This document shows positions 1-64,000 of a stretch of 64,000 nt of DNA, piece by piece. The notes beneath the pieces were generated by a model that saw only the letters and a program-made list of their open reading frames with translations, did no database searches and was not told the DNA's origin. The stretch lies in the NCBI RefSeq assembly GCF_018595675.2, contig NZ_CP092333.1:2008001-2072000 (forward strand), in the 5' to 3' direction. The stretch comes from Flavihumibacter fluvii. GTDB taxonomy: Bacteria; Bacteroidota; Bacteroidia; Chitinophagales; Chitinophagaceae. Both the position numbers and the translations under genes were made by a program. Position 1 is the stretch's first letter. Every line of letters starts with the position of its first letter.

Positions 1-297
1 CTGAGTAAAAAAGAAAAAAAGGCTCGTTTCCGCGACGCAAAAAAGCTTATCCGTCAATATAAAGCTGAAAAAAATGCAGGAATTGAAGAAGATACAGACC
101 TGAGTCTGGTCTTACTGGCCATAATTGCGATTCTACTACCACCCCTCGCCGTTTACCTGAAAGAAAGGGAACTCACCTGGAAATTCTGGGCCACCCTTGC
201 CTTGATGGTGACCGGGATCATTTTCCTATCAGCCCTTCCATTTTTGTGGATAATTGCAGCCGGACTTGCTTTACTGGTAATTTTTGATGTCTTATAA
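1..297 (+). CDS. YqaE/Pmp3-like small membrane protein (5' partial)
   Basis: The reading frame is open from the first base and ends with TAA at 295-297, so the true start lies outside the window. The visible 98 residues begin with a Lys/Arg-rich segment (SKKEKKARFRDAKK), then an acidic linker (EEDTD). Two hydrophobic segments follow, the first with the sequence ILLPPLAVYLKE, which resembles the LPPLAV signature of the YqaE/Pmp3 (UPF0057) membrane proteolipids. The second (residues about 65-97) is a long hydrophobic stretch to the C-terminus. The family is tied to membrane potential and stress in other organisms; its function here is unknown. The basic N-terminal extension is longer than in the classic 50-residue family members. 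Family assignment rests on one short motif and is tentative. Confidence 0.6.
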   Translation: MSKKEKKARFRDAKKLIRQYKAEKNAGIEEDTDLSLVLLAIIAILLPPLAVYLKERELTWKFWATLALMVTGIIFLSALPFLWIIAAGLALLVIFDVL

Positions 298-327
298 GGA
301 TCGTTAAGGCTTTCCTAAAAGGTGCGT

Positions 328-347
328 ATTGTCAGGTCATTGACAAT
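328..347. promoter_or_regulatory. Inverted repeat upstream of msrA
   Basis: Perfect 7-bp arms ATTGTCA and TGACAAT flank the 6-base spacer GGTCAT, about 50 bp upstream of the msrA start. There is no T-run after it, so it does not look like a terminator. It could be an operator or an RNA hairpin; no regulator can be named from sequence. Confidence 0.3.
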
Positions 348-398
348 CCGTAACCCTTTTGCCATCGTAACTTGCACTGTTACTCATTTTAAAATGCC

Positions 399-1085
399 AT
401 GAAATATATACACCTTTTTACAACCTTTTCACTTTTCTCCATATACCAACTTTGCACGGGTTGTGCACAGAAAGAAAATCCCAATAAGAGTATGAACAAT
501 GAAGTAATGTATGCAGAGGCTGTAGGAAGAACTGATACGGCAACCTTTGGCGCAGGATGTTTCTGGTGTGTGGAAGCAGTCTTTCAACAATTAAATGGTG
601 TGCTGAAAGTATCATCGGGTTATTCCGGCGGTCATGTAGCCAATCCAAGCTATGAACAGGTTTGCGAAAAGAATACAGGGCATGCTGAAGTTGCACAGAT
701 CATATTTGATCCTTCAATAATCACCTATGATGAACTGCTGGAAGTATTCTGGCAGACACATGACCCAACCACATTGAACCGGCAGGGAAATGATGCTGGT
801 CCGCAATACCGTAGCGTGGTTTTTTACCATAATGCCGCACAAAAAGACAAAGCCAGTTACTATAAGGAGCAACTTGATAAAAGCGGTGCATGGAAGGATC
901 CTATCATTACCGAAATTGCACCCCTTAATAATTTTTATGTTGCGGAAGATTACCACCAGAATTATTACCTTAATAATGGTTCACAACCCTATTGCTATTT
1001 CGTGATCAGGCCAAAGATGGAAAAATTTGAAAAAGTATTCAAGGATAAATTGAAAAGAACCAACCAGGCACAAACGAAGAACTGA
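399..1085 (+). CDS. msrA: Peptide-methionine (S)-S-oxide reductase MsrA, exported
   Basis: Reduces the S-epimer of methionine sulfoxide in proteins and free methionine, using thiol reductants such as thioredoxin. The signature GCFWC lies at residues 53-57, with C54 the expected nucleophile, followed by the family sequence SSGYSGGH and the later GNDAGPQYRS and EDYHQNY segments. The protein is 228 residues, with about 45 residues before the catalytic domain. That extension starts with a hydrophobic segment ending LCTGC (C22), which looks like a lipoprotein signal with a weak lipobox, so the enzyme probably works outside the cytoplasm on envelope proteins. No MsrB domain is fused. It stands alone, with a terminator right after the stop. 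Family identity is certain; export is inferred. Confidence 0.95.
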   Translation: MKYIHLFTTFSLFSIYQLCTGCAQKENPNKSMNNEVMYAEAVGRTDTATFGAGCFWCVEAVFQQLNGVLKVSSGYSGGHVANPSYEQVCEKNTGHAEVAQIIFDPSIITYDELLEVFWQTHDPTTLNRQGNDAGPQYRSVVFYHNAAQKDKASYYKEQLDKSGAWKDPIITEIAPLNNFYVAEDYHQNYYLNNGSQPYCYFVIRPKMEKFEKVFKDKLKRTNQAQTKN

Positions 1086-1093
1086 TTATAATG

Positions 1094-1124
1094 AAAAATC
1101 CCCCGGCAAAACCAGGGGATTTTT
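1094..1124. terminator. Bidirectional intrinsic terminator between msrA and the desaturase
   Basis: The stem AAAAATCCCC pairs with GGGGATTTTT around a loop of about 11 bases. A-rich and T-rich flanks allow it to end transcription from both the plus-strand msrA and the converging minus-strand desaturase gene. Confidence 0.8.
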
Positions 1125-1151
1125 CAATTATGCTACAATAGAAAATTCCAA

Positions 1152-1967
1152 CTAGTGGACTTTCTTGACCAATTTAGGTCGGATTGATATTGCCTGATCA
1201 TCCTGCTCATTGGGTTCTTTACTAACTACTACCATTGCTTTCTTCAGCCGTATTATACCGAGTAAATTCATCAGTTTCATTACATGGAAAGTTGGATCCA
1301 GTTCAAACCACTTGCGGGCGAAATTAGGGTTGGTGCCTTCCTTGTGGTGATTATTCTGGAACAACTCGCCCAGGAGGAAAATACCCCATGGCTCAGAATT
1401 CTTTGAATGATCACCATTCTTATAGTTGGCATAGCCATATTTATGACCACACCAATTCACAATTGCACCCTGAACCGGCCCCATTAAAAAATGGATCGGC
1501 AATAAGAGGAACCACCAATAACTGGGCGCGAAAATAACATAGACCATTACATATAAAAATCCGAAGAACAAACGCATGGCCGTACTGTCTGCCAGTCGGT
1601 CGAGTTTTGTCCAAACCGGAAGGTATTCCCTTGTAAACTGCTCATCAGGCACATTTTTACCGGTGAGGAATGCATTGTAAATGTTGCGTGTATGGATCAT
1701 CATACCCATAACGTCTTTGAAAAAATGGGGACTATGTGGATCCTTTTCGGTATCACTGTAAACGTGGTGCATCCGGTGCATTACTGCATAGGCACGGGGA
1801 ACAAGGTATGATGAACCCTGTGTGATCCAGGTGGACAAATAAAACACTCTCTCCCAGCCTTTACTGGTCGTATACATCTGGTGGGAAGCAAACCGGTGAA
1901 GGAAAAATGTGTGGAAAAACAAGGATAAAAACCAATGTGTAAAAAAGAAAATTAAAATAACTGCCAT
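1152..1967 (-). CDS. Acyl-CoA/acyl-lipid fatty acid desaturase
   Basis: A membrane di-iron desaturase that introduces a double bond into acyl chains, probably for membrane fluidity. The three histidine clusters are visible: HRFASH (residues 24-29), HRMHH (64-68), and NNHHKE near residue 205. Hydrophobic segments lie at the N-terminus and around residues 125-165, as expected for the stearoyl-CoA/delta-9 desaturase fold. At 271 residues it is a short bacterial form without a fused cytochrome b5. It is transcribed alone and ends at the shared terminator at 1094-1124. A TAACTTTG -7 box lies at 1991-1998. Substrate (acyl-CoA or lipid) and regiospecificity cannot be told from sequence. Confidence 0.9.
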   Translation of the reverse strand: MAVILIFFFTHWFLSLFFHTFFLHRFASHQMYTTSKGWERVFYLSTWITQGSSYLVPRAYAVMHRMHHVYSDTEKDPHSPHFFKDVMGMMIHTRNIYNAFLTGKNVPDEQFTREYLPVWTKLDRLADSTAMRLFFGFLYVMVYVIFAPSYWWFLLLPIHFLMGPVQGAIVNWCGHKYGYANYKNGDHSKNSEPWGIFLLGELFQNNHHKEGTNPNFARKWFELDPTFHVMKLMNLLGIIRLKKAMVVVSKEPNEQDDQAISIRPKLVKKVH

Positions 1968-1990
1968 AACCGTTCAATAAATTTGTGGCG

Positions 1991-1998
1991 CAAAGTTA
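1991..1998 (-). promoter_or_regulatory. -7 promoter box for the desaturase gene
   Basis: On the minus strand this reads TAACTTTG, a full match to the Bacteroidota primary-sigma consensus TAnnTTTG, 23 bases upstream of the ATG. No clear -33 TTTG was seen at the usual distance. Confidence 0.5.
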
Positions 1999-2005
1999 CG
2001 CTAAA

Positions 2006-3643
2006 TTAGTTAGAAACAGTACGTAAACGTACCCTTCTGAGTTCCAGTAAGTTCTGTGCATTCGACTGAAAATCAACCACATTTGGTTGAACAAAATGGA
2101 TTACTTCATCATACCAAAGGGGAACAACCGGAGCATCGCCAATTAAAATACTGTCCATCTGTTGGTAAAGGGCTATCCGCCGTATTATGTCATTCTCCGC
2201 CAGTGCCCTTTCATATAATGCATCAAAACGGATATTGTGGTATCGTGTATAATTAGGCGGTGCGGGATTTCTCGAATAAAACACGCTCAGGTAATTCTCC
2301 GCATCCGGGTAATCAGCAATCCAGGACCCCCGGAAAAATAATGCCTTTGATTGGGCGGTCTGTTCCAGCAGTAAACTCTTTTGTATCACTTCCACCTGAA
2401 CTGGAATTCCCAGCTCCTGCAATTCGCGGGCAATATAACTTGCCAGGTCAGCATAAATAGGTATTGTTAATAATTTGACCGGCGTTAAACCTTTCCCCCC
2501 GGGAAATCCTGCTTCCTGCAGTAAATGCCTGGCCCTTTTGGGGTCATACCTGTAACCCCTGACTTTCACAGAATCAAATGAAGGCAAGCCGGCTGGAACA
2601 AATCCACTTTCTGCGGGGATACCAATAGAATTACGCAGGTACAACATCATCTTTCGCCGATCAAACCCAAAGTTGATAGCCTGCCTGATTTTTGTAAACC
2701 TTAATGGAGAGTTTTTTACTATTGGATTGGCCGTATCGCTCAATATTCCCAGGTACTCAGTATTCAGGTAAGGATGCTTTGACAATACGATCTTTCCATG
2801 CCAGGCCTTGCGTAATTGCCCTGATTTATTTAACACCTCATCCTTAAAGGATGGGTCAATGTCATTGATAAAATCTAATGCACCCTGCCTGAACAACAAA
2901 AACTCTGTAGCCTTACTATCATAAAAACTCACTTTAATGCCGCTGAGGTAAGGTAAAGGCTGTCCAAGGGAATCCTTTTCAAAATAATGTTCATTTTTCC
3001 GAAAAATCAGGGACTGGCCTTCTTCCATGGCTATAAACCTGAACGGACCTGTGCCCACGGGATGTGCCCGGAAATTGTTGCCATAATATTTTACAGCCTC
3101 TTCAGGAACAATTGAACAATACTGCATACTCAATATCCCGAGAATTGGTGGAAAAGGTTTCTCCAGAACCAATTGAAAAATACTGTCGTTCAAAGCAATG
3201 AAGCCATCCTTCTTTTTTACCCTTTCATTGAAAATCCAGGCTCCGCTGCTAGCAGTAACAGGATCCACTAAGCGCTGGAAACTATATACAATATCCCTGG
3301 CTGTCAAGGCCCGTCCTTTTCCGGAAGGAAAGCAGGCGTCATCATGAAAAAACACGCCGTGTTTCAGCTGGAACGAATAGGTCAATCCATCTTCACTAAT
3401 CTGCCAGCTACTTGCCAGCGAAGGAATTACCTGAAGGTTAGCATCCACTTCAACCAACGTATTATAAACCTGGTGAATGGCCCACATGATACTTTGGTTT
3501 TTTGCAAACGCGGGATCTAGTGATGCAATTCCGGATGATTCATTGTATTTGAATACCCCTTCATCATCCTTCGGATGCCGGCCGCAGGATTCCAGCATTA
3601 TAAATAGTACGAAAAAACAGATATAAGAACGGCAAATCAACAT
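2006..3643 (-). CDS. OppA/DppA-type solute-binding lipoprotein (SBP_bac_5)
   Basis: A substrate-binding protein of the peptide/nickel ABC transporter class, probably tethered by lipid: the signal sequence ends FIMLESCGRH, with the lipidation cysteine at C20. Family hallmarks include SLDPAFAKNQS near the N-terminus, LASSWQISEDGLTYSFQLKHG, TARDIVYSFQRL, HPVGTGPFRF, the RQAINFGFDRRKM segment, and the late IADYPDAENYL. Length (545 residues) is normal for the family. No permease or ATPase gene (OppB/C/D/F) is nearby, so the transporter must be elsewhere or the protein has another binding role. It is divergent from the M1 peptidase at 3700, a possible link to peptide turnover, but that is inference only. 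Confidence 0.9.
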   Translation of the reverse strand: MLICRSYICFFVLFIMLESCGRHPKDDEGVFKYNESSGIASLDPAFAKNQSIMWAIHQVYNTLVEVDANLQVIPSLASSWQISEDGLTYSFQLKHGVFFHDDACFPSGKGRALTARDIVYSFQRLVDPVTASSGAWIFNERVKKKDGFIALNDSIFQLVLEKPFPPILGILSMQYCSIVPEEAVKYYGNNFRAHPVGTGPFRFIAMEEGQSLIFRKNEHYFEKDSLGQPLPYLSGIKVSFYDSKATEFLLFRQGALDFINDIDPSFKDEVLNKSGQLRKAWHGKIVLSKHPYLNTEYLGILSDTANPIVKNSPLRFTKIRQAINFGFDRRKMMLYLRNSIGIPAESGFVPAGLPSFDSVKVRGYRYDPKRARHLLQEAGFPGGKGLTPVKLLTIPIYADLASYIARELQELGIPVQVEVIQKSLLLEQTAQSKALFFRGSWIADYPDAENYLSVFYSRNPAPPNYTRYHNIRFDALYERALAENDIIRRIALYQQMDSILIGDAPVVPLWYDEVIHFVQPNVVDFQSNAQNLLELRRVRLRTVSN

Positions 3644-3699
3644 GAAAATGGTATTGTGGTTTGGCGGTATATTTATCCCCGAATCAGCTAACAGAACAC

Positions 3700-5358
3700 A
3701 TGCAACTTACACCAAACGTCAGAGCTTTCCTGCTTTCCTGCTTTTCCATCCTTATCATGCATATGTGCGGTGCACAACCCTTGCACAAACCCGGTGAGTT
3801 GACGCACCAGGATACTTTACGTGGCACTATCAATCCGGAAAGAAGCTGGTGGGATGTTCAGCGCTATGATATTTCGGTAACTCCCGACTATGCCACCAAA
3901 ACAATAAAAGGCAATGTGGACCTTGGTTTCAAGGTACTGGCAATTGCAGGGACCATGCAAATTGACCTGCAGGAACCGATGAACCTCGATAAGGCTGTTT
4001 TAAATGGCCAGTCGATTTCTTTCCATAGGGAAGGCAATGTGTTCCACCTATTGATAACACAGAACCTTCCAGTGAATAGCCTGCAGAAGTTAAGCCTGGC
4101 TTTTTCAGGTAAGCCTGTGGAAGCTGTAAGACCCCCCTGGGACGGTGGCTGGATCTGGGCTAAGGATAAAAATGGCAACCCCTGGATGAGCGTAGCCTGC
4201 CAGGGCCTGGGTGCCAGCGTATGGTACCCCTGCAAGGACCACCAGAGCGATGAGCCTAACCAGGGTGCCTCCCTCACCATGACCGTTCCTTCCGACCTGG
4301 TAGCAGTGGGTAATGGCCGGCTGAAAAATACTCTACCACAAAATAATGGAACGACCACATACTACTGGGAAGTTAAAAACCCCATCAATAATTATAATAT
4401 CATTCCATACATAGGTAAGTATGTTAGCTGGAAGGAAAACTTTTCCGGTGAAAAAGGTTCACTGGACTGTGAATACTGGGTGCTACAGGAGGACCTCGAT
4501 GCAGCCAAATTGCAGTTCCAGCAAGTGAAACCGATGCTGCAATGTTTTGAACACTGGTTTGGTCCCTACCCTTTTTATGAAGATGGGTATAAACTGGTGG
4601 AATCACCCCACCTGGGTATGGAACACCAAAGTGCGGTTGCTTATGGAAACAAATTCAAAAATGGATACCTGGGCCGCGATTTATCGGGAACCGGTTGGGG
4701 ATTGAAATGGGATTTTATTATTATCCATGAATCCGGCCATGAATGGTTTGGTAATAATATTACGTCCAACGATATTGCCGATATGTGGATTCATGAAGGC
4801 TTTACCAATTATAGTGAAACCATTTATACCGAGTGCCAGAATGGCTTAGCAGCAGCCAATGAATATCTTGCCGGAATTAGAAAAGGTATTCGTAATGATA
4901 TACCCATTGTTGGTATTTATGGTGTGAACAAAGAAGGTAGTGGTGATATGTATCCAAAATCAGCCAACATGATCCATTATATCAGGCAGATCATTGGTGA
5001 TGATGAAAAATTCAGGAACCTGCTCAGGAATTTAAACAAAGATTATTACCACAGTACCACCAGTTCAGCAGAAATTGAACACTATATCAGTAAATATACC
5101 GGGAAAGATTTATCCAAACTATTTGACCAATATTTACGCACCACTAAAATTCCGCAACTTCAATTTGGATTTTCAAGTGGCATACTTTCCTACCGCTGGC
5201 GAAATACAGTTCCGGGATTCGACTTGCCTGTTAAGGTAAAACTGGATGGAGCAGACACCTGGCTTCAACCCACAACAGATTGGAAAACCTTTAAAACTCC
5301 TGCAGGCAAACTGGAAGCTGATAAGAATTTTTACATTGAGACCAGGGGCATGGAATAA
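3700..5358 (+). CDS. M1 family zinc metallopeptidase, exported
   Basis: A gluzincin aminopeptidase-like enzyme. With the start at ATG 3700 the protein has 552 residues and a clear signal peptide (hydrophobic residues 9-22, then CGAQP). A TTG 39 bases upstream extends the frame but places charged residues before the signal, so it was not chosen. The zinc site HESGH is at 343-347 (E344 catalytic, H343 and H347 ligands) with the third ligand E366 in WIHEGFTNY. The exopeptidase motif reads GMEHQ (306-310) in place of GAMEN-type sequences. It lacks the long C-terminal helical domain of aminopeptidase N and ends in a short beta-rich region. It likely degrades peptides in the periplasm. It converges with the NlpC/P60 gene, one base apart. 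Confidence 0.9.
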   Translation: MQLTPNVRAFLLSCFSILIMHMCGAQPLHKPGELTHQDTLRGTINPERSWWDVQRYDISVTPDYATKTIKGNVDLGFKVLAIAGTMQIDLQEPMNLDKAVLNGQSISFHREGNVFHLLITQNLPVNSLQKLSLAFSGKPVEAVRPPWDGGWIWAKDKNGNPWMSVACQGLGASVWYPCKDHQSDEPNQGASLTMTVPSDLVAVGNGRLKNTLPQNNGTTTYYWEVKNPINNYNIIPYIGKYVSWKENFSGEKGSLDCEYWVLQEDLDAAKLQFQQVKPMLQCFEHWFGPYPFYEDGYKLVESPHLGMEHQSAVAYGNKFKNGYLGRDLSGTGWGLKWDFIIIHESGHEWFGNNITSNDIADMWIHEGFTNYSETIYTECQNGLAAANEYLAGIRKGIRNDIPIVGIYGVNKEGSGDMYPKSANMIHYIRQIIGDDEKFRNLLRNLNKDYYHSTTSSAEIEHYISKYTGKDLSKLFDQYLRTTKIPQLQFGFSSGILSYRWRNTVPGFDLPVKVKLDGADTWLQPTTDWKTFKTPAGKLEADKNFYIETRGME

Positions 5359-5359
5359 A

Positions 5360-6046
5360 TCAGAGCCTGCCAGCCCCTACAAAACGGCGCTTGTAATACT
5401 CATCATTCAGGTCGCTGATGGTAACGCCATATGAAGTTGATGCATGTACAAATTTATTATTGGAAACATAAATTCCTACATGAGATACCCCTCCCCTGGT
5501 ATTGAAAAATACCAGATCCCCCGGTTGAAGGCTTTCTGAGGGTATTTTCTGGCTTTGATCGAACTGCTCCCTGGAAGTTCTTGGTAAGGTTTTTCCATAC
5601 ACGGAATTTTGGAGGGTGCAGGTAAATGCGGAACAATCAATGCCGCTTTTTGTAGATCCGCCATATTTGTATCGAGTGCCAAACCATTCGTCAATAAACT
5701 GCAATAAGGCCAGGTTATTCATGCTTTCAACATTTTCATCCAACATTATTGCGTATTTGAACTGCAGGTCCGTACCATTTTCAATATTCATCCCTGCCCC
5801 GGAAACGGAACTATGTCCCGGACCAATTAACCTGCCTGTATTAGCGCTGTTATTAGCCCCTGGACCTTCTTCGCCCGGTGTCATACTGATGGATTCAATA
5901 AATCGGGGATCAGAGGGACTTGTTCGTTTTACCGTAGGCGAACCCCCGGAATGGCTGTTTTTTGAAGGCCCACAGGCCAGCACAAACAGAAAAAGCGGCG
6001 TTATATATAATATTTTTTGCAAGGATATTTTTTTAAAATGGGACAA
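5360..6046 (-). CDS. NlpC/P60 (C40) cell-wall peptidase lipoprotein
   Basis: A peptidoglycan endopeptidase-type protein. The NlpC/P60 domain fills residues about 112-228, with catalytic C138 in GIDCSAF, H189 in VSHVGIY, and a third polar residue H201 in FVHAS. The signal sequence ends VLACGPS (C25), a good lipobox, so it is probably a lipoprotein acting on the wall from the membrane. A Ser/Pro/Gly-rich linker (about 27-90) separates lipid anchor and enzyme. The only possible start before the signal is TTG at 6044-6046. A TATTTTTG promoter box sits only 8-15 bases upstream, which implies a nearly leaderless mRNA. There are no SH3 domains, unlike many relatives. Confidence 0.88.
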   Translation of the reverse strand: MSHFKKISLQKILYITPLFLFVLACGPSKNSHSGGSPTVKRTSPSDPRFIESISMTPGEEGPGANNSANTGRLIGPGHSSVSGAGMNIENGTDLQFKYAIMLDENVESMNNLALLQFIDEWFGTRYKYGGSTKSGIDCSAFTCTLQNSVYGKTLPRTSREQFDQSQKIPSESLQPGDLVFFNTRGGVSHVGIYVSNNKFVHASTSYGVTISDLNDEYYKRRFVGAGRL

Positions 6047-6053
6047 ACCGGTG

Positions 6054-6061
6054 CAAAAATA
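6054..6061 (-). promoter_or_regulatory. -7 promoter box for the NlpC/P60 gene
   Basis: On the minus strand this reads TATTTTTG, an exact TAnnTTTG match. Its edge is 8 bases from the TTG start codon, so the transcript would have almost no 5' leader. Confidence 0.4.
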
Positions 6062-6106
6062 ACGATTTCAAATTTTATACCAGTAAGGGGGAAATTTGTT
6101 ACTTGC

Positions 6107-9100
6107 ATGTCTATGTCGAAATTCTCCCATCTTCATTGCCACACCCAATATTCACTACTGGACGGTGCTGCTTCCATACAATCACTCTATAAGAAGGCTG
6201 TGAAAGATAAAATGCCAGCCATTGCCATCACCGACCATGGCAATATGTTTGGCGCTTTTGAATTTGTGGCAGAAGCCTATAAACATAAAGGTGAGGACGG
6301 CAAACCTTTAGTGAAGCCAGTTGTTGGCTGTGAATTTTATGTAGTGGCAGACCGTCATAGAAAAACCTTCACCAAGGAGCAAAAAGACCAACGGTTCCAC
6401 CAGGTATTATTAGCGAAAAATGCGGTCGGTTACCAAAACCTTATCAAGCTCACCTCCCTCGGTTTTGTAGAAGGTATGTACAGCAAGTATCCACGGATCG
6501 ATAAGGAACTCATTGAAAAATACCATGAGGGCCTCATCGCCACAACCTGTTGTATCGGAGCATATGTTCCGCAGACAATTTTGCATGGTAGTGAAGACGC
6601 GGCCGAAACAGAATTTAAGTGGTGGTTTGATATGTTCGGGGAAGATTATTTTATTGAACTGCAAAGGCATGCACTGAAAGAGCAGGAGATTATTAACCAG
6701 ACGTTGTTAAAGTTTGCGAAAAAATATAATGTACCTGTTATTGCCACTAATGATAGCCACTATACAGAAAAGGATGATGCCAATGCACATGACATCTTAC
6801 TGTGCATAAATACTGGCGAGAAGCAAAGCACACCTGGATTTGATGATTTCGTGAACGATGACGCCAACATACGCAACCGCCGGTTTAAATTTCCAAACGA
6901 TCAGTTTTATTTCAAGAATACGGAAGAAATGACTGCGCTTTTCAGTGATGTTCCTGAAGCGATTGATAATACCAACAGGATTGTAGACCGGGTCGAATTA
7001 CTTAACCTGAAGAAAGATATCCTGCTGCCTGCCTTCCCTATTCCAAAAGAATTCCAGGTACACGCAGACAGCAATTTGAACCAATGGGAATACCTGCAGC
7101 ATATTACCCAGGAGGGCGCTAAATTTCGTTATTCGAATCTTACACCAGAAATCCAGGAACGGCTTGATTTCGAATTATTCACCATCAAGACCATGGGGTT
7201 TGCCGGTTACTTTCTGATCGTGAGCGATTTCATCCAGGCCGGACGGGACCTTGGGGTTTTTGTAGGTCCGGGCCGTGGATCTGCAGCCGGAAGCGTGGTG
7301 GCCTATTGCATCGGTATTACTAATATCGATCCTATCAAATACAACCTGCTGTTCGAAAGGTTCCTAAATCCCGATCGTAAGAGTATGCCCGATATCGATA
7401 CTGATTTTGATGACGATGGCCGGCAGAAAGTGATCGATTATGTAGTGCAGAAATATGGCAAGAACCAGGTTGCCCAGATTGTCACTTATGGTACCATGGC
7501 CGCCAAGATGAGCATAAAGGATGTGGCGCGGGTACTTGACCTTCCCCTCGCTGAATCTAATGCCCTGGCCAAAATGGTGCCCGACAAGCCGGGGATAGAA
7601 CTTGGTCGTGTATTGAAAGCACCCATTACTGATAAAGATGGGGAAAAATCACTTGAATCAAAGGAACAACTTGGTCCGGAAGATATTGACAATGTAAAAA
7701 AACTGCGGGAAATATATCGCGGAACGGATATAAGGGCGCATGTATTACAGGAAGCAGAACGACTGGAAGGTTCTGTTCGAAATACCGGCTTGCATGCAGC
7801 CGGCATCATCATTGCACCCGATGACCTGATGAATATTATTCCGGTTTGTACAGCCAAGGATTCAGACCTCCTGGTAACGCAGATCGAAGGCAGTATTATT
7901 GAAGACGCGGGTGTTATTAAAATGGACTTCCTGGGTTTAAAAACACTTACCATCATAAAAAATGCATTGGCGCTGATCAAGCAAAACCATGGCATTGAGA
8001 TTGTGATTGATGATGTACCGCTGGATGATGATAAAACTTTTGAATTATACCAACGCGCTGATACGATTGGAACTTTCCAGTTTGAAAGTCCGGGTATGCA
8101 GAAATACCTTCGTGACCTGAAGCCTGATCAGTTTGCTGATCTCATTGCGATGAATGCATTGTACCGGCCGGGCCCTCTCGCTTATATCCCCAACTTCATC
8201 GACAGGAAGCATGGAAAAGAAGCCATCAGTTATGACCTAGAGGAAATGAAAGAATACCTCGAAGAAACTTATGGTATTACCGTTTACCAGGAACAGGTGA
8301 TGTTGCTGGCACAGAAGATCGGTGGTTTCAGTAAGGGTGATGCCGATGTACTGCGAAAAGCGATGGGTAAGAAACAGAAATCTGTACTCGATAAAATGAA
8401 GACCCAGTTTGTACAAGGGGCTGTAAAAAAAGGCCATGCTGCGGAAACCCTTGAAAAAATCTGGACCGACTGGGAAGCGTTTGCGCAATATGCATTCAAT
8501 AAATCACACTCAACTTGCTATGCCTTCGTAGCCTACCAGACAGCTTACCTGAAAGCACATTATCCGTCCGAATACATGGCAGCGGTATTGAATAACGCCG
8601 GCAGCATTGAAAAAATCACCTTCTTCATGGAAGAGTGCAAGCGGATGGGATTGAATGTTCTCGGACCCGATATCAACGAATCGCATAAGGGCTTTGCTGT
8701 AAATAAGGCTGGTGCAATCCGGTTTGGACTTGGGGGACTAAAGGGTGTAGGCGAAGCAGCTGTTGACAGCCTGATTGGTGAGCGCGAAAAAAATGGTCCC
8801 TACTTATCGGTATTTGATATGATCAAACGGATCAACCAGCGGGCTGTAAATAAAAAAACGCTGGAAAGCCTGGCTCATGCAGGAGGGTTCGATTGTTTCC
8901 CGGAATTACATCGTGCCCAATACTTTTTTATTCCAACCGGCGATACCAGCACCGGACTTGAAAAGATCATCAAATTCGGTAATATCTTCCAGGCGCAATC
9001 GCTGGGTAGCAGTAATACGCTATTTGGTGATCTGCCGGCTGTTCTGGACCTGCCATCTCCTAAAATTCCAGCCTGCGATCCCTGGACCCTCACAGAAAGG

Positions 9101-9751
9101 CTCGATAAAGAAAAGGAAGTGACAGGCATCTTTATCAGTGGGCATCCGCTCGACCATTTCAAGTTTGAAATGCGTCATTACAATATTGTACCCTTGCAGG
9201 ATTTCAACGAAATCAAGGACAATACATTACTGATCTCTAACGGGAGGCAATATAGGCTGGCCGGTCTGGTGATCGACGGACAACACCGCATCACTAAAAC
9301 AGGCCGGAATTTTGGGGCATTGACCCTTGAAGATTATTCCGGAAAAACTGAACTCATGTTATGGGGCGATGATTATATGCGATTCAAAGATTATCTCGAC
9401 AAGGGTAAAAACCTCTTTATAACCGGTTCCTTCAAATCACGATTCAATACAGAGCAGTATGAATTCAAGATTGAGCGGATTTCACTGTTGGAAACGATTA
9501 AACAATCACTGACTAAACAATTGGTCCTTTATGTGGAACCCAGGCATATTTCCGCTGAGATGATTGGTTTCCTGGAAGGTAATATGCGCAAGTTTCCTGG
9601 CAAGACTGGTATCCGTATTAACCTGATGGAACAACAGGCCAAATCGATCACCAGCTTGTACAGTATTGAACATGGACTTGAAATGAATGACGAATTGACG
9701 GCATGGCTGCAACAACAGCCTGAATTAGATATTAAAATTGATACAAATTGA
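6107..9751 (+). CDS. dnaE: DNA polymerase III alpha subunit
   Basis: The replicative DNA polymerase catalytic subunit. The start is placed at ATG 6107 (MSMSKF, with 6113 as an alternative). Earlier in-frame codons from 6017 would overlap the divergent promoter and precede the conserved N-terminus HLHCHTQYSLLDG. The PHP domain occupies about 1-290 (HCHTQ, TDHGNMFG). The polymerase core shows GPGRGSAAGS and the catalytic PDIDTDFDDDGR, with D429 and D431, plus a third aspartate D607 in IKMDFLGLKTL. A helix-hairpin-helix region (GLKGVGEAA) and an OB-fold near residue 1040 (LTLEDYSGKTELMLW) follow. It lacks the proofreading exonuclease domain of PolC, as expected for DnaE1. Length (1214) is full. 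Confidence 0.97.
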   Translation: MSMSKFSHLHCHTQYSLLDGAASIQSLYKKAVKDKMPAIAITDHGNMFGAFEFVAEAYKHKGEDGKPLVKPVVGCEFYVVADRHRKTFTKEQKDQRFHQVLLAKNAVGYQNLIKLTSLGFVEGMYSKYPRIDKELIEKYHEGLIATTCCIGAYVPQTILHGSEDAAETEFKWWFDMFGEDYFIELQRHALKEQEIINQTLLKFAKKYNVPVIATNDSHYTEKDDANAHDILLCINTGEKQSTPGFDDFVNDDANIRNRRFKFPNDQFYFKNTEEMTALFSDVPEAIDNTNRIVDRVELLNLKKDILLPAFPIPKEFQVHADSNLNQWEYLQHITQEGAKFRYSNLTPEIQERLDFELFTIKTMGFAGYFLIVSDFIQAGRDLGVFVGPGRGSAAGSVVAYCIGITNIDPIKYNLLFERFLNPDRKSMPDIDTDFDDDGRQKVIDYVVQKYGKNQVAQIVTYGTMAAKMSIKDVARVLDLPLAESNALAKMVPDKPGIELGRVLKAPITDKDGEKSLESKEQLGPEDIDNVKKLREIYRGTDIRAHVLQEAERLEGSVRNTGLHAAGIIIAPDDLMNIIPVCTAKDSDLLVTQIEGSIIEDAGVIKMDFLGLKTLTIIKNALALIKQNHGIEIVIDDVPLDDDKTFELYQRADTIGTFQFESPGMQKYLRDLKPDQFADLIAMNALYRPGPLAYIPNFIDRKHGKEAISYDLEEMKEYLEETYGITVYQEQVMLLAQKIGGFSKGDADVLRKAMGKKQKSVLDKMKTQFVQGAVKKGHAAETLEKIWTDWEAFAQYAFNKSHSTCYAFVAYQTAYLKAHYPSEYMAAVLNNAGSIEKITFFMEECKRMGLNVLGPDINESHKGFAVNKAGAIRFGLGGLKGVGEAAVDSLIGEREKNGPYLSVFDMIKRINQRAVNKKTLESLAHAGGFDCFPELHRAQYFFIPTGDTSTGLEKIIKFGNIFQAQSLGSSNTLFGDLPAVLDLPSPKIPACDPWTLTERLDKEKEVTGIFISGHPLDHFKFEMRHYNIVPLQDFNEIKDNTLLISNGRQYRLAGLVIDGQHRITKTGRNFGALTLEDYSGKTELMLWGDDYMRFKDYLDKGKNLFITGSFKSRFNTEQYEFKIERISLLETIKQSLTKQLVLYVEPRHISAEMIGFLEGNMRKFPGKTGIRINLMEQQAKSITSLYSIEHGLEMNDELTAWLQQQPELDIKIDTN

Positions 9752-9802
9752 CCGATTTCCAGAATTGTGTCTGCCATAACAGTTCATTTCAACCAAGGGA
9801 CC

Positions 9803-9810
9803 TATTTTTG
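9803..9810 (+). promoter_or_regulatory. -7 promoter box for trxA
   Basis: TATTTTTG matches TAnnTTTG exactly and lies 39 bases before the trxA ATG. No convincing -33 TTTG was seen at 19-21 bases upstream. Confidence 0.45.
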
Positions 9811-9849
9811 TGTTCTATATCAGACTAACAAACTTAAAACTCAATAATT

Positions 9850-10167
9850 ATGGCTTTAGAATTTACCGATGCCAACTTCCAGAATGAAGTACTGGCTTCA
9901 GATCAGTTAAGTGTCATTGATTTCTGGGCGGAGTGGTGCGGACCTTGTCGTGCTATCGGACCAGTTATTGAAGAGCTGTCAAAAGAATATAACGGGAAAG
10001 TAAAGATCGGCAAAGTAAATGTCGATAATAACCCACAACTATCTATAAACTATGGCATTACATCAATTCCGGCTATTCTTTTTGTAAAAAATGGCCAGGT
10101 TGTTGATAAATTGGTGGGTGCACAGCCGAAAGCCAATTTTGTAAAGAAAATTGAAGCACATATTTAA
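9850..10167 (+). CDS. trxA: Thioredoxin
   Basis: A small cytoplasmic dithiol/disulfide oxidoreductase that supplies electrons to ribonucleotide reductase, methionine sulfoxide reductases and peroxidases. The active site WCGPC spans residues 29-33 (C30, C33). The conserved cis-proline is in [14 protein letters not shown], and the length of 105 residues is typical. No signal peptide is present, so it is cytosolic. It has its own promoter and terminator and appears monocistronic. It could be the reductant chain for MsrA enzymes, although the msrA product here looks exported. Confidence 0.96.
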
Positions 10168-10185
10168 TTGACCTTCATATGATTG

Positions 10186-10218
10186 AAAAAGGCTGCCCTT
10201 ACCCGGCAGCTTTTTTTT
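10186..10218 (+). terminator. Intrinsic terminator of trxA
   Basis: Stem GCTGCC / GGCAGC (10192-10197 with 10205-10210) is followed by eight T residues at 10211-10218. Confidence 0.9.
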
Positions 10219-10311
10219 GGCTGTAAGAATATCACATGGCCATTGGTCGAAAAAACAGCCAGGCGGGTAAGAAAACACCCATTTACCCGTTGTTGAACAA
10301 GATTCACGCCT

Positions 10312-12087
10312 ATGAGACATCCAATATCCTGCCCAAGTTGGGTTTACTTCCTGCTTGTGGTCATCATCAGTTCATGCCATAAGACCGATATAGGTCCGGG
10401 TACCGTAGAAACTCCCACCAAGGAGAACGCCAATCTGGTCAGCATCGGATTAAACGGAAGGGTTATTGATGAGTTACAAAATCCGGTTAATGGTGCCATT
10501 GTAAGGTCTGGTAACCAGTTAGCCCAAACAGATATAAACGGTAATTTCAGTTTTTCCAACCTGATGGTGAATCCGGCAGCCACCTTAATTGAGGTAAGTA
10601 AATCCGGGTTTTTCAAGTCCTATAAAACCATCCAGGTTCAACCAGAGTCAGACCAGTTTGTTGATATAAGTTTAAAGCCCCAGGCCGATGGCCATACTTT
10701 CAATGCTGCTGCAGGTACAAATTTCGAACTAACCGATGGAGCCATATTAAATTTTCAGTCTGAAACAATAGCCGATAAAATCAGTTCGCAGCAATATTCC
10801 GGAATTGTCCGTCTTTCAGCATATTCATACAACAGCGGTGATGGCCGTTTTTTCAGTTTATTACCTGGCGTTAAAGGATATAACCTGAGTAAAAGGGATG
10901 TAGTACTCCAGCCAATTTCTATGCTGGTCACGGAGCTCACTGGTGCATCAGGACAAAGCTTACAACTCAGCGCAGGGAAGACCGCCAGCCTTAAATTCCC
11001 TATTGCTGATATAGACCTGGGCAGTGCGCCTGCAACAATTTCAATGTGGCATTATGATATAAATAATGGTATTTGGATGGAAGAAGGAAAGGCTGTCAAA
11101 AACGGGAATTATTATGAGGCAACAGTTGGTCATTTTTCGATATGGGCATGCGGAACTGCTGAGCCACTGATCTCACTGCAGGCAAATATTACAGATAAAA
11201 ATGATAATGGCTTGCCGTATTCCAGGCTGCAATTATTTTCAGAAAATGGGCAAAGGATAGTTTCTACGATAAACAGGACCGATGGCAATGGCTATATAAC
11301 CATGCCGGCCCCTGCGGGTCAGGCGCTGGAATTCAGGATCATCAATGATTGTGGGGAAGTTTTAGTCTCCCGGAAAATCAATTCCGGCAGTAATCCAGGA
11401 TTATGGCTGGGAAAAGTAAATGCAGCTGTGGCAGGTGTTAATTCCACCACCATAACAGGCCAGGTTGAAAATTGTAAAAGTAATTCAGTGTATAATGGCC
11501 ATGTAAGCCTCGAACTTGAAGGCAGGATCTACAGGGCAAGAATAAGCGAAGGCAAGTTTTCAGTGAGCGTTAACCGCTGCTCATCTGCAGGCGCAAATGC
11601 AAACCTGATCGCAGTAGATGATGCAGGAAACCAGGAAAGTGGCTTAATGAAATTTGCCATTCAATCCGGAACAAATAACCTGGGCATCATCAGTACTTGT
11701 GATCCCCGGACAAGCCAGTTTATCAGTTATAATATCAATGGTACCAACTATTTATTACAAGCTCCGGCAGATTCATTAGTGCAGGCTGTGTCTACCCTGC
11801 CAAACAAAACAACCATACTATGTTACAGGGGAACAGACAGATCAAAAGCAGCCTTCACATTTACATTCAGCGGGATTCCAAAACCTGGTCAATATCCTGT
11901 AAGTGCATTAAGCATTAGCCAGGATAAACTCGCATTTACACCCAATGGAAATATAGCCGTTGAAGTAACGAATTATGGTGAGCCAGGGGGCTTTATTACG
12001 GGAAAGTGCATGGGTAAGGTGAAATCATCTTTGTCAAACCAGTCACTTCCCTTTTCCTTCAGTTTTAAAGTACTTCGTAACTTTTAG
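10312..12087 (+). CDS. Lipoprotein with carboxypeptidase-regulatory-like domain
   Basis: A 591-residue surface or periplasmic lipoprotein of unknown function. The signal sequence ends VVIISSCHK, giving a lipidated cysteine at C22. Residues about 48-125 have the pattern of a CarboxypepD_reg-like beta-sandwich (GRVIDELQNPVNGAIV, then TDINGNFSF and a KSGFFKSYK turn). A second similar module appears near 295-350 (DKNDNGLPYSRLQLF, TDGNGYITMPAP), and another near 375-470. The rest is beta-rich with scattered cysteines. No catalytic motif is visible. Such modules are common in Bacteroidota outer-surface proteins and may only be structural. It ends one base from the stop of the convergent transporter gene, with no terminator between them. 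Confidence 0.7.
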   Translation: MRHPISCPSWVYFLLVVIISSCHKTDIGPGTVETPTKENANLVSIGLNGRVIDELQNPVNGAIVRSGNQLAQTDINGNFSFSNLMVNPAATLIEVSKSGFFKSYKTIQVQPESDQFVDISLKPQADGHTFNAAAGTNFELTDGAILNFQSETIADKISSQQYSGIVRLSAYSYNSGDGRFFSLLPGVKGYNLSKRDVVLQPISMLVTELTGASGQSLQLSAGKTASLKFPIADIDLGSAPATISMWHYDINNGIWMEEGKAVKNGNYYEATVGHFSIWACGTAEPLISLQANITDKNDNGLPYSRLQLFSENGQRIVSTINRTDGNGYITMPAPAGQALEFRIINDCGEVLVSRKINSGSNPGLWLGKVNAAVAGVNSTTITGQVENCKSNSVYNGHVSLELEGRIYRARISEGKFSVSVNRCSSAGANANLIAVDDAGNQESGLMKFAIQSGTNNLGIISTCDPRTSQFISYNINGTNYLLQAPADSLVQAVSTLPNKTTILCYRGTDRSKAAFTFTFSGIPKPGQYPVSALSISQDKLAFTPNGNIAVEVTNYGEPGGFITGKCMGKVKSSLSNQSLPFSFSFKVLRNF

Positions 12088-12088
12088 G

Positions 12089-13351
12089 CTACATTAAAAT
12101 ACCTGCAATAGTTGCGCTCAGGTAAGAGGCCAGGGTTCCGCAAAATAAGGCTTTCAGGCCGAGCCTTGCCAGGTCCGCCCTTCGTCCGGGTGCGATCTCT
12201 CCAATTCCGCCAATTTGCATTCCAACAGAACTGAAATTTGCAAAACCACAGATGGCCACACTAACGATCAGCAATCCTTTCTCTGAAACGACGGGAACTG
12301 AATGATTGGTAAGGTTTTGAAAAGCCACGAATTCATTAATCGTGAGTTTTTGACCGAGTAAGGTGGCTACATTGTCAACATCCTGAAATGGCACACCCAT
12401 CGCCCACGCAAAAGGGTAAAATACCTTTCCGAAAATATAGTTCAGGCTAAGTTCAAATGAGGGATTGAAAAGATGCCCGATTTTTATTAGGATCCAGTCG
12501 AAGCAAGCGATCACGGCGATGAAGCCGATCAGCATCGCGATCACGTTCATAGCAATTTTAAATCCATCACCCGCACCATGTGAAATGGCATCAACTACAT
12601 TGGTATAATGACTTTTCACTTCAAGTTTTACCGTACCCATAGTCTGGCTTTCTTCAGTTTCCGGAAAAACAATTTTTGAAATTACCAGGGCGCCCGGGGC
12701 GGCCATCAGGCTGGCCATAATCAATTTAGGCGCGAGGTCGAATCCGGCCTGGGCCCCCATATTGGCATATACTACCAGGATACCACCGGCAATACAGGCA
12801 AGGCTTCCACTCATACTGGCCAGCAATTCACTCATGGTCATGGTCTGGAGATAAGGCCTGATCATTACCTGGGCTTCAACCTGGCCAACAAAAGCGCTGG
12901 CCACATTACTTAATGCTTCGGCTCCGCTGACCCGCATCACATAGTTCATTGCCCGGGCTATTACAGCCACGATTCTTTGCATGATGCCAAAATGGTATAA
13001 AATAGCAACAAGAGCGCAAACCAGGATAATGGTGGCAGTTACATTAAAAGCAAAGACAAAACCAGAATTTACATAATTACTTACTGAGCCACCTGGCTGG
13101 GAAACCGCAATACCTCCATATACGAATGCAGCACCTTTTCTGGCGAAAACCTCAATTTTTTCCATACCCTTTCCCAAAAACTGAAAAAAACTGGTCACAG
13201 CAGGCACTTTCATGATCAATACGGCAATCACAAGTTGCAAAATGATACCACTACACACTACCCTGTAATTGATCTTCCTTTTATTGTTCGAAAAAAGGTA
13301 AGCCAAGCCCAAAATCAGGATAATGCCTATAATTCCCTGGAACCGCCCCAT
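12089..13351 (-). CDS. CNT-family nucleoside transporter (NupC-like)
   Basis: A concentrative nucleoside transporter that imports nucleosides with Na+ or H+ across the inner membrane. At 420 residues it has several transmembrane segments, starting with IIGIILILGLAYLFS, and the CNT core sequences GFVFAFNVTATIILVCALV, SGAEALSNVASAFVGQVEAQ and GSLACIAGGILVVYANMGA. The late segment CGFANFSSVGMQIGGIGEIAP is typical of the family and includes substrate-contact residues. It stands alone on the minus strand. Ion coupling and purine/pyrimidine preference cannot be judged from sequence alone. Confidence 0.93.
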   Translation of the reverse strand: MGRFQGIIGIILILGLAYLFSNNKRKINYRVVCSGIILQLVIAVLIMKVPAVTSFFQFLGKGMEKIEVFARKGAAFVYGGIAVSQPGGSVSNYVNSGFVFAFNVTATIILVCALVAILYHFGIMQRIVAVIARAMNYVMRVSGAEALSNVASAFVGQVEAQVMIRPYLQTMTMSELLASMSGSLACIAGGILVVYANMGAQAGFDLAPKLIMASLMAAPGALVISKIVFPETEESQTMGTVKLEVKSHYTNVVDAISHGAGDGFKIAMNVIAMLIGFIAVIACFDWILIKIGHLFNPSFELSLNYIFGKVFYPFAWAMGVPFQDVDNVATLLGQKLTINEFVAFQNLTNHSVPVVSEKGLLIVSVAICGFANFSSVGMQIGGIGEIAPGRRADLARLGLKALFCGTLASYLSATIAGILM

Positions 13352-13391
13352 GCCTATTGGTTTTTGGCAAGCAAGATAGAAGATTTTAAGC

Positions 13392-13426
13392 TTTGTTGTG
13401 AGCTTGGTGAGTAGCCGTTATCTTTG
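13392..13426 (+). promoter_or_regulatory. Promoter of the T9SS protein gene
   Basis: The -7 box TATCTTTG (13419-13426) matches TAnnTTTG. Upstream CTTTGTTG supplies TTTG at 13392-13395 (23-base spacer) or TTG at 13396-13398 (20-base spacer). The box lies across the upstream TTG at 13424, so translation must begin further down at ATG 13445 or 13451. Confidence 0.55.
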
Positions 13427-13444
13427 CTATTCGCCTGTGGCATA

Positions 13445-16400
13445 ATGTACATGAAAAAGAAATTTGTCTTTTTGTTCTGGATTTTATTGTCTGTTATCCC
13501 TTCCCTATTCGCACAGAAGGGAAAGATTCAGGCAACAACAGGCCGACTCACTGGTTCAACAAATAATCTCCGGGATATAATACCAGACCCCAACCAATTA
13601 AATATTCCCATCCGGGATAAAAAAGGCCTTTTCTGGAACCGTGGTAAAAGAAAAAATCCAGTCATCCATTGGGATAAGTATGCTAAAGCTTTTAAGGAAG
13701 ACCCATTAAGAAATAAAATTCCCCTGAAAAAATTACAGCAAGGCACTGCAGGCTTTTCCGTTTTATCCCCTGAAATAGCCATCAACCGGGAAGGGATGAC
13801 TGCTTCTGAACTTACACCTGCAGATCCTACCTTGTGTGTTGGGCCCAACCATGTAATTCAGATGGTAAATGGACCCTCAGGCTCCTATTTCCAGGTATTC
13901 AATAAGGCTGGTCAACCTTTAAAAGCGCCTGCCTATCTGGACAACCTGCCTAATACCAGTGTATATAGTGGAGCCGGAGATGGCATTTGCCTGTATGATC
14001 AGTATGCCGACCGGTACATCATGACGGAATTCGGAACACCCGAAGGAGGATCAGATATAAATACGCTGGTCTTTTTTGTTTCCAAGACCAATGATCCCAT
14101 GCAGGCCTGGTATGTATACCAATTTACAGACACGACTTATTTTCCTGATTATCCGAAAATTTCAGTTTGGGATGACCAATCCTATTTTGCTACTTCACGT
14201 GATTTTTCTTTGCCCGGTAGCGAGTTTGCCGGTATTTCTTTTTATGCATTTAATAAGCAACAAATGCTGGAAGGTGCAACTTCGGTGCAGATGCAAAGGG
14301 TCAGGTTGGTTAATACAGAAAAGTATGATGGAGCGGCACCGGTCAATGCATTCGGACCCTCTCCCCCTGTTGCAGGAACACCGGGTTTATTTACCTACAG
14401 GAATGATGATGGCAGAACCGTAGATGATGATGCAGACAGTGTGGTGTTATTAAGTTTTAGTGTGGATTACAATAATCCCGATAATAGCCGGTTTACCACA
14501 ATGAGTTCTATACTAAGTGCACCTTTCAACAGTTTGATCTGTGAAAACGGGGGATATTTCCAGGCCTGCGTTACCGTTCCGGGGAATAATCCGGCACTTT
14601 TAGCAACGACTGCTTTTATTATGGACAAACCGGTTTACCGGAGGTTTGCGGATCATGAATCGATTCTTGTTTATCATACTGTAAATGCCGGGCCACCTGG
14701 TATCGCAGGTATCCGCTGGCATGAACTAAGGAAGACCTCCGGTAAATGGGAAATGCACCAGGAAGGGACTTATTCACCTGATGCGACCCACCGGTTTTTC
14801 CCTTCCATGAATTTTAATGGCAATGGGCAGATTGCTGCAGTTTTTAATGCTGCTTCTTCCACTTTGTGGCCTTCGATTAGGGTTGCCGGAAGGAATGAAA
14901 CTGACCCGCCAGGTAGTTTGCCAGCTGATGAAACAACCATCGCTAATGGAACCGGATATGGTACATTTTCTTCAAGGTGGGGAGACTATAATATGATCTC
15001 ACCAGACCCCGGCAATGATTCCCTGTTTTGGCTGACCTCTATGTACGGCGCTGCAGATGGCTGGAAAACCAAACTGGCTGCCATTAAACTGGCTGCCAAC
15101 AAAATGCTGGATGCTAAATTATCAAGCATTATTTCCCCATTAAGCGGCCAGGTATATTGTGATCCTGCTGATGTAGTAACCCGGATTCAATTGGGAAACA
15201 GCGGTACAACAAAATTAACGACAGTCCGGATTAACTGGCAGGTCAACAATGGACCGATACAACACACGAACTGGACCGGCAGCCTGACTTATGGCAGCAC
15301 CATACCGGTTAACCTACCCCTTAAATTGTCTACACAAGGTGAATACTCGCTAAGAATTTTCCTGACCCTTCCCAATGGCGGTGTTGATGAAAGACTTTCC
15401 AATGATACAATGGCTGTGTCATTTACAGTTCAGAAACCCATAGCAGGTACAATTACGCAGGGTTTTGAATCAGGCACCTTCCCTCCTGCTGGCTGGAAGG
15501 TGATTAATCCAAATGCGGGATCTATTACCTGGGCAAGGACCATTGCCGCTAAAAACAGCGGATCAGCTTCAGTATTTATGAACTTGTTTAATTATAACAG
15601 TCCTGATGATCAGGACTTCCTGGTATCTCCGAGTATGCTACTGCAAAATGTTGATTCAGTAATTATAAGTTTCGCTCATGCACACAAACCTTATTCTGCA
15701 TCTCCAGAATTTTCAGATACTTTAATGTTGATGGCATCATTAGATTGCGGCAATAGTTTTACGGAACTGATCTGGAAAAAAGGCGGGCAGTCTCTGGCCA
15801 GCACAACAGGTACCAGTGGCGACATCAACTGGGTGCCAGGTGATGATGAATGGATTACAAATACAATTAGTGTTCCGGTCTCTGCGTTTAAAAATACGGA
15901 AAACATAAAATTTGCATGGATAAGTATCAATAAGTTCGGGCAAAACATTTATGTTGATGATATCAGTATCAGACCCTATACATTACCGCAAAGGGATATT
16001 GCGCTGCTTCGCATCATTGATCCTTTGGAAAGAATTTGCTACAATTCTGTAAACCCAACTTTTGAAATCAGGAATAACGGCCGCGAAACACTGAATAGAT
16101 TTGACATTTCGATACAATTGAATAAAGGCGAAATAATGCACCGAACCATCAGCGGGTTATCCATTTCTACGGGCGATGTATATGTGCTATCCTATGATAG
16201 CCTGTTAAATAGTTTCATTAATGGTACTAATTCTTTCACTGCTTTTATTTCAGCACCAAACGGATTGGCCGATCAGGTAACATCAAACGATACGATCAAA
16301 CAAAAAGTTTTCCTGTTTACAACCATAAACCCACCTTGGACAGAAAGTTTTGAGAACACGGTATTTCCACCACAGAATTGGGACACGAATAGCACATCTG

Positions 16401-17140
16401 ATTCCTTAGGATGGCAGGGTACAAATTCAGCAGCTACTACAGGCACGCATTCAGCATTTACCAGAAATTTCACCAATACCAAACCTGGAGATGAGGCTTT
16501 ATTATTCATGCCTCCTACGCTAGCTGGAAATGTAGATTCTATCTTTTTAAAATTCGATCTGGCGTATATTAACGCAAAATCACCTGATGTACCAACTGAT
16601 ACTCTGCAGGTATGGCTGGTGCAGAATTGCGGACCCTCGGGATTATTATTGTACAGCAAATGGGGGGAAACCTTGGAGACAGTAACAGATCCGAATATCC
16701 CGGGCACTATTGAGTTCCTGCCAACCTCCAGATCACAATGGCGGACTGATTCAATTTTACTTACCGGATTGGCAAGAGAAAATGAGCCGATCCAATTGTA
16801 TTTCAAAAATGTCAGCAACAACAACAATAATCTTTACCTGGATAATGTCAGGTTCTATACTGTAACTTTGCCCGCGAAATTGAAAGAAGAAGGCTACCTG
16901 GTTACTCCAAATCCAACGACCGGACTGATCCAGGTGCGGCATTACAATAACCAGGAGAACCTTAAGCGTATTGAAGTTGTTAATATGCTGGGACAATTAA
17001 CCTGGTCACAGTCGTATAGTGGAAATGCCGGTAGCAATATTCTGGTCAATATCAGTAACCAACCTGCCGGAGTTTATAATGTTCGTCTTATCTATAATAA
17101 TAGTGTGAAGAATACACGCATCATAAAGACCCAACAATAA
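13445..17140 (+). CDS. Large T9SS-secreted protein with two choice-of-anchor-J-like domains
   Basis: A 1231-residue secreted protein. The start at ATG 13445 (MYMKKK; 13451 also possible) follows from the promoter box just upstream. The signal peptide is Lys-rich, then hydrophobic, ending LFAQKG. Residues about 100-560 form a beta-rich domain of unknown type (SELTPADPTLCVGPNHV near its start). Two related segments, near 675-840 (FESGTFPPAGW) and 965-1120 (FENTVFPPQNW), have the pattern of choice-of-anchor-J/cleaved-adhesin jelly rolls. The last 80 residues (VTPNPTTGLIQV, then NMLGQ and PAGVYNVRLI) are a type A T9SS sorting domain, so the protein crosses the outer membrane and is probably cell-surface bound. 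The role is likely adhesion or a surface enzyme of unknown activity. Confidence 0.85.
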   Translation: MYMKKKFVFLFWILLSVIPSLFAQKGKIQATTGRLTGSTNNLRDIIPDPNQLNIPIRDKKGLFWNRGKRKNPVIHWDKYAKAFKEDPLRNKIPLKKLQQGTAGFSVLSPEIAINREGMTASELTPADPTLCVGPNHVIQMVNGPSGSYFQVFNKAGQPLKAPAYLDNLPNTSVYSGAGDGICLYDQYADRYIMTEFGTPEGGSDINTLVFFVSKTNDPMQAWYVYQFTDTTYFPDYPKISVWDDQSYFATSRDFSLPGSEFAGISFYAFNKQQMLEGATSVQMQRVRLVNTEKYDGAAPVNAFGPSPPVAGTPGLFTYRNDDGRTVDDDADSVVLLSFSVDYNNPDNSRFTTMSSILSAPFNSLICENGGYFQACVTVPGNNPALLATTAFIMDKPVYRRFADHESILVYHTVNAGPPGIAGIRWHELRKTSGKWEMHQEGTYSPDATHRFFPSMNFNGNGQIAAVFNAASSTLWPSIRVAGRNETDPPGSLPADETTIANGTGYGTFSSRWGDYNMISPDPGNDSLFWLTSMYGAADGWKTKLAAIKLAANKMLDAKLSSIISPLSGQVYCDPADVVTRIQLGNSGTTKLTTVRINWQVNNGPIQHTNWTGSLTYGSTIPVNLPLKLSTQGEYSLRIFLTLPNGGVDERLSNDTMAVSFTVQKPIAGTITQGFESGTFPPAGWKVINPNAGSITWARTIAAKNSGSASVFMNLFNYNSPDDQDFLVSPSMLLQNVDSVIISFAHAHKPYSASPEFSDTLMLMASLDCGNSFTELIWKKGGQSLASTTGTSGDINWVPGDDEWITNTISVPVSAFKNTENIKFAWISINKFGQNIYVDDISIRPYTLPQRDIALLRIIDPLERICYNSVNPTFEIRNNGRETLNRFDISIQLNKGEIMHRTISGLSISTGDVYVLSYDSLLNSFINGTNSFTAFISAPNGLADQVTSNDTIKQKVFLFTTINPPWTESFENTVFPPQNWDTNSTSDSLGWQGTNSAATTGTHSAFTRNFTNTKPGDEALLFMPPTLAGNVDSIFLKFDLAYINAKSPDVPTDTLQVWLVQNCGPSGLLLYSKWGETLETVTDPNIPGTIEFLPTSRSQWRTDSILLTGLARENEPIQLYFKNVSNNNNNLYLDNVRFYTVTLPAKLKEEGYLVTPNPTTGLIQVRHYNNQENLKRIEVVNMLGQLTWSQSYSGNAGSNILVNISNQPAGVYNVRLIYNNSVKNTRIIKTQQ

Positions 17141-17141
17141 C

Positions 17142-18281
17142 ATGAACGACCTTGATGTAAAACGTATAAATAGCCTGGTGTCTGAACCTGAGCTTAAGCA
17201 AATCGGCCATAAGATAATTTCCGGTGAAAGAGTTTCGCCGGCAGAGGGAATCTTGCTTTTTGAAAAAGGTAGCCTATCCTGGCTGGGCGCTTTGGCAAAT
17301 TATGTACGGGAAAAAATGCATGGTGACAAAACTTATTTCAACAGGAATTTCCATATTGAACCTACGAATATATGTGTGTTCAGCTGTAATTTTTGTTCAT
17401 ATTCAAAACTCTATGCACATAAAGAAGAAGGCTGGGAATTAACCATTGATCAAATGCTGGATATTGTAAGAAAATATGATGGACAGCCTGTTACCGAGGT
17501 ACATATTGTTGGCGGTGTACACCCCAAATTAACCCTGGCTTTTTTTGCTGAATTACTTAGTGCAATAAAAACTTACCGGCCCAATCTGCATATCAAAGGC
17601 TTCACCCCGGTTGAATTGGATTATATGTTCAGGAAGGCAAAAGTATCTGTTGAAGACGGCATGAAATTATTACAGAATGCCGGTCTGGATTCCTTGCCAG
17701 GCGGCGGTGCTGAAATCTTCAGCCCTGAAATCCGGGAAAAGATTTGTGCAGATAAAGTTGATGGAAATGGTTGGTTGTATATCCATAAAGTAGCCCACCA
17801 ATTAGGAATGCATAGCAATGCCACCATGCTTTATGGTCATATAGAAAATTATGGCCACCGGATAGACCATATGGAGCAACTACGGAACCTCCAGGATGAA
17901 ACAGGAGGATTCAACACTTTTATTCCACTTAAATTCCGGAATAAGGATAATGAGATGAGTTACCTGCCGGAAAGCAGTATTGTAGAAGACATGAAAATGT
18001 ATGCTGTGGCCAGGTTGTATATGGACAATTTCCCACACCTGAAGGCCTATTGGCCGATGCTGGGTAGAAACAATGCCCAGTTGTCTCTTTCATTTGGTGT
18101 AAATGACATCGATGGCACTATCGATGATTCCACAAAAATTTACAGTATGGCCGGATCTGAAGAACAAAATCCTTCAATGAGCACTAGCCAGTTGGTTCAA
18201 TTGATCAGGCAGGTAAAAAGGCACCCGGTTGAAAGAGACACCCTTTACCAGGAAATCAGGGATTATTCCCTGTCTGTGTAA
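17142..18281 (+). CDS. mqnE: Aminofutalosine synthase MqnE (radical SAM)
   Basis: A radical-SAM enzyme of the futalosine route to menaquinone; it joins the chorismate-derived enolpyruvyl benzoate with SAM to give aminofutalosine. The [4Fe-4S]-binding CxxxCxxC is C78-C82-C85 (NICVFSCNFCSYSK). The family segments EVHIVGGVHP and LPGGGAEIF distinguish it from MqnC. At 379 residues it is full length and cytosolic. Its ATG lies one base after the stop of the upstream T9SS gene, suggesting co-transcription with an unrelated surface protein. No other mqn gene is in the window. Its 3' end overlaps the convergent TolC gene by 26 bases. Confidence 0.94.
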   Translation: MNDLDVKRINSLVSEPELKQIGHKIISGERVSPAEGILLFEKGSLSWLGALANYVREKMHGDKTYFNRNFHIEPTNICVFSCNFCSYSKLYAHKEEGWELTIDQMLDIVRKYDGQPVTEVHIVGGVHPKLTLAFFAELLSAIKTYRPNLHIKGFTPVELDYMFRKAKVSVEDGMKLLQNAGLDSLPGGGAEIFSPEIREKICADKVDGNGWLYIHKVAHQLGMHSNATMLYGHIENYGHRIDHMEQLRNLQDETGGFNTFIPLKFRNKDNEMSYLPESSIVEDMKMYAVARLYMDNFPHLKAYWPMLGRNNAQLSLSFGVNDIDGTIDDSTKIYSMAGSEEQNPSMSTSQLVQLIRQVKRHPVERDTLYQEIRDYSLSV

Positions 18282-19713
18282 GGCCAAGCCTTCCTTCTGA
18301 CCAGGTAAGTGCGGCGTACGATTTGTACCATTTTGTTTTTAATTCCAATAGTTTCTGCAAAGCATCCAAAGCTTTATTTTCCCTGGCATTCAGCAGGAAG
18401 AGGGTGCTTTCACCCATCCTGAACCTAAGGTCTTCGCCATTGAAAAGTTTTTGGTAATTCTGATAGGTCGATTCATACAGGTCAATTTGCCTGGATAGGG
18501 TAAACACTTCATTGTAATATGCACGGAGCTTATTTTCAATTTCGAGCCTGGATTGGTCGATTTGCAATTCAGTTTGCCTGATTTTAATATTGGTTTGCTG
18601 GTAAGCGCCCCTGCCTTGTCTCAACAGAATTGGCATTTGAAAGTTAAATCCAATTTTGTAATTGTTTTCCAGAAACGCTCCATCCACCTTATTGAACACA
18701 TTGTATCCTGAATTGAGGAGATTGTATTTTAAATCAGCCTTGGGTAATAAGCTCTGGAATTTTAGTTTTTTTTCAATTTCCAACCAATCGTTCTTTAGCA
18801 GATAGCTTTTCAATTTAGGATGTTCAAGGCTTGCCCTTGTCAATATATCTTCTAATGGCGGTATTGGCTTTTCCCAATCCTTTTGTTGCAACCAAACGGT
18901 ATCGGGTATGATTTTTATATTCCAGGTGAACCTTTCATTTTCTTTAACCCATAAGTAATCCGATAAAATTAGTCCTGCGTTTTGAAATTTCAATAAGGAT
19001 TCAGATTCCATAAATTGGAATTGCTGTAATTGGGTTAAGGCCTCTACAGTATCGATTGACGGTCGTGAGCCTTGTTGTGCTTCAATACTTATAAGCCTGT
19101 ACCTGGCGGTATTTAAGGTAACCGCATTCTTTATAACCATGTAAATCTGGTATTCCCTTACCCAATTCCAATAAGCAGCCAATGCATCATACAACAAGTC
19201 ATTAATGGTATTCACCTGTTCTGCCATAGTTTGCTGTTGAATTGCCTTAGCCTGTTTCAAAATCGCCCTTCTTTTATCCAGTACAAGGTCCCGTGCAACC
19301 GGAATACTTAGGCCCAGGTAACTGCTTTTGCCCAGGGTTCTTTCAATATTTGTACGTTCACCCAGGATATTTTCCAATCCCCCATAAATCTCAATACCAT
19401 ACCAGGTTGGAATAACAACTTCCGGGTTGAAATAACTGTAGTACAACTTTTCATCAAAGGTCTTCCGGTCAAAAGAAGTTTGAAGTATTGGATCAAATGA
19501 TCCCCGGCTTTCCAATACAGCTGCTTTAGCCATATCTACATTCAATTTTGCCTGCTGAAGGTATGGATGGTAATTCCTGATAATAGCGAGAAATTGGGCT
19601 TCACTTAACATCATCGGGCCTATGGAATCCATTGTCTGTCCGCGCGAGATGATGCAGGTGAACAAAAGAAACATGGCAAGAATGATTCTCTTTAAAGTCA
19701 AAGCGATTGTCAT
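18256..19713 (-). CDS. TolC-family outer-membrane efflux protein
   Basis: The outer-membrane channel of a tripartite exporter. The 485-residue protein has a signal peptide (ILAMFLLFTCIISRGQT), then two halves rich in long amphipathic helices typical of outer membrane efflux proteins: MLSEAQFLAIIRNYHPYLQQAKLNVDMAKAA-type repeats begin each half, and the second contains LKSYLLKNDWLEIEKKLKFQ. Conserved small-residue positions such as ALAAYWNW and GFNFQMPIL fit the beta-barrel strands. It is the last gene of an ABC-HlyD-TolC operon, 12 bases after the HlyD stop. The operon suggests export of an unknown substrate directly across both membranes. Confidence 0.9.
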   Translation of the reverse strand: MTIALTLKRIILAMFLLFTCIISRGQTMDSIGPMMLSEAQFLAIIRNYHPYLQQAKLNVDMAKAAVLESRGSFDPILQTSFDRKTFDEKLYYSYFNPEVVIPTWYGIEIYGGLENILGERTNIERTLGKSSYLGLSIPVARDLVLDKRRAILKQAKAIQQQTMAEQVNTINDLLYDALAAYWNWVREYQIYMVIKNAVTLNTARYRLISIEAQQGSRPSIDTVEALTQLQQFQFMESESLLKFQNAGLILSDYLWVKENERFTWNIKIIPDTVWLQQKDWEKPIPPLEDILTRASLEHPKLKSYLLKNDWLEIEKKLKFQSLLPKADLKYNLLNSGYNVFNKVDGAFLENNYKIGFNFQMPILLRQGRGAYQQTNIKIRQTELQIDQSRLEIENKLRAYYNEVFTLSRQIDLYESTYQNYQKLFNGEDLRFRMGESTLFLLNARENKALDALQKLLELKTKWYKSYAALTWSEGRLGLTQTGNNP

Positions 19714-19725
19714 GGACTTCAGGAC

Positions 19726-21087
19726 TTATATTTTTGATTTACTTTTATTATTACCCCCTTTATCCGTTTGTGTAGTATAATAATCGGGTGGAAACCCATT
19801 GATATTACGCCACAATTCATACCATATTGGAACATCCCTGAGCAAAGCAATTCCCATTGCACCGGTTCCCATCTTTAAGCTGGGTGGCCAGGGCTTCTCG
19901 GTAGGATCTTCGGTGACAAGAACCCTGAACAACCCAGTATTACTGACTGAACTTTCAACCACGGAAATCTTTCCTGAAAAGGTTCCAAATGAAGACTCCG
20001 GCCATCCACTAAATATGATTGCCGGAAACCCATCAAATACAAAACGAACTGTTTGTCCTACAGATATCAAGGGCAGATCAACTGGCTTAACAAAAATCTC
20101 AACTGCATATTTGTAATTGGCCGGAACAATTTCAACCAGCATTTCCCCTTCCTTAACAATTTCATTGATGCCTGATTTTTTTGCTTGTATTACCTGCCCA
20201 TCCTGAGGGGCAAGTACATAATACAATTGATTCCTGATATCATAACTGGTATACAAATTTTCAAGCTTAGCCAAGTCGCCCATGCCATTGGCGATTTGTG
20301 ATTCAGCCTGAAATCTCTCACCCTGAGCCTTGGCAATTTTTTCAAGGTATTGCTGGCGTTCACCATTGAGTTCAAGCAATATTCGGAAATACTCCTGCTT
20401 TGCGTTGCCGAATTTTATTTCTGCACTTGTTTTTTTAGCCATTGCATCCTGTATGGCCTGGCTTCTCTGTTCCAGGGACAGCAATGAAACAACGCCCGAA
20501 TCATACATGATCTTTTGACGACGATACTGTTCCCGCTTAAAGGCGAGGTCATTTTCAGCAGCCACAAGATCCATGCTATCACTCTGTATTTTAAGCTGCT
20601 GCTGCATCATTTTATTCTGCAATTCATTTAATTTAAGCTGCAACGCTTCTTGCAGAAAATCTACCTGCTGGTCAATGGTGGATATTTTACCCTGGTAATT
20701 ACCCAGCGCAGTTTTTTTGGCATTAAGCTGTTCTTTTGTCCGCGAAACCAGGTTAGGATCTAGATAATCAACTTTCACTTCAGCCAATTGAAGAATTGTA
20801 TCCCCCTTTTTTACAAAGTCACCTTCCTGTATATGCCATTTAACAATCCTGCCCCCAATGATGGCATTTAATTCCTGGGGCCTTTGTTCCTGCCTGGGTG
20901 TAGTCACTATTCCCCGTGCCCTGATATTTTGCGTCCATGGTAAAAACAATAAGATCATCAGTCCGATAAATAATCCCAGCACCCAGTATTTCAGGTTGCT
21001 CTTTTTATTAATCATATATACCGACGAAAATGCCTTGTATGCCTGTTCAGGTGTTTCCCGCTCGATGACCTGCCTGATATATTCCAT
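19726..21087 (-). CDS. HlyD-family membrane fusion protein
   Basis: The periplasmic adaptor linking the inner-membrane ABC protein to TolC. One transmembrane helix lies at about residues 34-51 (WVLGLFIGLMILLFLPW) after a short cytosolic N-terminus. A biotinyl-lipoyl-like half-motif follows (GGRIVKWHIQEGDFVKKGDTI, residues about 78-98), then a long coiled-coil hairpin (about 115-275) rich in Gln, Lys and Glu. The second lipoyl half (VLAPQDGQVIQAKKSG) and a beta-barrel domain (VEIFVKPVDLPLISVGQTV) come next. Length is 453 residues. It starts 2 bases after the stop of the ABC gene, so the two are translationally close. Confidence 0.92.
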   Translation of the reverse strand: MEYIRQVIERETPEQAYKAFSSVYMINKKSNLKYWVLGLFIGLMILLFLPWTQNIRARGIVTTPRQEQRPQELNAIIGGRIVKWHIQEGDFVKKGDTILQLAEVKVDYLDPNLVSRTKEQLNAKKTALGNYQGKISTIDQQVDFLQEALQLKLNELQNKMMQQQLKIQSDSMDLVAAENDLAFKREQYRRQKIMYDSGVVSLLSLEQRSQAIQDAMAKKTSAEIKFGNAKQEYFRILLELNGERQQYLEKIAKAQGERFQAESQIANGMGDLAKLENLYTSYDIRNQLYYVLAPQDGQVIQAKKSGINEIVKEGEMLVEIVPANYKYAVEIFVKPVDLPLISVGQTVRFVFDGFPAIIFSGWPESSFGTFSGKISVVESSVSNTGLFRVLVTEDPTEKPWPPSLKMGTGAMGIALLRDVPIWYELWRNINGFPPDYYTTQTDKGGNNKSKSKI

Positions 21088-21089
21088 GA

Positions 21090-22790
21090 TCAGTTTATTT
21101 TAATAATTGGTTGAACCTCTTGCCATTTTCCCGCTGCTTTCAAGTTTCCATCTTCAATGATGATTACGCGGCTGGCAAATTCTGCAAAATGGATATCATT
21201 ACTTATTATGATGACGGTGGTGTTGGGGATTTCATGTAACAGGTAGTTTTTGATCTGCTGCGCATATTTCATTTCGAGACCCAGCCACGGTTCCTCGAGT
21301 AATAATAGCCTGGGTGCATTTACGAGTGCGCGAAGCAGCAATAATTTCTGCACAATTTTCCTGGGAAGCCGGTCTCCGGTTGGATTTATGGCAAGGGATA
21401 ATCCGGCCGGGGTCCGATCAAAAAAGTCTTTCAGGCCTAAGATTTCCGCCAATCTGTTGATCTCCGTATAAGGTATTGATTGGTTACCCAGTGTTATATT
21501 TTCAAGCAAACTTCCTTTAAATAATTCCTGGTTGCTTAAAAGAATACCAGTTTGTTGCCGGATTGAATCCAACGTATAGTTGTTGATTGAAATATTGTCA
21601 AGGCTGATGACTCCTTTAAATGGCTGATAAGATCCGCTGAGCAGTCGGATGAGGGTCGATTTACCGGAACCATGGCTGCCCATTACCTGAATTTTTTCCC
21701 CAGGTGCGATTGAAAAATTAAGGTTGGATAAAACGGGGTAACCTTCCTGGTATTCGAAGCTTAATTCATTTACCTGAATGCTCATCCCTTTTCCCGTATC
21801 TTCCAATGCAAGCTTCCCTTCCAGTTCTTCCGCCAAGTCGGTCACCTTGCCCAATTTTTCAACAGCAGTTAGTACATCATATACATTATCAAGGTTAATG
21901 ATCAGCTTTTCAACTGAAGAGATGACCATTAAAATAATAATTTCTGCAGCAATGAACTGACCAATATTTAATTGCTGATTTACCAATAAAAGGCTTCCAA
22001 CTATTAGCATTGAAGCAGTTATGGCAATCTTAAACCCTACGAGTGTCCAATACTGGAACAGTAAAATTTTAAAATGCCGGGTCCTTGCGCTGAGGTAATT
22101 AAACACAGTTTTATCAGAATTCTGCAAGTGCAAGGAAGACCCCTTTGAAAATTTAAAAGTGGTCACCACCCGGGCCAGTTCTTCAAGCCATCCGGCCATT
22201 TCATATTTATAGTTACTTTCTTCAATACTTGTATCCAGACCCCTGTTCCCAGAATACCGGAGTATAAAAAAAAGTAGTAAAACTAATGTTAACCCAAATA
22301 ATATAAATACGGGGTGATAAAAAGACAATAGCAATAAGCCGAATAAAATCTGGATAGTGGCGGAGGGTATATCCAATAAAAGTTTTGCCAATCCCTTCTG
22401 CAACGTCACTGTATCAAAAAACCTGTTAACGAGTTCAGGTAAATAATACTTATCGATGCTTTTAAGGTTAAGCCTTGGGATTTTCCAGGCATATTCAAAT
22501 GAATATCGAACAAATAATTGCTGCTGTACCTTTTCAATCATACGCATTTGGTTCACCTGGAACAAACCGGTGAAAAAAACACCGGCAACAACAAGGATAA
22601 TCAGAATGATTATGGATGTTGAAATGGATCCGCCTAAAACAAAACTTATGATGGATTGAATTCCCAATGGAAGGGATAGCTGAACTAACCCGTTTAGTAT
22701 TGCATAGAAATAAATTGATGATATTTCCGTGCGCTGAAATTTTAATATAGCGAGTATCCGCTGTATGGGATTTGGTCTTTTATCGGCCAT
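21090..22790 (-). CDS. ABC exporter, fused membrane and ATPase domains, degenerate ATPase motifs
   Basis: A 566-residue half-transporter: six-helix membrane domain (about 20-320) then an ABC ATPase. It lacks the N-terminal C39 peptidase of bacteriocin exporters. Walker A is intact (GSHGSGKST, near 370-378). Three other motifs are not: the LSGGQ signature position reads LPRKI (475-479), Walker B reads LLLLEEP so that the Mg-binding Asp is Glu (E499), and the H-loop position is Asn (N531 in ISNDIHF). These are seen directly; loss or strong weakening of ATP hydrolysis is inference. The order ABC-HlyD-TolC marks a type-I-like exporter. A homodimer would have no canonical site, so either the family works differently or a second ATPase subunit exists. 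Confidence 0.88.
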   Translation of the reverse strand: MADKRPNPIQRILAILKFQRTEISSIYFYAILNGLVQLSLPLGIQSIISFVLGGSISTSIIILIILVVAGVFFTGLFQVNQMRMIEKVQQQLFVRYSFEYAWKIPRLNLKSIDKYYLPELVNRFFDTVTLQKGLAKLLLDIPSATIQILFGLLLLSFYHPVFILFGLTLVLLLFFILRYSGNRGLDTSIEESNYKYEMAGWLEELARVVTTFKFSKGSSLHLQNSDKTVFNYLSARTRHFKILLFQYWTLVGFKIAITASMLIVGSLLLVNQQLNIGQFIAAEIIILMVISSVEKLIINLDNVYDVLTAVEKLGKVTDLAEELEGKLALEDTGKGMSIQVNELSFEYQEGYPVLSNLNFSIAPGEKIQVMGSHGSGKSTLIRLLSGSYQPFKGVISLDNISINNYTLDSIRQQTGILLSNQELFKGSLLENITLGNQSIPYTEINRLAEILGLKDFFDRTPAGLSLAINPTGDRLPRKIVQKLLLLRALVNAPRLLLLEEPWLGLEMKYAQQIKNYLLHEIPNTTVIIISNDIHFAEFASRVIIIEDGNLKAAGKWQEVQPIIKIN

Positions 22791-22878
22791 TCCAATTAGT
22801 TATTAGTCAAAGAAAGTTGCTGTAGAATCTGCAAATTAACATCAGTCTAATAAAATGGTTCAAATTCTTTAAAAAAAA

Positions 22879-24306
22879 TCAACATTCTGGTAAACTTAGC
22901 GGGATATTGATGGCAAGGCCACCATCGGAAGTTTCCTTGTACTTGCTGTTCATGTCCAGGGAGGTATCCCACATGGTTTTTACCACTGCATCCAGGGAGA
23001 CTTTGGCGAAATCTGGTGCGCTTTGGAGGGCAAGCTGGCTTGCTGTAATTGCCTTGATAGCGCCCATAGTATTTCTTTCTATACAGGGTACCTGTACTAA
23101 TCCGCCAATCGGATCACAAGTTAACCCCAGATGGTGCTCCATGGCAATTTCAGCCGCCATCAGTGCCTGGCGCTGTGTTCCACCCATGCTTTCAGCCAGG
23201 GCAGCTGCAGCCATTGACGAGGATACCCCAATTTCAGCCTGGCAGCCACCCATGGCTGCGGAGATGGTGGATCCTTTCTTGAAAATGCAGCCAACTTCTG
23301 AAGCTGTCAATAAAAACTGGATGATTGCTTCTTCCGCATTGCCTTTGCAAAAAACCACATAATATAAAAGTACAGCGGGAATTACTCCGGCTGCACCATT
23401 TGTCGGAGCAGTTACCACGCGCCCAAATGAGGCATTTTCTTCATTTACTGCCAGGGCGAAACAACTTACCCAATCGAGGGTATAGGAAAAACCGTTCCCC
23501 CCTTCCCTAATTGCTGAGATCCATTCCTCAAAACTGGCGTAAGTCCTTCCTTTCAACAATTTTTTATTCAATGATGCCGCCCTTCTCTTCACCTGTAGAC
23601 CACCTGGAAGTACGCCTTCAGTATGGCACCCCCGGTACACACACTCTTTCATAACTCTCCAGATTTGCAGGATTCCTTCCCTGGTATTGGACTCGGATCG
23701 CCAGGAAAGTTCATTTTCCTGAACAATTTCATGAATGGATAAACCGGTTTTTCTGCACCAGTGCAGTAAGTCCTCAGCCTTATCAATGGGGAATGGTAGT
23801 TGGATTTGTCCTTTCCCTGTATGTGCAGCGCCTTCCTTTAGTACAAATCCACCACCGATCGAATACCAGGTACTGGCCAGGTGCTGGCCATCCGCCAGGT
23901 TGGCCAGGAAGGTGAGCGCATTTGGATGAAATGAAAGAGATTCTTTCATCAGAAAAACAATATCTTTTTGCGGATTGAATGGAATTTCTGTTTCGCCGCC
24001 CAATACGATTTTTTGGTTAAGGGCAATCTCTTCCATCAGTGAGGTTATACCATCCACTGCACATGTGACGGGGTCCTGGTCCATCAAACCCATCTGCACT
24101 GCGATGTCGGTGCCATGTCCCCTGCCTGTTTTAGCCAGGGACCCATATAATAAAACCTGCACGCTTTTTATACTGGCCAATGGGTAAACGGTCCGGAGTT
24201 CGCCAATAAAAGACCGGGCTGCTTTCCATGGGCCAAGGGTATGGGAACTGGAAGGTCCAACCCCTATTTTAAACATATCGAAAATCGAAATGGGTTCCTG
24301 TTGCAA
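22879..24306 (-). CDS. sdaA: L-serine ammonia-lyase, iron-sulfur type
   Basis: Deaminates L-serine to pyruvate and ammonia with a catalytic [4Fe-4S] cluster. The single 475-residue chain contains both the beta domain ([18 protein letters not shown], residues 6-23) and the alpha domain ([33 protein letters not shown], and [16 protein letters not shown]) in that order. The cysteines of the last two segments are the expected cluster ligands. The only start that keeps the conserved N-terminus is TTG at 24304-24306; ATG at 24276 would cut into it. It is cytosolic and appears to be monocistronic, lying after the terminator of the FKBP gene. Confidence 0.93.
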
Positions 24307-24328
24307 TCGGCAAAATTTTGATAAATGT

Positions 24329-24361
24329 AAAAAGAAAAGCCCCGGTTAAAGTAACCAGGGC
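24329..24361 (-). terminator. Intrinsic terminator of the FKBP lipoprotein gene
   Basis: On the minus strand GCCC-T-GGTTA pairs with TAACC-G-GGGC around a CTT loop, followed by TTTTCTTTTT. It lies between the FKBP stop and the sdaA start. Confidence 0.75.
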
Positions 24362-24386
24362 CAATATTAACCATATATTGAAAAAA

Positions 24387-24875
24387 TCAGTTGAAATCAA
24401 CCAGCTCAACATCAAATATAAGGATTGAATTAGCAGGAATTGATCCTATTGCAGAGCATCCGTAAGCTAAAGATGAAGGAATGATCATTTTGATCTTTCC
24501 CCCTTTTTTAATCATCGGGATGCCAATTTTCCACCCTTCAATCAAGCCGCCCAGAGACCACCATTTATTAGGATCTGGTTCAGGTGTTGTCATTTCGTCA
24601 AATTTGTTGCCGTTCAATAAATATCCTGCATATTTAACAGCAACTTTTGAATTGATGGTCGGTGAACCTCCGGAACCTGGTTCGATAATCTGGTAATACA
24701 TGCCACTGGGATCCTTGGTAGCAGTAATGCTTTGTGCTGCGATATAAGACAAAATGGCTGGTTCCTCAGAAGAGGCCGAAGCTGCAGTACAGGCGGAATT
24801 ATCACTCTTTGAACATTGCCAACTGGCCAGGACGATCAAGGATAGGGTCAGGAAAAAGACTATTTTTTTCACCAT
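24387..24875 (-). CDS. FKBP-type peptidyl-prolyl isomerase, exported lipoprotein
   Basis: Catalyses cis-trans isomerisation of proline bonds in envelope proteins. The start is ATG 24875 (MVKKIVFF), giving 162 residues. A longer frame from 24947 is ruled out because a TATCTTTG promoter box lies at 24895-24902, inside it. The signal sequence ends VLASWQCSKSD; the lipobox is imperfect but the cysteine at about 22 and the Ser/Asp that follow fit a lipoprotein. The FKBP fold spans about 60-162 with VAVKYAGYLLNG, the GLIEGWKIGIPMIKKGGK loop, IPSSLAYG and a final FDVELVDFN strand. These are good matches to FkpA-like domains without the dimerisation arm. Confidence 0.88.
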   Translation of the reverse strand: MVKKIVFFLTLSLIVLASWQCSKSDNSACTAASASSEEPAILSYIAAQSITATKDPSGMYYQIIEPGSGGSPTINSKVAVKYAGYLLNGNKFDEMTTPEPDPNKWWSLGGLIEGWKIGIPMIKKGGKIKMIIPSSLAYGCSAIGSIPANSILIFDVELVDFN

Positions 24876-24894
24876 TTCTTTTAAAAATTTTGCG

Positions 24895-24902
24895 CAAAGA
24901 TA
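24895..24902 (-). promoter_or_regulatory. -7 promoter box for the FKBP gene
   Basis: Minus strand TATCTTTG, an exact TAnnTTTG match 20 bases upstream of ATG 24875. It decides the start of that gene. Confidence 0.5.
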
Positions 24903-24967
24903 ACTGTTGACCCATTGTAGACCAGCATTTTGGCAAATCTGTTGCATTAAATGGCCAAGAATCCCTG

Positions 24968-25276
24968 TTATTTTTCTTCTTTAGCTTTTATTTCACGGTA
25001 CCGTTGCTCCAATTGGTCCCATTGGTGCTGTTTATAGAAAATTGCCGTAAAGCTTACTATAACGACCAGTGCAAATAGCAACACCAGGGGGTTAAACTGC
25101 GAACCGGCCACCATCGTGGCCCTTTTGTCCCAGCCTGAAATATAATTAAGGAGGATCGGGATACCGATCAGCAGACCCATTGGAATACCAACCAACCACT
25201 GGCGAAATACTTTCTTTCGGCTGGTGCGATTGGCTTCCCAATAGATCAGGAACTCTTTTTCTTCATTGGTTAACAT
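24968..25276 (-). CDS. Small two-helix membrane protein of unknown function
   Basis: 102 residues. The N-terminus is charged (LTNEEKEFLIYWEANRTSRKK), followed by a membrane helix at about 30-48 (GIPMGLLIGIPILLNYIS), a second at about 67-85 (LVLLFALVVIVSFTAIFY), and a basic/acidic coiled tail (QWDQLEQRYREIKAKEEK). No catalytic motif is seen and the family was not recognised. A TATTTTTG promoter box 14-21 bases upstream of the ATG and the compositional pattern of a real membrane protein support it as a gene. Charge distribution suggests both termini in the cytoplasm. Confidence 0.7.
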   Translation of the reverse strand: MLTNEEKEFLIYWEANRTSRKKVFRQWLVGIPMGLLIGIPILLNYISGWDKRATMVAGSQFNPLVLLFALVVIVSFTAIFYKQHQWDQLEQRYREIKAKEEK

Positions 25277-25289
25277 GCAGGCATTTTAG

Positions 25290-25297
25290 CAAAAATA
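25290..25297 (-). promoter_or_regulatory. -7 promoter box for the small membrane protein gene
   Basis: Minus strand TATTTTTG, an exact TAnnTTTG match. The leader to ATG 25276 would be under 10 bases if transcription starts about 7 bases after the box. Confidence 0.4.
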
Positions 25298-25348
25298 AGC
25301 CACCAGCTAATTTTTACTTATTTTGTGCAGTAATCAATTCTTACTGCC

Positions 25349-26227
25349 TTGAAACTCGATAACTTAATTACCCAATACCTTTATCACCAGAAACGGGTTA
25401 GTTTGCCTGGTATTGGTACATTCACCACAGATGGCCCAACGGTTAAATTCGATAACAAATATGATGCAACACTTAGTGATGACCTGATTGAGTTTGTAAA
25501 AACCCATACCGGGAAAATGTATTCACTGGCCCTATCTGACCTGGAATCCTACATTATGCTGAATAAACAGTTCCTGAATATAGGAAAGGCATTGTATGTG
25601 GAAGGAATTGGGACCCTGGTAAAAACAAAGGATGGATCATTTGAGTTTACCCCTGGTGAAATGGTTCCTGAAAGAATGGAAGATTTAACCGCCGAAAGCA
25701 GGAAGCCATCAGCATTTATAGATGAAACCAGATACCATCCGGAAAATAATTCAAGGCAGAAGTGGTTTATTGCCCTGCTGGGTATATTAACCCTCGTTAT
25801 AATAGTTTGGGGAGGATGGCGTTTGTTTTTGAATAACAATGGAGAACCTGAAGCAGGGAAAAAAGAGTTGGCTCCGGTAATTGATACTGCGATGGTTCCA
25901 GTTACAGACACTTTAAAACTCATGGCAGATAGCATGCCAAAGTTAAATGACACTATTAAAAGTCCTGATTATACTGCAAATCCAGGCATCGCTACTGCTC
26001 AAAACAGCCAGTGGCGTTTTGTAATTGAACAAACAACGAATAAAAACCGTGCGTTAAGGAGATACAACCAATTGAAAGAGATTGGAGATAAGATTCAACT
26101 ATCCACTACTGATTCTATTACATTTAAACTTTATTTCCAGCTACCCTCCATGGTCAGCGATACCACAAGAATTAAGGATTCGTTGAGACGGTTCTATGGC
26201 AGCAAAAAGGTAAGTGTGGAACAATAA
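25349..26227 (+). CDS. HU/CCDC81-type membrane protein with SPOR-like C-terminus
   Basis: 292 residues. The N-terminus (LDNLITQYLYHQKRVSLPGIGTF) has the pattern of bacterial HU-CCDC81 domains: HU-like folds that recur in Bacteroidota membrane proteins. A second HU-like segment covers about 60-105 (LNKQFLNIGKALYVEGIGTL). One transmembrane helix lies near 138-160 (LLGILTLVIIVWGGW), then a Thr/Pro/Asp-rich linker. The C-terminal 75 residues (WRFVIEQTTNKNRALRRYNQL, then KLYFQLP) resemble a SPOR domain, which binds denuded peptidoglycan at division sites. The topology would put HU-like domains inside and SPOR outside. The start is TTG 25349, as no ATG precedes the first domain. A near-match -7 box (TTATTTTG, 25318-25325) lies upstream. 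The role is probably in envelope or division, not established. Confidence 0.75.
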   Translation: MKLDNLITQYLYHQKRVSLPGIGTFTTDGPTVKFDNKYDATLSDDLIEFVKTHTGKMYSLALSDLESYIMLNKQFLNIGKALYVEGIGTLVKTKDGSFEFTPGEMVPERMEDLTAESRKPSAFIDETRYHPENNSRQKWFIALLGILTLVIIVWGGWRLFLNNNGEPEAGKKELAPVIDTAMVPVTDTLKLMADSMPKLNDTIKSPDYTANPGIATAQNSQWRFVIEQTTNKNRALRRYNQLKEIGDKIQLSTTDSITFKLYFQLPSMVSDTTRIKDSLRRFYGSKKVSVEQ

Positions 26228-26236
26228 ATAAATACT

Positions 26237-27622
26237 TTAGAATGCGTTTTTGTCTCCTTTTATGGAAAGGAATGCAGTCATAAGGATGATCCTCATATCG
26301 AGGAAAAGAGTCCAGTTTTCCATATACCAAATATCAAACTCAATTCTTTTCTGCAATAAAGTATTGTCAGTGATTTCACCGCGGAATCCATTGACCTGAG
26401 CCCATCCAGTTAGCCCAGGCTTAACAAAATGCCTGATCATGTATTGCTTATAAAGTGAAGAAAAGTCTTCGGTATGTTTTAGCATATGTGGCCTTGGACC
26501 AACCACTGACATATCACCCAAAAAAACATTAAAAAATTGCGGCAATTCATCAATATTGGTTTTACGCATGATCCTACCAAGGCGTGTAATCCGGCTATCA
26601 TTGCGGGTCACCTGTTTTACATTGGCTTCATCATTTACTCGCAAGCTCCTGAATTTGATACACATGAAAGGCTGGTTATTCTTTCCGGAACGTAATTGCC
26701 GGAAGAATACGGGGCCTCTTGAATCGAGCTTTATCAGCAGGGCGATCAACGGAATCAACCAGGAAAGCAGGAATATGATGACGAACGCACTGAATATAAT
26801 ATCGAAAAAACGCTTTTTAAGACGATTTCCGGTATCTTCCAGGGGCTCGTTACGCAATGATAAAACCGGAATATTATCGATGAAATCCACATATATCTGC
26901 CGGTTCACAAATATTTTATAATCCGGGACAAATTTAAAATGGATAAACTCTTTTTCGGCTTCCTTGGCCAGGTCATAAAGGTCTGGAAAATGTTCAGGGG
27001 CAAGGGTTGAATAAATTTCTGTTACATTGTTTTCCTTAACAAAAGTCATGCAATCCTTTAACCCCCCAGTCAAAGGAAAATCCTGATCTGCTGACATCCT
27101 TTCTTTATCTTCGAAGCAGCCTGCAACATTAACAAACTTAGATTCTTCTTTGAAATACTTCATTAAACCACGTGAAATTTCGTTATAGCCAAGAATAACT
27201 ACGTTCTTCTGAAGCTTGAATTTATCTCTCAGGGATAATACCAGGAGGTTGAAGAAAATACGGTTAAACGCCAGGATAGAACCAAAACCAACAATAACCG
27301 ATAAAATGTACAACCTGGAATAGGAGTACCGGTATAAAAAAATGAACAGAAGCAGGAACACAAGGGTAAGGAGATAGCACTTGACGGTCCCTTTGAAAAA
27401 GGTCTCAAAATCCAGCCAGTTTTTACTGAGATACAAGGAAGTAAAATGTACAGAGGCGATCCAAGCCAAATTAATAATAGCAAAAAATACGTGATATTCA
27501 GTTGTTTGGGAAATATCCGCCCGCTCCACGAATAAACTAACTATTACCAATACCAGGTTGAGGGAAAATAAGTCCCATACCCAAAGGATTGACCGGTAAA
27601 ATAAGTAGGATAATTTATTCAT
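26237..27622 (-). CDS. Initiating polyprenyl glycosylphosphotransferase (WcaJ-like)
   Basis: Transfers a sugar-1-phosphate (often glucose or galactose) from a UDP-sugar to undecaprenyl phosphate, the first membrane step of exopolysaccharide assembly. Four N-terminal transmembrane helices (about 8-130), a Rossmann-like middle domain (VVILGYNEISRGLMKYF), then the bacterial sugar transferase domain from about 268 (KKRFFDIIFSAF, a membrane helix, then GPVFFRQLRSGKNNQPF and KFRSL). The C-terminal core has NIDELPQFFNVFLGDMSVVGPRP, with the catalytic Asp-Glu pair in DELPQ. It is the last gene of the minus-strand polysaccharide locus, 9 bases from the convergent HU/CCDC81 gene. Confidence 0.93.
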   Translation of the reverse strand: MNKLSYLFYRSILWVWDLFSLNLVLVIVSLFVERADISQTTEYHVFFAIINLAWIASVHFTSLYLSKNWLDFETFFKGTVKCYLLTLVFLLLFIFLYRYSYSRLYILSVIVGFGSILAFNRIFFNLLVLSLRDKFKLQKNVVILGYNEISRGLMKYFKEESKFVNVAGCFEDKERMSADQDFPLTGGLKDCMTFVKENNVTEIYSTLAPEHFPDLYDLAKEAEKEFIHFKFVPDYKIFVNRQIYVDFIDNIPVLSLRNEPLEDTGNRLKKRFFDIIFSAFVIIFLLSWLIPLIALLIKLDSRGPVFFRQLRSGKNNQPFMCIKFRSLRVNDEANVKQVTRNDSRITRLGRIMRKTNIDELPQFFNVFLGDMSVVGPRPHMLKHTEDFSSLYKQYMIRHFVKPGLTGWAQVNGFRGEITDNTLLQKRIEFDIWYMENWTLFLDMRIILMTAFLSIKGDKNAF

Positions 27623-27661
27623 TTCTGAGGAATAGGTATAGTTTCAGTTAACCTGGATCTT

Positions 27662-28753
27662 TTAAGCATATATCTCTTCTAGTTTATTGATAATTCTTTC
27701 TGCAGTATGCCCATCCCAAAGAGGAGGAATGCTACCCTGTTTCCATTTGCCATCCATAATCTTATTAAGGTAAGGTATTAACTTAAGAGGATCAGTACCG
27801 ATGAGTTCATTTGTTCCCAGTGTAACTGTTTCAGGTCTTTCTGTAGAATCACGCATTGTCATGCAGGGAATTCCCAAAACTGTTGCTTCCTCCGTAATAC
27901 CACCAGAGTCTGTAATAATGGCCAGTGCATTTTTTACGAGGTAAATAAATTCGAGGTAAGCCATTGGTTCAGCCAGAACGAGTTTAGGATTACTGAATCC
28001 AATACTATCCAATATTTTTTTAGTCCTGGGATGTACCGGAAATATAACTTGCCGGTCACCTGTGCAATCCATTATGGTTGACAAGAGGTGATCGAGGTTG
28101 GCCGGATCATCAACATTTGCAGGCCGATGAAGAGTAAGCAGGAAATATTTACCAGATACCAGTTTATTTTTCACCCACAAATCGGGTTGGATCAATCTTC
28201 CAAGGTTATTAATTAGGGTGTCGATCATGGTATTGCCAACAAAATGAATGCGGGCATCTTCAACACCAGCCTTACGAAGGTGTTGGTTAGCCACCTCACT
28301 GGTCGTAAAAAAATGATCGGTAATAGAATCTGTAACGATCCGGTTGATCTCTTCGGGCATGGCCATATCGCCTGAACGAATACCCGCTTCTACATGCACA
28401 GCATCCACACAGAGTTTTTTTGCAGTTATTGTGCAGGCCATTGTGGAAGTAACATCGCCGACTACCAGAATCAGATCTGGGCGGTGTTCCATCAGTTCCT
28501 TTTCAAACCTAACCATTATAGCTGCAGTCTGTTCGGCCTGTGTACCACCACCAGCTTCAAGGTTGGCATGAGGTTCCGGAATACCCAACTGTTCGAAAAA
28601 GTCGGCACTCATTTTTTTATCATAGTGCTGACCAGTATGCACCAGTCTGTATTCGATAACTGCACCTTCCTCCTTTCTTTTCTGAATGGCCCTGATTATG
28701 GGAGAAATTTTCATAAAGTTCGGGCGAGCCCCTGCAACAATCGTTATCTTCAT
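27662..28753 (-). CDS. wecB: Non-hydrolysing UDP-N-acetylglucosamine 2-epimerase
   Basis: Interconverts UDP-GlcNAc and UDP-ManNAc in the cytosol. The 363-residue GT-B-like fold shows GARPNFMKISPIIRAI at the N-terminus, VVGDVTSTMAC, HVEAGIRSGDMAMPEEINR (family signature with catalytic acids), LLTLHRPANVD and ITDSGGITEEA. Its start overlaps the stop of the upstream WecG/TagA gene by 4 bases (ATGA), so the two are translationally coupled. No UDP-ManNAc dehydrogenase (WecC) is present, so the product is probably used as ManNAc, not as ManNAcA. Confidence 0.93.
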   Translation of the reverse strand: MKITIVAGARPNFMKISPIIRAIQKRKEEGAVIEYRLVHTGQHYDKKMSADFFEQLGIPEPHANLEAGGGTQAEQTAAIMVRFEKELMEHRPDLILVVGDVTSTMACTITAKKLCVDAVHVEAGIRSGDMAMPEEINRIVTDSITDHFFTTSEVANQHLRKAGVEDARIHFVGNTMIDTLINNLGRLIQPDLWVKNKLVSGKYFLLTLHRPANVDDPANLDHLLSTIMDCTGDRQVIFPVHPRTKKILDSIGFSNPKLVLAEPMAYLEFIYLVKNALAIITDSGGITEEATVLGIPCMTMRDSTERPETVTLGTNELIGTDPLKLIPYLNKIMDGKWKQGSIPPLWDGHTAERIINKLEEIYA

Positions 28754-29502
28754 TTTTTTATACTGTTATATCCAATCTTTTCTTTAACTACGAGATATGC
28801 AAATTCGAGGTTACCAAACAGGTACCGTTTCCACATTCTTCCAGGTTCCTGAATAACTCTATAGAACCATTCCAGCCCATATTTCTGCATCCAGCCTGGA
28901 GCGCGGTGAACAAAGCCTGCCACTACGTCAAAGCTGCCGCCAACCCCCATTATAAATGGAACATTGATTTCTTTTTTATACTTATTCAGGAAAATTTCTT
29001 TTTTTGGCGAGCTCATCGCAACAAAAAGTATATCAGCTTTCGATTGTCCGATCTGCTGGGCAATCAATAACTCATCATCAGTTGAAAAATAACCATTCCT
29101 GTATCCTGCTACAACCTGATTGCCATATTCGGCAGAATACACGTCCACAACTTTTTTTACAATTTCTTCCTTGGCTCCAAGGAAAAATATTTTATACCTT
29201 TTCCTGTATGCCAGTTTGACGAGCTCACCCATTAAATCTATACCGGCTACGCGCTCTGGCAATGGTTTCCTGAGGAACCTTGAAGCCCAAACTACGCCTT
29301 GCCCGTCAGCATTGATAATATCACAATGTACAATCGACTCTTTAAGTTCTTTGTCTTTATTTGCATTAACAACTTTGGCTGCATTAATCACAACATGATG
29401 AATAGGCTTCTTTTCTGCAAGTGCAACATCAATCATGTCAATTGTTTCCTGCATAGTGATTGGATCAACAGGAATACCGCAAATTGAAATTCTACTGTTC
29501 AT
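28750..29502 (-). CDS. WecG/TagA/CpsF-family glycosyltransferase
   Basis: A GT26-family enzyme; characterised members transfer ManNAc (TagA) or ManNAcA (WecG) to a lipid-linked GlcNAc. Family features seen: VVINAAKVVNANKDKEL (about 40-55), IINADGQGVVWASRFL (conserved Asp), GVGGSFDVVAG and the C-terminal RAPGWMQKYGLEWFYRVIQEP. Length 250 residues. Coupling to wecB, which makes UDP-ManNAc, supports a ManNAc donor here; this is inference. The C-terminal basic stretch may hold the protein at the membrane, as in TagA. Confidence 0.9.
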   Translation of the reverse strand: MNSRISICGIPVDPITMQETIDMIDVALAEKKPIHHVVINAAKVVNANKDKELKESIVHCDIINADGQGVVWASRFLRKPLPERVAGIDLMGELVKLAYRKRYKIFFLGAKEEIVKKVVDVYSAEYGNQVVAGYRNGYFSTDDELLIAQQIGQSKADILFVAMSSPKKEIFLNKYKKEINVPFIMGVGGSFDVVAGFVHRAPGWMQKYGLEWFYRVIQEPGRMWKRYLFGNLEFAYLVVKEKIGYNSIKK

Positions 29503-29542
29503 AACTTATTATTTGTGTGTATGCAGAGTTAAAGTTGCCTGA

Positions 29543-30751
29543 TCACCCTACATTCTCATGGGCTTTTTGCTGAATCTTTTTTAAAGTTGGCTGATCCTGG
29601 TTGAAATATATGGTCATTGCATAAAACATCCAGGATTGAGACCAGCGCATATAGGGAATTCTGGATGAAAAGTATTTATTGACCTGGTAATAAAAATACC
29701 CCTTCTTATCCTGCATGTTGTCAATCGTCCAATGGATTACTTTGTCTATCAATTTCCTATGCGCTTTGAACCGATTCATTTTCACCAGTGTAATAATCAA
29801 CTGCGTTGGCGCATGGATATCCACCGGATAGGTTGTATTGCTGTAATATTTTGATATGCCTTCTGCCGTGAAAAAGGTATTTATATAATAATTGAATCCA
29901 GCTTCGAGGTATTGGTTAAAAGATTCATCCTTTGTGTATTGCTGGAAATCTGAAATACATTCAAGGTTGTACCCAGTGTGGAAATTATCAATCCATTGAT
30001 GAAAATCATAGGTTCCATAAGACCAGGACCCATCTGGCTTTTGGTGCTTGCAGCAAAAAGCAACTGATTTCCTGGCTTCTTCATACAGCTCCTGTTCACC
30101 GGTGTAGTGATACACCCGAGACAAAATGCGGCTACCCAGCAGGGATGCATTGAAAACAACACTATTGTCTGCAGGAGAATAAGAAAATGCAAAATCACCA
30201 TCCTTATCGTATGTTCGGTTAAGATCTTTCAGTACAAAATCACATGTACTCCTTGCCATATCTAGCAGTTTGGGATCCCGGACAATTTCATATGCATCCA
30301 GCAAGGCATTGGCAATAAAGGTAGATGCAACCACAGTGGGTGTAAATTTTGGCTGGTAAAAAGCCCTGGCTTGCCAGTCAAAATTATAGCCCCAGCAGGA
30401 ACCACTGTAACCTGGACTAACGGAATTGGTGATTTTCTCAATAAAAAACCTGATTTTCTCCAGGTAATCATTTTGGGGATCCATCTTATATAACTGGCAA
30501 TAACCGGAAAGGAATATGCCCATTGCTTTGGGATTGTACTCCTTTTTTACCCCAGTAAATGGACGCAGGTTGATAGGCGCCTTTTTGAATGCCTGGATCC
30601 ATGCCAACCTTAAAAAGCGATTTTTCTTTGCAAATGGGATAGCCTGAAAAAACCGGCTATTCAATCCATCGTAGGGGTCATACCCTTTAAAGCCCTCTTT
30701 TTCGCAGAAAGCCTTAAGTCTTGAGAACGAGTCGTAAAATTTACTGTTCAT
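29543..30751 (-). CDS. Alpha/alpha-toroid protein of a polysaccharide locus
   Basis: 402 residues, not confidently assigned. Repeated helical hairpins ending in aromatic clusters suggest a six-hairpin (alpha/alpha) toroid, the fold of several glycan lyases, epimerases and glycosidases. Conserved-looking sites include GSCWGYNFDWQAR (about 115-130), KPDGSWSYGTYDFHQWIDNFHTGYN in the middle third (Asp, His and Trp rich), and IPYMRWSQSWMFYAM near the C-terminus. No signal peptide, so cytosolic. The stop region of the upstream bi-domain oxidoreductase overlaps its start by 11 bases, so the two are coupled. Possible roles are a sugar epimerase, or a lyase-like enzyme acting on nucleotide- or lipid-linked sugars. 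Related proteins are often mislabelled as unrelated enzymes. Confidence 0.6.
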   Translation of the reverse strand: MNSKFYDSFSRLKAFCEKEGFKGYDPYDGLNSRFFQAIPFAKKNRFLRLAWIQAFKKAPINLRPFTGVKKEYNPKAMGIFLSGYCQLYKMDPQNDYLEKIRFFIEKITNSVSPGYSGSCWGYNFDWQARAFYQPKFTPTVVASTFIANALLDAYEIVRDPKLLDMARSTCDFVLKDLNRTYDKDGDFAFSYSPADNSVVFNASLLGSRILSRVYHYTGEQELYEEARKSVAFCCKHQKPDGSWSYGTYDFHQWIDNFHTGYNLECISDFQQYTKDESFNQYLEAGFNYYINTFFTAEGISKYYSNTTYPVDIHAPTQLIITLVKMNRFKAHRKLIDKVIHWTIDNMQDKKGYFYYQVNKYFSSRIPYMRWSQSWMFYAMTIYFNQDQPTLKKIQQKAHENVG

Positions 30752-32897
30752 TAAAACTAACTTTTTGAGGTAAACCAGTTGCCAAACTATCCACTATTCT
30801 GAACGTTGTAAGTGTCGTTAGACAAACCGACCTGAAACTGATTGGGCTTTTACCTCCATTTTTCAGGGCCGCCAGGAATTCATGGACTTCCTCTTTATGA
30901 CCTTTGCCAGCCGATTTCAACTTGATTTCTTTACCATTACTATACAATATACCATCTTTGAAATCATTGATTACACCAATTTTTCCTGCACAAAATACTT
31001 CAATGAGCTCTTTGGGCATCCCCTTTTCCCCGTTTGCAAGGTAGGTAAGGTTGCCAATTGAACCATCTTTGAATTTAACCACAATAGATATGTTGTCGGC
31101 TGGAGTTGTTTTATTGTTATCACTGCTTAAGCAATCAGCATATACCTTTTCAGGCTCAGCACCGGTAAAATATTGCATTAGGTCGATAAAATGGCACATT
31201 TCGCCAATAATTCGTCCGCCCCCAATATCAGGATGCTGTATCCAGTGATCTTTCGGAATCAAGCCGGCATTAACCCTGATATTTATGACCATCGGTTCTC
31301 CGGCATTTTCCATTTCCGCCCTGATCCTTTTACTAATTGGAGCAAATCTGCGGTTGAATCCTACCATTAATGTCCGGTGGTTCTTTTTCATGGCGTCCAC
31401 AACCCCTGCCAGCTGGTCATCATTAATCGCCAGGGGTTTCTCCACATAAACATGCTTATTGGCACTTAAAGCCTTGATAACCAATGCTGCATGCGAAGAA
31501 TGGGGCGTAGCAATGAATATTGTGTTGATATTTTCCTTGGTAAGGATATCCTGCTGCTCGGATGAGCAAAAGTTGAAACCAAACTTATTAGCCACATTCT
31601 TTGCTGTAATTCCCCTTGATGTTACAACGCCATCCAGGGAACCACCCCCCGATTTTACGTTAGGGATAAGGTAGCTCTGAGCAAAACTACCTGCACCAAT
31701 AAAGCCAATATTAATATCTGAAATTGGTTTATGTGCGATTGTAAAAGCTGAAATATGTTTCTTCTCATTCGGTGAATATTTCAGTAGTATTCCAATATGG
31801 GGTTCATGAGTTTTACCTAGAATAATATCATAGGCCTTTTCTGCTTCATTGATATCGAAAACATGCGTAATTAATGGTTGCAGGTTGATCAGTTTTCTTG
31901 ACAGCAGATCCAGGAAAGCCTCCATATTCCGCTGTTCAGTCCACCGCACATATGCAAAGGGGTAATCATGCCCGTTTTCTTCATAATTTGCATCATAACG
32001 TCCTGGACCATAGGAACAGGATATTTTAAGCTCCAGTTCCTTTCTGTAAAAATGCGGATCACGGGGAATATCCATTTTAACTGCCCCCACAATGATGATC
32101 TTTCCTTTTTTACGGCTCAGTTCGGTTGAAAGTTCAACCGGATCATTTGATTGAGCGGCAGCAGTAATGATAATTGAATCAAATCCCTGACCCCTGGTGA
32201 AATTTTCGCAGGCAGCCAATAGGTTCGGGTCATTTCGGTTAAGGGCCATATCAGCAGAATATTCAGCAGCCAACTTCACATATGACTCAGAAAGATCGAT
32301 TCCGAAAACGCTACAACCATTGGCTTTCAAAAGTTGCCCGGTGATTTGTCCTAATAAACCAAGCCCTATAACACATACTTTTTCCCCCAATCTTGGATCA
32401 GCCTGCCTTACTCCCTGAAGTGCTATAGCTCCAAGAGTAGTGAACGCAGCTTCTTCGGAAGTTACATTATCGGGTACTTTAGCTACCAGATTTTGCGGAA
32501 CTGCAATAATTTCAGCATGGGAAGCATAATCAACACCAGCGCAGGCAACTCTGTCTCCAGTTTTAAAAGCACCATTTCTATCCAGAGAAGAAAGTACAGT
32601 ACCGCTGGTGCTATATCCAAGGGCTTTAAGGGAATCCAGCTTTGTTCTTACCTTTTCAATGGTCGCAGAAAGCCCTTCTTTTTTAATATTTTGCAATACC
32701 TGGGCTACCAGGTCTGGGCGCTGCCTTGCTTTGTTCAGTAGATTAGCCTGTGCAACTTTTACAGTACTTCTTTCCGTTCCTGCACTTATTAGTGAAAAGT
32801 TATTCTCCACCAATACCATACCACTTGAAAGCTTCGGCAAGGGTACCTCATCTACATAAAGCTCACCCGTTTTAAAATTCTGAATAACTTGTTTCAT
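30741..32897 (-). CDS. Bi-domain oxidoreductase: zinc-type alcohol dehydrogenase plus Gfo/Idh/MocA
   Basis: A natural fusion of 718 residues. Residues 1 to about 370 form a medium-chain dehydrogenase/reductase (ISAGTERSTVK, TGDRVACAG, nucleotide loop VIGLGLLGQITG). Residues about 385-718 form a Gfo/Idh/MocA oxidoreductase (NIGFIGAGSFAQSYLIPN nucleotide loop, EKPLAIN with the catalytic Lys, and GGGRIIGEMCHFIDLMQYF). Two NAD(P)-dependent domains on one chain suggest a coupled oxidation/reduction of a sugar, for example C3/C4 or C5 chemistry by way of a keto intermediate. This is inferred from the domains. It lies in the polysaccharide locus, 10 bases after asnB, and overlaps the toroid gene. 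Confidence 0.85.
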   Translation of the reverse strand: MKQVIQNFKTGELYVDEVPLPKLSSGMVLVENNFSLISAGTERSTVKVAQANLLNKARQRPDLVAQVLQNIKKEGLSATIEKVRTKLDSLKALGYSTSGTVLSSLDRNGAFKTGDRVACAGVDYASHAEIIAVPQNLVAKVPDNVTSEEAAFTTLGAIALQGVRQADPRLGEKVCVIGLGLLGQITGQLLKANGCSVFGIDLSESYVKLAAEYSADMALNRNDPNLLAACENFTRGQGFDSIIITAAAQSNDPVELSTELSRKKGKIIIVGAVKMDIPRDPHFYRKELELKISCSYGPGRYDANYEENGHDYPFAYVRWTEQRNMEAFLDLLSRKLINLQPLITHVFDINEAEKAYDIILGKTHEPHIGILLKYSPNEKKHISAFTIAHKPISDINIGFIGAGSFAQSYLIPNVKSGGGSLDGVVTSRGITAKNVANKFGFNFCSSEQQDILTKENINTIFIATPHSSHAALVIKALSANKHVYVEKPLAINDDQLAGVVDAMKKNHRTLMVGFNRRFAPISKRIRAEMENAGEPMVINIRVNAGLIPKDHWIQHPDIGGGRIIGEMCHFIDLMQYFTGAEPEKVYADCLSSDNNKTTPADNISIVVKFKDGSIGNLTYLANGEKGMPKELIEVFCAGKIGVINDFKDGILYSNGKEIKLKSAGKGHKEEVHEFLAALKNGGKSPISFRSVCLTTLTTFRIVDSLATGLPQKVSFNEQ

Positions 32898-32907
32898 TAT
32901 TTATGCT

Positions 32908-34803
32908 TCATTTATCTAAATACTCCCTGAACCAGAGCTCCACTGTTAACAGCTGGTAAATCTGGTAAGCGTTATCTTCCAAACCTTTACGGTCGTTTTC
33001 TATCAGCTTTTGGACCACATTATAATTCAAGACTCCCCTTTTTTCAATATTCTCCTTCGATAGCAGGTCATCTACCATAGCTTTAAGGTCTGACGAAATC
33101 CACGACCGGATCGGTGCCCCGAAAGCTGCTTTAGGCCTGTAAATAATACTCTTAGGTAAGAACGACTCAGCTACCTTTTTTAATATATATTTTGATTGAT
33201 TTTTATATATTTTGAATTTCCCTGGTATCTGCATGGCCTTTTCAATCACTTTTTTATCAATAAATGGCACCCTTACCTCAACAGAAGCAGCCATCGATGC
33301 CCTATCAGTATAGGTCAGGTTCAATCCCAACATGAACATACTTAAATCAGTGTTGCACATTTGATTCACAATATCACCCTGGTATTTCGAATTGAAAATG
33401 TCATCATGTTCCTGAACAAGCAGGTTCACGGCTTCCTTATAAGGTGTGGTGACCAAGTTTTGAAGTTGATCCGGACTGTAATAAGAGTAGCTCCGCATAT
33501 AGGTTTGGCTGGGTGGCAGGGACACAAAACTAAAGAACCTTTTTGCCCATCTACCAAACCGAAATCCCTTATTGCCAATTTTTACCGGTAACATATCGGC
33601 AATAATCTGACCAGATTTCCTTACAAATAGCGGCAACCGGTTAAATTTCATGGAAAGCAGTGTTGCCTTCTGCCTTCTGTAACCAAAAAAAATCTCATCA
33701 GCACCCATTCCTGACAATAATACTTTCACTCCTCGTTCCCGGGCAGCCCTGCAAATAATAAACGTATTTATGGCAGCAGGATCACCTATCGGTTCATCAA
33801 GCGTTTTCACCATTTCAGGCAACATCTTTATGATATCAGATGAAATCTCAATTACATGATGGTCCAGTTTAAACTCATCTGCCAGCAATTGGGCATACTT
33901 TTCATCATCAGGCATTTTTTCCACTTGCTTATCACGTCCGATGGTGGAAATCGTGTAGGTTGAAAGATTGGGATTACTTCTTTTCGCCAAAACTGAGATC
34001 AGTGAAGAATCAAGGCCCCCGCTCAGGAAACTGCTCACCGGAACATCAGCAACCATATGCCTGGTGATAGATTCCTGTATAGTTTCAGAAAGTTCCTGTA
34101 CAATCCTATTTTCATCTGACGATTTTGTTCCTGCTGATTCCTCAAGTTCCCAGTATTTCACCATTTTGAATTCACGGCTTCCGTTATAACTTATGTAATG
34201 CGCAGCTGGTAATTTAAAGCAGTTGGCAAACATGGATTCATTGCCCGACACCCATAAATAGTTAAGGCAACTGACTAACGCCTTTTTATTCAGCGACTTG
34301 TTAAATCCCGGGATTCTTACGAGTGTTTTCAATTCGGAACTAAACGCAAACCCACTTTCAATAAAAGTATAGAACAATGGTTTTATGCCAAAATGATCGC
34401 GGGCAATAATAAGGTCATGGGTGACTTTATTATAAATAGCAAAAGCGAACATGCCACCCAACTGATCAAAACTGGCAACACCATAATTGATAAACATTTC
34501 AAGGGCGACTTCTGTGTCACCTGTGGTATCGAAAGCAACCTGCTTTTCTTTGATCAGTTTCTCCTTTAACTCAACATAATTATAAATTTCGCCATTGAAA
34601 ACAATAGCGTAATCTCCTTTATGAAGTGGCTGGTTTGACCTTTCACTCAGATCAATGATGGAAAGTCGCTGATGTGCGAGGGAGATAAAATCATCGCTCC
34701 AAACAGATTGATTATCTGGCCCCCTGTGCTGCTGGATACGATTTGCCATGGCAGCTAATTCCGCATTATTCTTAAATCCTGTAAAGCCTGCAAAACCGCA
34801 CAT
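32908..34803 (-). CDS. asnB: AsnB-type glutamine-dependent amidotransferase
   Basis: Class II glutamine amidotransferase fused to an asparagine-synthetase ATP domain, 631 residues. The N-terminal nucleophile is C2 (MCGFAGF), with the glutaminase fold to about 200 (NRIQQHRGPDNQS, FNGEIYNYVELK). The PP-loop SGGLDSS is at 261-267 and the ATP domain continues to the C-terminus (DEKYAQLLADEF, GMGADEIFFGYRR, SMAASVEVRVPFID). Family members make asparagine. In polysaccharide loci homologues such as WbpS or WbtH amidate the carboxyl of uronic acids. Its position between glycosyltransferase and sugar oxidoreductase genes favours the sugar role, though asparagine synthesis cannot be excluded. Confidence 0.9.
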   Translation of the reverse strand: MCGFAGFTGFKNNAELAAMANRIQQHRGPDNQSVWSDDFISLAHQRLSIIDLSERSNQPLHKGDYAIVFNGEIYNYVELKEKLIKEKQVAFDTTGDTEVALEMFINYGVASFDQLGGMFAFAIYNKVTHDLIIARDHFGIKPLFYTFIESGFAFSSELKTLVRIPGFNKSLNKKALVSCLNYLWVSGNESMFANCFKLPAAHYISYNGSREFKMVKYWELEESAGTKSSDENRIVQELSETIQESITRHMVADVPVSSFLSGGLDSSLISVLAKRSNPNLSTYTISTIGRDKQVEKMPDDEKYAQLLADEFKLDHHVIEISSDIIKMLPEMVKTLDEPIGDPAAINTFIICRAARERGVKVLLSGMGADEIFFGYRRQKATLLSMKFNRLPLFVRKSGQIIADMLPVKIGNKGFRFGRWAKRFFSFVSLPPSQTYMRSYSYYSPDQLQNLVTTPYKEAVNLLVQEHDDIFNSKYQGDIVNQMCNTDLSMFMLGLNLTYTDRASMAASVEVRVPFIDKKVIEKAMQIPGKFKIYKNQSKYILKKVAESFLPKSIIYRPKAAFGAPIRSWISSDLKAMVDDLLSKENIEKRGVLNYNVVQKLIENDRKGLEDNAYQIYQLLTVELWFREYLDK

Positions 34804-34813
34804 ATTGTTAAGT

Positions 34814-35872
34814 TTAGGTGTTCTTTATTAGCCTGCCAAACAGGTTTGTATAAAGGTCTTTATAATGTTGATAAGATATGGAACTACTGTGAGTTTCATG
34901 ATTTTTAAGGTTCTCCAGCACCTGGATCAGTTTCATTTCAAAATCATTCTGATCACGATTGTTGAACAGGACTGTTCCCTTGGGACGATTGACCACATTG
35001 GAAGAAATAATCGGCTTGTCCAGATAAATGGCTTCCCATATGGTTAAGGAATCGCCATCTGTGTTAGTTGGCCTTACCACAAGGTCTGCCTGTTCCATCA
35101 TTTTAACAAAGGATAGCTCTTCATTGATCAATGCAAAATCATCAGCTAAGCCAGCTTCATTGATTTGCGACTGGTATGCTTCAAACTGTGCAGAAAACAT
35201 ATCAATAGTAGAAATATTGAAAATAAACTGAATTAGATATCCCTTAGATTTTAATGCCTTTACTGATTCAATACACATATCCAGACCATATACGTCCTGG
35301 TCATTAAATCTGTCGAGCCGCCATGCATTGGAGCAAATGATGTACTTTCCCAAAGCCCGGCTTTTATCAATAATGTCCTGTACCTTTTTAGGTAATTCTT
35401 TTTCCTCTTTAAGAACAGGAGGTAGAAATGCATATTGGACAACAGTCTTATTTTCTGGTAGGGTTAGCCGATCCAGAATCTCATTGTTAACACTGATAAT
35501 GATATCACAACTACCAAACATGAACTCATCGATCCAGCGAATGAAGCTTGCTTTTTCTTTAGGATAAGCATGTAAAGTGAGTATGATTTTTTTTCTACAT
35601 AGTTTTCCGGCCACAATATGAAAAAAACGCAACGCATTCAGGCCAGAGTGAACCGAAAGGATATCGGATCGTAACAATCGCCTTAGATAGCCAATAGGTT
35701 TCATCTGGCGGATGTTAAATTGATCCTGCTTTATCTTCCTTGACTCATCTATAAGCTCAATATCAAAATCGGAACTTAGTAAATGCCGGAGCCGCCAAAG
35801 ATGAACACTTACACCACCTGCAGGAGGTGGAACCGGACCAATCAATAATATTTTTTTCCTTTTTATTTCCAT
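34814..35872 (-). CDS. Glycosyltransferase, GT-B fold (GT4-like)
   Basis: 352 residues, cytosolic or membrane-associated. The N-terminal domain opens with KKILLIGPVPPPAGGVSVHL, the typical glycine-rich acceptor loop of GT4-like enzymes. The C-terminal domain carries the donor-site sequence ADLVVRPTNTDGDSLTIWEAIYLDKPII, in which the usual E-x7-E is reduced to a single clear Glu (E in TIWEAI) with Asp at the first position. It adds one sugar to the lipid-linked repeat unit; the specific sugar is unknown. It lies between the SGNH gene and asnB with short spacers, in the same transcription unit. Confidence 0.85.
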   Translation of the reverse strand: MEIKRKKILLIGPVPPPAGGVSVHLWRLRHLLSSDFDIELIDESRKIKQDQFNIRQMKPIGYLRRLLRSDILSVHSGLNALRFFHIVAGKLCRKKIILTLHAYPKEKASFIRWIDEFMFGSCDIIISVNNEILDRLTLPENKTVVQYAFLPPVLKEEKELPKKVQDIIDKSRALGKYIICSNAWRLDRFNDQDVYGLDMCIESVKALKSKGYLIQFIFNISTIDMFSAQFEAYQSQINEAGLADDFALINEELSFVKMMEQADLVVRPTNTDGDSLTIWEAIYLDKPIISSNVVNRPKGTVLFNNRDQNDFEMKLIQVLENLKNHETHSSSISYQHYKDLYTNLFGRLIKNT

Positions 35873-35893
35873 AGTACAGTAGGATTCAGGAAA

Positions 35894-36853
35894 TCAGTTA
35901 GCAGCTACCTGCTGCAGTTCCTTCCTGATCTCAACAGCAATCTTTTCGGAATACTTTATAGCAGCTTCATGATTCAAATGATCCTTGTCGTAAAAAGCAT
36001 TAGCCTTTCCGGTATATTCCGGATCATTAGTAAAGTCAAAAAAGGGAATACCATGTTTTACGGCAAGTTCCCTTGCAATGATTAGTGAGGTATCCCTGTT
36101 CATCATAGTGTCATAATAGGGAGAGCATACCACAAAAAGCTTCACCTGTTTCTCTTTACACGAGACAATAAAATTTTCATACGCATTTACAAGGGCTGTA
36201 TCAATCTTATATACAGCAATATTGTTTTCCTGCTTAGACTCCACTGTCATCGTTCGGCTAAGTGGACTATATCCCTTAATAATTTCTTCCCGGTTCTTAT
36301 TACTTTCAAAATTTCCCTGTGCTATCGAAATCAGTGAAGAATTGAAGGGATAAATACTGGAAATAAGCTTTATCCGCTCATATGGCCCACGTTTCATAAT
36401 AGTGGGCCTTAATTCGGGATGAAAATTATAAAATGGCAGCAAAACAGAAAGATGATCATAATTGGGTGCAAACTCTTCGAATTCATGCTTCACAATATCA
36501 AGCAATACAATCTTTGGAGGATGCCTGTGCAAAACAGATTGCAAAACAGCATTACTATACAAAATGAAATTTCCATTCCGGCCAGCATTGTATCCACTGA
36601 GTGATAACTCCTTTTCAAATGCAGGTGGATAATAGTGATGCCTGGCCCTGGAAGAACCAAAAACCATAAAGTCCTCTTTGCTTTTATCTATAGCGTAGGT
36701 CATTTCATAATCGGGTCCCGATTTTTGCCTGAAATAAAAAACCTGCAATAATTTACCAATGATTAAATCCGATGCAACTAAGGTGAACAGGAATATCAGT
36801 AAACTAAATATAAAGCGCTTGAAATCCTTACTTGAAAATATTTGATTAGCCAT
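35894..36853 (-). CDS. SGNH-fold protein, MBOAT partner (AlgX/DltD-like)
   Basis: 319 residues with one N-terminal membrane anchor (FIFSLLIFLFTLVASDLIIG, about 14-33), so the enzyme domain is periplasmic. The SGNH block I is FGSSRARHH with S68; NAGRNG supplies the Gly/Asn blocks; the catalytic Asp-x-x-His is D289-H292 in DKDHLN. Such proteins act with MBOAT transferases to place acyl (often acetyl) groups on polysaccharides in the periplasm. The MBOAT gene ends 5 bases before this start. The pair is expected to O-acylate the polysaccharide; donor and position are unknown. Confidence 0.8.
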   Translation of the reverse strand: MANQIFSSKDFKRFIFSLLIFLFTLVASDLIIGKLLQVFYFRQKSGPDYEMTYAIDKSKEDFMVFGSSRARHHYYPPAFEKELSLSGYNAGRNGNFILYSNAVLQSVLHRHPPKIVLLDIVKHEFEEFAPNYDHLSVLLPFYNFHPELRPTIMKRGPYERIKLISSIYPFNSSLISIAQGNFESNKNREEIIKGYSPLSRTMTVESKQENNIAVYKIDTALVNAYENFIVSCKEKQVKLFVVCSPYYDTMMNRDTSLIIARELAVKHGIPFFDFTNDPEYTGKANAFYDKDHLNHEAAIKYSEKIAVEIRKELQQVAAN

Positions 36854-36858
36854 GTAAA

Positions 36859-38283
36859 TCAGAATTGAAAATAAATAAACTGGCTGCCATCAAAGACGCC
36901 TATCAGCAGTATCAGGGTTATTAATACTATATATACGCTATACCGGACTACCGGACTTTTATGCTCAAACAAGGGTGGTGAATCTTTGAAATATTCATGC
37001 TTGATTTCGCGTCCCAAAAGAAATAAAACTCCAATTAATCCATAAAACATCATAGTAAAGTCAACAAAAAGCGGGCCTTTGAACTCGAATATCTTACGGA
37101 TAATCAGGAATGCATCCTGCACTGTGGCAGCCCTGAAAAATATCCAGGAAAAACAGATAAGGATAAATGTGACCAGTATATTGAATGTTTTTACAAGTGA
37201 ATCAGGAAGTGCTAAATTCTTGTTGATTAAAGGATCTGCATATTTCCTCCTGATGATGGCAAAAATGAGGTATAAACCATTTAATGCACCCCAAATCACA
37301 TAAGTCCAATTTGCGCCATGCCATAAGCCACTTACCAGGAAAACAAAGAAAAGGTTAAAATACCAACGGGGTATTGAAACCCTGTTTCCCCCCATGGAAA
37401 TATAAAGGTAGTCTGTAAACCAGGTTGAAAGGGAAATATGCCATCGTTTCCAAAATTCAGAAACTGAAGATGAGAGATATGGGCGGTTAAAATTCTTCAT
37501 GAGGTCAAAACCCATAACCCTTGCAGCCCCTATGGCAATATCCGAATATCCAGAAAAATCACAATAAATCTGAAAAGCAAAAAACACCGTAGCAATAGCA
37601 AGAGTTAAACCGGTATGTTGATCAGGTTGTCCATATGCAGCATTCACATATATGGCCAACCGGTCTGCGATAACCAATTTTTTGAAAAAGCCCCAAAGCA
37701 TCAGGCGCAATCCACTCACAATCCTATCATAATCAAAAGTATGCTCAGTGCGGAACTGGTGCAACAGGTTCTGAGGCCTCTCAATCGGGCCTGCAACTAA
37801 CTGTGGATAAAACATTACATATAAGGCGTAAATCCCAAAATTGCGCTCTGCTTTCTCATGGCCACGGTAAACCTCAATAGTATAACTCATAGCCTGGAAA
37901 GTATGAAATGACAACCCGATTGGGAGAAGTATCGACAAATGGGGTATCGGATTCTTGAAACCTGCACCATACAATAAAAAGGTCAGGTTATCATTGAGGA
38001 AATTATAATATTTGAAAACAGCCAGTACGCCAATATTTGCAACAAGGCTTATAATCAGGAATTTCCGTTTTCGTACACCTTCAGCCTGTTCAATAAAAAT
38101 ACCTGCAAAATAGTCGATGATAATAGTAAAAAACAGGATGAGAATGTATACAGGTACGAACGCCATATAAAAATAGCAGCTCGCAACGAGTAATAAAAAC
38201 CACCTGTACTTATTAGGAAGAATAAAATACAGTGACGTTATGATAACAAAAAAGAATATAAACTCTATCGAATTAAACAGCAT
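36859..38283 (-). CDS. MBOAT-family O-acyltransferase (AlgI-like)
   Basis: A polytopic inner-membrane protein that moves acyl groups from the cytosol across the membrane to a periplasmic acceptor. 474 residues with about ten hydrophobic segments. Family signatures: FYPQLVAGPIERP (about 158-170), CDFSGYSDIAIG (241-252), WKRWHISLSTWF (H282), and SGLWHGANW with the conserved catalytic His at H322. Together with the adjacent SGNH protein it forms the usual two-component polysaccharide O-acylation module, as AlgI with AlgX/AlgJ for alginate. Confidence 0.94.
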   Translation of the reverse strand: MLFNSIEFIFFFVIITSLYFILPNKYRWFLLLVASCYFYMAFVPVYILILFFTIIIDYFAGIFIEQAEGVRKRKFLIISLVANIGVLAVFKYYNFLNDNLTFLLYGAGFKNPIPHLSILLPIGLSFHTFQAMSYTIEVYRGHEKAERNFGIYALYVMFYPQLVAGPIERPQNLLHQFRTEHTFDYDRIVSGLRLMLWGFFKKLVIADRLAIYVNAAYGQPDQHTGLTLAIATVFFAFQIYCDFSGYSDIAIGAARVMGFDLMKNFNRPYLSSSVSEFWKRWHISLSTWFTDYLYISMGGNRVSIPRWYFNLFFVFLVSGLWHGANWTYVIWGALNGLYLIFAIIRRKYADPLINKNLALPDSLVKTFNILVTFILICFSWIFFRAATVQDAFLIIRKIFEFKGPLFVDFTMMFYGLIGVLFLLGREIKHEYFKDSPPLFEHKSPVVRYSVYIVLITLILLIGVFDGSQFIYFQF

Positions 38284-38324
38284 GTTTTCAGATCGTTTTG
38301 TTTATTAAATGCTTGACATATTAA

Positions 38325-39068
38325 TTACCCTTTTTCTAAAGCACCGATCCATTGACCGATCTTTCGCATGATGTAATAGCTGACAGTGTAGTAATTTGTA
38401 CAAGCAACTTTCTGTCCCCCAAACAGGAGTTTAAAATTATTTATACCCTGTAACGCCTTATCCTCTGTATTTTCAGTATAACCGCCAAAGTCATAAACCT
38501 CATACCCGAGTTCTTTAAAATGGGTCATATCTCTGTAATGAAGCACCTTATTGGCTTTACCAATCAGGCTTTTATCAAAAGAATCATCCAGTCTTTTAGA
38601 AGCGGAATGAAAAGCTCTGACTATTTTATTCTTCTCATCAACCAATGTACTATGGGCCACCAGCACCATACCATCCAGTTCTGCATAGCTAAGTTTCAGG
38701 AAACCCTCCATTTCCTCGATCCTTCTTTTACTTGTAGGTGGAAGGTTTTTTGATGCTGCGAAATCATTAAAAAAAGAAACAAAACCATCGATATCATCAT
38801 GAAAATAACATTTGATTCCAGCTTCCTCTGATTGCCTGATCTGCTGCCTGAGAGATTTCTGAAATCCAGCATACATCGTATCATGATCGAGAGTAAGGTC
38901 GTTCTCAACTGTATAGGTGATATCTGAAAAGCCAGGTATTATTTTATCCTTCCTGTTTTTAACATGCAGGTATGCATTTGGAAGGATCAGGTCAATAAAA
39001 GACGGATCACAATGAAACCAATTCTCATAGACATTAAGAAACAAGAACTTTTTTTTAAAACGGACCAT
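38325..39068 (-). CDS. FemAB/GNAT-like acyltransferase
   Basis: 247 residues, no signal peptide. The C-terminal half has the GNAT-type pattern of FemAB proteins, with YEVYDFGGYTEN near 200 followed by GINNFKLLFGGQ, where related enzymes carry Gly-rich acyl-donor loops. The middle helix region SLRQQIRQSEEAGIKCYFH also fits. FemAB relatives add amino acids from aminoacyl-tRNA to peptidoglycan, or acyl groups to sugars. In this locus it probably decorates an amino sugar of the repeat unit. The family link is moderate and the substrate unknown. Confidence 0.65.
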   Translation of the reverse strand: MVRFKKKFLFLNVYENWFHCDPSFIDLILPNAYLHVKNRKDKIIPGFSDITYTVENDLTLDHDTMYAGFQKSLRQQIRQSEEAGIKCYFHDDIDGFVSFFNDFAASKNLPPTSKRRIEEMEGFLKLSYAELDGMVLVAHSTLVDEKNKIVRAFHSASKRLDDSFDKSLIGKANKVLHYRDMTHFKELGYEVYDFGGYTENTEDKALQGINNFKLLFGGQKVACTNYYTVSYYIMRKIGQWIGALEKG

Positions 39069-39116
39069 TTATTTTATTTTACTCATCAAATAGGTGTCGG
39101 AATAGTGTTATTTCTT

Positions 39117-39971
39117 TCAGTTAAATACTGCTTGCCAAAGGCCATTAATCTTAGCCAGGTTTTCAAAATACCCACCTTCATCATTTACTGCATAACGGGG
39201 TATTTCAAGCCTGTTAAGGTTTTTGAGATTAATTCTGCCAGGCTTTGTAGTAAATCCAAGCCTGTACTTTTCCGCTGCAGCAATAGTTAATGTCGTTTCA
39301 TCATAATCTCCATTCGGATAGGCAAGGTATTGCGTATGCTGCATCAGCTTTTCATCCAGCCAGTTTTTTGAATTTCGCAATTCATCCCTCTGCCTTTCCT
39401 GCCCGCAATTTTTCAATATTGGATGTGTTACTGTGTGGGACCCAATTGTGACGTATGGATTCTTTGCCAGAACCAGCAACTCGTCCATTGTTACACAGGT
39501 GCGCTTAAGTTTCAAACTATTTTTTAATATGTCCATTTTAAGATCAAATTCTTCCACCTTAAGCTTTTTAAAATCTTCAACGCTACCAAGACCAGTATAT
39601 TTTCCCTGGTCCTTATCCGCTGCAAAATCCCACCAATAGTTGCCGGACTGTACAGGTTCAACAGGAATAAAAATAGTTATTGGAACTTTATAGGTATTAA
39701 TGATATCCAGAAGATCTAAATATTCCTTATTGCCATCATCAAACGTTATTATAGCCTTTCGAGTAACATGCTGTCCTGATGAAATGATTTCATCCAGCTG
39801 GCCGGCAGAAATAAAATCATACCCCTGCCTAACAAGCCAATTAATCAATTTGGAAAATAATTTTGGGTTAGGGTTGTGAAAATAAACAGACAGGATTTCA
39901 GTGTCATCAGTCCGCCTAAATAGCCTCCCGGCCATCAGCATAAATCCAATGATTTCTTTAATTATCTTCAT
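39117..39971 (-). CDS. Polysaccharide deacetylase (NodB homology domain)
   Basis: 284 residues. A metal-dependent N-deacetylase fold: motif 1 is TFDDG (76-80, with metal/catalytic Asp D78 and D79) and motif 2 is SHTVTH (H179 and H183). A later LAYPNGDYDE segment matches motif 3 (the usual RxxY/PxG region). No convincing signal peptide: the N-terminus has a short hydrophobic stretch (EIIGFMLMAG), so it may act at the inner membrane or in the cytosol on a lipid-linked sugar. Expected to remove an acetyl group from GlcNAc, ManNAc or a related residue of the polysaccharide. Confidence 0.9.
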   Translation of the reverse strand: MKIIKEIIGFMLMAGRLFRRTDDTEILSVYFHNPNPKLFSKLINWLVRQGYDFISAGQLDEIISSGQHVTRKAIITFDDGNKEYLDLLDIINTYKVPITIFIPVEPVQSGNYWWDFAADKDQGKYTGLGSVEDFKKLKVEEFDLKMDILKNSLKLKRTCVTMDELLVLAKNPYVTIGSHTVTHPILKNCGQERQRDELRNSKNWLDEKLMQHTQYLAYPNGDYDETTLTIAAAEKYRLGFTTKPGRINLKNLNRLEIPRYAVNDEGGYFENLAKINGLWQAVFN

Positions 39972-39980
39972 TTTAAAAAT

Positions 39981-41156
39981 TCATTCAGTTGTTCCATTCA
40001 AAATCCTGGTATAAAATTCCGTTGTTGACTTTGCAACCTTCGCCGCATCGTATTTTCCCTGCGCGGTAACTCTGGCCGCTGTTTTAATGTGACTGGTCAA
40101 CGCAGAATTATTATATAAAGACTCCAGCAATTTGATAACCTGTGATGAATTATCCAGGTCAATCAGAAAACCATTCTTCTCATCATCAATCATATCTGGT
40201 ATTCCACCAACGTCAGAAGCTATTGCAAATCGACCAGCAGCCATTGCTTCAGCTATGGCCATGGGAAGTGTTTCTGCTTTGGAAGTCAGGACAAGTATAT
40301 CGCATTCCGCTAACATCCTGATCACATCAGTTTGTGATACCCATCCGTGAAATTTCACAATATCCTGAAGGTTATTTCCAGCAATAAAACTCTCAACAAG
40401 TTGCTTATACATTTGATTTCCAAAACCTCCGCAAACATCAAGGGTATAAGGCTTACCAATATCCACCATCTTTTTAAGTGCCTGAAGCATAAACATCAGG
40501 TTCTTTCTGTCATTAATTACCCCAATAAATATGAGACGGTTAGACATCACTTTTTTATCAGGAATATTAAAATACTTTGAGGAGATGGCATTAGGAATGG
40601 TTATATCGTCTTTTATTCCAGCAGTCCTGACATATTTCCTGGAAAAATCAGAAATATGAATGATATAAGATGGCTGCAACCAGTTCCCAATATACAGATT
40701 GAAATAAGTGGCCAGTTTTTCCTTGAATGTTTCCCGCAGTTTCAGCTCTTCCTGTGGTATTCCGTGAAATGTAAGCAGATATGGCCTTTTATTTAATCCG
40801 AAAAGCCGGGTAAATAGCAAGGATCCGCCGATTTCATAGTGTACAATATCAGCATTGAAAGCTATTACCTGTTGCTTAAGTTTAAATGAACTGAACAATA
40901 AATAGTTAATTGACGAAAATGGAAGGGGACCTTCAGGCACATGACTTATCTCAACATGGTCATTGAATTGCACAACTCTTTCATGTTTCGTTTCACCAGT
41001 AAAAGACAAAAGTCTAACATATACATTTTCAATATGCGCAAAACCATGCAAAAGGTTAAGGACAGCAGAATGTACACCACCCTGAATTTTATCCATGTTC
41101 AAGGGCAGACCAGGAACAACAATTAGCACCTTCATCATTTTTTTTACTATTGCCAT
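39981..41156 (-). CDS. Glycosyltransferase family 4-like (GT-B)
   Basis: 391 residues; it could also begin at the internal Met-Met at residues 7-8 (MMKVLIVVPGLPLN), which matches the usual GT-B start better. The acceptor loop is KIQGGVHSAVLNLL. The donor-site motif is complete: TSKAETLPMAIAEAMAAGRFAIASDVGG, with the two Glu seven residues apart. LIFIGVINDRKNLMFMLQAL marks the domain junction. It adds one sugar of the lipid-linked repeat unit; the sugar is not predictable. It lies 4 bases from the next upstream gene in the locus. Confidence 0.9.
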   Translation of the reverse strand: MAIVKKMMKVLIVVPGLPLNMDKIQGGVHSAVLNLLHGFAHIENVYVRLLSFTGETKHERVVQFNDHVEISHVPEGPLPFSSINYLLFSSFKLKQQVIAFNADIVHYEIGGSLLFTRLFGLNKRPYLLTFHGIPQEELKLRETFKEKLATYFNLYIGNWLQPSYIIHISDFSRKYVRTAGIKDDITIPNAISSKYFNIPDKKVMSNRLIFIGVINDRKNLMFMLQALKKMVDIGKPYTLDVCGGFGNQMYKQLVESFIAGNNLQDIVKFHGWVSQTDVIRMLAECDILVLTSKAETLPMAIAEAMAAGRFAIASDVGGIPDMIDDEKNGFLIDLDNSSQVIKLLESLYNNSALTSHIKTAARVTAQGKYDAAKVAKSTTEFYTRILNGTTE

Positions 41157-41160
41157 ACAA

Positions 41161-42339
41161 CTATTCAGCTATAAAATCCTTAATTTTTGCACCAAGCTGT
41201 AAATGGTCAAAATTCATTTTCCCAAATTCAAATCCATTCTTCCCGATAGTAGCTGAAAGCTCCGGATTATCTATTATTGTCTTCATTTTTTCCGAAAATT
41301 GCCTGTAATCATATGTCTCTGCCAGGACTGCATTTACACCATCCTTAAAATGACTTGCCACTTCACCAATATTTGTAGATACAATAGGCTTACCCGCAGC
41401 ACAGTATTCTCCTATTTTATGCGGAAACCTGGCTATATCCTGCCTGGTATTTCTCAAAGGAATCAGGAGCGCTTTACTGGTCATATACAGATCTACCAGT
41501 TGTTGAAATGGAACACCACTAAATAACCTGATTATATCCCTTTTCTTGCTGGAAGATATCCTGTCCTTTAATTTTTGCATATCCATTGGATGACCGTTAG
41601 AAACCAGGTATAAGGAAAAAGATCTATCATCAATCATCTCAAACGCATCAATTATAAATGCAATAACTTCAAAATAGGCGGCCTGTCCGCAATAGAGAAA
41701 GAAATTTTGTTCTTCAACAGCATTAGACCTGAATTTACTAAAATCAACAATCGATGGAATTTTGAGTACCGGTTTATCAGGCGAGCCCTTCTTCGCAACG
41801 TTAATCAGGAAATCACTGATGCCAATTACCTTGTCAGCTAACTTGTGTGAATAATTATCATATAAATAATTGTCAAGTTTTACAAATTTGGATTTGGGTA
41901 TCTGCATGGATGAAAAATATTCTATATTATCAATCACCATTGTAATACCCAGCAATTTGGAGATAACCTTGTAATAAAGTATGTTATAAAAAGCCAGCGT
42001 AGAAACAAGCATCACAACCCCTTCATATTGCTTCTTTTGTACCCGCAAAATGAAAAACTCATTAACCAAACCATAGAATTTCAAAAAATTTCTCCTGAAA
42101 AAGGAATTTGGCCGATAAGTATAGCCAGATGCATACTGGAAAGGGATTCCTTCAAACTCTGCAGAATTGAATTCGGCTTGTTCCTTTCCTTCAGGTTGTA
42201 TGCCATAACGGCTAATGATCAGTACCCCAACTTTGTTAGCCAAAAGCCCCTTTGCAATAAGCTTTTGCCGCTCAACCTGGGCAAGTCCAAAGGGAAAGCC
42301 ACTGGTTCCAATATAAACTATTTTCTTTTGGTTTGACAT
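41161..42339 (-). CDS. Glycosyltransferase (GT-B, GT4-like)
   Basis: 392 residues. The N-terminal loop GTSGFPFGLAQVERQKLI (about 12-29) takes the place of the glycine-rich acceptor loop. A central FLYCGQAAYFEVIAFIIDAF strand-helix starts the second domain, and the donor-site region is PHKIGEYCAAGKPIVSTNIGE, with a single Glu (GEY) in the usual position. No membrane anchor. One of three GT-B transferases in the locus; together with WecG/TagA and the WcaJ-type starter they imply a repeat of about five sugars if each works once. Confidence 0.85.
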   Translation of the reverse strand: MSNQKKIVYIGTSGFPFGLAQVERQKLIAKGLLANKVGVLIISRYGIQPEGKEQAEFNSAEFEGIPFQYASGYTYRPNSFFRRNFLKFYGLVNEFFILRVQKKQYEGVVMLVSTLAFYNILYYKVISKLLGITMVIDNIEYFSSMQIPKSKFVKLDNYLYDNYSHKLADKVIGISDFLINVAKKGSPDKPVLKIPSIVDFSKFRSNAVEEQNFFLYCGQAAYFEVIAFIIDAFEMIDDRSFSLYLVSNGHPMDMQKLKDRISSSKKRDIIRLFSGVPFQQLVDLYMTSKALLIPLRNTRQDIARFPHKIGEYCAAGKPIVSTNIGEVASHFKDGVNAVLAETYDYRQFSEKMKTIIDNPELSATIGKNGFEFGKMNFDHLQLGAKIKDFIAE

Positions 42340-42400
42340 ATCTCTTCAAGCTGGCCCCACCCCTTCTTTATGAAGTGATCTAAAACAGCCGGATTAAACT

Positions 42401-43636
42401 TTAAACTGTTTGCAAGGAAATTCCCGATTCTTTGGACGCTTTAATTGCCATTTCATAAGGTACATAAAGCAGAAGCAGGCCCCAGAAAAAACCAAATCTA
42501 AAATAAGGTTCACTGAATCCAAGCGTCAACATAATTATCACAAATAATATCGCCACAAATTCTTTTCCTTCATAATACCGGCAAAGCGATTTAAATGACC
42601 TGGTCAATAATATAATGTATATAATAAAAAAGGGTACTCCCCAGGCTGCCAGGATCTCTGTAGTACCGTTATTTCGCTGGACATCCTTATCTGCAGTTGC
42701 AACCCTGTATTCAGGGAATTCACTTCTACCAATAAATAGGTAACGGTTTTTCTCGGTAAGTTCAGTGATATCAAGGTAAGCACTTGCCATCCGTGAATTC
42801 CCACCCTGAAGTTGTGCATCAAAAGCAATATTTTTTATTTCAGCACTTATTTTGTCGCCGAGGAATTCAAGTTCAGAATATGCATACGTAAATAAAATCG
42901 CGAATAATGCTATACCTAAAGCCCGTAAAATCGGACTTCCTATTTTCACTGCATAATATATGCCTATGAAAAGAAATAAAGTCAGGTAAGCAGTTGTTGA
43001 AAAAGTCGACAAGATAGTTGCAATAAACAAAATTCCCTTTTTATTAAATATTGACTTTTCCATGATTGTATTGCTAATCAAAGCAACAAATAAGAAACCA
43101 CCAAAAACACCCGCTTCCCAGAATAGCCCTACATTCCTGGTCCTGTAAAAAAAATCAGAAGAGAAATTATAAATTAAAAAATTATGCACAACCTGAATAT
43201 AGCCATAGGTCTCCTTTTCCATTACAACATGAAATGGAAAATTTGAAATCATCATGTTGGCCAGTGAAGGTTGTATTAATATAGGGATAAAAATGACCAG
43301 GCTGATAATAGAGACATAGCTCATGATCATTATAAACTTTTGAATAAACTTTTCCTTTAAAATATCAATTGTAATAATTGCAGTTGCCACAATCATTATC
43401 TGGGATACCATCGTTGCCAGGAATTGTGTACCGATATTCAAAAGTTGAAGGAAAAGAATAAATAAGAAAAAAAGCAAAAAAGGAAGATATCCCTTTAATT
43501 GAAGTCCGAATATTGGAATACATACCAGGCAATAAACAAAATAGATTATAAACAACTTAATATCATCGATAAAAAGTGGTGAACCTGATGTAAAAATCAG
43601 TCCAATTAAAAGTATTGTCTTAAGTGCTTCTTTCAA
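42401..43636 (-). CDS. O-antigen polymerase/ligase-like membrane protein (Wzy candidate)
   Basis: 411 residues, mostly hydrophobic with about ten transmembrane segments and one long periplasmic loop rich in charge (about 255-310, DKISAEIKNIAFDAQLQGG and NRYLFIGRSEF). This layout (many helices, one large loop near the C-terminal third) is typical of Wzy polymerases and O-antigen ligases. Sequence motifs in this class are weak. In a locus with Wzx, Wzc and Wza but no other polymerase, Wzy is the best assignment. The coding sequence is very AT-rich compared with flanking housekeeping genes. Confidence 0.75.
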   Translation of the reverse strand: MKEALKTILLIGLIFTSGSPLFIDDIKLFIIYFVYCLVCIPIFGLQLKGYLPFLLFFLFILFLQLLNIGTQFLATMVSQIMIVATAIITIDILKEKFIQKFIMIMSYVSIISLVIFIPILIQPSLANMMISNFPFHVVMEKETYGYIQVVHNFLIYNFSSDFFYRTRNVGLFWEAGVFGGFLFVALISNTIMEKSIFNKKGILFIATILSTFSTTAYLTLFLFIGIYYAVKIGSPILRALGIALFAILFTYAYSELEFLGDKISAEIKNIAFDAQLQGGNSRMASAYLDITELTEKNRYLFIGRSEFPEYRVATADKDVQRNNGTTEILAAWGVPFFIIYIILLTRSFKSLCRYYEGKEFVAILFVIIMLTLGFSEPYFRFGFFWGLLLLYVPYEMAIKASKESGISLQTV

Positions 43637-43751
43637 TTTCCCTCTTTAATCACAATTAAACTTAATCTGTACGTGGCCATTTAAACTCAGAAAAATATAC
43701 ACTAGTCATTTCCTATATGTTAAAAAATATTTTTCAACTATAGTAAATCAT

Positions 43752-45122
43752 CTACCTACCCCAGATCCCGGCAGCATTACCTGCGATTATTTTCCTATAC
43801 TGGATAGGTGCAATTAATATCCCATAAAAATTACAGATAATAGAAGAATAGATAACCCCGGATTGTCCAAAGTGCTTTCCTAAATACAAAGCAAGCGGGA
43901 TAAATAACAGCGGTGAAATAAGGCTTGTTACAAACTGAATAAAAATTTTACCTGTTCCATTTATGAAAAAAATGAAAATTGTACCAAACGTTGAAGAAGC
44001 AAAATACAAGAAAAGAGCAAGCCCATTCTGCCATTTATAGTTTACCGAATCACCTACCCAAAGCCTGATAACAGGAATACTAACTACCAACATAAAAAGC
44101 CCACCAATGGAAACCAAGGTCCAGATACCCAATAATTTCTTTATAGTTTTTTGTATCCACGTAATATCATTTTTGTAAAACGCATCAGAAAATGCAACCC
44201 AGAATGGTGCGATTACAATTGCAAAAAACATTTGAATTACGCCAAAATATTTATAACCAATATTGTAAGATGTAACTTCATCGGGGCCATACAATTTCAT
44301 CAGGAGCAGATTAGTTGTCTGATAAAGAATCACAACTGCGATCTGGATGATAAAAAATTTAATACCAAGGCCCATCAATGCTTTTGAATATTTGAAATCT
44401 ATATGTTTAAACGATGGCGCAATCGTTTTATATCCCTTTTTAAAGTAAAAAAGAGTTGCAAGCAGATATACCAGCAATGGTGATATGCTAAATGCCAATG
44501 CAAGATTGAAGAGGCTACCTTGAGTGGTCCGGGTAAGGACGGCAATTATGGCCAGAGAAACAAGATTGCCTAAAAAAACAAGCAAAGAAGCTGTTGATAG
44601 GTTCTGGTGTGCCGTGAGAATAACAATGATGATTTGCAAAATAAATTGAATGCAGAAGAAAATAAACACCAGTGAAATAAGCTTTCGAAGTTCGGCTTCC
44701 ATTTCTGCAGGAAGACTTAATACTGAACTCCAGGTAACCATTTGATTAACGGCAATAAAAACCAATATAAATACACCGACAAGCAGGACTAAAATCGCAT
44801 AAGTTGTACTGATATAAATTTTAGCCAGACCAAGTTCATTACTAGCTAAAGCTTGTGTAAGTTTATTTTTTAATCCATTGCCTAAACCGATATCAAACAA
44901 ACTGAACCAGGCAATGATTGAACTCAGTGCAAGCCAGATTCCATATTGTGTAGCATTTACGTAATTAATGGTGAGTGGCACCACTAACAGACTAATAAGA
45001 ACACTTCCCCCTTTCGCAACCAGTGAGCCAATAATATTTTTAATAGCAAGACTAGTCCGGCTATTGTTAGATTTAAAAAGAGAATTTAAATTCTTCAGCG
45101 TATATGTTTTTGAACTCATCAT
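43752..45122 (-). CDS. Lipid-linked repeat flippase (Wzx-like, MOP superfamily)
   Basis: 456 residues with about 12-14 transmembrane segments. The start region (KNIIGSLVAKGGSVLISLLVVPLTINYVNATQYG) is the standard opening of polysaccharide transporters, followed by WLALSSIIAWFSLFDIGLGNGL with the conserved acidic residue. It moves undecaprenyl-linked repeat units from cytosolic to periplasmic face for Wzy. A perfect 6-bp inverted repeat (45124-45140) directly precedes the start codon and could fold in the mRNA. Coding sequence is AT-rich. Confidence 0.88.
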   Translation of the reverse strand: MMSSKTYTLKNLNSLFKSNNSRTSLAIKNIIGSLVAKGGSVLISLLVVPLTINYVNATQYGIWLALSSIIAWFSLFDIGLGNGLKNKLTQALASNELGLAKIYISTTYAILVLLVGVFILVFIAVNQMVTWSSVLSLPAEMEAELRKLISLVFIFFCIQFILQIIIVILTAHQNLSTASLLVFLGNLVSLAIIAVLTRTTQGSLFNLALAFSISPLLVYLLATLFYFKKGYKTIAPSFKHIDFKYSKALMGLGIKFFIIQIAVVILYQTTNLLLMKLYGPDEVTSYNIGYKYFGVIQMFFAIVIAPFWVAFSDAFYKNDITWIQKTIKKLLGIWTLVSIGGLFMLVVSIPVIRLWVGDSVNYKWQNGLALFLYFASSTFGTIFIFFINGTGKIFIQFVTSLISPLLFIPLALYLGKHFGQSGVIYSSIICNFYGILIAPIQYRKIIAGNAAGIWGR

Positions 45123-45123
45123 A

Positions 45124-45140
45124 ATTGGACTGTATCCAAT
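45124..45140 (-). promoter_or_regulatory. Inverted repeat just before the flippase start codon
   Basis: Arms ATTGGA and TCCAAT (5-base loop) end 2 bases before ATG 45122 on the minus strand. In the mRNA it would place a small hairpin against the start codon. Role unproven. Confidence 0.3.
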
Positions 45141-45230
45141 AGCTTCGCTCCCTCAGTCCCATTTAGTAAACCGGGGTTAATAAAGTATTTTAAAATCAGG
45201 TTCAGTTGTGGTTACTTGGCAATAAAACTA

Positions 45231-47534
45231 TTAGACCTTAGGATTATTGCCATATCCAAATCCATTTCCGAACATTTTCATACCCCAACCACGTCCTTTT
45301 ACGTCATTAAAAACAAAAACAGGATGTTTAAGCGCCAAAATATTCCTATTATTAATCAGCATGGTCAGGTTTGCCTTCGACGTAACACCCTGCCTGATAA
45401 CAAATAAACATATATCTGCAAAATGCGACACAGCCTGGATGTTCACATCGTCGCTAAACGAAGTACCTGCCAGAATAATGTGATCAAATTTTGTATCCAG
45501 CTCATTAATCAATTTCCGAAATTGTTCACTCATCAACAATTCACCGCTATTTCCATTTGAACAATTTCCTGCCGGCATAACAGACAGATTTTCTATGGTT
45601 TTGTAGGGATATAGTATACTTTCCAATCCAACATTTCGGTTAAGGTAATCAGCAATACCCTTTTCATTTTCAAGATTGTATAACTTACTGATGTTTGAAT
45701 TTTTAAAATCAATATCCATCAATAATACCCTGGCATTGGTCTGCGCAAGGCTCATGGCCAGATTTGTAGTAATGAACGTTTTGCCATCGCCATCAGAAGC
45801 AGATGTTACAATAACTTTTTTGCCTGAATTTCCATTAGCCCCAAAAAATAAGTTATTTCGAAGGCTTTTAATTTGACCGGCAACAGCCGAATTTCCTGAT
45901 CCTGCCAGAACAAAAGGATCGCGGGATGAAGTATGCTGAATTTCAGCAATAACAGGGAAGTCAGACATCCTGTTTATCTCACTTCTGAAAAGGATCCTTT
46001 TACTAAGGGCTTCTCTTAGGCTAACTATAATTATACCTGCAGCAAGCCCAAACACAATAGCAGAGAGATACAATAACATCTTATTCGGGCTAACAGGAAG
46101 AACAGAGGCAAAAGCCTTATCGATTATCCTGGTATCTCCTTTACTATTCGACGTAAAAGAAAGTGCCGCATCTTCCCGCTTCTCCAGAAGGAATCCGTAT
46201 AATTGATTCTTGATAGCTTGTTGCCTGCTGATCTCTATGAGTTGTTTTTCCTTTTTTGGAATTGTATTCAACATGGAAGTGTACTTAGTCCCTGAATATT
46301 CCAGGCTATTCTTTGTTATATTCAGGTTCACCTTCTGGTTTCGAATGTTCTCAAGTATTCCTGGCTTCAATTGTTCGATCTGGTCACGAATGCCTACAAT
46401 AATAGAACTGTTCTCACCTGTTGTACGCTTCAGCCTTTCATATTGTAACTGGTAATCGCTAAGCTTATTCAACATCTGGTTTAGCATGGGATCGGTCACT
46501 CCCACTGATGACGGAACGACTGAACTGGTAGCATCCTTTGATAAAATGAATTTTTCCACTACATCCAGTATTGCAAGCTGGTTCTTTAACTCTTCAATCT
46601 GGCGATCATTCTGACCTACATTTTCAAGATATTGCCTTCCTTGTGTGCTGATGTCAATCACACCTTCATCGCTCCGAAACTTCTGGATCTCATTCTCAAC
46701 CGAATCCAATTGTCCTGCTACATTCCTGATCCGGCTTTCAACCATTGCAACAGCATTTGCTGCACGCAAACTCTTGTCCTTGATTTCAGCCTCCGTGTAT
46801 ACTTTAACCAATTCATTTAAGATGTCAACAGCTTTTTCAGGCACATTGTCTTTAATAGACAAATTGATCACTGTGGCTGTTTTACTGGCGGGTACTACTT
46901 TCAATTGCTTGAGTATCTCAGCTTCTACGACCTCTGAAGGTTTAGTTCTGAAAAATAATTTTCTGGTTATTGTATCAGGTGTGAATTTTAAATTTTGCAG
47001 GAAACTGACTTCACCCCATTTTGTTGTCACCCATTTATTGACCGGGAATTTATTCTCACCAATTATTACTTCCTGTAATAAATTATCATATGAGAAAGGT
47101 ATCTTGTCAATTTTAATTACCTGGCCCGGGTTTTTGAAAATTAATTTAACCGGAGAAACAGTATAGGCCGGAACTGTTCGGAATTTCGCTTCTTCATAAA
47201 CATCTGCATATAATCCTAGATTATTAACTACTTCAGCTATAAATGAATGCGATTTCAATATCTCAATTTCATTTTCAACGATCTTTTTACCCCTAAAAAG
47301 ATTCAGGTCCTGCAAAATCTCAGACTCACTCAAGCCTTTAGATTCATCTTTAATGATAACGGAAGAATATGCTTCATAAACAGGAATAGTCATTTTTCCA
47401 TAGGTGTAAGCTAGCCCTAAAAAAACGATTGCCAGTAAGGCATATAAAGGCCAGAAAGGGTAATATTTATTCAGCAATTGCTTGAATAAATCTTCTTCTT
47501 TCTCCTGGAAAGGCTTAACCGTATTGTCTTGCAT
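45231..47534 (-). CDS. Wzc-type polysaccharide co-polymerase with damaged BY-kinase domain
   Basis: Controls chain length and links Wzy to the Wza pore. The start at ATG 47534 (MQDNTVKP; 767 residues) avoids overlap with the upstream gene that a longer frame would give. Transmembrane helices lie at about 27-45 and 485-506, with a periplasmic Wzz-like coiled coil between. The cytosolic BY-kinase domain has Walker A ASDGDGKT (near 579-586) and Walker A' LLMDIDFK (about 604-611; the usual DxDxR ends in Lys). The Walker B position reads IILAGTS (686-692): the Asp of the usual DxP is Ala. The C-terminus (GNGFGYGNNPKV) has one Tyr and no tyrosine cluster. So tyrosine autokinase activity is doubtful; chain-length control may remain. 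Confidence 0.88.
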   Translation of the reverse strand: MQDNTVKPFQEKEEDLFKQLLNKYYPFWPLYALLAIVFLGLAYTYGKMTIPVYEAYSSVIIKDESKGLSESEILQDLNLFRGKKIVENEIEILKSHSFIAEVVNNLGLYADVYEEAKFRTVPAYTVSPVKLIFKNPGQVIKIDKIPFSYDNLLQEVIIGENKFPVNKWVTTKWGEVSFLQNLKFTPDTITRKLFFRTKPSEVVEAEILKQLKVVPASKTATVINLSIKDNVPEKAVDILNELVKVYTEAEIKDKSLRAANAVAMVESRIRNVAGQLDSVENEIQKFRSDEGVIDISTQGRQYLENVGQNDRQIEELKNQLAILDVVEKFILSKDATSSVVPSSVGVTDPMLNQMLNKLSDYQLQYERLKRTTGENSSIIVGIRDQIEQLKPGILENIRNQKVNLNITKNSLEYSGTKYTSMLNTIPKKEKQLIEISRQQAIKNQLYGFLLEKREDAALSFTSNSKGDTRIIDKAFASVLPVSPNKMLLYLSAIVFGLAAGIIIVSLREALSKRILFRSEINRMSDFPVIAEIQHTSSRDPFVLAGSGNSAVAGQIKSLRNNLFFGANGNSGKKVIVTSASDGDGKTFITTNLAMSLAQTNARVLLMDIDFKNSNISKLYNLENEKGIADYLNRNVGLESILYPYKTIENLSVMPAGNCSNGNSGELLMSEQFRKLINELDTKFDHIILAGTSFSDDVNIQAVSHFADICLFVIRQGVTSKANLTMLINNRNILALKHPVFVFNDVKGRGWGMKMFGNGFGYGNNPKV

Positions 47535-47574
47535 AAAAAATATCTGTTTAAGGTAAGTATGGCATGGTTCATTA

Positions 47575-48402
47575 CTACCTGGTGCGGTCAAAAATAATTG
47601 CAATTAAAGCGAGGCCACTCAGGATAGATGGCAACAATGCTGTGAGTCGGCTCTGACTCTGCACTTTAGCATAATTTGCTTCAACATAAATAATATCATT
47701 GTTCTTTAAATAATAATATGGTGACTTGAAAATTGACTCATCATTCAGGTTAATTCTCCTGGTAATTTTCTTCTCATTTTCCTCACGAATCAGCAAAACA
47801 TTTTCTCTTTTAGCAGTAATGTTAAGGTCACCTGCCATACCAATTGCTTCCAGTAAGGATATCTTTTCATTTTCAACTGATACAACTGAAGGCTTTCCGA
47901 CATCCCCTAAAACGGTAACGCGGAAGTTTAATATTCGGATACTTACAACTGGATCAACAAGCAATTTTCGATCTACAAGTGAATGAGCGATTGAATCGGT
48001 CAACTGCTTTTTTGTTAGCCCTTCGGCCTGAACTTTTCCAAGTACCGGAAATGTAATCAGGCCATCAGGATCAACAAGGTAACCAACGGGAGTATACACA
48101 CCGTTAGCCTTGTAACCAACTGGAGTACTAATCGGTGCGTTATACACCTTACTCGCCTCTTCATTTAAGCTGCTAACAACAATACTAAGGATATCCGCTT
48201 TTTGAATTATGGGGTCAAGGTTAGCATTCACCAACGGATATTGTCCCGGAATGCTCTGGTCAAAATACCTGGATTTGGCTGGACTTGCACAAGATGCCGC
48301 GAATAGCAAAAATGGTACTACCAATAATCGTAAAAATACTTTGGTAATATCTGCGAAAAACGCAAAATTATTCATGAGGTAGCAGGGTTTAATGGTTTTC
48401 AT
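47575..48402 (-). CDS. Polysaccharide export lipoprotein (Wza-like)
   Basis: Outer-membrane export pore subunit. 275 residues; the signal ends LLFAASCASPAK, giving a lipidated Cys (C38, or C29 if translation starts at the internal ATG 48375, which gives a more usual signal length). The Poly_export domain follows (LDPIIQKADILSIVVSSLNEEA, about 62-85), then VGYLVDPDGLITFPVLGKVQAEGLTKKQL and one SLBB domain (VTVLGDVGKPSVVSVENEKISLLEAIGMAGDL). A C-terminal hydrophobic helix (LLPSILSGLALIAIIF) resembles the membrane helix of Wza. First gene of the minus-strand locus. Confidence 0.92.
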   Translation of the reverse strand: MKTIKPCYLMNNFAFFADITKVFLRLLVVPFLLFAASCASPAKSRYFDQSIPGQYPLVNANLDPIIQKADILSIVVSSLNEEASKVYNAPISTPVGYKANGVYTPVGYLVDPDGLITFPVLGKVQAEGLTKKQLTDSIAHSLVDRKLLVDPVVSIRILNFRVTVLGDVGKPSVVSVENEKISLLEAIGMAGDLNITAKRENVLLIREENEKKITRRINLNDESIFKSPYYYLKNNDIIYVEANYAKVQSQSRLTALLPSILSGLALIAIIFDRTR

Positions 48403-48742
48403 TAAAGCAGTTAATACAACTCAATATCCATGAAAAACATATCCGTGGATTCACTTGCTTTTAAACAGCCGTAAAAATAGTGTTTCAGGATGCTATTTGC
48501 AAATGTCACCAACATTATATACAAAACGTTCATTTACAGCGCAAAGACTTGTTCTTTATTAATTATATAGTATATGTGGCACAGCAGAGAACGTATATTT
48601 TATAGTAAATATTGCATTTAAATCGCGGGGAAACCCAGCAATGTGAAAAAACTTCTTTCGTTTATATCATACTGAGAAATTTATACCCCGTTTGATTTTG
48701 GCATAAGTTTTGTTTAAAATTTCTCACTTAAAATCCAGTACC
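48403..48742. other. Intergenic region between polysaccharide locus and T9SS lyase-like gene
   Basis: 340 bases separate two divergent genes and must hold both promoters. No exact TAnnTTTG box was found on either strand. AT-rich stretches occur around 48555-48620. A near-match TAAGTTTTG (48704-48712) lies 30 bases before the plus-strand ATG. No JUMPStart/ops-like element, small gene or RNA was recognised. Confidence 0.6.
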
Positions 48743-51700
48743 ATGAAATCCAGTACCCGCCATTTCACGTTAAATACGTGTGTGCTATTGTTACTCTTTC
48801 TGATGAGTACATTTGTAAAAGCCCAAACAATCTTCTTTTCAGACGGCGCAGAAGCTTCAAATGGCCCAGTAATTGGCGGGAGTAATCAATATTCCACCTG
48901 GTCCAATAAGAATACCTATTATGCAAATGCGAGCACATTAAACAGGTCAACTAATTTTAAAAGAGCTGGAGCGTATAGTTACTATATGCGTTTGAATGAT
49001 ATTGGCGTTGATGGATGGCAAGCCGTAAAAACAGAACTCGGGTATGGTTTTGTCCCTGCTGGTTCGCCTACTTATTCAGGTATTTCTGGAAACAACAGAG
49101 CACCTGTTGGCCTGGTATGGATGTCGGCATCAATCCTAATACCAAGCACAAGCAAGGATGATATAACCATTACAGAAATCGCTTTTGATACAAAATGCTG
49201 GCCCGATGATTATACCACACCCACCTACCTTGCAACGGAGAATGGCAGATACAAACTATACCTCACTAAAGTGAATAGTTCAGAGCAGGTAACCGGAGTC
49301 AATACATACGATTGCGGCCCGGTTGTGAAGGATCAATGGGAAGACTGGGTTATGAACCGTAATTATACGCCTAATGATTCAGGTTATGTGCGGCTGTATA
49401 AAAATGGCGTAAAAGTAGTCGAGTACCTGGGCGGTAACTTCAAGCTAACTGGACACGCGAAGGAAGCCTACTACCAGCATGGTTTGTATAAATGGTCATT
49501 TCAAAGCGGCTGGCCATCCGCAGGTACTACATTTACAGAAATGTATTTAGATGAAGTTAAGTTTGGTGGCTATGGCAATACGCTCGCTTCCATGTCACCG
49601 GCTGGCACTACGGTTCCTAGTAATAGTCCACCTAAAGTCACTGTAACTACCCCCATAACCACTACCCTAACATCGATCCAGGTAACAGGAACAGGTACTG
49701 ATGCTGACGGTACGATCGCTTCCTATAAGTGGACACAAAGTTCCGGGCCCAATACAGCAACCATTACTAATGGTAATACAGCTACTGCAACTTTTTCAAA
49801 TCTTATCCAGGGAACCTATACATTTCTGATCACAGTTACGGATAATGCAGGTGCCACTGGTACCGCAACAGTTTCTGTTACAGTCAATTCACAACCAATT
49901 AACCAGGCTCCTGTAGCTAATGCAGGATCAAATAAAACTATTACACTACCGATAAACTCTACACAACTTACTGGCTCAGGTACAGATTCTGATGGAACAA
50001 TTACAGCTTTTAACTGGACCCAGGTTTCTGGTCCGGCTACCGCTACAATTTCCGGTGCTAATACAGCAAATGCTACCATGGGAGATCTTGTACAAGGGAT
50101 ATATACATTTCGGCTCAGGGTCACAGATAATGATGGCGCTACGCATACGGATGATGTGACTGTTACGGTAAATGCGGCACCAGTCGCAAATATTGCACCC
50201 GTTGCAAATGCAGGATCAAATAAAAATATTACACTTCCGACAAACTCTACTGTTCTTACCGGTTCAGGCACAGATGCTGATGGGACAATCACAGCTTATA
50301 ACTGGTCCCAGGTCTCTGGACCTGCAACAGCCACAATTTCCAATTCAAATGCGACAAGTTCAACAATGGGTAATCTTATCCAAGGATTATACACATTTAG
50401 GCTTAGGGTCACTGACAATGATGGAGCAACGCATACAGATGATGTGAATGTAACTGTCAATGCCGCACCTGTCGCAAACCTGGCCCCCGTAGCTAATGCG
50501 GGTAGAAACCAAACCATTACGCTACCAACAAATTCTGTAACTGTAACAGGTTCAGGATCAGATAACGACGGAACAATATCAGCCTTTAGATGGACGCAAA
50601 CTGCAGGCCCTAATACTGCAACAATAGCAAATAACAGCACGGCTTCAACCAGCATTTCAGGTATGGCAAAAGGCATATATACCTTCATGTTAACAGTAAC
50701 CGATAATCAGGGCGCTACAGGTACAGATGAAATTTCTATAACTGTAAATGATATAGTTGTTGCCAATCAGGTTCCGGTTGCAAATGCAGGAGGCAATAAA
50801 TCAATTAATCTTCCAACCAGCAGTGTTTCGATAAATGGATCAGGAACTGACGTTGACGGAACTATCGCATCCTACAAATGGACAGAGGTTTCCGGACCAA
50901 ATTCTGCAACCATTTCCGGCAGCAACCAGGCTTCGGTAAACTTTTCAGGACTAGCCTTAGGAACCTACACATTCCGGCTGACCGTTACCGACAACGACGG
51001 AGCTACCGACGTTGACGATGTTACCGTATCAGTTAATGCTGAAATTGTCCCCAATCTGGCACCTGTTGCTAATGCAGGCGCAAATCAAACGATTACATTA
51101 CCTGACAATTCAATTACTATAACAGGTTCAGGAACAGATTCGGATGGAACAATCGGCAGCTATTCCTGGACACAGGTAACCGGACCAAATACTGCAGTAA
51201 TCGGAAGTACTAATCAGGCTAGCACTGTGTTTTCCGGCCTGGTTGAAGGAACATATACATTCAGGATAACCGTTATTGACAATGAAGGCGCATCTGACGC
51301 TGATGATGTTAACGTAGTGGTGAATCCAGGACAAGCTCCCAATATTGCACCTTTGGCTAATTCCGGGGATAACCAGTCCATTACCTTACCTACTAATTCT
51401 TTAACTATTACGGGGTCTGGTACAGATAATGATGGAACAATTACTGCCTATGGCTGGAGGCAAGTAAGCGGTCCGAATTCTGCTGTAATTGGAACCAATA
51501 ATGCTGCAAGCAGTACTTTCAGTGGTCTCATTGAAGGACTGTATACATTCAGATTAACAGTCACTGATAATGATGGTGCCACAAATAGTGATGATGTTTT
51601 TGTTACTGTTAATCCTGCTCCGGCAGCTCCCTTGAAAAGGGCACCAATAGCGAAAGCAGGGGGTAAAAAAACGGTGAGTTCAACTTCAACACAGATTACG

Positions 51701-52744
51701 GCAGCAGCATCTTATGATACCGATGGCCAGATTACAACCTATACATGGACACAAGTTTCCGGCCCTAATAAAGCAAATATCAGTAATCCAAAAGCAGCTA
51801 CCGCAAATTTGAGCAACCTTGTACCAGGAACATATAATTTTAAATTGGAAGTAATCGACAATGATGGATTGAAGGGTTCTGAAATATTAACTCTGCTGGT
51901 TACAATACCGCCTGTTGCAAAGGCTGGTGCAGATATCACCATCACTTTGCCTACGAATACTGCAACCTTGAATGGTTCAACATCTTCTGATCCGGACGGA
52001 ACGATACAGGCATATAGCTGGTCACAGGTAACAGGTCCAAAAATCTCAACTATTTCATCTGCTTCTTCTGCAAGGACCAATGTAAACAGCCTGGCCACCG
52101 GGGTTTATGAGTTCAAATTGGAAGTAACTGACAATAACGGATTGAAGGATGCGGATACTGTAAAGGTTACTGTTAAACCAGAACCTGTCAATAAAGTGCC
52201 GGTGATCGTAACTTCCACCAATATCGAGCTTACCATGCCAACAGACTCTGTTAGTCTCGATGGCAGTAAATCATACGATCTTGACGGGACCATCAAACTG
52301 CACCAATGGAAACTGGTAAATGGTCCATCTACACCTGTACTTTCCAACCAGAATAAATCGATTGCTACAGCACGTAACCTGGTTGCTGGTATTTACACTT
52401 TCCAAATACTGGTGAGGGACGATAAGGGTGCAACTGTAACCAAAGAAGTAAGCGTTTCAGTTATCGGAAACAATTCATTATCCAATGTTTCCATGAAGCT
52501 ATATCCAAATCCTGTTGCCAGCAATGGTTTAGTGAACCTGCGTATTGATGACAATAACACAGGCAAGGCAATAGTGAGGGTGTACAATATGAATGGAGTA
52601 ATTGTTCACCAGGAAGAGCTCAACAAACAAAACACCCAGTTAACAAAAACTATCAATGTAGGTAATTTACCAAGTGCCACCTATGTGATGAGTGTTCAAT
52701 TTGAGAATAAAAAACCAGTGGTCACCAAGTTCCAGAAATTATAA
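48743..52744 (+). CDS. T9SS protein: polysaccharide-lyase-like domain plus ten PKD-like repeats
   Basis: 1333 residues; start ATG 48743 (MKSSTRHF), preferred over an upstream TTG because it begins a proper signal peptide ending STFVKAQT. Residues about 25-290 look like a jelly-roll polysaccharide lyase/heparin-lyase-like domain (IFFSDGAEAS start, DQWEDWVMNRNY, RLYKNGVKVVEY, TEMYLDEVKFGGYG). Residues about 294-1242 are ten repeats of about 95 residues of PKD/REJ type, each with PVANAG, a DGTI turn, SGP, GxYTFxLxVTDNDGA and an acidic V/T-rich end. The last 90 residues (SMKLYPNPVAS, NMNGVIVHQEEL, LPSATYVMSVQ) are a T9SS type A sorting domain. Secreted to the surface; lyase activity is inferred from the fold pattern only. 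Confidence 0.8.
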   Translation: MKSSTRHFTLNTCVLLLLFLMSTFVKAQTIFFSDGAEASNGPVIGGSNQYSTWSNKNTYYANASTLNRSTNFKRAGAYSYYMRLNDIGVDGWQAVKTELGYGFVPAGSPTYSGISGNNRAPVGLVWMSASILIPSTSKDDITITEIAFDTKCWPDDYTTPTYLATENGRYKLYLTKVNSSEQVTGVNTYDCGPVVKDQWEDWVMNRNYTPNDSGYVRLYKNGVKVVEYLGGNFKLTGHAKEAYYQHGLYKWSFQSGWPSAGTTFTEMYLDEVKFGGYGNTLASMSPAGTTVPSNSPPKVTVTTPITTTLTSIQVTGTGTDADGTIASYKWTQSSGPNTATITNGNTATATFSNLIQGTYTFLITVTDNAGATGTATVSVTVNSQPINQAPVANAGSNKTITLPINSTQLTGSGTDSDGTITAFNWTQVSGPATATISGANTANATMGDLVQGIYTFRLRVTDNDGATHTDDVTVTVNAAPVANIAPVANAGSNKNITLPTNSTVLTGSGTDADGTITAYNWSQVSGPATATISNSNATSSTMGNLIQGLYTFRLRVTDNDGATHTDDVNVTVNAAPVANLAPVANAGRNQTITLPTNSVTVTGSGSDNDGTISAFRWTQTAGPNTATIANNSTASTSISGMAKGIYTFMLTVTDNQGATGTDEISITVNDIVVANQVPVANAGGNKSINLPTSSVSINGSGTDVDGTIASYKWTEVSGPNSATISGSNQASVNFSGLALGTYTFRLTVTDNDGATDVDDVTVSVNAEIVPNLAPVANAGANQTITLPDNSITITGSGTDSDGTIGSYSWTQVTGPNTAVIGSTNQASTVFSGLVEGTYTFRITVIDNEGASDADDVNVVVNPGQAPNIAPLANSGDNQSITLPTNSLTITGSGTDNDGTITAYGWRQVSGPNSAVIGTNNAASSTFSGLIEGLYTFRLTVTDNDGATNSDDVFVTVNPAPAAPLKRAPIAKAGGKKTVSSTSTQITAAASYDTDGQITTYTWTQVSGPNKANISNPKAATANLSNLVPGTYNFKLEVIDNDGLKGSEILTLLVTIPPVAKAGADITITLPTNTATLNGSTSSDPDGTIQAYSWSQVTGPKISTISSASSARTNVNSLATGVYEFKLEVTDNNGLKDADTVKVTVKPEPVNKVPVIVTSTNIELTMPTDSVSLDGSKSYDLDGTIKLHQWKLVNGPSTPVLSNQNKSIATARNLVAGIYTFQILVRDDKGATVTKEVSVSVIGNNSLSNVSMKLYPNPVASNGLVNLRIDDNNTGKAIVRVYNMNGVIVHQEELNKQNTQLTKTINVGNLPSATYVMSVQFENKKPVVTKFQKL
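49622..52470 (+). repeat. Ten tandem coding repeats of about 285 bp (PKD-like modules)
   Basis: Each unit begins near the codons for PVANAG and repeats at about 285-bp steps. Units 2 and 3 (about 49908-50480) are the closest pair: short stretches such as GCAGGATCAAATAAAA recur identically, suggesting recent duplication. Units 8-10 are the most diverged. Confidence 0.85.
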
Positions 52745-52758
52745 CCCTTGAAAACAAA

Positions 52759-52789
52759 AAAATGGCCCACTGTTTAAGTGGGCCATTTT
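52759..52789. terminator. Bidirectional intrinsic terminator
   Basis: Stem AAAATGGCCCAC / GTGGGCCATTTT (12 bp) with a 7-base loop, between the convergent PKD-repeat and SGNH-esterase genes; A/T ends suit both directions. Confidence 0.92.
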
Positions 52790-52803
52790 CATTAAGTTAT
52801 TTA

Positions 52804-55050
52804 CTATTTCACCCTCACTACCCTGGTATTAAATACCTCTTCGTCAGTAATCACCCTTAAATTATAGATGCCTGCACTATGATCAAGGATTTCACCGGCA
52901 GAGAACATATTGTTTCCTTTGAGGAGGTTGATTTTCCTGGTGGAGATCATTTTACCCGAACCATCAAAAATCTGGAGGGTGGCATTCCCTGCCTTTTTTG
53001 TGGTTACACTAACATTTGCACGGTCAGTTACGGGGTTTGGATAGACACTGATTCCAATTAATGAAGAGGTCCTGTTATTAATAGCCACTTCCTGGCTGTA
53101 AATCACCTTACCATCCAGCTGGACTGCTTTAATGCGGTAGTAATTCCTGATTGAGTTAGGTTTTGTGTCAGTATACTGGTAAGTACCTTTTCCGACAAGA
53201 TGACTTCCCTGCACATTGCTAATAGGGGTAAAATCAGTTCCGGTTTCACTACGTTCCACTTCAAAATAATCAAACTTGTCATTATCGCTAGCCTCCCAGG
53301 TCAGGGAGTTTTTGCCGGAATTAGAGGAGATACGGAGGTTTAGTGGATCAACGGGGAGAATGCCTTGGGTAATGGTCAGGTTATTGAAATTAACAAGGCC
53401 AATACCTTCTGCACCACCGGCAGTTATTGCAGGTATAGGTGATACAGATCCAGGCTCAGGGCTAAGAAATCCAATTGCAGTTGGATTAGGTTGCACTCCA
53501 ACTGGTGTGAAGTTAACCCGTAAAACAAAGTTTTTGGCAGGTGGGGTTGCTGTATTTACAATGGTTGCAGAGGTAATATTATAGTTGCCCCCCTTTAACC
53601 GGATAAGGCTCTTAATGTCTCCTCCAGGTGCATTAATAACTGCCAGATCATCAGTAGGTCTTTTAAAATACATGGTCACCTGGCTGGCAACAGTAGGGGA
53701 ACTTCTTGCTGTAAACGTGGCTGACAAAGGTTCAGGTGACAAAGAGTTGTCGGGAAGTATATAGGAATAGAAATCCTTTTTTATAAGAGATGTCACGCGA
53801 TCTCCAATTTCACGATATCCGACCCTTTGCCCGATTTCGTAATTATAATGACAATTATCAATCGCCTGATTAATATTATTTGTAGAAACAATTTGCATTT
53901 CCTTCTTTGCACCATTAAATGAATTAGAAATATTTAATTCAGCCTGTTGTATTTCGGACGCTGCAACAGCATTATTTCCTCCACCGCAACCTGGTTTGAT
54001 CTGTATCATATAATACTTATCCGCGTTACCAAAATCCTGTTCCCAGTCAACAGCTAAAGTGCTAAAGGCATTAAAATATTGCGCTGTAGTCAATGCAAGG
54101 GCATTGCCACCTGTAAATGTATTCGATTCACCATGGAACCAGATAATAGCCCTGATACCACCTACTAATCCAGCAGCATTCAACCTGGTCAATTCCCTGC
54201 CATAATTAGTCGTTAAATCATATTTGTTTAAATCATTTCTCTGGAAATAACTGATCGGGTTGCCCAATTCTGCCCCATTGATAATACAAACTGGCATATT
54301 GTGCTCAGATACAATGCGCGCTCCAATCCTCATACCAAATTGGCCCGTATTATGATCTGAATTGTAATCAGCATTTGCATCTCCAATTCCCCAGGTCCAC
54401 AAAGCGGGATTGACGCCACCCCCAAAAGTTCGCACAAAATTCCTGTTAGTTCCTGCTTCTGTATTTGCTTTATTCCAATCAGGCCCATAAACTATGGGGT
54501 TAGTCCAAGAAGTGGACCCGAATGGTTTTCCCTCCGCATTGGATTGTCCGTTAATATAGAATACATCACCTGCAACAATGTCCAGATCACCTGCAATATA
54601 TGTTTCAGCGCCGCCACTACTTACACCGAACAATATAAACGCATAATTTTTCGCTTCAGCGGTCAAATAATATTGGTAACGGAAAATCCCTGATGCATCG
54701 ATGGCAAAATCAATTGAAGCACCTAACTGGTCTGTTGTTGGACCAGAAAAGAAATTCCAGCCGCTGACCCCATCTACATCCTCTCTATAAACTTTCAATC
54801 GCATAAAACTATAACTCGACCCTATACTAGTGCCTTTAATCAATACCTTACCTTTCAATTTACCTTTATCAGGTCCCGTGTTGGGATCTGGATAAATTCT
54901 TGGGTAAAGCTGTAGTGTTTTTGGAAAACTGTCAAGAGTTACCTGACTAAAGATTTTAGTCTGGATAAAAGATAAGCCTAAGGTAAGGCAACAGACAGTA
55001 AGGCAGAATTTAACATTCAGGTACGTAGATTTGTGATTCATCGATCCCAT
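52804..55050 (-). CDS. T9SS-secreted SGNH esterase (sialate O-acetylesterase-like)
   Basis: 748 residues from ATG 55050 (MGSMNHK; 55041 also possible). A TTG at 55065 lies in the likely promoter and was not used. Signal peptide ends FIQTKIFSQ. After a beta-rich N-terminal domain, residues about 165-420 carry the carbohydrate-esterase family signs: VFYINGQSNAEGKPFG with the nucleophile Ser in GQSN, AIIWFHGESNTFTGG, and a late NCHYNYEIGQRVGYREIG with the expected catalytic His region. A fibronectin-like segment (DPLNLRISSNSGKNSLTWEAS) precedes the C-terminal T9SS sorting domain (ISVYPNPVTDRANV). Likely removes acetyl groups from a glycan outside the cell. Confidence 0.85.
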   Translation of the reverse strand: MGSMNHKSTYLNVKFCLTVCCLTLGLSFIQTKIFSQVTLDSFPKTLQLYPRIYPDPNTGPDKGKLKGKVLIKGTSIGSSYSFMRLKVYREDVDGVSGWNFFSGPTTDQLGASIDFAIDASGIFRYQYYLTAEAKNYAFILFGVSSGGAETYIAGDLDIVAGDVFYINGQSNAEGKPFGSTSWTNPIVYGPDWNKANTEAGTNRNFVRTFGGGVNPALWTWGIGDANADYNSDHNTGQFGMRIGARIVSEHNMPVCIINGAELGNPISYFQRNDLNKYDLTTNYGRELTRLNAAGLVGGIRAIIWFHGESNTFTGGNALALTTAQYFNAFSTLAVDWEQDFGNADKYYMIQIKPGCGGGNNAVAASEIQQAELNISNSFNGAKKEMQIVSTNNINQAIDNCHYNYEIGQRVGYREIGDRVTSLIKKDFYSYILPDNSLSPEPLSATFTARSSPTVASQVTMYFKRPTDDLAVINAPGGDIKSLIRLKGGNYNITSATIVNTATPPAKNFVLRVNFTPVGVQPNPTAIGFLSPEPGSVSPIPAITAGGAEGIGLVNFNNLTITQGILPVDPLNLRISSNSGKNSLTWEASDNDKFDYFEVERSETGTDFTPISNVQGSHLVGKGTYQYTDTKPNSIRNYYRIKAVQLDGKVIYSQEVAINNRTSSLIGISVYPNPVTDRANVSVTTKKAGNATLQIFDGSGKMISTRKINLLKGNNMFSAGEILDHSAGIYNLRVITDEEVFNTRVVRVK

Positions 55051-55151
55051 TCTTTTGTAGTTCAAAAAATAAGCTAAGGAAATTCTAAATGGGATAATGG
55101 ATAAAGTAAGCGGGTGTTCAAACCCTCAGAGGTATAACAAAAGTAGAGATT

Positions 55152-55195
55152 TTATCGATAAAGCAAAGTAGTAATAAAAATTTTCGTCGAAAATG
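55152..55195. promoter_or_regulatory. Two palindromes upstream of the SGNH esterase gene
   Basis: TTTATCGATAAA (55152-55163) is a perfect 12-bp palindrome. ATTTTCGTCGAAAAT (55181-55195) has perfect 7-bp arms around a single T. They lie 100-145 bases upstream of the esterase start and could be operator sites. Confidence 0.3.
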
Positions 55196-55378
55196 ACCAA
55201 ATTAGCCATCAACCTGAAGTTTGGACATTGAATAAAGCTCAAAAATCACTGAAAACATGAGTGAAAAAAGGTGATCTGACGAGCTATTTTTCACCCACTT
55301 TTATTTATTGGAAATCGAGTTCCCCCGCCAGTTAAATACAAAAAGGTTAAATCAATCAAACCAACCAGCAGATCAGTA

Positions 55379-55412
55379 CAAAAAAACCCTGCTGCACTCT
55401 GCAGCAGGGTTT
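55379..55412 (-). terminator. Intrinsic terminator of groES-groEL
   Basis: Stem AAACCCTGCTGC / GCAGCAGGGTTT around ACTCT; on the minus strand it is followed by a run of T. Confidence 0.92.
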
Positions 55413-55432
55413 CACTATAAAGATGACTTGAA

Positions 55433-57091
<1,659 letters not shown>

Positions 57092-57113
57092 TTAGACAAG
57101 TGAAGAAATAATT

Positions 57114-57395
57114 TTAAACAATCGCAAGGATATCGCTTTCGCGCATGATCAGAAAGTCTCCGCCTTCTAACTGCAATTCCGTTCCGGCATATTTACCATA
57201 CAAAACGGTATCACCAACTTTAACAACAAGCGGTTCGTCTTTTTTACCGAGACCGGCTGCTACTACTGTACCACGCTGTGGTTTTTCTTTTGCAGTATCA
57301 GGGATGATGATCCCACCTGCAGTTTTCTCTTCAGCAGGGGCTGGTTTTACTACCACCCTGTCGTGCAAAGGAGTAATGTTTAACTTCTTAGCCAT
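57114..57395 (-). CDS. groES: Co-chaperonin GroES (Hsp10)
   Basis: The 10-kDa lid of the GroEL chamber. 93 residues: [34 protein letters not shown] includes the mobile loop (about 18-34) that contacts Gro[16 protein letters not shown] and [14 protein letters not shown] are typical. First gene of the operon, with a good promoter and a hairpin at the start of its leader. No CIRCE element (the HrcA operator) was seen upstream. Confidence 0.98.
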
Positions 57396-57428
57396 ATTAA
57401 TTGGTTTTAATTAAGTGAATAATGAATA

Positions 57429-57443
57429 GGAGCTATTGGCTCC
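57429..57443 (-). promoter_or_regulatory. Hairpin at the 5' end of the groES-groEL mRNA
   Basis: GGAGC and GCTCC with a 5-base loop begin about 8 bases after the -7 box on the minus strand, so the hairpin would form at the very 5' end of the transcript. It could stabilise the mRNA or be an operator. Confidence 0.35.
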
Positions 57444-57451
57444 AAGGCGAG

Positions 57452-57481
57452 CAAAGCTATACGAATAACATGCCATTTCAA
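57452..57481 (-). promoter_or_regulatory. groES-groEL promoter
   Basis: Minus strand -7 box TAGCTTTG (57452-57459) with TTG of the -33 element at 57479-57481 and a 19-base spacer. Good fit to the Bacteroidota housekeeping promoter. Confidence 0.6.
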
Positions 57482-57669
57482 TCATTTACCCATATTAAAG
57501 CCATTTTAGCAGTCTGCCAGCCATTCCCTTACCCTTAGGGTACCACACAATGTGTTAAAGTGCCAATTTTTCAGCGACAGCAGGCGGCCAAACAGTCATT
57601 TTGTACGTCCACCCGAACAGTAGTACCCTTCTGGAAAGAAAAAGAAGGTGCCAAAATGAACGGCCGGCT

Positions 57670-57701
57670 TTTGGTCACTGGAGTGAAATCTTGTAGCTTT
57701 G
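57670..57701 (+). promoter_or_regulatory. nusB operon promoter
   Basis: -33 TTTG at 57670-57673, a 20-base spacer, and -7 TAGCTTTG at 57694-57701: both Bacteroidota elements match exactly, 25 bases before the ATG. Confidence 0.7.
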
Positions 57702-57726
57702 CCGGCTCATCAAAGTTCTTGCAGGT

Positions 57727-58650
57727 ATGATTAGCAGAAGAAATATCAGGGTTAAAGTAATGCAGACCTTGTATGCACTTGATTCGATGGACCAGGTGTT
57801 GAAACCCGGAGAACCCGTGAAACTCTTACAAAAACAATTTGACCTTACCCGCCAGCTTCTGGTTTACGTGCTTCATTTTATCACCGAAGTTGCCCGATAT
57901 GCTGAAACAGACGCTAAAAACAGGGCATCAAAACACCTGCCTACTGCACAGGACCTGGTTGTAAATACCAAAATCGCAGGAAATGACTTGCTTTGGAAAA
58001 TCCTGGAAGACGCTTCCTTCAAAAAAACACTTGCAGAAGATAAGGTTGACCGTTTTATCGACAAGGAATTGGTTCGAAAGATTTACCATGAACTGACCGA
58101 TTCTGATGAATATGCCGCTTATATTTCATTACAGGGGCGCGAGCCAAAATCAGAAAAAGGGATTATTGATTTTATCTATAGCAACTTACTGATCACGAAT
58201 GAAGCATTTACCAGCCATGTTGAAGAATTTTTCAATAACTGGGACGATGATTGCGATATGGTCAACCTGCTGGTTCAAAACTACCTGAATAAACCAGGCA
58301 CCTATGATTTCCAGAAGATGCTCAGTAATGAGAAATGGGCATTCGCCAAAGATCTTTTGCAAACCGTTCTAGAAAAAAAAGCGCTGACCCTGGAAATGAT
58401 CAAACCCAAACTCAAAAACTGGGACCCGGAAAGGATTGCTACACTCGATATGATATTGATGGAAATGGGTGTTTGCGAATTTTTGTATTTTGAAACTATT
58501 CCGCCAAAAGTAACCATCAACGAATATATCGACCTGGCCAAAGAATACAGCACCAGCCAAAGCGGACAATTTGTAAATGGTATACTTGATAATATCCACA
58601 AGGAACTGGTGAAAGATGAGAAACTAAATAAAGTGACCTATAAAAAATAA
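57727..58650 (+). CDS. nusB: Transcription antitermination factor NusB (long form)
   Basis: RNA-binding antitermination factor for rRNA operons, working with NusE/S10. 307 residues, about twice the length of E. coli NusB, as is usual in Bacteroidota: the N-terminal part begins SRRNIRVKVMQTLYAL, the standard NusB opening, and the C-terminal part has the core helices ATLDMILMEMGVCEFLYFETIPPKVTINEYIDLAKEYSTSQSGQFVNGILD split over about 235-290. The central region (about 40-200) is a family-specific insert. First of four genes co-directed with short gaps. Confidence 0.92.
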   Translation: MISRRNIRVKVMQTLYALDSMDQVLKPGEPVKLLQKQFDLTRQLLVYVLHFITEVARYAETDAKNRASKHLPTAQDLVVNTKIAGNDLLWKILEDASFKKTLAEDKVDRFIDKELVRKIYHELTDSDEYAAYISLQGREPKSEKGIIDFIYSNLLITNEAFTSHVEEFFNNWDDDCDMVNLLVQNYLNKPGTYDFQKMLSNEKWAFAKDLLQTVLEKKALTLEMIKPKLKNWDPERIATLDMILMEMGVCEFLYFETIPPKVTINEYIDLAKEYSTSQSGQFVNGILDNIHKELVKDEKLNKVTYKK

Positions 58651-58654
58651 AACA

Positions 58655-59116
58655 ATGAGATTAGCATTTGTCATTGCCACTTTTATACTAACATTCGTTG
58701 CCTGCAAGCAGGGAGCGAAAGATGTTACTTCAAATGCAAACAGCCCGGTTTTCACACCTTCCGAAAATCCCTGGAAAGAAAAAATAGACAGCGCCAATTT
58801 CACTTCAATTACCTGGCTGGATGGTGACCAGGATTACGGCAAAGTTGATGAAGGCCAGCAGGTTGAAGTTGCCTTTCGTTTCAGGAATTCAGGAGATAAA
58901 CCCCTGATTATTTATTCTGTACAACCCGCCTGCGGGTGCACTGCTGCCGAACCACCCAAAGAACCGATCCTGCCAGGCAAAGAAGGTGTAATCAAAGGGT
59001 CTTTTAACAGCAGCGGACGTGCAGGAACCAATAATAAATCCATTGCTGTACAAGCCAATACAACAGGTGGTATGGAACACAACCTTCACTTCAAGGTAGA
59101 AGTCATCAAAAAATAG
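58655..59116 (+). CDS. DUF1573 lipoprotein
   Basis: 153 residues. The signal ends LTFVACKQG, with the lipidated Cys near 17. The DUF1573 Ig-like fold follows: GQQVEVAFRFRNSGDKPLIIYSVQPACGCTAAEPPKEPILPGK shows the family core, including the conserved CGC. Periplasmic; function unknown, though the family is very common in Bacteroidota. Lies 4 bases after nusB and 24 bases before yajC, in the same operon. Confidence 0.9.
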   Translation: MRLAFVIATFILTFVACKQGAKDVTSNANSPVFTPSENPWKEKIDSANFTSITWLDGDQDYGKVDEGQQVEVAFRFRNSGDKPLIIYSVQPACGCTAAEPPKEPILPGKEGVIKGSFNSSGRAGTNNKSIAVQANTTGGMEHNLHFKVEVIKK

Positions 59117-59140
59117 CCCCTAAATTTTTAATTAACCATT

Positions 59141-59479
59141 ATGCAAAATTTATTTTTCCTGCAAGCCGCCGGCGGATCAGCCGCAACTTTTCAACTCGTA
59201 TTACTTGGAGGTATGATCCTCGTTTTCTGGTTGTTCATGATTCGCCCCCAGGCTAAAAAAGCAAAGGCGGCAAAGCAGTTCCAGGAGAATTTACAGAAGG
59301 GTGATAAACTTGTTACAATTGCAGGTATTCATGGTGTTGTGAACAAAGTAAATGAAGATGGCACCATTTCTCTGGAAACCAGTCCAGGTTCATACCTGAA
59401 AATTGAACGTTCAGCCATTTCTTTAGAGTGGACGCAGAACATCAATAAAGCAGCAGTAGCTGTTTCAGATAAGAAATAA
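59141..59479 (+). CDS. yajC: Preprotein translocase accessory subunit YajC
   Basis: Inner-membrane partner of SecDF. 112 residues: an N-terminal membrane helix (about 22-40, LVLLGGMILVFWLFMIRP) then a basic segment PQAKKAKAAKQF and the YajC core (LQKGDKLVTIAGIHGVVNKVN). The stop is directly followed by the coaE ATG, with no gap. Confidence 0.94.
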   Translation: MQNLFFLQAAGGSAATFQLVLLGGMILVFWLFMIRPQAKKAKAAKQFQENLQKGDKLVTIAGIHGVVNKVNEDGTISLETSPGSYLKIERSAISLEWTQNINKAAVAVSDKK

Positions 59480-60091
59480 ATGTTACGAGTAGGTATTACC
59501 GGTGGAATCGGTAGCGGGAAATCAATTATTGCCAGGGTTTTTAACCACCTTGGCATTCCTGTTTATAATGCCGATGCCTCCGCCAAAAGGCTGATGGAAA
59601 CAGACCTGGAATTACAGGCTGTTATCCGTCAGCATTTTGGTGATGAATCCTTTGTAAACGGCAAACTGGACCGTTCCTACCTTGCGGCCATTGTTTTCAA
59701 GGACAAGGCGAAACTGGAAATCCTCAACGCCCTGGTCCACCCGGTAACCATCAGGGATGCTGAATTATGGATGCAGCAACAAAGCAGTCCATACGCCTTA
59801 AAAGAAGCCGCTTTGATTTTTGAAAGTGGCTCGCAGGCCAACCTCGACTTTGTGATAGGTGTATCGGCCCCGCAACATATCCGGATCAACCGAGTTATGC
59901 AGCGGGACGGCACCAGCCGAGATGAAATCTTAATGCGGATCGATCAACAGCTCGATCAATCGCTGGTCATGCGCTTATGCGATTATGTCATTGTAAATGA
60001 CGACCAGCAATTAGTAGTGCCGCAAGTGTTGAAAGTGCATGAAGACCTGGTGTCAAAATCGAACAAAGCCTGTATCGAAACCGGACAGTAA
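59480..60091 (+). CDS. coaE: Dephospho-CoA kinase
   Basis: Phosphorylates dephospho-CoA at the 3'-OH, the last step of coenzyme A synthesis. 203 residues with the P-loop GITGGIGSGKS at 5-15, then YNADASAKRLM (acceptor site), LVHPVTIRDAELW and the lid region with RVMQRDGTSRDEILMRID. Cytosolic. The yajC-coaE start/stop junction suggests translational coupling. Last gene of the nusB operon. Confidence 0.95.
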   Translation: MLRVGITGGIGSGKSIIARVFNHLGIPVYNADASAKRLMETDLELQAVIRQHFGDESFVNGKLDRSYLAAIVFKDKAKLEILNALVHPVTIRDAELWMQQQSSPYALKEAALIFESGSQANLDFVIGVSAPQHIRINRVMQRDGTSRDEILMRIDQQLDQSLVMRLCDYVIVNDDQQLVVPQVLKVHEDLVSKSNKACIETGQ

Positions 60092-60180
60092 CTCCCCTCC
60101 TTCATCTTCCTAAAATATTGATCTGCAATTATTTGCATATCCGGTACACTTTTCGTTTGATTGCAATTCAAAGAATGGAT

Positions 60181-62613
60181 ATGTTCCGGAACTATTTCAC
60201 TATAGCATTAAGGCAGATGGGTAAACAAAAAATGTACGCCCTTATCAAAATCGGTGGTTTTGCCTTAAGCATTGCAGCCTGCATCTTGATTGCCCTTTTT
60301 ATACAAGATGAAGTCAGTTATGACAAATTTTATCCCAATCGAAATAATATCTTCCGGTTATATGGCGAGTATAATGATAATGGCAAATCCATGCAGGGCG
60401 TTGCCGTTATGCCACCCATGGCAAAGGCGCTGAAAGATGGTTATCCGGAAGTAGAGAAAGCAGGCCGTATCATGCGTAGCAAACTTTTTAAAGGCGCCGG
60501 TGATAATTATGTGAGCCTGCAAGGCCAGGTGCAGAGCACTTATGAAGAGGGATTCAGCTATGCGGACCAGGAATTTCTAGATATCATGCATTACCCCTTT
60601 GTTTATGGAAATCCAAAAACCGCATTGAAGGAACCACTCACTCTTGTGATGACCCGTAAAAAAGCAGAAAAGCTTTTCCCCGGACAGAACCCGGTAGGCA
60701 AGATATTGTACCTGAACGAAGACAGGAAAACACCATATACCATAGGTGGCGTTATGGAAGACCTGCCTGCTAACTCCCACCTGCAGTTTGATTATTTCCT
60801 CACTTTAAGTGGAAAGGAATTATGGCCAGGCGAACAAACGAGCTGGCAGTCGAGCAATTATGATGTTTACCTGCAACTCAGGCCTGGTACAGATTATGTA
60901 CAATTCTCGAAAAAAATAACCAGTGGCATCCTGCATGATTATATTTTACCCACTATGCGGTCCGCAGGCCAGTCTGATACTGCAGAAATGGTGAAGAACG
61001 CCTTCCTGCATGTGCAGCCGGTAAATGACATCTACCTAAAATCTTATAATATCGACGATAGCCTTAACCACGGGGATATCCGATATGTATGGTTGTTGGG
61101 TGCCATTGCCCTTTTCATCCTGATCATTGCCAGCATTAACTTCATCAACCTCTCAACCGCCAAATCATCCAACAGGGCTAAAGAAGTCGGGCTTCGCAAA
61201 GTGGTGGGTTCGCAGCGCAGCAGCCTGCTGTACCAGTTTCTCACCGAATCATTCCTGTTCAGCATACTTTCCGTCTTCCTTGGAATTCTTATTGCGGCCA
61301 TATTGTTACCCCAGTTTAATACTTTGGCCGGGAAATCGCTGGAGATGCCAATTACCAGCTGGTGGTTCATTCCGGCAGCTTTTCTGGCAGCTTTATTCAT
61401 AGGGTTTGTAGCGGGCCTTTATCCCGCTTTTTACCTGTCTTCTTTCTCCCCCATCCAGGTGCTAAAAGGCCAGGTAAGCCGTGGCGCAAAAAACAATTCA
61501 TTGCGGAACGGATTGGTCATATTTCAATTCACCGCATCGGTGGTACTGATCATCTGTACAATTATTATTTACCAGCAAACCCATTTTATTCTGAACCGGG
61601 ACCTCGGATTTGAAAAGGACCAGGTGATCATGCTCGAAGGAACACATACACTAGGTGAGCAGCTTAGAAGTTTTAAACAGGAGTTGGAACAAATATCAGC
61701 TGTGAAAAGTGTATCGGTTAGTGATTACCTGCCTATTGCCAACACCAAAAGAAATGGGAACCAATTTTATAATCAAGGCAAAACAAAACTTGAATCGGGT
61801 GTTTCTACGCAAGTATGGATCGTGGATGAGGACTATATTAAAACCATGGGCATGAAACTGGTTGCTGGAAGAAATTTTTCTGAAAAATTAGCCAGTGATA
61901 CCATGGGCGCTGTAATCAACCAGGCCCTTGTCAGGAAACTTCAATTAAAAGATCCTATCGGCAAAACCATTGAAAATGGCTGGGAAACCTACCATGTGAT
62001 AGGTGTTTTGGAAGATTTCAATTATGAATCCATGCGTTCTAACATTGAAGCACTTGTGTTGCGTATGGGAAACAGTAATACCATTACCTCTGTAAAGGTG
62101 AACAGTAATGATATGAAATCCACCCTTGCTGCGATAACAGCGGTTTGGAAAAAGTTTGCACCTGCAACACCGATACGCTATAATTTTATGGATGAAAGTT
62201 TTGCCAGGATGTACAGTGATGTGCAACGGATGGGTGTTATACTGACCAGCTTTGCCATACTGGCCATCAGTATAGCCTGCCTTGGGCTATTTGCCCTGTC
62301 GGCCTTCATGGCAGAACAAAGGACCAAGGAAGTAGGCATCAGGAAAGTGTTAGGGGCCACCATCGCCAATATCACTGCCATGTTATCGAAAGATTTTTTA
62401 AAACTGGTCCTGGCGGCCATTGTTATTGCTTCACCTATCGCTTGGTGGGCCATGTCGAAATGGTTACAGGATTTTGTCTACCGGGTTGATATGAAATGGT
62501 GGGTATTTGCAGGCTCCGCAATGATTGCGATCATCATTGCCCTGGTCACTATCAGCTTCCAATCGATAAAGGCTGCATTAGCCAATCCCGTTAAGAGCCT
62601 AAAAAGCGAATAA
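60181..62613 (+). CDS. MacB/FtsX-type ABC permease with two membrane modules
   Basis: A permease of the MacB_PCD/FtsX class, 811 residues from ATG 60181 (MFRNYFTIALRQMGKQK; 60175 is two codons earlier). One helix near residue 25, then a large periplasmic domain (about 45-270), a helix cluster near 300-440 (LGAIALFILIIASINFINLSTAKSSNRAKEVGLRKVVGS), a second periplasmic domain, and a C-terminal helix cluster (RTKEVGIRKVLGATIANI) that repeats the cytosolic coupling motif. Bacteroidota carry many such paralogues that export or sense antimicrobials. No ATPase gene is adjacent, so the partner is elsewhere. Confidence 0.88.
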   Translation: MFRNYFTIALRQMGKQKMYALIKIGGFALSIAACILIALFIQDEVSYDKFYPNRNNIFRLYGEYNDNGKSMQGVAVMPPMAKALKDGYPEVEKAGRIMRSKLFKGAGDNYVSLQGQVQSTYEEGFSYADQEFLDIMHYPFVYGNPKTALKEPLTLVMTRKKAEKLFPGQNPVGKILYLNEDRKTPYTIGGVMEDLPANSHLQFDYFLTLSGKELWPGEQTSWQSSNYDVYLQLRPGTDYVQFSKKITSGILHDYILPTMRSAGQSDTAEMVKNAFLHVQPVNDIYLKSYNIDDSLNHGDIRYVWLLGAIALFILIIASINFINLSTAKSSNRAKEVGLRKVVGSQRSSLLYQFLTESFLFSILSVFLGILIAAILLPQFNTLAGKSLEMPITSWWFIPAAFLAALFIGFVAGLYPAFYLSSFSPIQVLKGQVSRGAKNNSLRNGLVIFQFTASVVLIICTIIIYQQTHFILNRDLGFEKDQVIMLEGTHTLGEQLRSFKQELEQISAVKSVSVSDYLPIANTKRNGNQFYNQGKTKLESGVSTQVWIVDEDYIKTMGMKLVAGRNFSEKLASDTMGAVINQALVRKLQLKDPIGKTIENGWETYHVIGVLEDFNYESMRSNIEALVLRMGNSNTITSVKVNSNDMKSTLAAITAVWKKFAPATPIRYNFMDESFARMYSDVQRMGVILTSFAILAISIACLGLFALSAFMAEQRTKEVGIRKVLGATIANITAMLSKDFLKLVLAAIVIASPIAWWAMSKWLQDFVYRVDMKWWVFAGSAMIAIIIALVTISFQSIKAALANPVKSLKSE

Positions 62614-62645
62614 AAAAAGGCTACTGCAATTGCGGTAGCCTTTTT
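62614..62645. terminator. Bidirectional intrinsic terminator
   Basis: AAAAAGGCTAC pairs with GTAGCCTTTTT between the convergent permease and aminotransferase genes. Confidence 0.9.
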
Positions 62646-62663
62646 ACAAATAAACAAAGAATA

Positions 62664-63854
62664 TTATTTCAGTTTCGACAGCACATTTTTTATGCGGGCC
62701 ATTCCTTCCTGAATTTTAGGCAGGGTGTTGGTAAAAGCAATCCGGATACATTGGTCTTCACCAAAAGCTTTACCAGTTACTGTGGTAACATGGGCATTCT
62801 CCAGGATATAAAAACACAATTCATCTGAATTATTCACGGTAGTTTTTCCGTCAGATTTTCCAAAATAATATGAAATATTAGGAAATACATAAAAAGCACC
62901 ATCAGGTTCGTTGCAGGTTACACCAGGCAATTCACGCAGCAATTGCATAATCACTTTTTTACGCTGTTCGAATTCTTTCACCATTGCATGACTGGGTGCC
63001 AGGTCGGTCGTGAGGGCAACAATCGCAGCACGTTGTGTAACAGCATTGGCACCGCTGGTTATCTGGCCCTGGATCTTCTCGCATGCTTTCACTACATCAG
63101 GCGCACCTGCAATATAGCCCAGGCGGTATCCTGTCATAGCAAAGCCTTTACTCAATCCATTGATGATGATTACCCGATCCTTGATATCATCGAACTGTGC
63201 AATGCTTTCATGCTTGCCGTTGTAATTAATATATTCATATATCTCATCACTCATGATATACACTTCCGGATGTTTACGGAAAACATCAGCTAGTGCTTCC
63301 AGTTCTGCCTTTGTATACACAGCACCTGTAGGATTACAGGGCGAGGAGAACATGAAGAGTTTTGTTTTAGGCGTGATGGCCGCTTCAACTTCTGCAGCAG
63401 ATACTTTATATCCTGATGTAGCAGATGTACGGATCATTACCGGAACTCCTTCTGACATTTTTACGATCTCTGAATATGAGACCCAGTAAGGTGTTGGAAT
63501 AACCACTTCATCACCTGCATCAACAACCGCCATAATGAGGTTGGCAATACTTTGTTTTGCACCTGTGGAAACCAGTATATTTTCGGGTTTATAATCGAGG
63601 TTATTATCTCTTTTTAATTTTGTACAAATGGCTTCGCGGAGATCCGGATAACCTGCAACCGGTGGGTAGTGGCTCCAGTTTTCGTCCACAGCTTTTTTTG
63701 CAGCTTCCTTAATATGTTGCGGCGTATCAAAATCGGGCTCCCCCAAACTAAGGTCGATGACATCAAATCCTTTAGCTCTTAATTCCCGGCCCATTTTGGC
63801 CATCCTGAGTGTTTCTGGTTCGCTGAACCGTTGCAGTCGCGATGATAAAGACAT
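62664..63854 (-). CDS. Class I pyridoxal-phosphate aminotransferase (aspartate-type)
   Basis: 396 residues, cytosolic. Family motifs: LSLGEPDFDTPQHIKEA (about 36-52), HYPPVAGYPDLREAI, FSSPCNPTGAVY with the substrate-arginine region later, MSDEIYEYI, and the Schiff-base Lys K236 in NGLSKGFAMTGYR. It is close to bacterial aspartate/prephenate aminotransferases of the I-gamma group, with R386-type C-terminal Arg in CIRIAFTNTLP. Amino-acid preference cannot be fixed from sequence. It stands alone before the right edge. Confidence 0.9.
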   Translation of the reverse strand: MSLSSRLQRFSEPETLRMAKMGRELRAKGFDVIDLSLGEPDFDTPQHIKEAAKKAVDENWSHYPPVAGYPDLREAICTKLKRDNNLDYKPENILVSTGAKQSIANLIMAVVDAGDEVVIPTPYWVSYSEIVKMSEGVPVMIRTSATSGYKVSAAEVEAAITPKTKLFMFSSPCNPTGAVYTKAELEALADVFRKHPEVYIMSDEIYEYINYNGKHESIAQFDDIKDRVIIINGLSKGFAMTGYRLGYIAGAPDVVKACEKIQGQITSGANAVTQRAAIVALTTDLAPSHAMVKEFEQRKKVIMQLLRELPGVTCNEPDGAFYVFPNISYYFGKSDGKTTVNNSDELCFYILENAHVTTVTGKAFGEDQCIRIAFTNTLPKIQEGMARIKNVLSKLK

Positions 63855-63946
63855 TTCGTTGCGTAAGTTGTTTGTTTCTAAATTTGATTGCTTGACTATT
63901 TGTAAAATTAACGAAATGGCCTATGTGAACCACCTGAAATTTTAGG

Positions 63947-64000
63947 TTATTGTAATTGGGCCATTTTGCGGGCCACCGGCGCTTTTTCGCCAATCCCGCC
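63947..64000 (-). CDS. 3' end of an unknown gene running off the right edge
   Basis: On the minus strand an open frame of 17 codons (GGIGEKAPVARKMAQLQ) enters from the edge and ends with TAA at 63947-63949. The amino-acid mix is that of a normal cytosolic protein tail. Too short to identify; it could also be chance. Confidence 0.35.
   Translation of the reverse strand, partial: GGIGEKAPVARKMAQLQ

Follow-up and report, generated by a model that had tools for sequence, protein, structure and literature searches.

Does a bacterium that builds a surface polysaccharide also carry, next to the genes for building it, secreted enzymes that act on that same polymer? The question is raised by a locus in the 64,000-nucleotide stretch of Flavihumibacter fluvii DNA analysed here (the window). 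An earlier note on this stretch had proposed that the cell makes an acylated surface glycan and exports enzymes that can deacylate and cut it.

Gene content of the locus

Open reading frames and Pfam searches confirmed the 17 co-directed genes of a Wzx/Wzy-type polysaccharide locus (26237-48402) with most of the functions named in that note. The core (initiating transferase, Wzx, Wza, Wzc) scored entirely above the Pfam cut-offs; Wzy, the third glycosyltransferase and the FemAB-like protein fell below theirs. The locus lies between the serine dehydratase gene and groEL, and two genes for T9SS-exported proteins adjoin it, a lyase-fold one (divergent from wza) and an esterase.

26237..27622, minus strand: initiating sugar-1-phosphate transferase, WbaP-like (PF02397, 220 bits; in 11/11 contiguous genus loci and the G108 locus)
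27662..28753, minus strand: UDP-GlcNAc 2-epimerase (PF02350, 317 bits)
28750..29502, minus strand: WecG/TagA/CpsF glycosyltransferase (PF03808, 209 bits)
29543..30751, minus strand: GH88-like protein (PF07470, partial, 39.8 bits, cut-off 26.6)
30741..32897, minus strand: zinc-type alcohol dehydrogenase / GFO-IDH-MocA oxidoreductase fusion (PF00107, PF01408)
32908..34803, minus strand: AsnB-type amidotransferase (PF00733, 298 bits)
34814..35872, minus strand: glycosyltransferase, GT4-like, weak (PF13692, 26.9 bits, just below the cut-off of 27)
35894..36853, minus strand: putative SGNH partner of MBOAT (from its position next to MBOAT)
36859..38283, minus strand: MBOAT O-acyltransferase, DltB-like (PF03062, 103 bits; DltB model below cut-off; 12 genus loci)
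38325..39068, minus strand: FemAB/GNAT-like transferase (PF02388, 22.7 bits, just below the cut-off of 24; 12 genus loci)
39117..39971, minus strand: polysaccharide deacetylase (PF01522, 69.6 bits)
39981..41156, minus strand: GT4 glycosyltransferase (PF00534, 105 bits)
41161..42339, minus strand: GT4 glycosyltransferase (PF00534, 68.5 bits)
42401..43636, minus strand: putative Wzy polymerase (Wzy_C, E 0.0028, below cut-off; polytopic by eye)
43752..45122, minus strand: Wzx flippase (PF01943, 51 bits)
45231..47603, minus strand: Wzc co-polymerase/tyrosine kinase (PF02706, PF13807, PF13614)
47575..48402, minus strand: Wza-type export protein (PF02563, 56.6 bits; SLBB)
48743..52744, plus strand: T9SS-exported lyase-like protein (signal peptide; PF14099 at 48827-49600; PKD repeats; T9SS tail at about 52499-52720)
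52804..55050, minus strand: T9SS-exported CE20/SIAE-like esterase (signal peptide; variable module at 53356-54945; C-terminal Ig-like region and T9SS tail)

The GH88-like gene and the dehydrogenase/oxidoreductase fusion were absent from the earlier list. The former, in which no signal peptide was apparent by eye, is present in 9/15 genus genomes and 10/147 family genomes. At E 0.001 Pfam matched nothing in the SGNH gene, and at E 10 it gave a single weak, unrelated hit; the gene's equivalent adjoins MBOAT in 12/12 MBOAT-carrying genus loci, and the pair is duplicated in G150 and G158. Pfam recognised no UDP-glucose dehydrogenase in the cassette, and that the glycan is acidic is therefore assumed.

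Both adjoining proteins carry a signal peptide (judged by eye) and a C-terminal sorting domain (Por_Secre_tail, above cut-off in each), and the genome encodes the T9SS pore SprA, which marks both as predicted T9SS cargo. Por_Secre_tail has 28 matches genome-wide, 25 of them exceeding the cut-off. The ATG starts at 48743 and 55050 agree with the N-termini of relatives.

Conservation of the arrangement in the genus

The arrangement was found on a single contig in 11 of the 15 Flavihumibacter genomes, window counted; of the other four, one fits but is split between contigs, one is a variant and two are too incomplete. In 12 of the 13 judgeable genomes both T9SS genes are part of the locus. The order Wzc, Wza, divergent lyase, convergent esterase is identical in 11/11 contiguous loci, the window's among them, and the arrangement is therefore beyond chance. 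By this synteny the lyase-like gene stands beside its polysaccharide cluster, as does an own-polymer lyase of the SpnR type. Beyond the esterase comes groEL in the 10 contiguous loci whose contig extends there; G151-G153 have some additional genes.

The variant, G108, has a locus at the same site without the esterase and without a match to MBOAT, SGNH or FemAB. Where the other loci have the lyase domain, it has one of DUF4832 type, joined to a related T9SS tail; 13 of the 14 best-scoring matches to this tail are lyase tails. At this site the esterase accompanies the MBOAT/SGNH acylation genes in 12 genomes and is missing along with them from G108; the weak point of the MBOAT-esterase link is its dependence on that one genome lacking both. 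A single-sequence search of solved structures gave nothing useful for the lyase, the esterase or the G108 domain.

The lyase-like domain

The lyase-like jelly roll proposed earlier was borne out. The domain belongs to PF14099 (59.6 bits, cut-off 29.9), and its predicted model (pLDDT 92) best matches 2zzj, the Trichoderma reesei glucuronan lyase, at Z 24.8 (217 residues, 18% identity), the next row being at Z 18.1. Botulinum and tetanus binding domains also appear in the fold-match list and were taken as common jelly rolls. A profile of the family finds 2zzj (E 9e-23) and heparin lyase I among solved structures. By predicted fold and profile the domain is a relative of PL20-like lyases, 2zzj being one that we take to belong to PL20; we do not assign it as a PL20 enzyme.

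The active site departs from that of its relatives. Their consensus is RxE, QWH and YFKxGIYKW, and the window allele reads KTE, DTK and YYQHGLYKW, so that Lys, Asp and Lys stand where the consensus has Arg, Gln and His. Family consensus, 2zzj and heparin lyase I all have the Gln. These substitutions, together with the long PKD stalk, would suit a domain that binds the glycan without cutting it and uses the stalk as a tether; a non-catalytic jelly roll is what the earlier note had named as a refuting outcome. The confident lyase fold speaks against that possibility and the lost Gln for it. We consider it improbable. The His column varies within the family (30 His and 15 Lys in 57 aligned domains), the allele retains the Glu in RxE and the Tyr-Lys pair in GIYKW, and the x-T-K variant is conserved within its clade rather than decayed. 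Some alginate lyases of the same fold use a catalytic Lys. The binding reading is lowered further by the characterised glucuronan lyase, which has no His at that column either: in the profile alignment, 2zzj shows neither the consensus Arg nor the His, and keeps the Gln. That the protein cuts the cell's own glycan is plausible, despite an allele without the family's usual active-site Gln.

Lyase relatives and inheritance with the cassette

At E 1e-12, relatives of the lyase domain were found in 10/147 family genomes; the esterase, at E 1e-30, was found in 2/147, both Flavihumibacter (among the top candidates scored per genome). These counts bear on the earlier concern that the two genes might occur widely without the locus, and lessen it only in part, as both have further copies elsewhere in the genus. 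Flavihumibacter copies of the lyase domain occur without locus genes nearby, so foreign glycans are possible substrates.

The lyase tree groups the window with the G008 group (100/100) and G150 with G158 (100/100), and the Wzc and MBOAT trees agree. It conflicts with the flanking-gene tree (GroEL, NusB, d3 and SdaA; G008 only 32% filled), which joins the window with G150 (100/100), a clade rejected by the lyase (p 9e-5) and by Wzc (p 1e-70). Clade tests, here and for the esterase, were run after the trees or identities were known. In partial Mantel tests on 11 genomes (species matrix from SdaA plus u1, SdaA being truncated by the end of the region in G147, G148 and G155), the lyase domain followed the cassette given species with a partial r of 0.17, not significant at p 0.09. 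The other values for the cassette given species were p 0.07 for the esterase module, 0.07 for Wza, 0.047 for PHPT, 0.026 for the lyase tail, 0.0095 for Wzc and 0.0085 for the esterase tail, and the lyase is thus not singled out. For species given cassette, the esterase module (p 0.0045), PHPT (p 0.0065) and the esterase tail (p 0.03) were significant and the others were not. The lyase-cassette linkage consequently rests on the tree conflict, and by the trees the lyase domain is inherited together with the glycan-assembly block. Mere adjacency may explain this.

Both secreted enzymes might instead scavenge nutrients from foreign polysaccharides, their place beside the locus being historical. 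Among the folds nearest to theirs are a glucuronan lyase from a fungus (2zzj) and the acetylesterase 7kmm, which belongs to a xyloglucan utilisation locus (see below); the window genome has additional lyase-domain copies, of which one is 75% identical and lacks a T9SS tail; and 14/14 actinobacterial lyase loci have no match to a window-locus gene in the flanks examined. We regard scavenging as unlikely, however: position is constant in 11/11 contiguous loci, the lyase and the cassette are inherited together, G108 swapped its enzyme together with the cassette, and in Bacteroidota other than Flavihumibacter 6 of 21 lyase loci have genes for polysaccharide export or initiation nearby.

Replacement of the esterase module

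The esterase is, as proposed, a sialate-O-acetylesterase-like SGNH protein. It matches PF03629 (SASA; 47.3 bits, cut-off 24.8), and its model (pLDDT 82) best fits the CE20 acetylesterase XAC1771 (7kmm; Z 27.7 over 400 residues). With the catalytic Ser and His also in place, it has the marks of a CE20/SIAE-like SGNH enzyme. Ser175 (in GQSN), Glu313 and His406 are kept in 12/12 esterase modules; the triad Asp is present as Asp403 in the window and in 3 other modules, with a different residue in 8 of the 12.

Between loci, the signal peptide and tail are kept and the catalytic middle of about 500 residues is replaced, even where the other matched genes are 91-100% identical. Among five species the tails are 86-96% identical and the modules 35-43%, except for one pair at 70%. 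G148 and G154 form a pair in the module tree, where the groupings G147+G148+G008 (p 4e-10) and G154+G155 (p 4e-5) are both rejected. In the tail tree G148+G154 is not rejected (p 0.10), the tails being too alike for a decision. Two esterase paralogues elsewhere are not replaced, being 95% identical between G147 and G148. Paralogue conversion is not indicated as the module source, no compared paralogue (part of those detected) exceeding 45% identity to the locus esterase. Replacement is not the whole story for the module, since it follows species given cassette across the genus.

The idea that the cell exports enzymes for its own glycan therefore stands in part. For the lyase, inherited with the cassette, it is plausible. 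For the esterase, a simple matched pair was rejected, and an enzyme fixed to the glycan is unsupported, because the module is replaced between species with near-identical sugar-assembly genes.

Such sharply bounded replacement between near-identical loci, with a cyanophage tailspike as the second-best fold match (Z 26.6), might also point to a variable recognition or decoy protein (for phage, predator or kin recognition) whose esterase activity is secondary. This we find rather unlikely, as Ser175, Glu313 and His406 persist in every module, which is expected under selection for catalysis.

A fixed locus with two enzyme slots

The reading that we prefer, at a probability of roughly 0.6, is a fixed surface-polysaccharide locus with an exchangeable cassette and two secreted-enzyme slots, holding a resident depolymerase and an acyl-editing esterase. 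A conserved initiation end and a conserved export end (Wzc, Wza) enclose the sugar-assembly cassette. By sequence, each slot, at the export end, consists of a conserved secretion holder (signal peptide, Ig/PKD tail) and a catalytic module that varies. The slot divergent from wza (slot 1) holds the PF14099 lyase fold in 12 genomes of the genus and the DUF4832-type domain in G108, and its enzyme would probably be a resident depolymerase, controlling chain length or setting the cell's own glycan free. Slot 2, towards groEL, holds a CE20/SIAE-like esterase with a module replaced independently of the cassette. This esterase may edit acyl groups on surface glycans, and a module swap might then alter the outer acyl pattern with the backbone unchanged.

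It is possible, though doubtful, that the locus forms a two-layer serotype system, in which the cassette and a matched depolymerase define the backbone and the independently replaced surface esterase rewrites the acyl pattern. If so, the coat could vary fast under phage or predator pressure with the biosynthesis genes untouched, and the resemblance to a tailspike esterase would put the module in the same arms race.

Comparison with known systems

Titles and abstract beginnings of the open-access papers listed by literature searches yielded no description of this arrangement or of module replacement in a T9SS esterase. The pneumococcal cps and Klebsiella K loci resemble the window locus in their fixed site, conserved export genes and exchangeable middle. 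To our knowledge, however, these loci are not flanked by two secreted enzymes whose catalytic modules have been replaced, and the Sphingomonas protein SpnR/GelR is not a T9SS cargo.

SpnR/GelR is nevertheless similar in being a putative lyase encoded within a surface-polysaccharide (sphingan) cluster, and overexpression of gelR released sanxan from the cell surface (PMC5399355); module exchange does not figure in the parts of that paper describing it. PelA is likewise a glycan-cleaving enzyme of an exopolysaccharide locus, described as making the secreted short form of Pel (PMC9894940), but it is described as a periplasmic hydrolase (PMC10269871) and not a T9SS cargo. The closest solved relative of the lyase domain, 2zzj, is fungal and retains the Gln missing from the window allele; an account of the T. 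reesei enzyme locates a Gln in the cleft (PMC3764139). XAC1771, the closest fold of the esterase, shares with it the Ser, the His and an Asp, but works in a xyloglucan utilisation locus, and the passages of PMC8245568 concerning it mention no T9SS holder.

Enzymes that cut the cell's own coat have already been described for a few pathways. Here an export slot at a fixed place changes its cutting domain along with the coat, and the neighbouring esterase has its domain replaced within a locus that otherwise hardly differs; together these would provide a natural set of matched pairs in which the fit of lyase to coat and the drivers of esterase replacement become testable. PF14099 lyases amid polysaccharide genes in Arachidicoccus, Dyadobacter and Pontibacter suggest a wider principle.

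Polysaccharide locus and adjoining exported proteins

The window covers bases 2008001-2072000 of a 5.0 Mb genome in a single contig, and family searches together with ORF analysis revealed the following features in it.

26237-48402, minus strand: Wzx/Wzy-type polysaccharide locus of 17 genes
48743-52744 (start at 48743), divergent from wza: lyase-like T9SS protein with signal peptide, PF14099 domain, PKD repeats and T9SS tail
55050-52804 (start at 55050), convergent to the lyase-like gene: SASA-family esterase with T9SS tail

Family support was weak or absent for two locus genes, Wzy and the SGNH partner of MBOAT. The flanks are serine dehydratase and, past the esterase, groEL, nusB and coaE. 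SprA was found in the same genome. A GH88-like gene (29543-30751) without an obvious signal peptide lies inside the biosynthesis cluster, and counterparts of it also lie in polysaccharide clusters from other genera in the same family. The observation of the earlier note, a polysaccharide locus with adjoining T9SS lyase-like and esterase-like genes, was borne out by the ORFs, the families and 11 contiguous loci of the genus.

Arrangement of the locus in the genus

We searched 15 genomes of the genus for the esterase, the lyase domain, Wzc and the GH88-like gene. Wzc, Wza, the divergent PF14099 gene and the convergent esterase were on one contig in 11 of the 15 (the window genome, G008, G147-G153, G155 and G158), and groEL came next in 10 of these, i.e. 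in all whose contig extends far enough (that of G008 stops earlier). Additional genes were present in three loci: G152 has a FemAB-like gene separating the lyase from the esterase, and in G151 and G153 further ORFs stand between the esterase and groEL. The identical set of parts is spread over separate contigs in G154. G156 (55% complete) and G157 (75%), in neither of which groEL was found, were left out of the arrangement count. All 12 genomes (the 11 contiguous loci and G154) have MBOAT with its SGNH partner as well as the FemAB gene. The GH88-like gene was found in 9 of the 15, which shows that the locus is variable in its middle part. Lyase genes are in tandem at the locus in G151 and G153; G152 (F. 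solisilvae) has PF14099 genes at both locus ends, about 41500 and 64000 on its contig C5 (L108-L110, L138), the additional copy, at the end away from the usual slot, adjoining the initiating transferase.

The genome G108 has at the identical site another cassette and no esterase. MBOAT, the SGNH partner and FemAB had no match in this cassette, and neither a lyase domain nor a full-length esterase was found in the rest of the genome. Its lyase slot holds the following gene.

L217:16529-19852, divergent from wza: protein of 1107 residues with PKD repeats and T9SS tail

Where the others carry the lyase domain, this protein has DUF4832 (E 2.4e-17) and a sub-threshold match to DUF4874, both of which we take to be putative glycosidase-like barrels. 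Since its tail scored 106-160 with 13 of 15 locus lyase tails, the catalytic domain appears to have been swapped on a related holder. The low-scoring tails were those of the G152 gene beside the initiating transferase (67) and the first G151 gene (10). Esterase and paralogue tails scored at most 87, and the tail of one lyase encoded outside the locus (L151) scored 154.

Fold and active-site residues of the lyase domain

The predicted model of the lyase domain (pLDDT 92) matched glucuronan lyase 2zzj best (Z 24.8 over 217 residues, 2.4 A), the next row being 18.1. The consensus of 57 aligned domains is RxE, QWH and YFKxGIYKW, and the window domain has KTE, DTK and YYQHGLYKW at these sites. The His column holds His in 30, Lys in 15, Gln in 8, Asn in 2 and Ile in 2. 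By profile alignment, heparin lyase I has QWH, whereas 2zzj has the Gln but not the His. The locus slot carries QWH in G149, G151 and G152, QLH in G150 and G158, NIH and NVH in G153, and NTK in the G008 group. The x-T-K variant recurs in domain two of a protein with tandem lyase domains that is encoded elsewhere in the genus, which argues for conservation rather than random decay. Dyadobacter relatives (L148, L155, L156, L167, L170-L172) show a further active-site variant, with Gln or Asn at the consensus His (QWQ, QWN).

Inheritance of the lyase with the cassette

The lyase tree grouped the window with the G008 group (100/100) and G150 with G158 (100/100), and the Wzc and MBOAT trees agreed. 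The flanking-gene tree, in conflict with these, grouped the window with G150 (100/100). A forced window+G150 clade, chosen after viewing the trees, was rejected for the lyase (p 9.4e-5) and for Wzc (p 1.1e-70). This indicates that the lyase travelled together with the cassette and export genes. In a partial Mantel test of 11 genomes the lyase did not reach significance (p 0.09). Physical linkage by itself could suffice to explain why the lyase follows the cassette.

Replacement of the esterase module

The predicted esterase model (pLDDT 82) has an SGNH-like core between two strand-rich regions, and matched CE20 acetylesterase 7kmm (Z 27.7), a cyanophage tailspike (Z 26.6) and mammalian SIAE (Z 21.4-21.8). 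The tailspike is the second-best match of this protein (module 53356-54945), and N4 and G7C tail proteins stand further down the list. Numbered from codon 55065, Ser175, Glu313 and His406 are present in 12 of 12 modules and Asp403 in 4 of 12.

Among the esterases of five close species (G008, G147, G148, G155 and G154), the tails are 86-96% identical and the modules 35-43%, with sharp borders; the G148-G154 module pair is exceptional (70%). Comparison of the G147 and G148 loci matched 32 of 33 ORFs, 30 at 91-100% identity, one doubtful ORF at 87% and the esterase at 54%. Their DNA identity drops to 38-64% across about 1.8 kb, then returns to 94-99%. The module tree joined G148 with G154 (100/100) and, the identities having been viewed beforehand, rejected G147+G148+G008 (p 3.6e-10) and G154+G155 (p 4.1e-5). 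The module thus seems to have been replaced while the glycan genes and lyase stayed near-constant, which speaks against the esterase as a fixed match to the glycan. For two control T9SS esterase paralogues encoded elsewhere, full-length identity is 95% when G147 is compared with G148 and 88-89% when these are compared with G008, so the replacement is particular to this locus, as far as tested.

Distribution beyond the locus

With the best candidates per genome scored, the esterase was found at E 1e-30 in 2 of 147 family genomes, both of this genus. Lyase-domain relatives were present at E 1e-12 in 10 of 147. One scan gave 60 named lyase loci: 22 from Flavihumibacter or the G008 record, 21 from other Bacteroidota, 14 from actinobacteria and 3 others. 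By tblastn on fetched flanks, some on contigs of only 4-11 kb, an initiating transferase, Wzc or Wza was near the lyase in 6 of the 21 other Bacteroidota loci and in none of the 14 actinobacterial ones. The chance of a Wza in a random 20 kb is very roughly 1%, estimated from 1-9 Wza per genome among the matches listed. Pfam confirmed polysaccharide genes on chosen neighbours in Arachidicoccus (L183), Dyadobacter (L156) and Pontibacter (L142). At L183:6432-18721 of Arachidicoccus ginsenosidivorans, a PF14099 lyase lies two genes after a sulfotransferase and one ahead of an initiating transferase, with Wza and Wzc coming next; the glycan made here may be sulfated and have a lyase of its own.

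The 22 Flavihumibacter loci comprise 10 at the polysaccharide locus, one (L159, F. soli) next to genes for an initiating transferase and AsnB, and 11 elsewhere, 10 of which had no match to the window's genes and one (L151) a GT4-like and ABC-transporter-like match. The window genome also encodes a lone 279-residue copy (C1:624793-625563; L032:9784-10623) with signal peptide and the same DTK, 75% identical to the window's domain, without PKD or T9SS tail and among seemingly unrelated genes. A T9SS-tailed protein with a tandem pair of lyase domains (C1:492973-494571 of the window genome, L033; also L127-L132) occurs in several Flavihumibacter genomes away from the locus's genes, and its first domain lacks most consensus residues.

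Interpretation

We infer all biochemical steps of the locus model. The earlier note had proposed that an acylated surface glycan can be deacylated and cut by the cell's own two exported enzymes, and this reading is partly supported. Its lyase half is plausible, as the locus lyase would suit own-coat cutting by position and inheritance; a fixed match of the esterase to the glycan is not supported. That esterase modules were exchanged beside almost unchanged glycan genes points to selection acting either on the outer acyl pattern or on how the esterase protein itself is recognised. Precedents for enzymes that cut a cell's own coat are SpnR/GelR of the sphingan clusters (PMC5399355) and PelA of the Pel system (PMC9894940), and in such a role the lyase would be in line with them.
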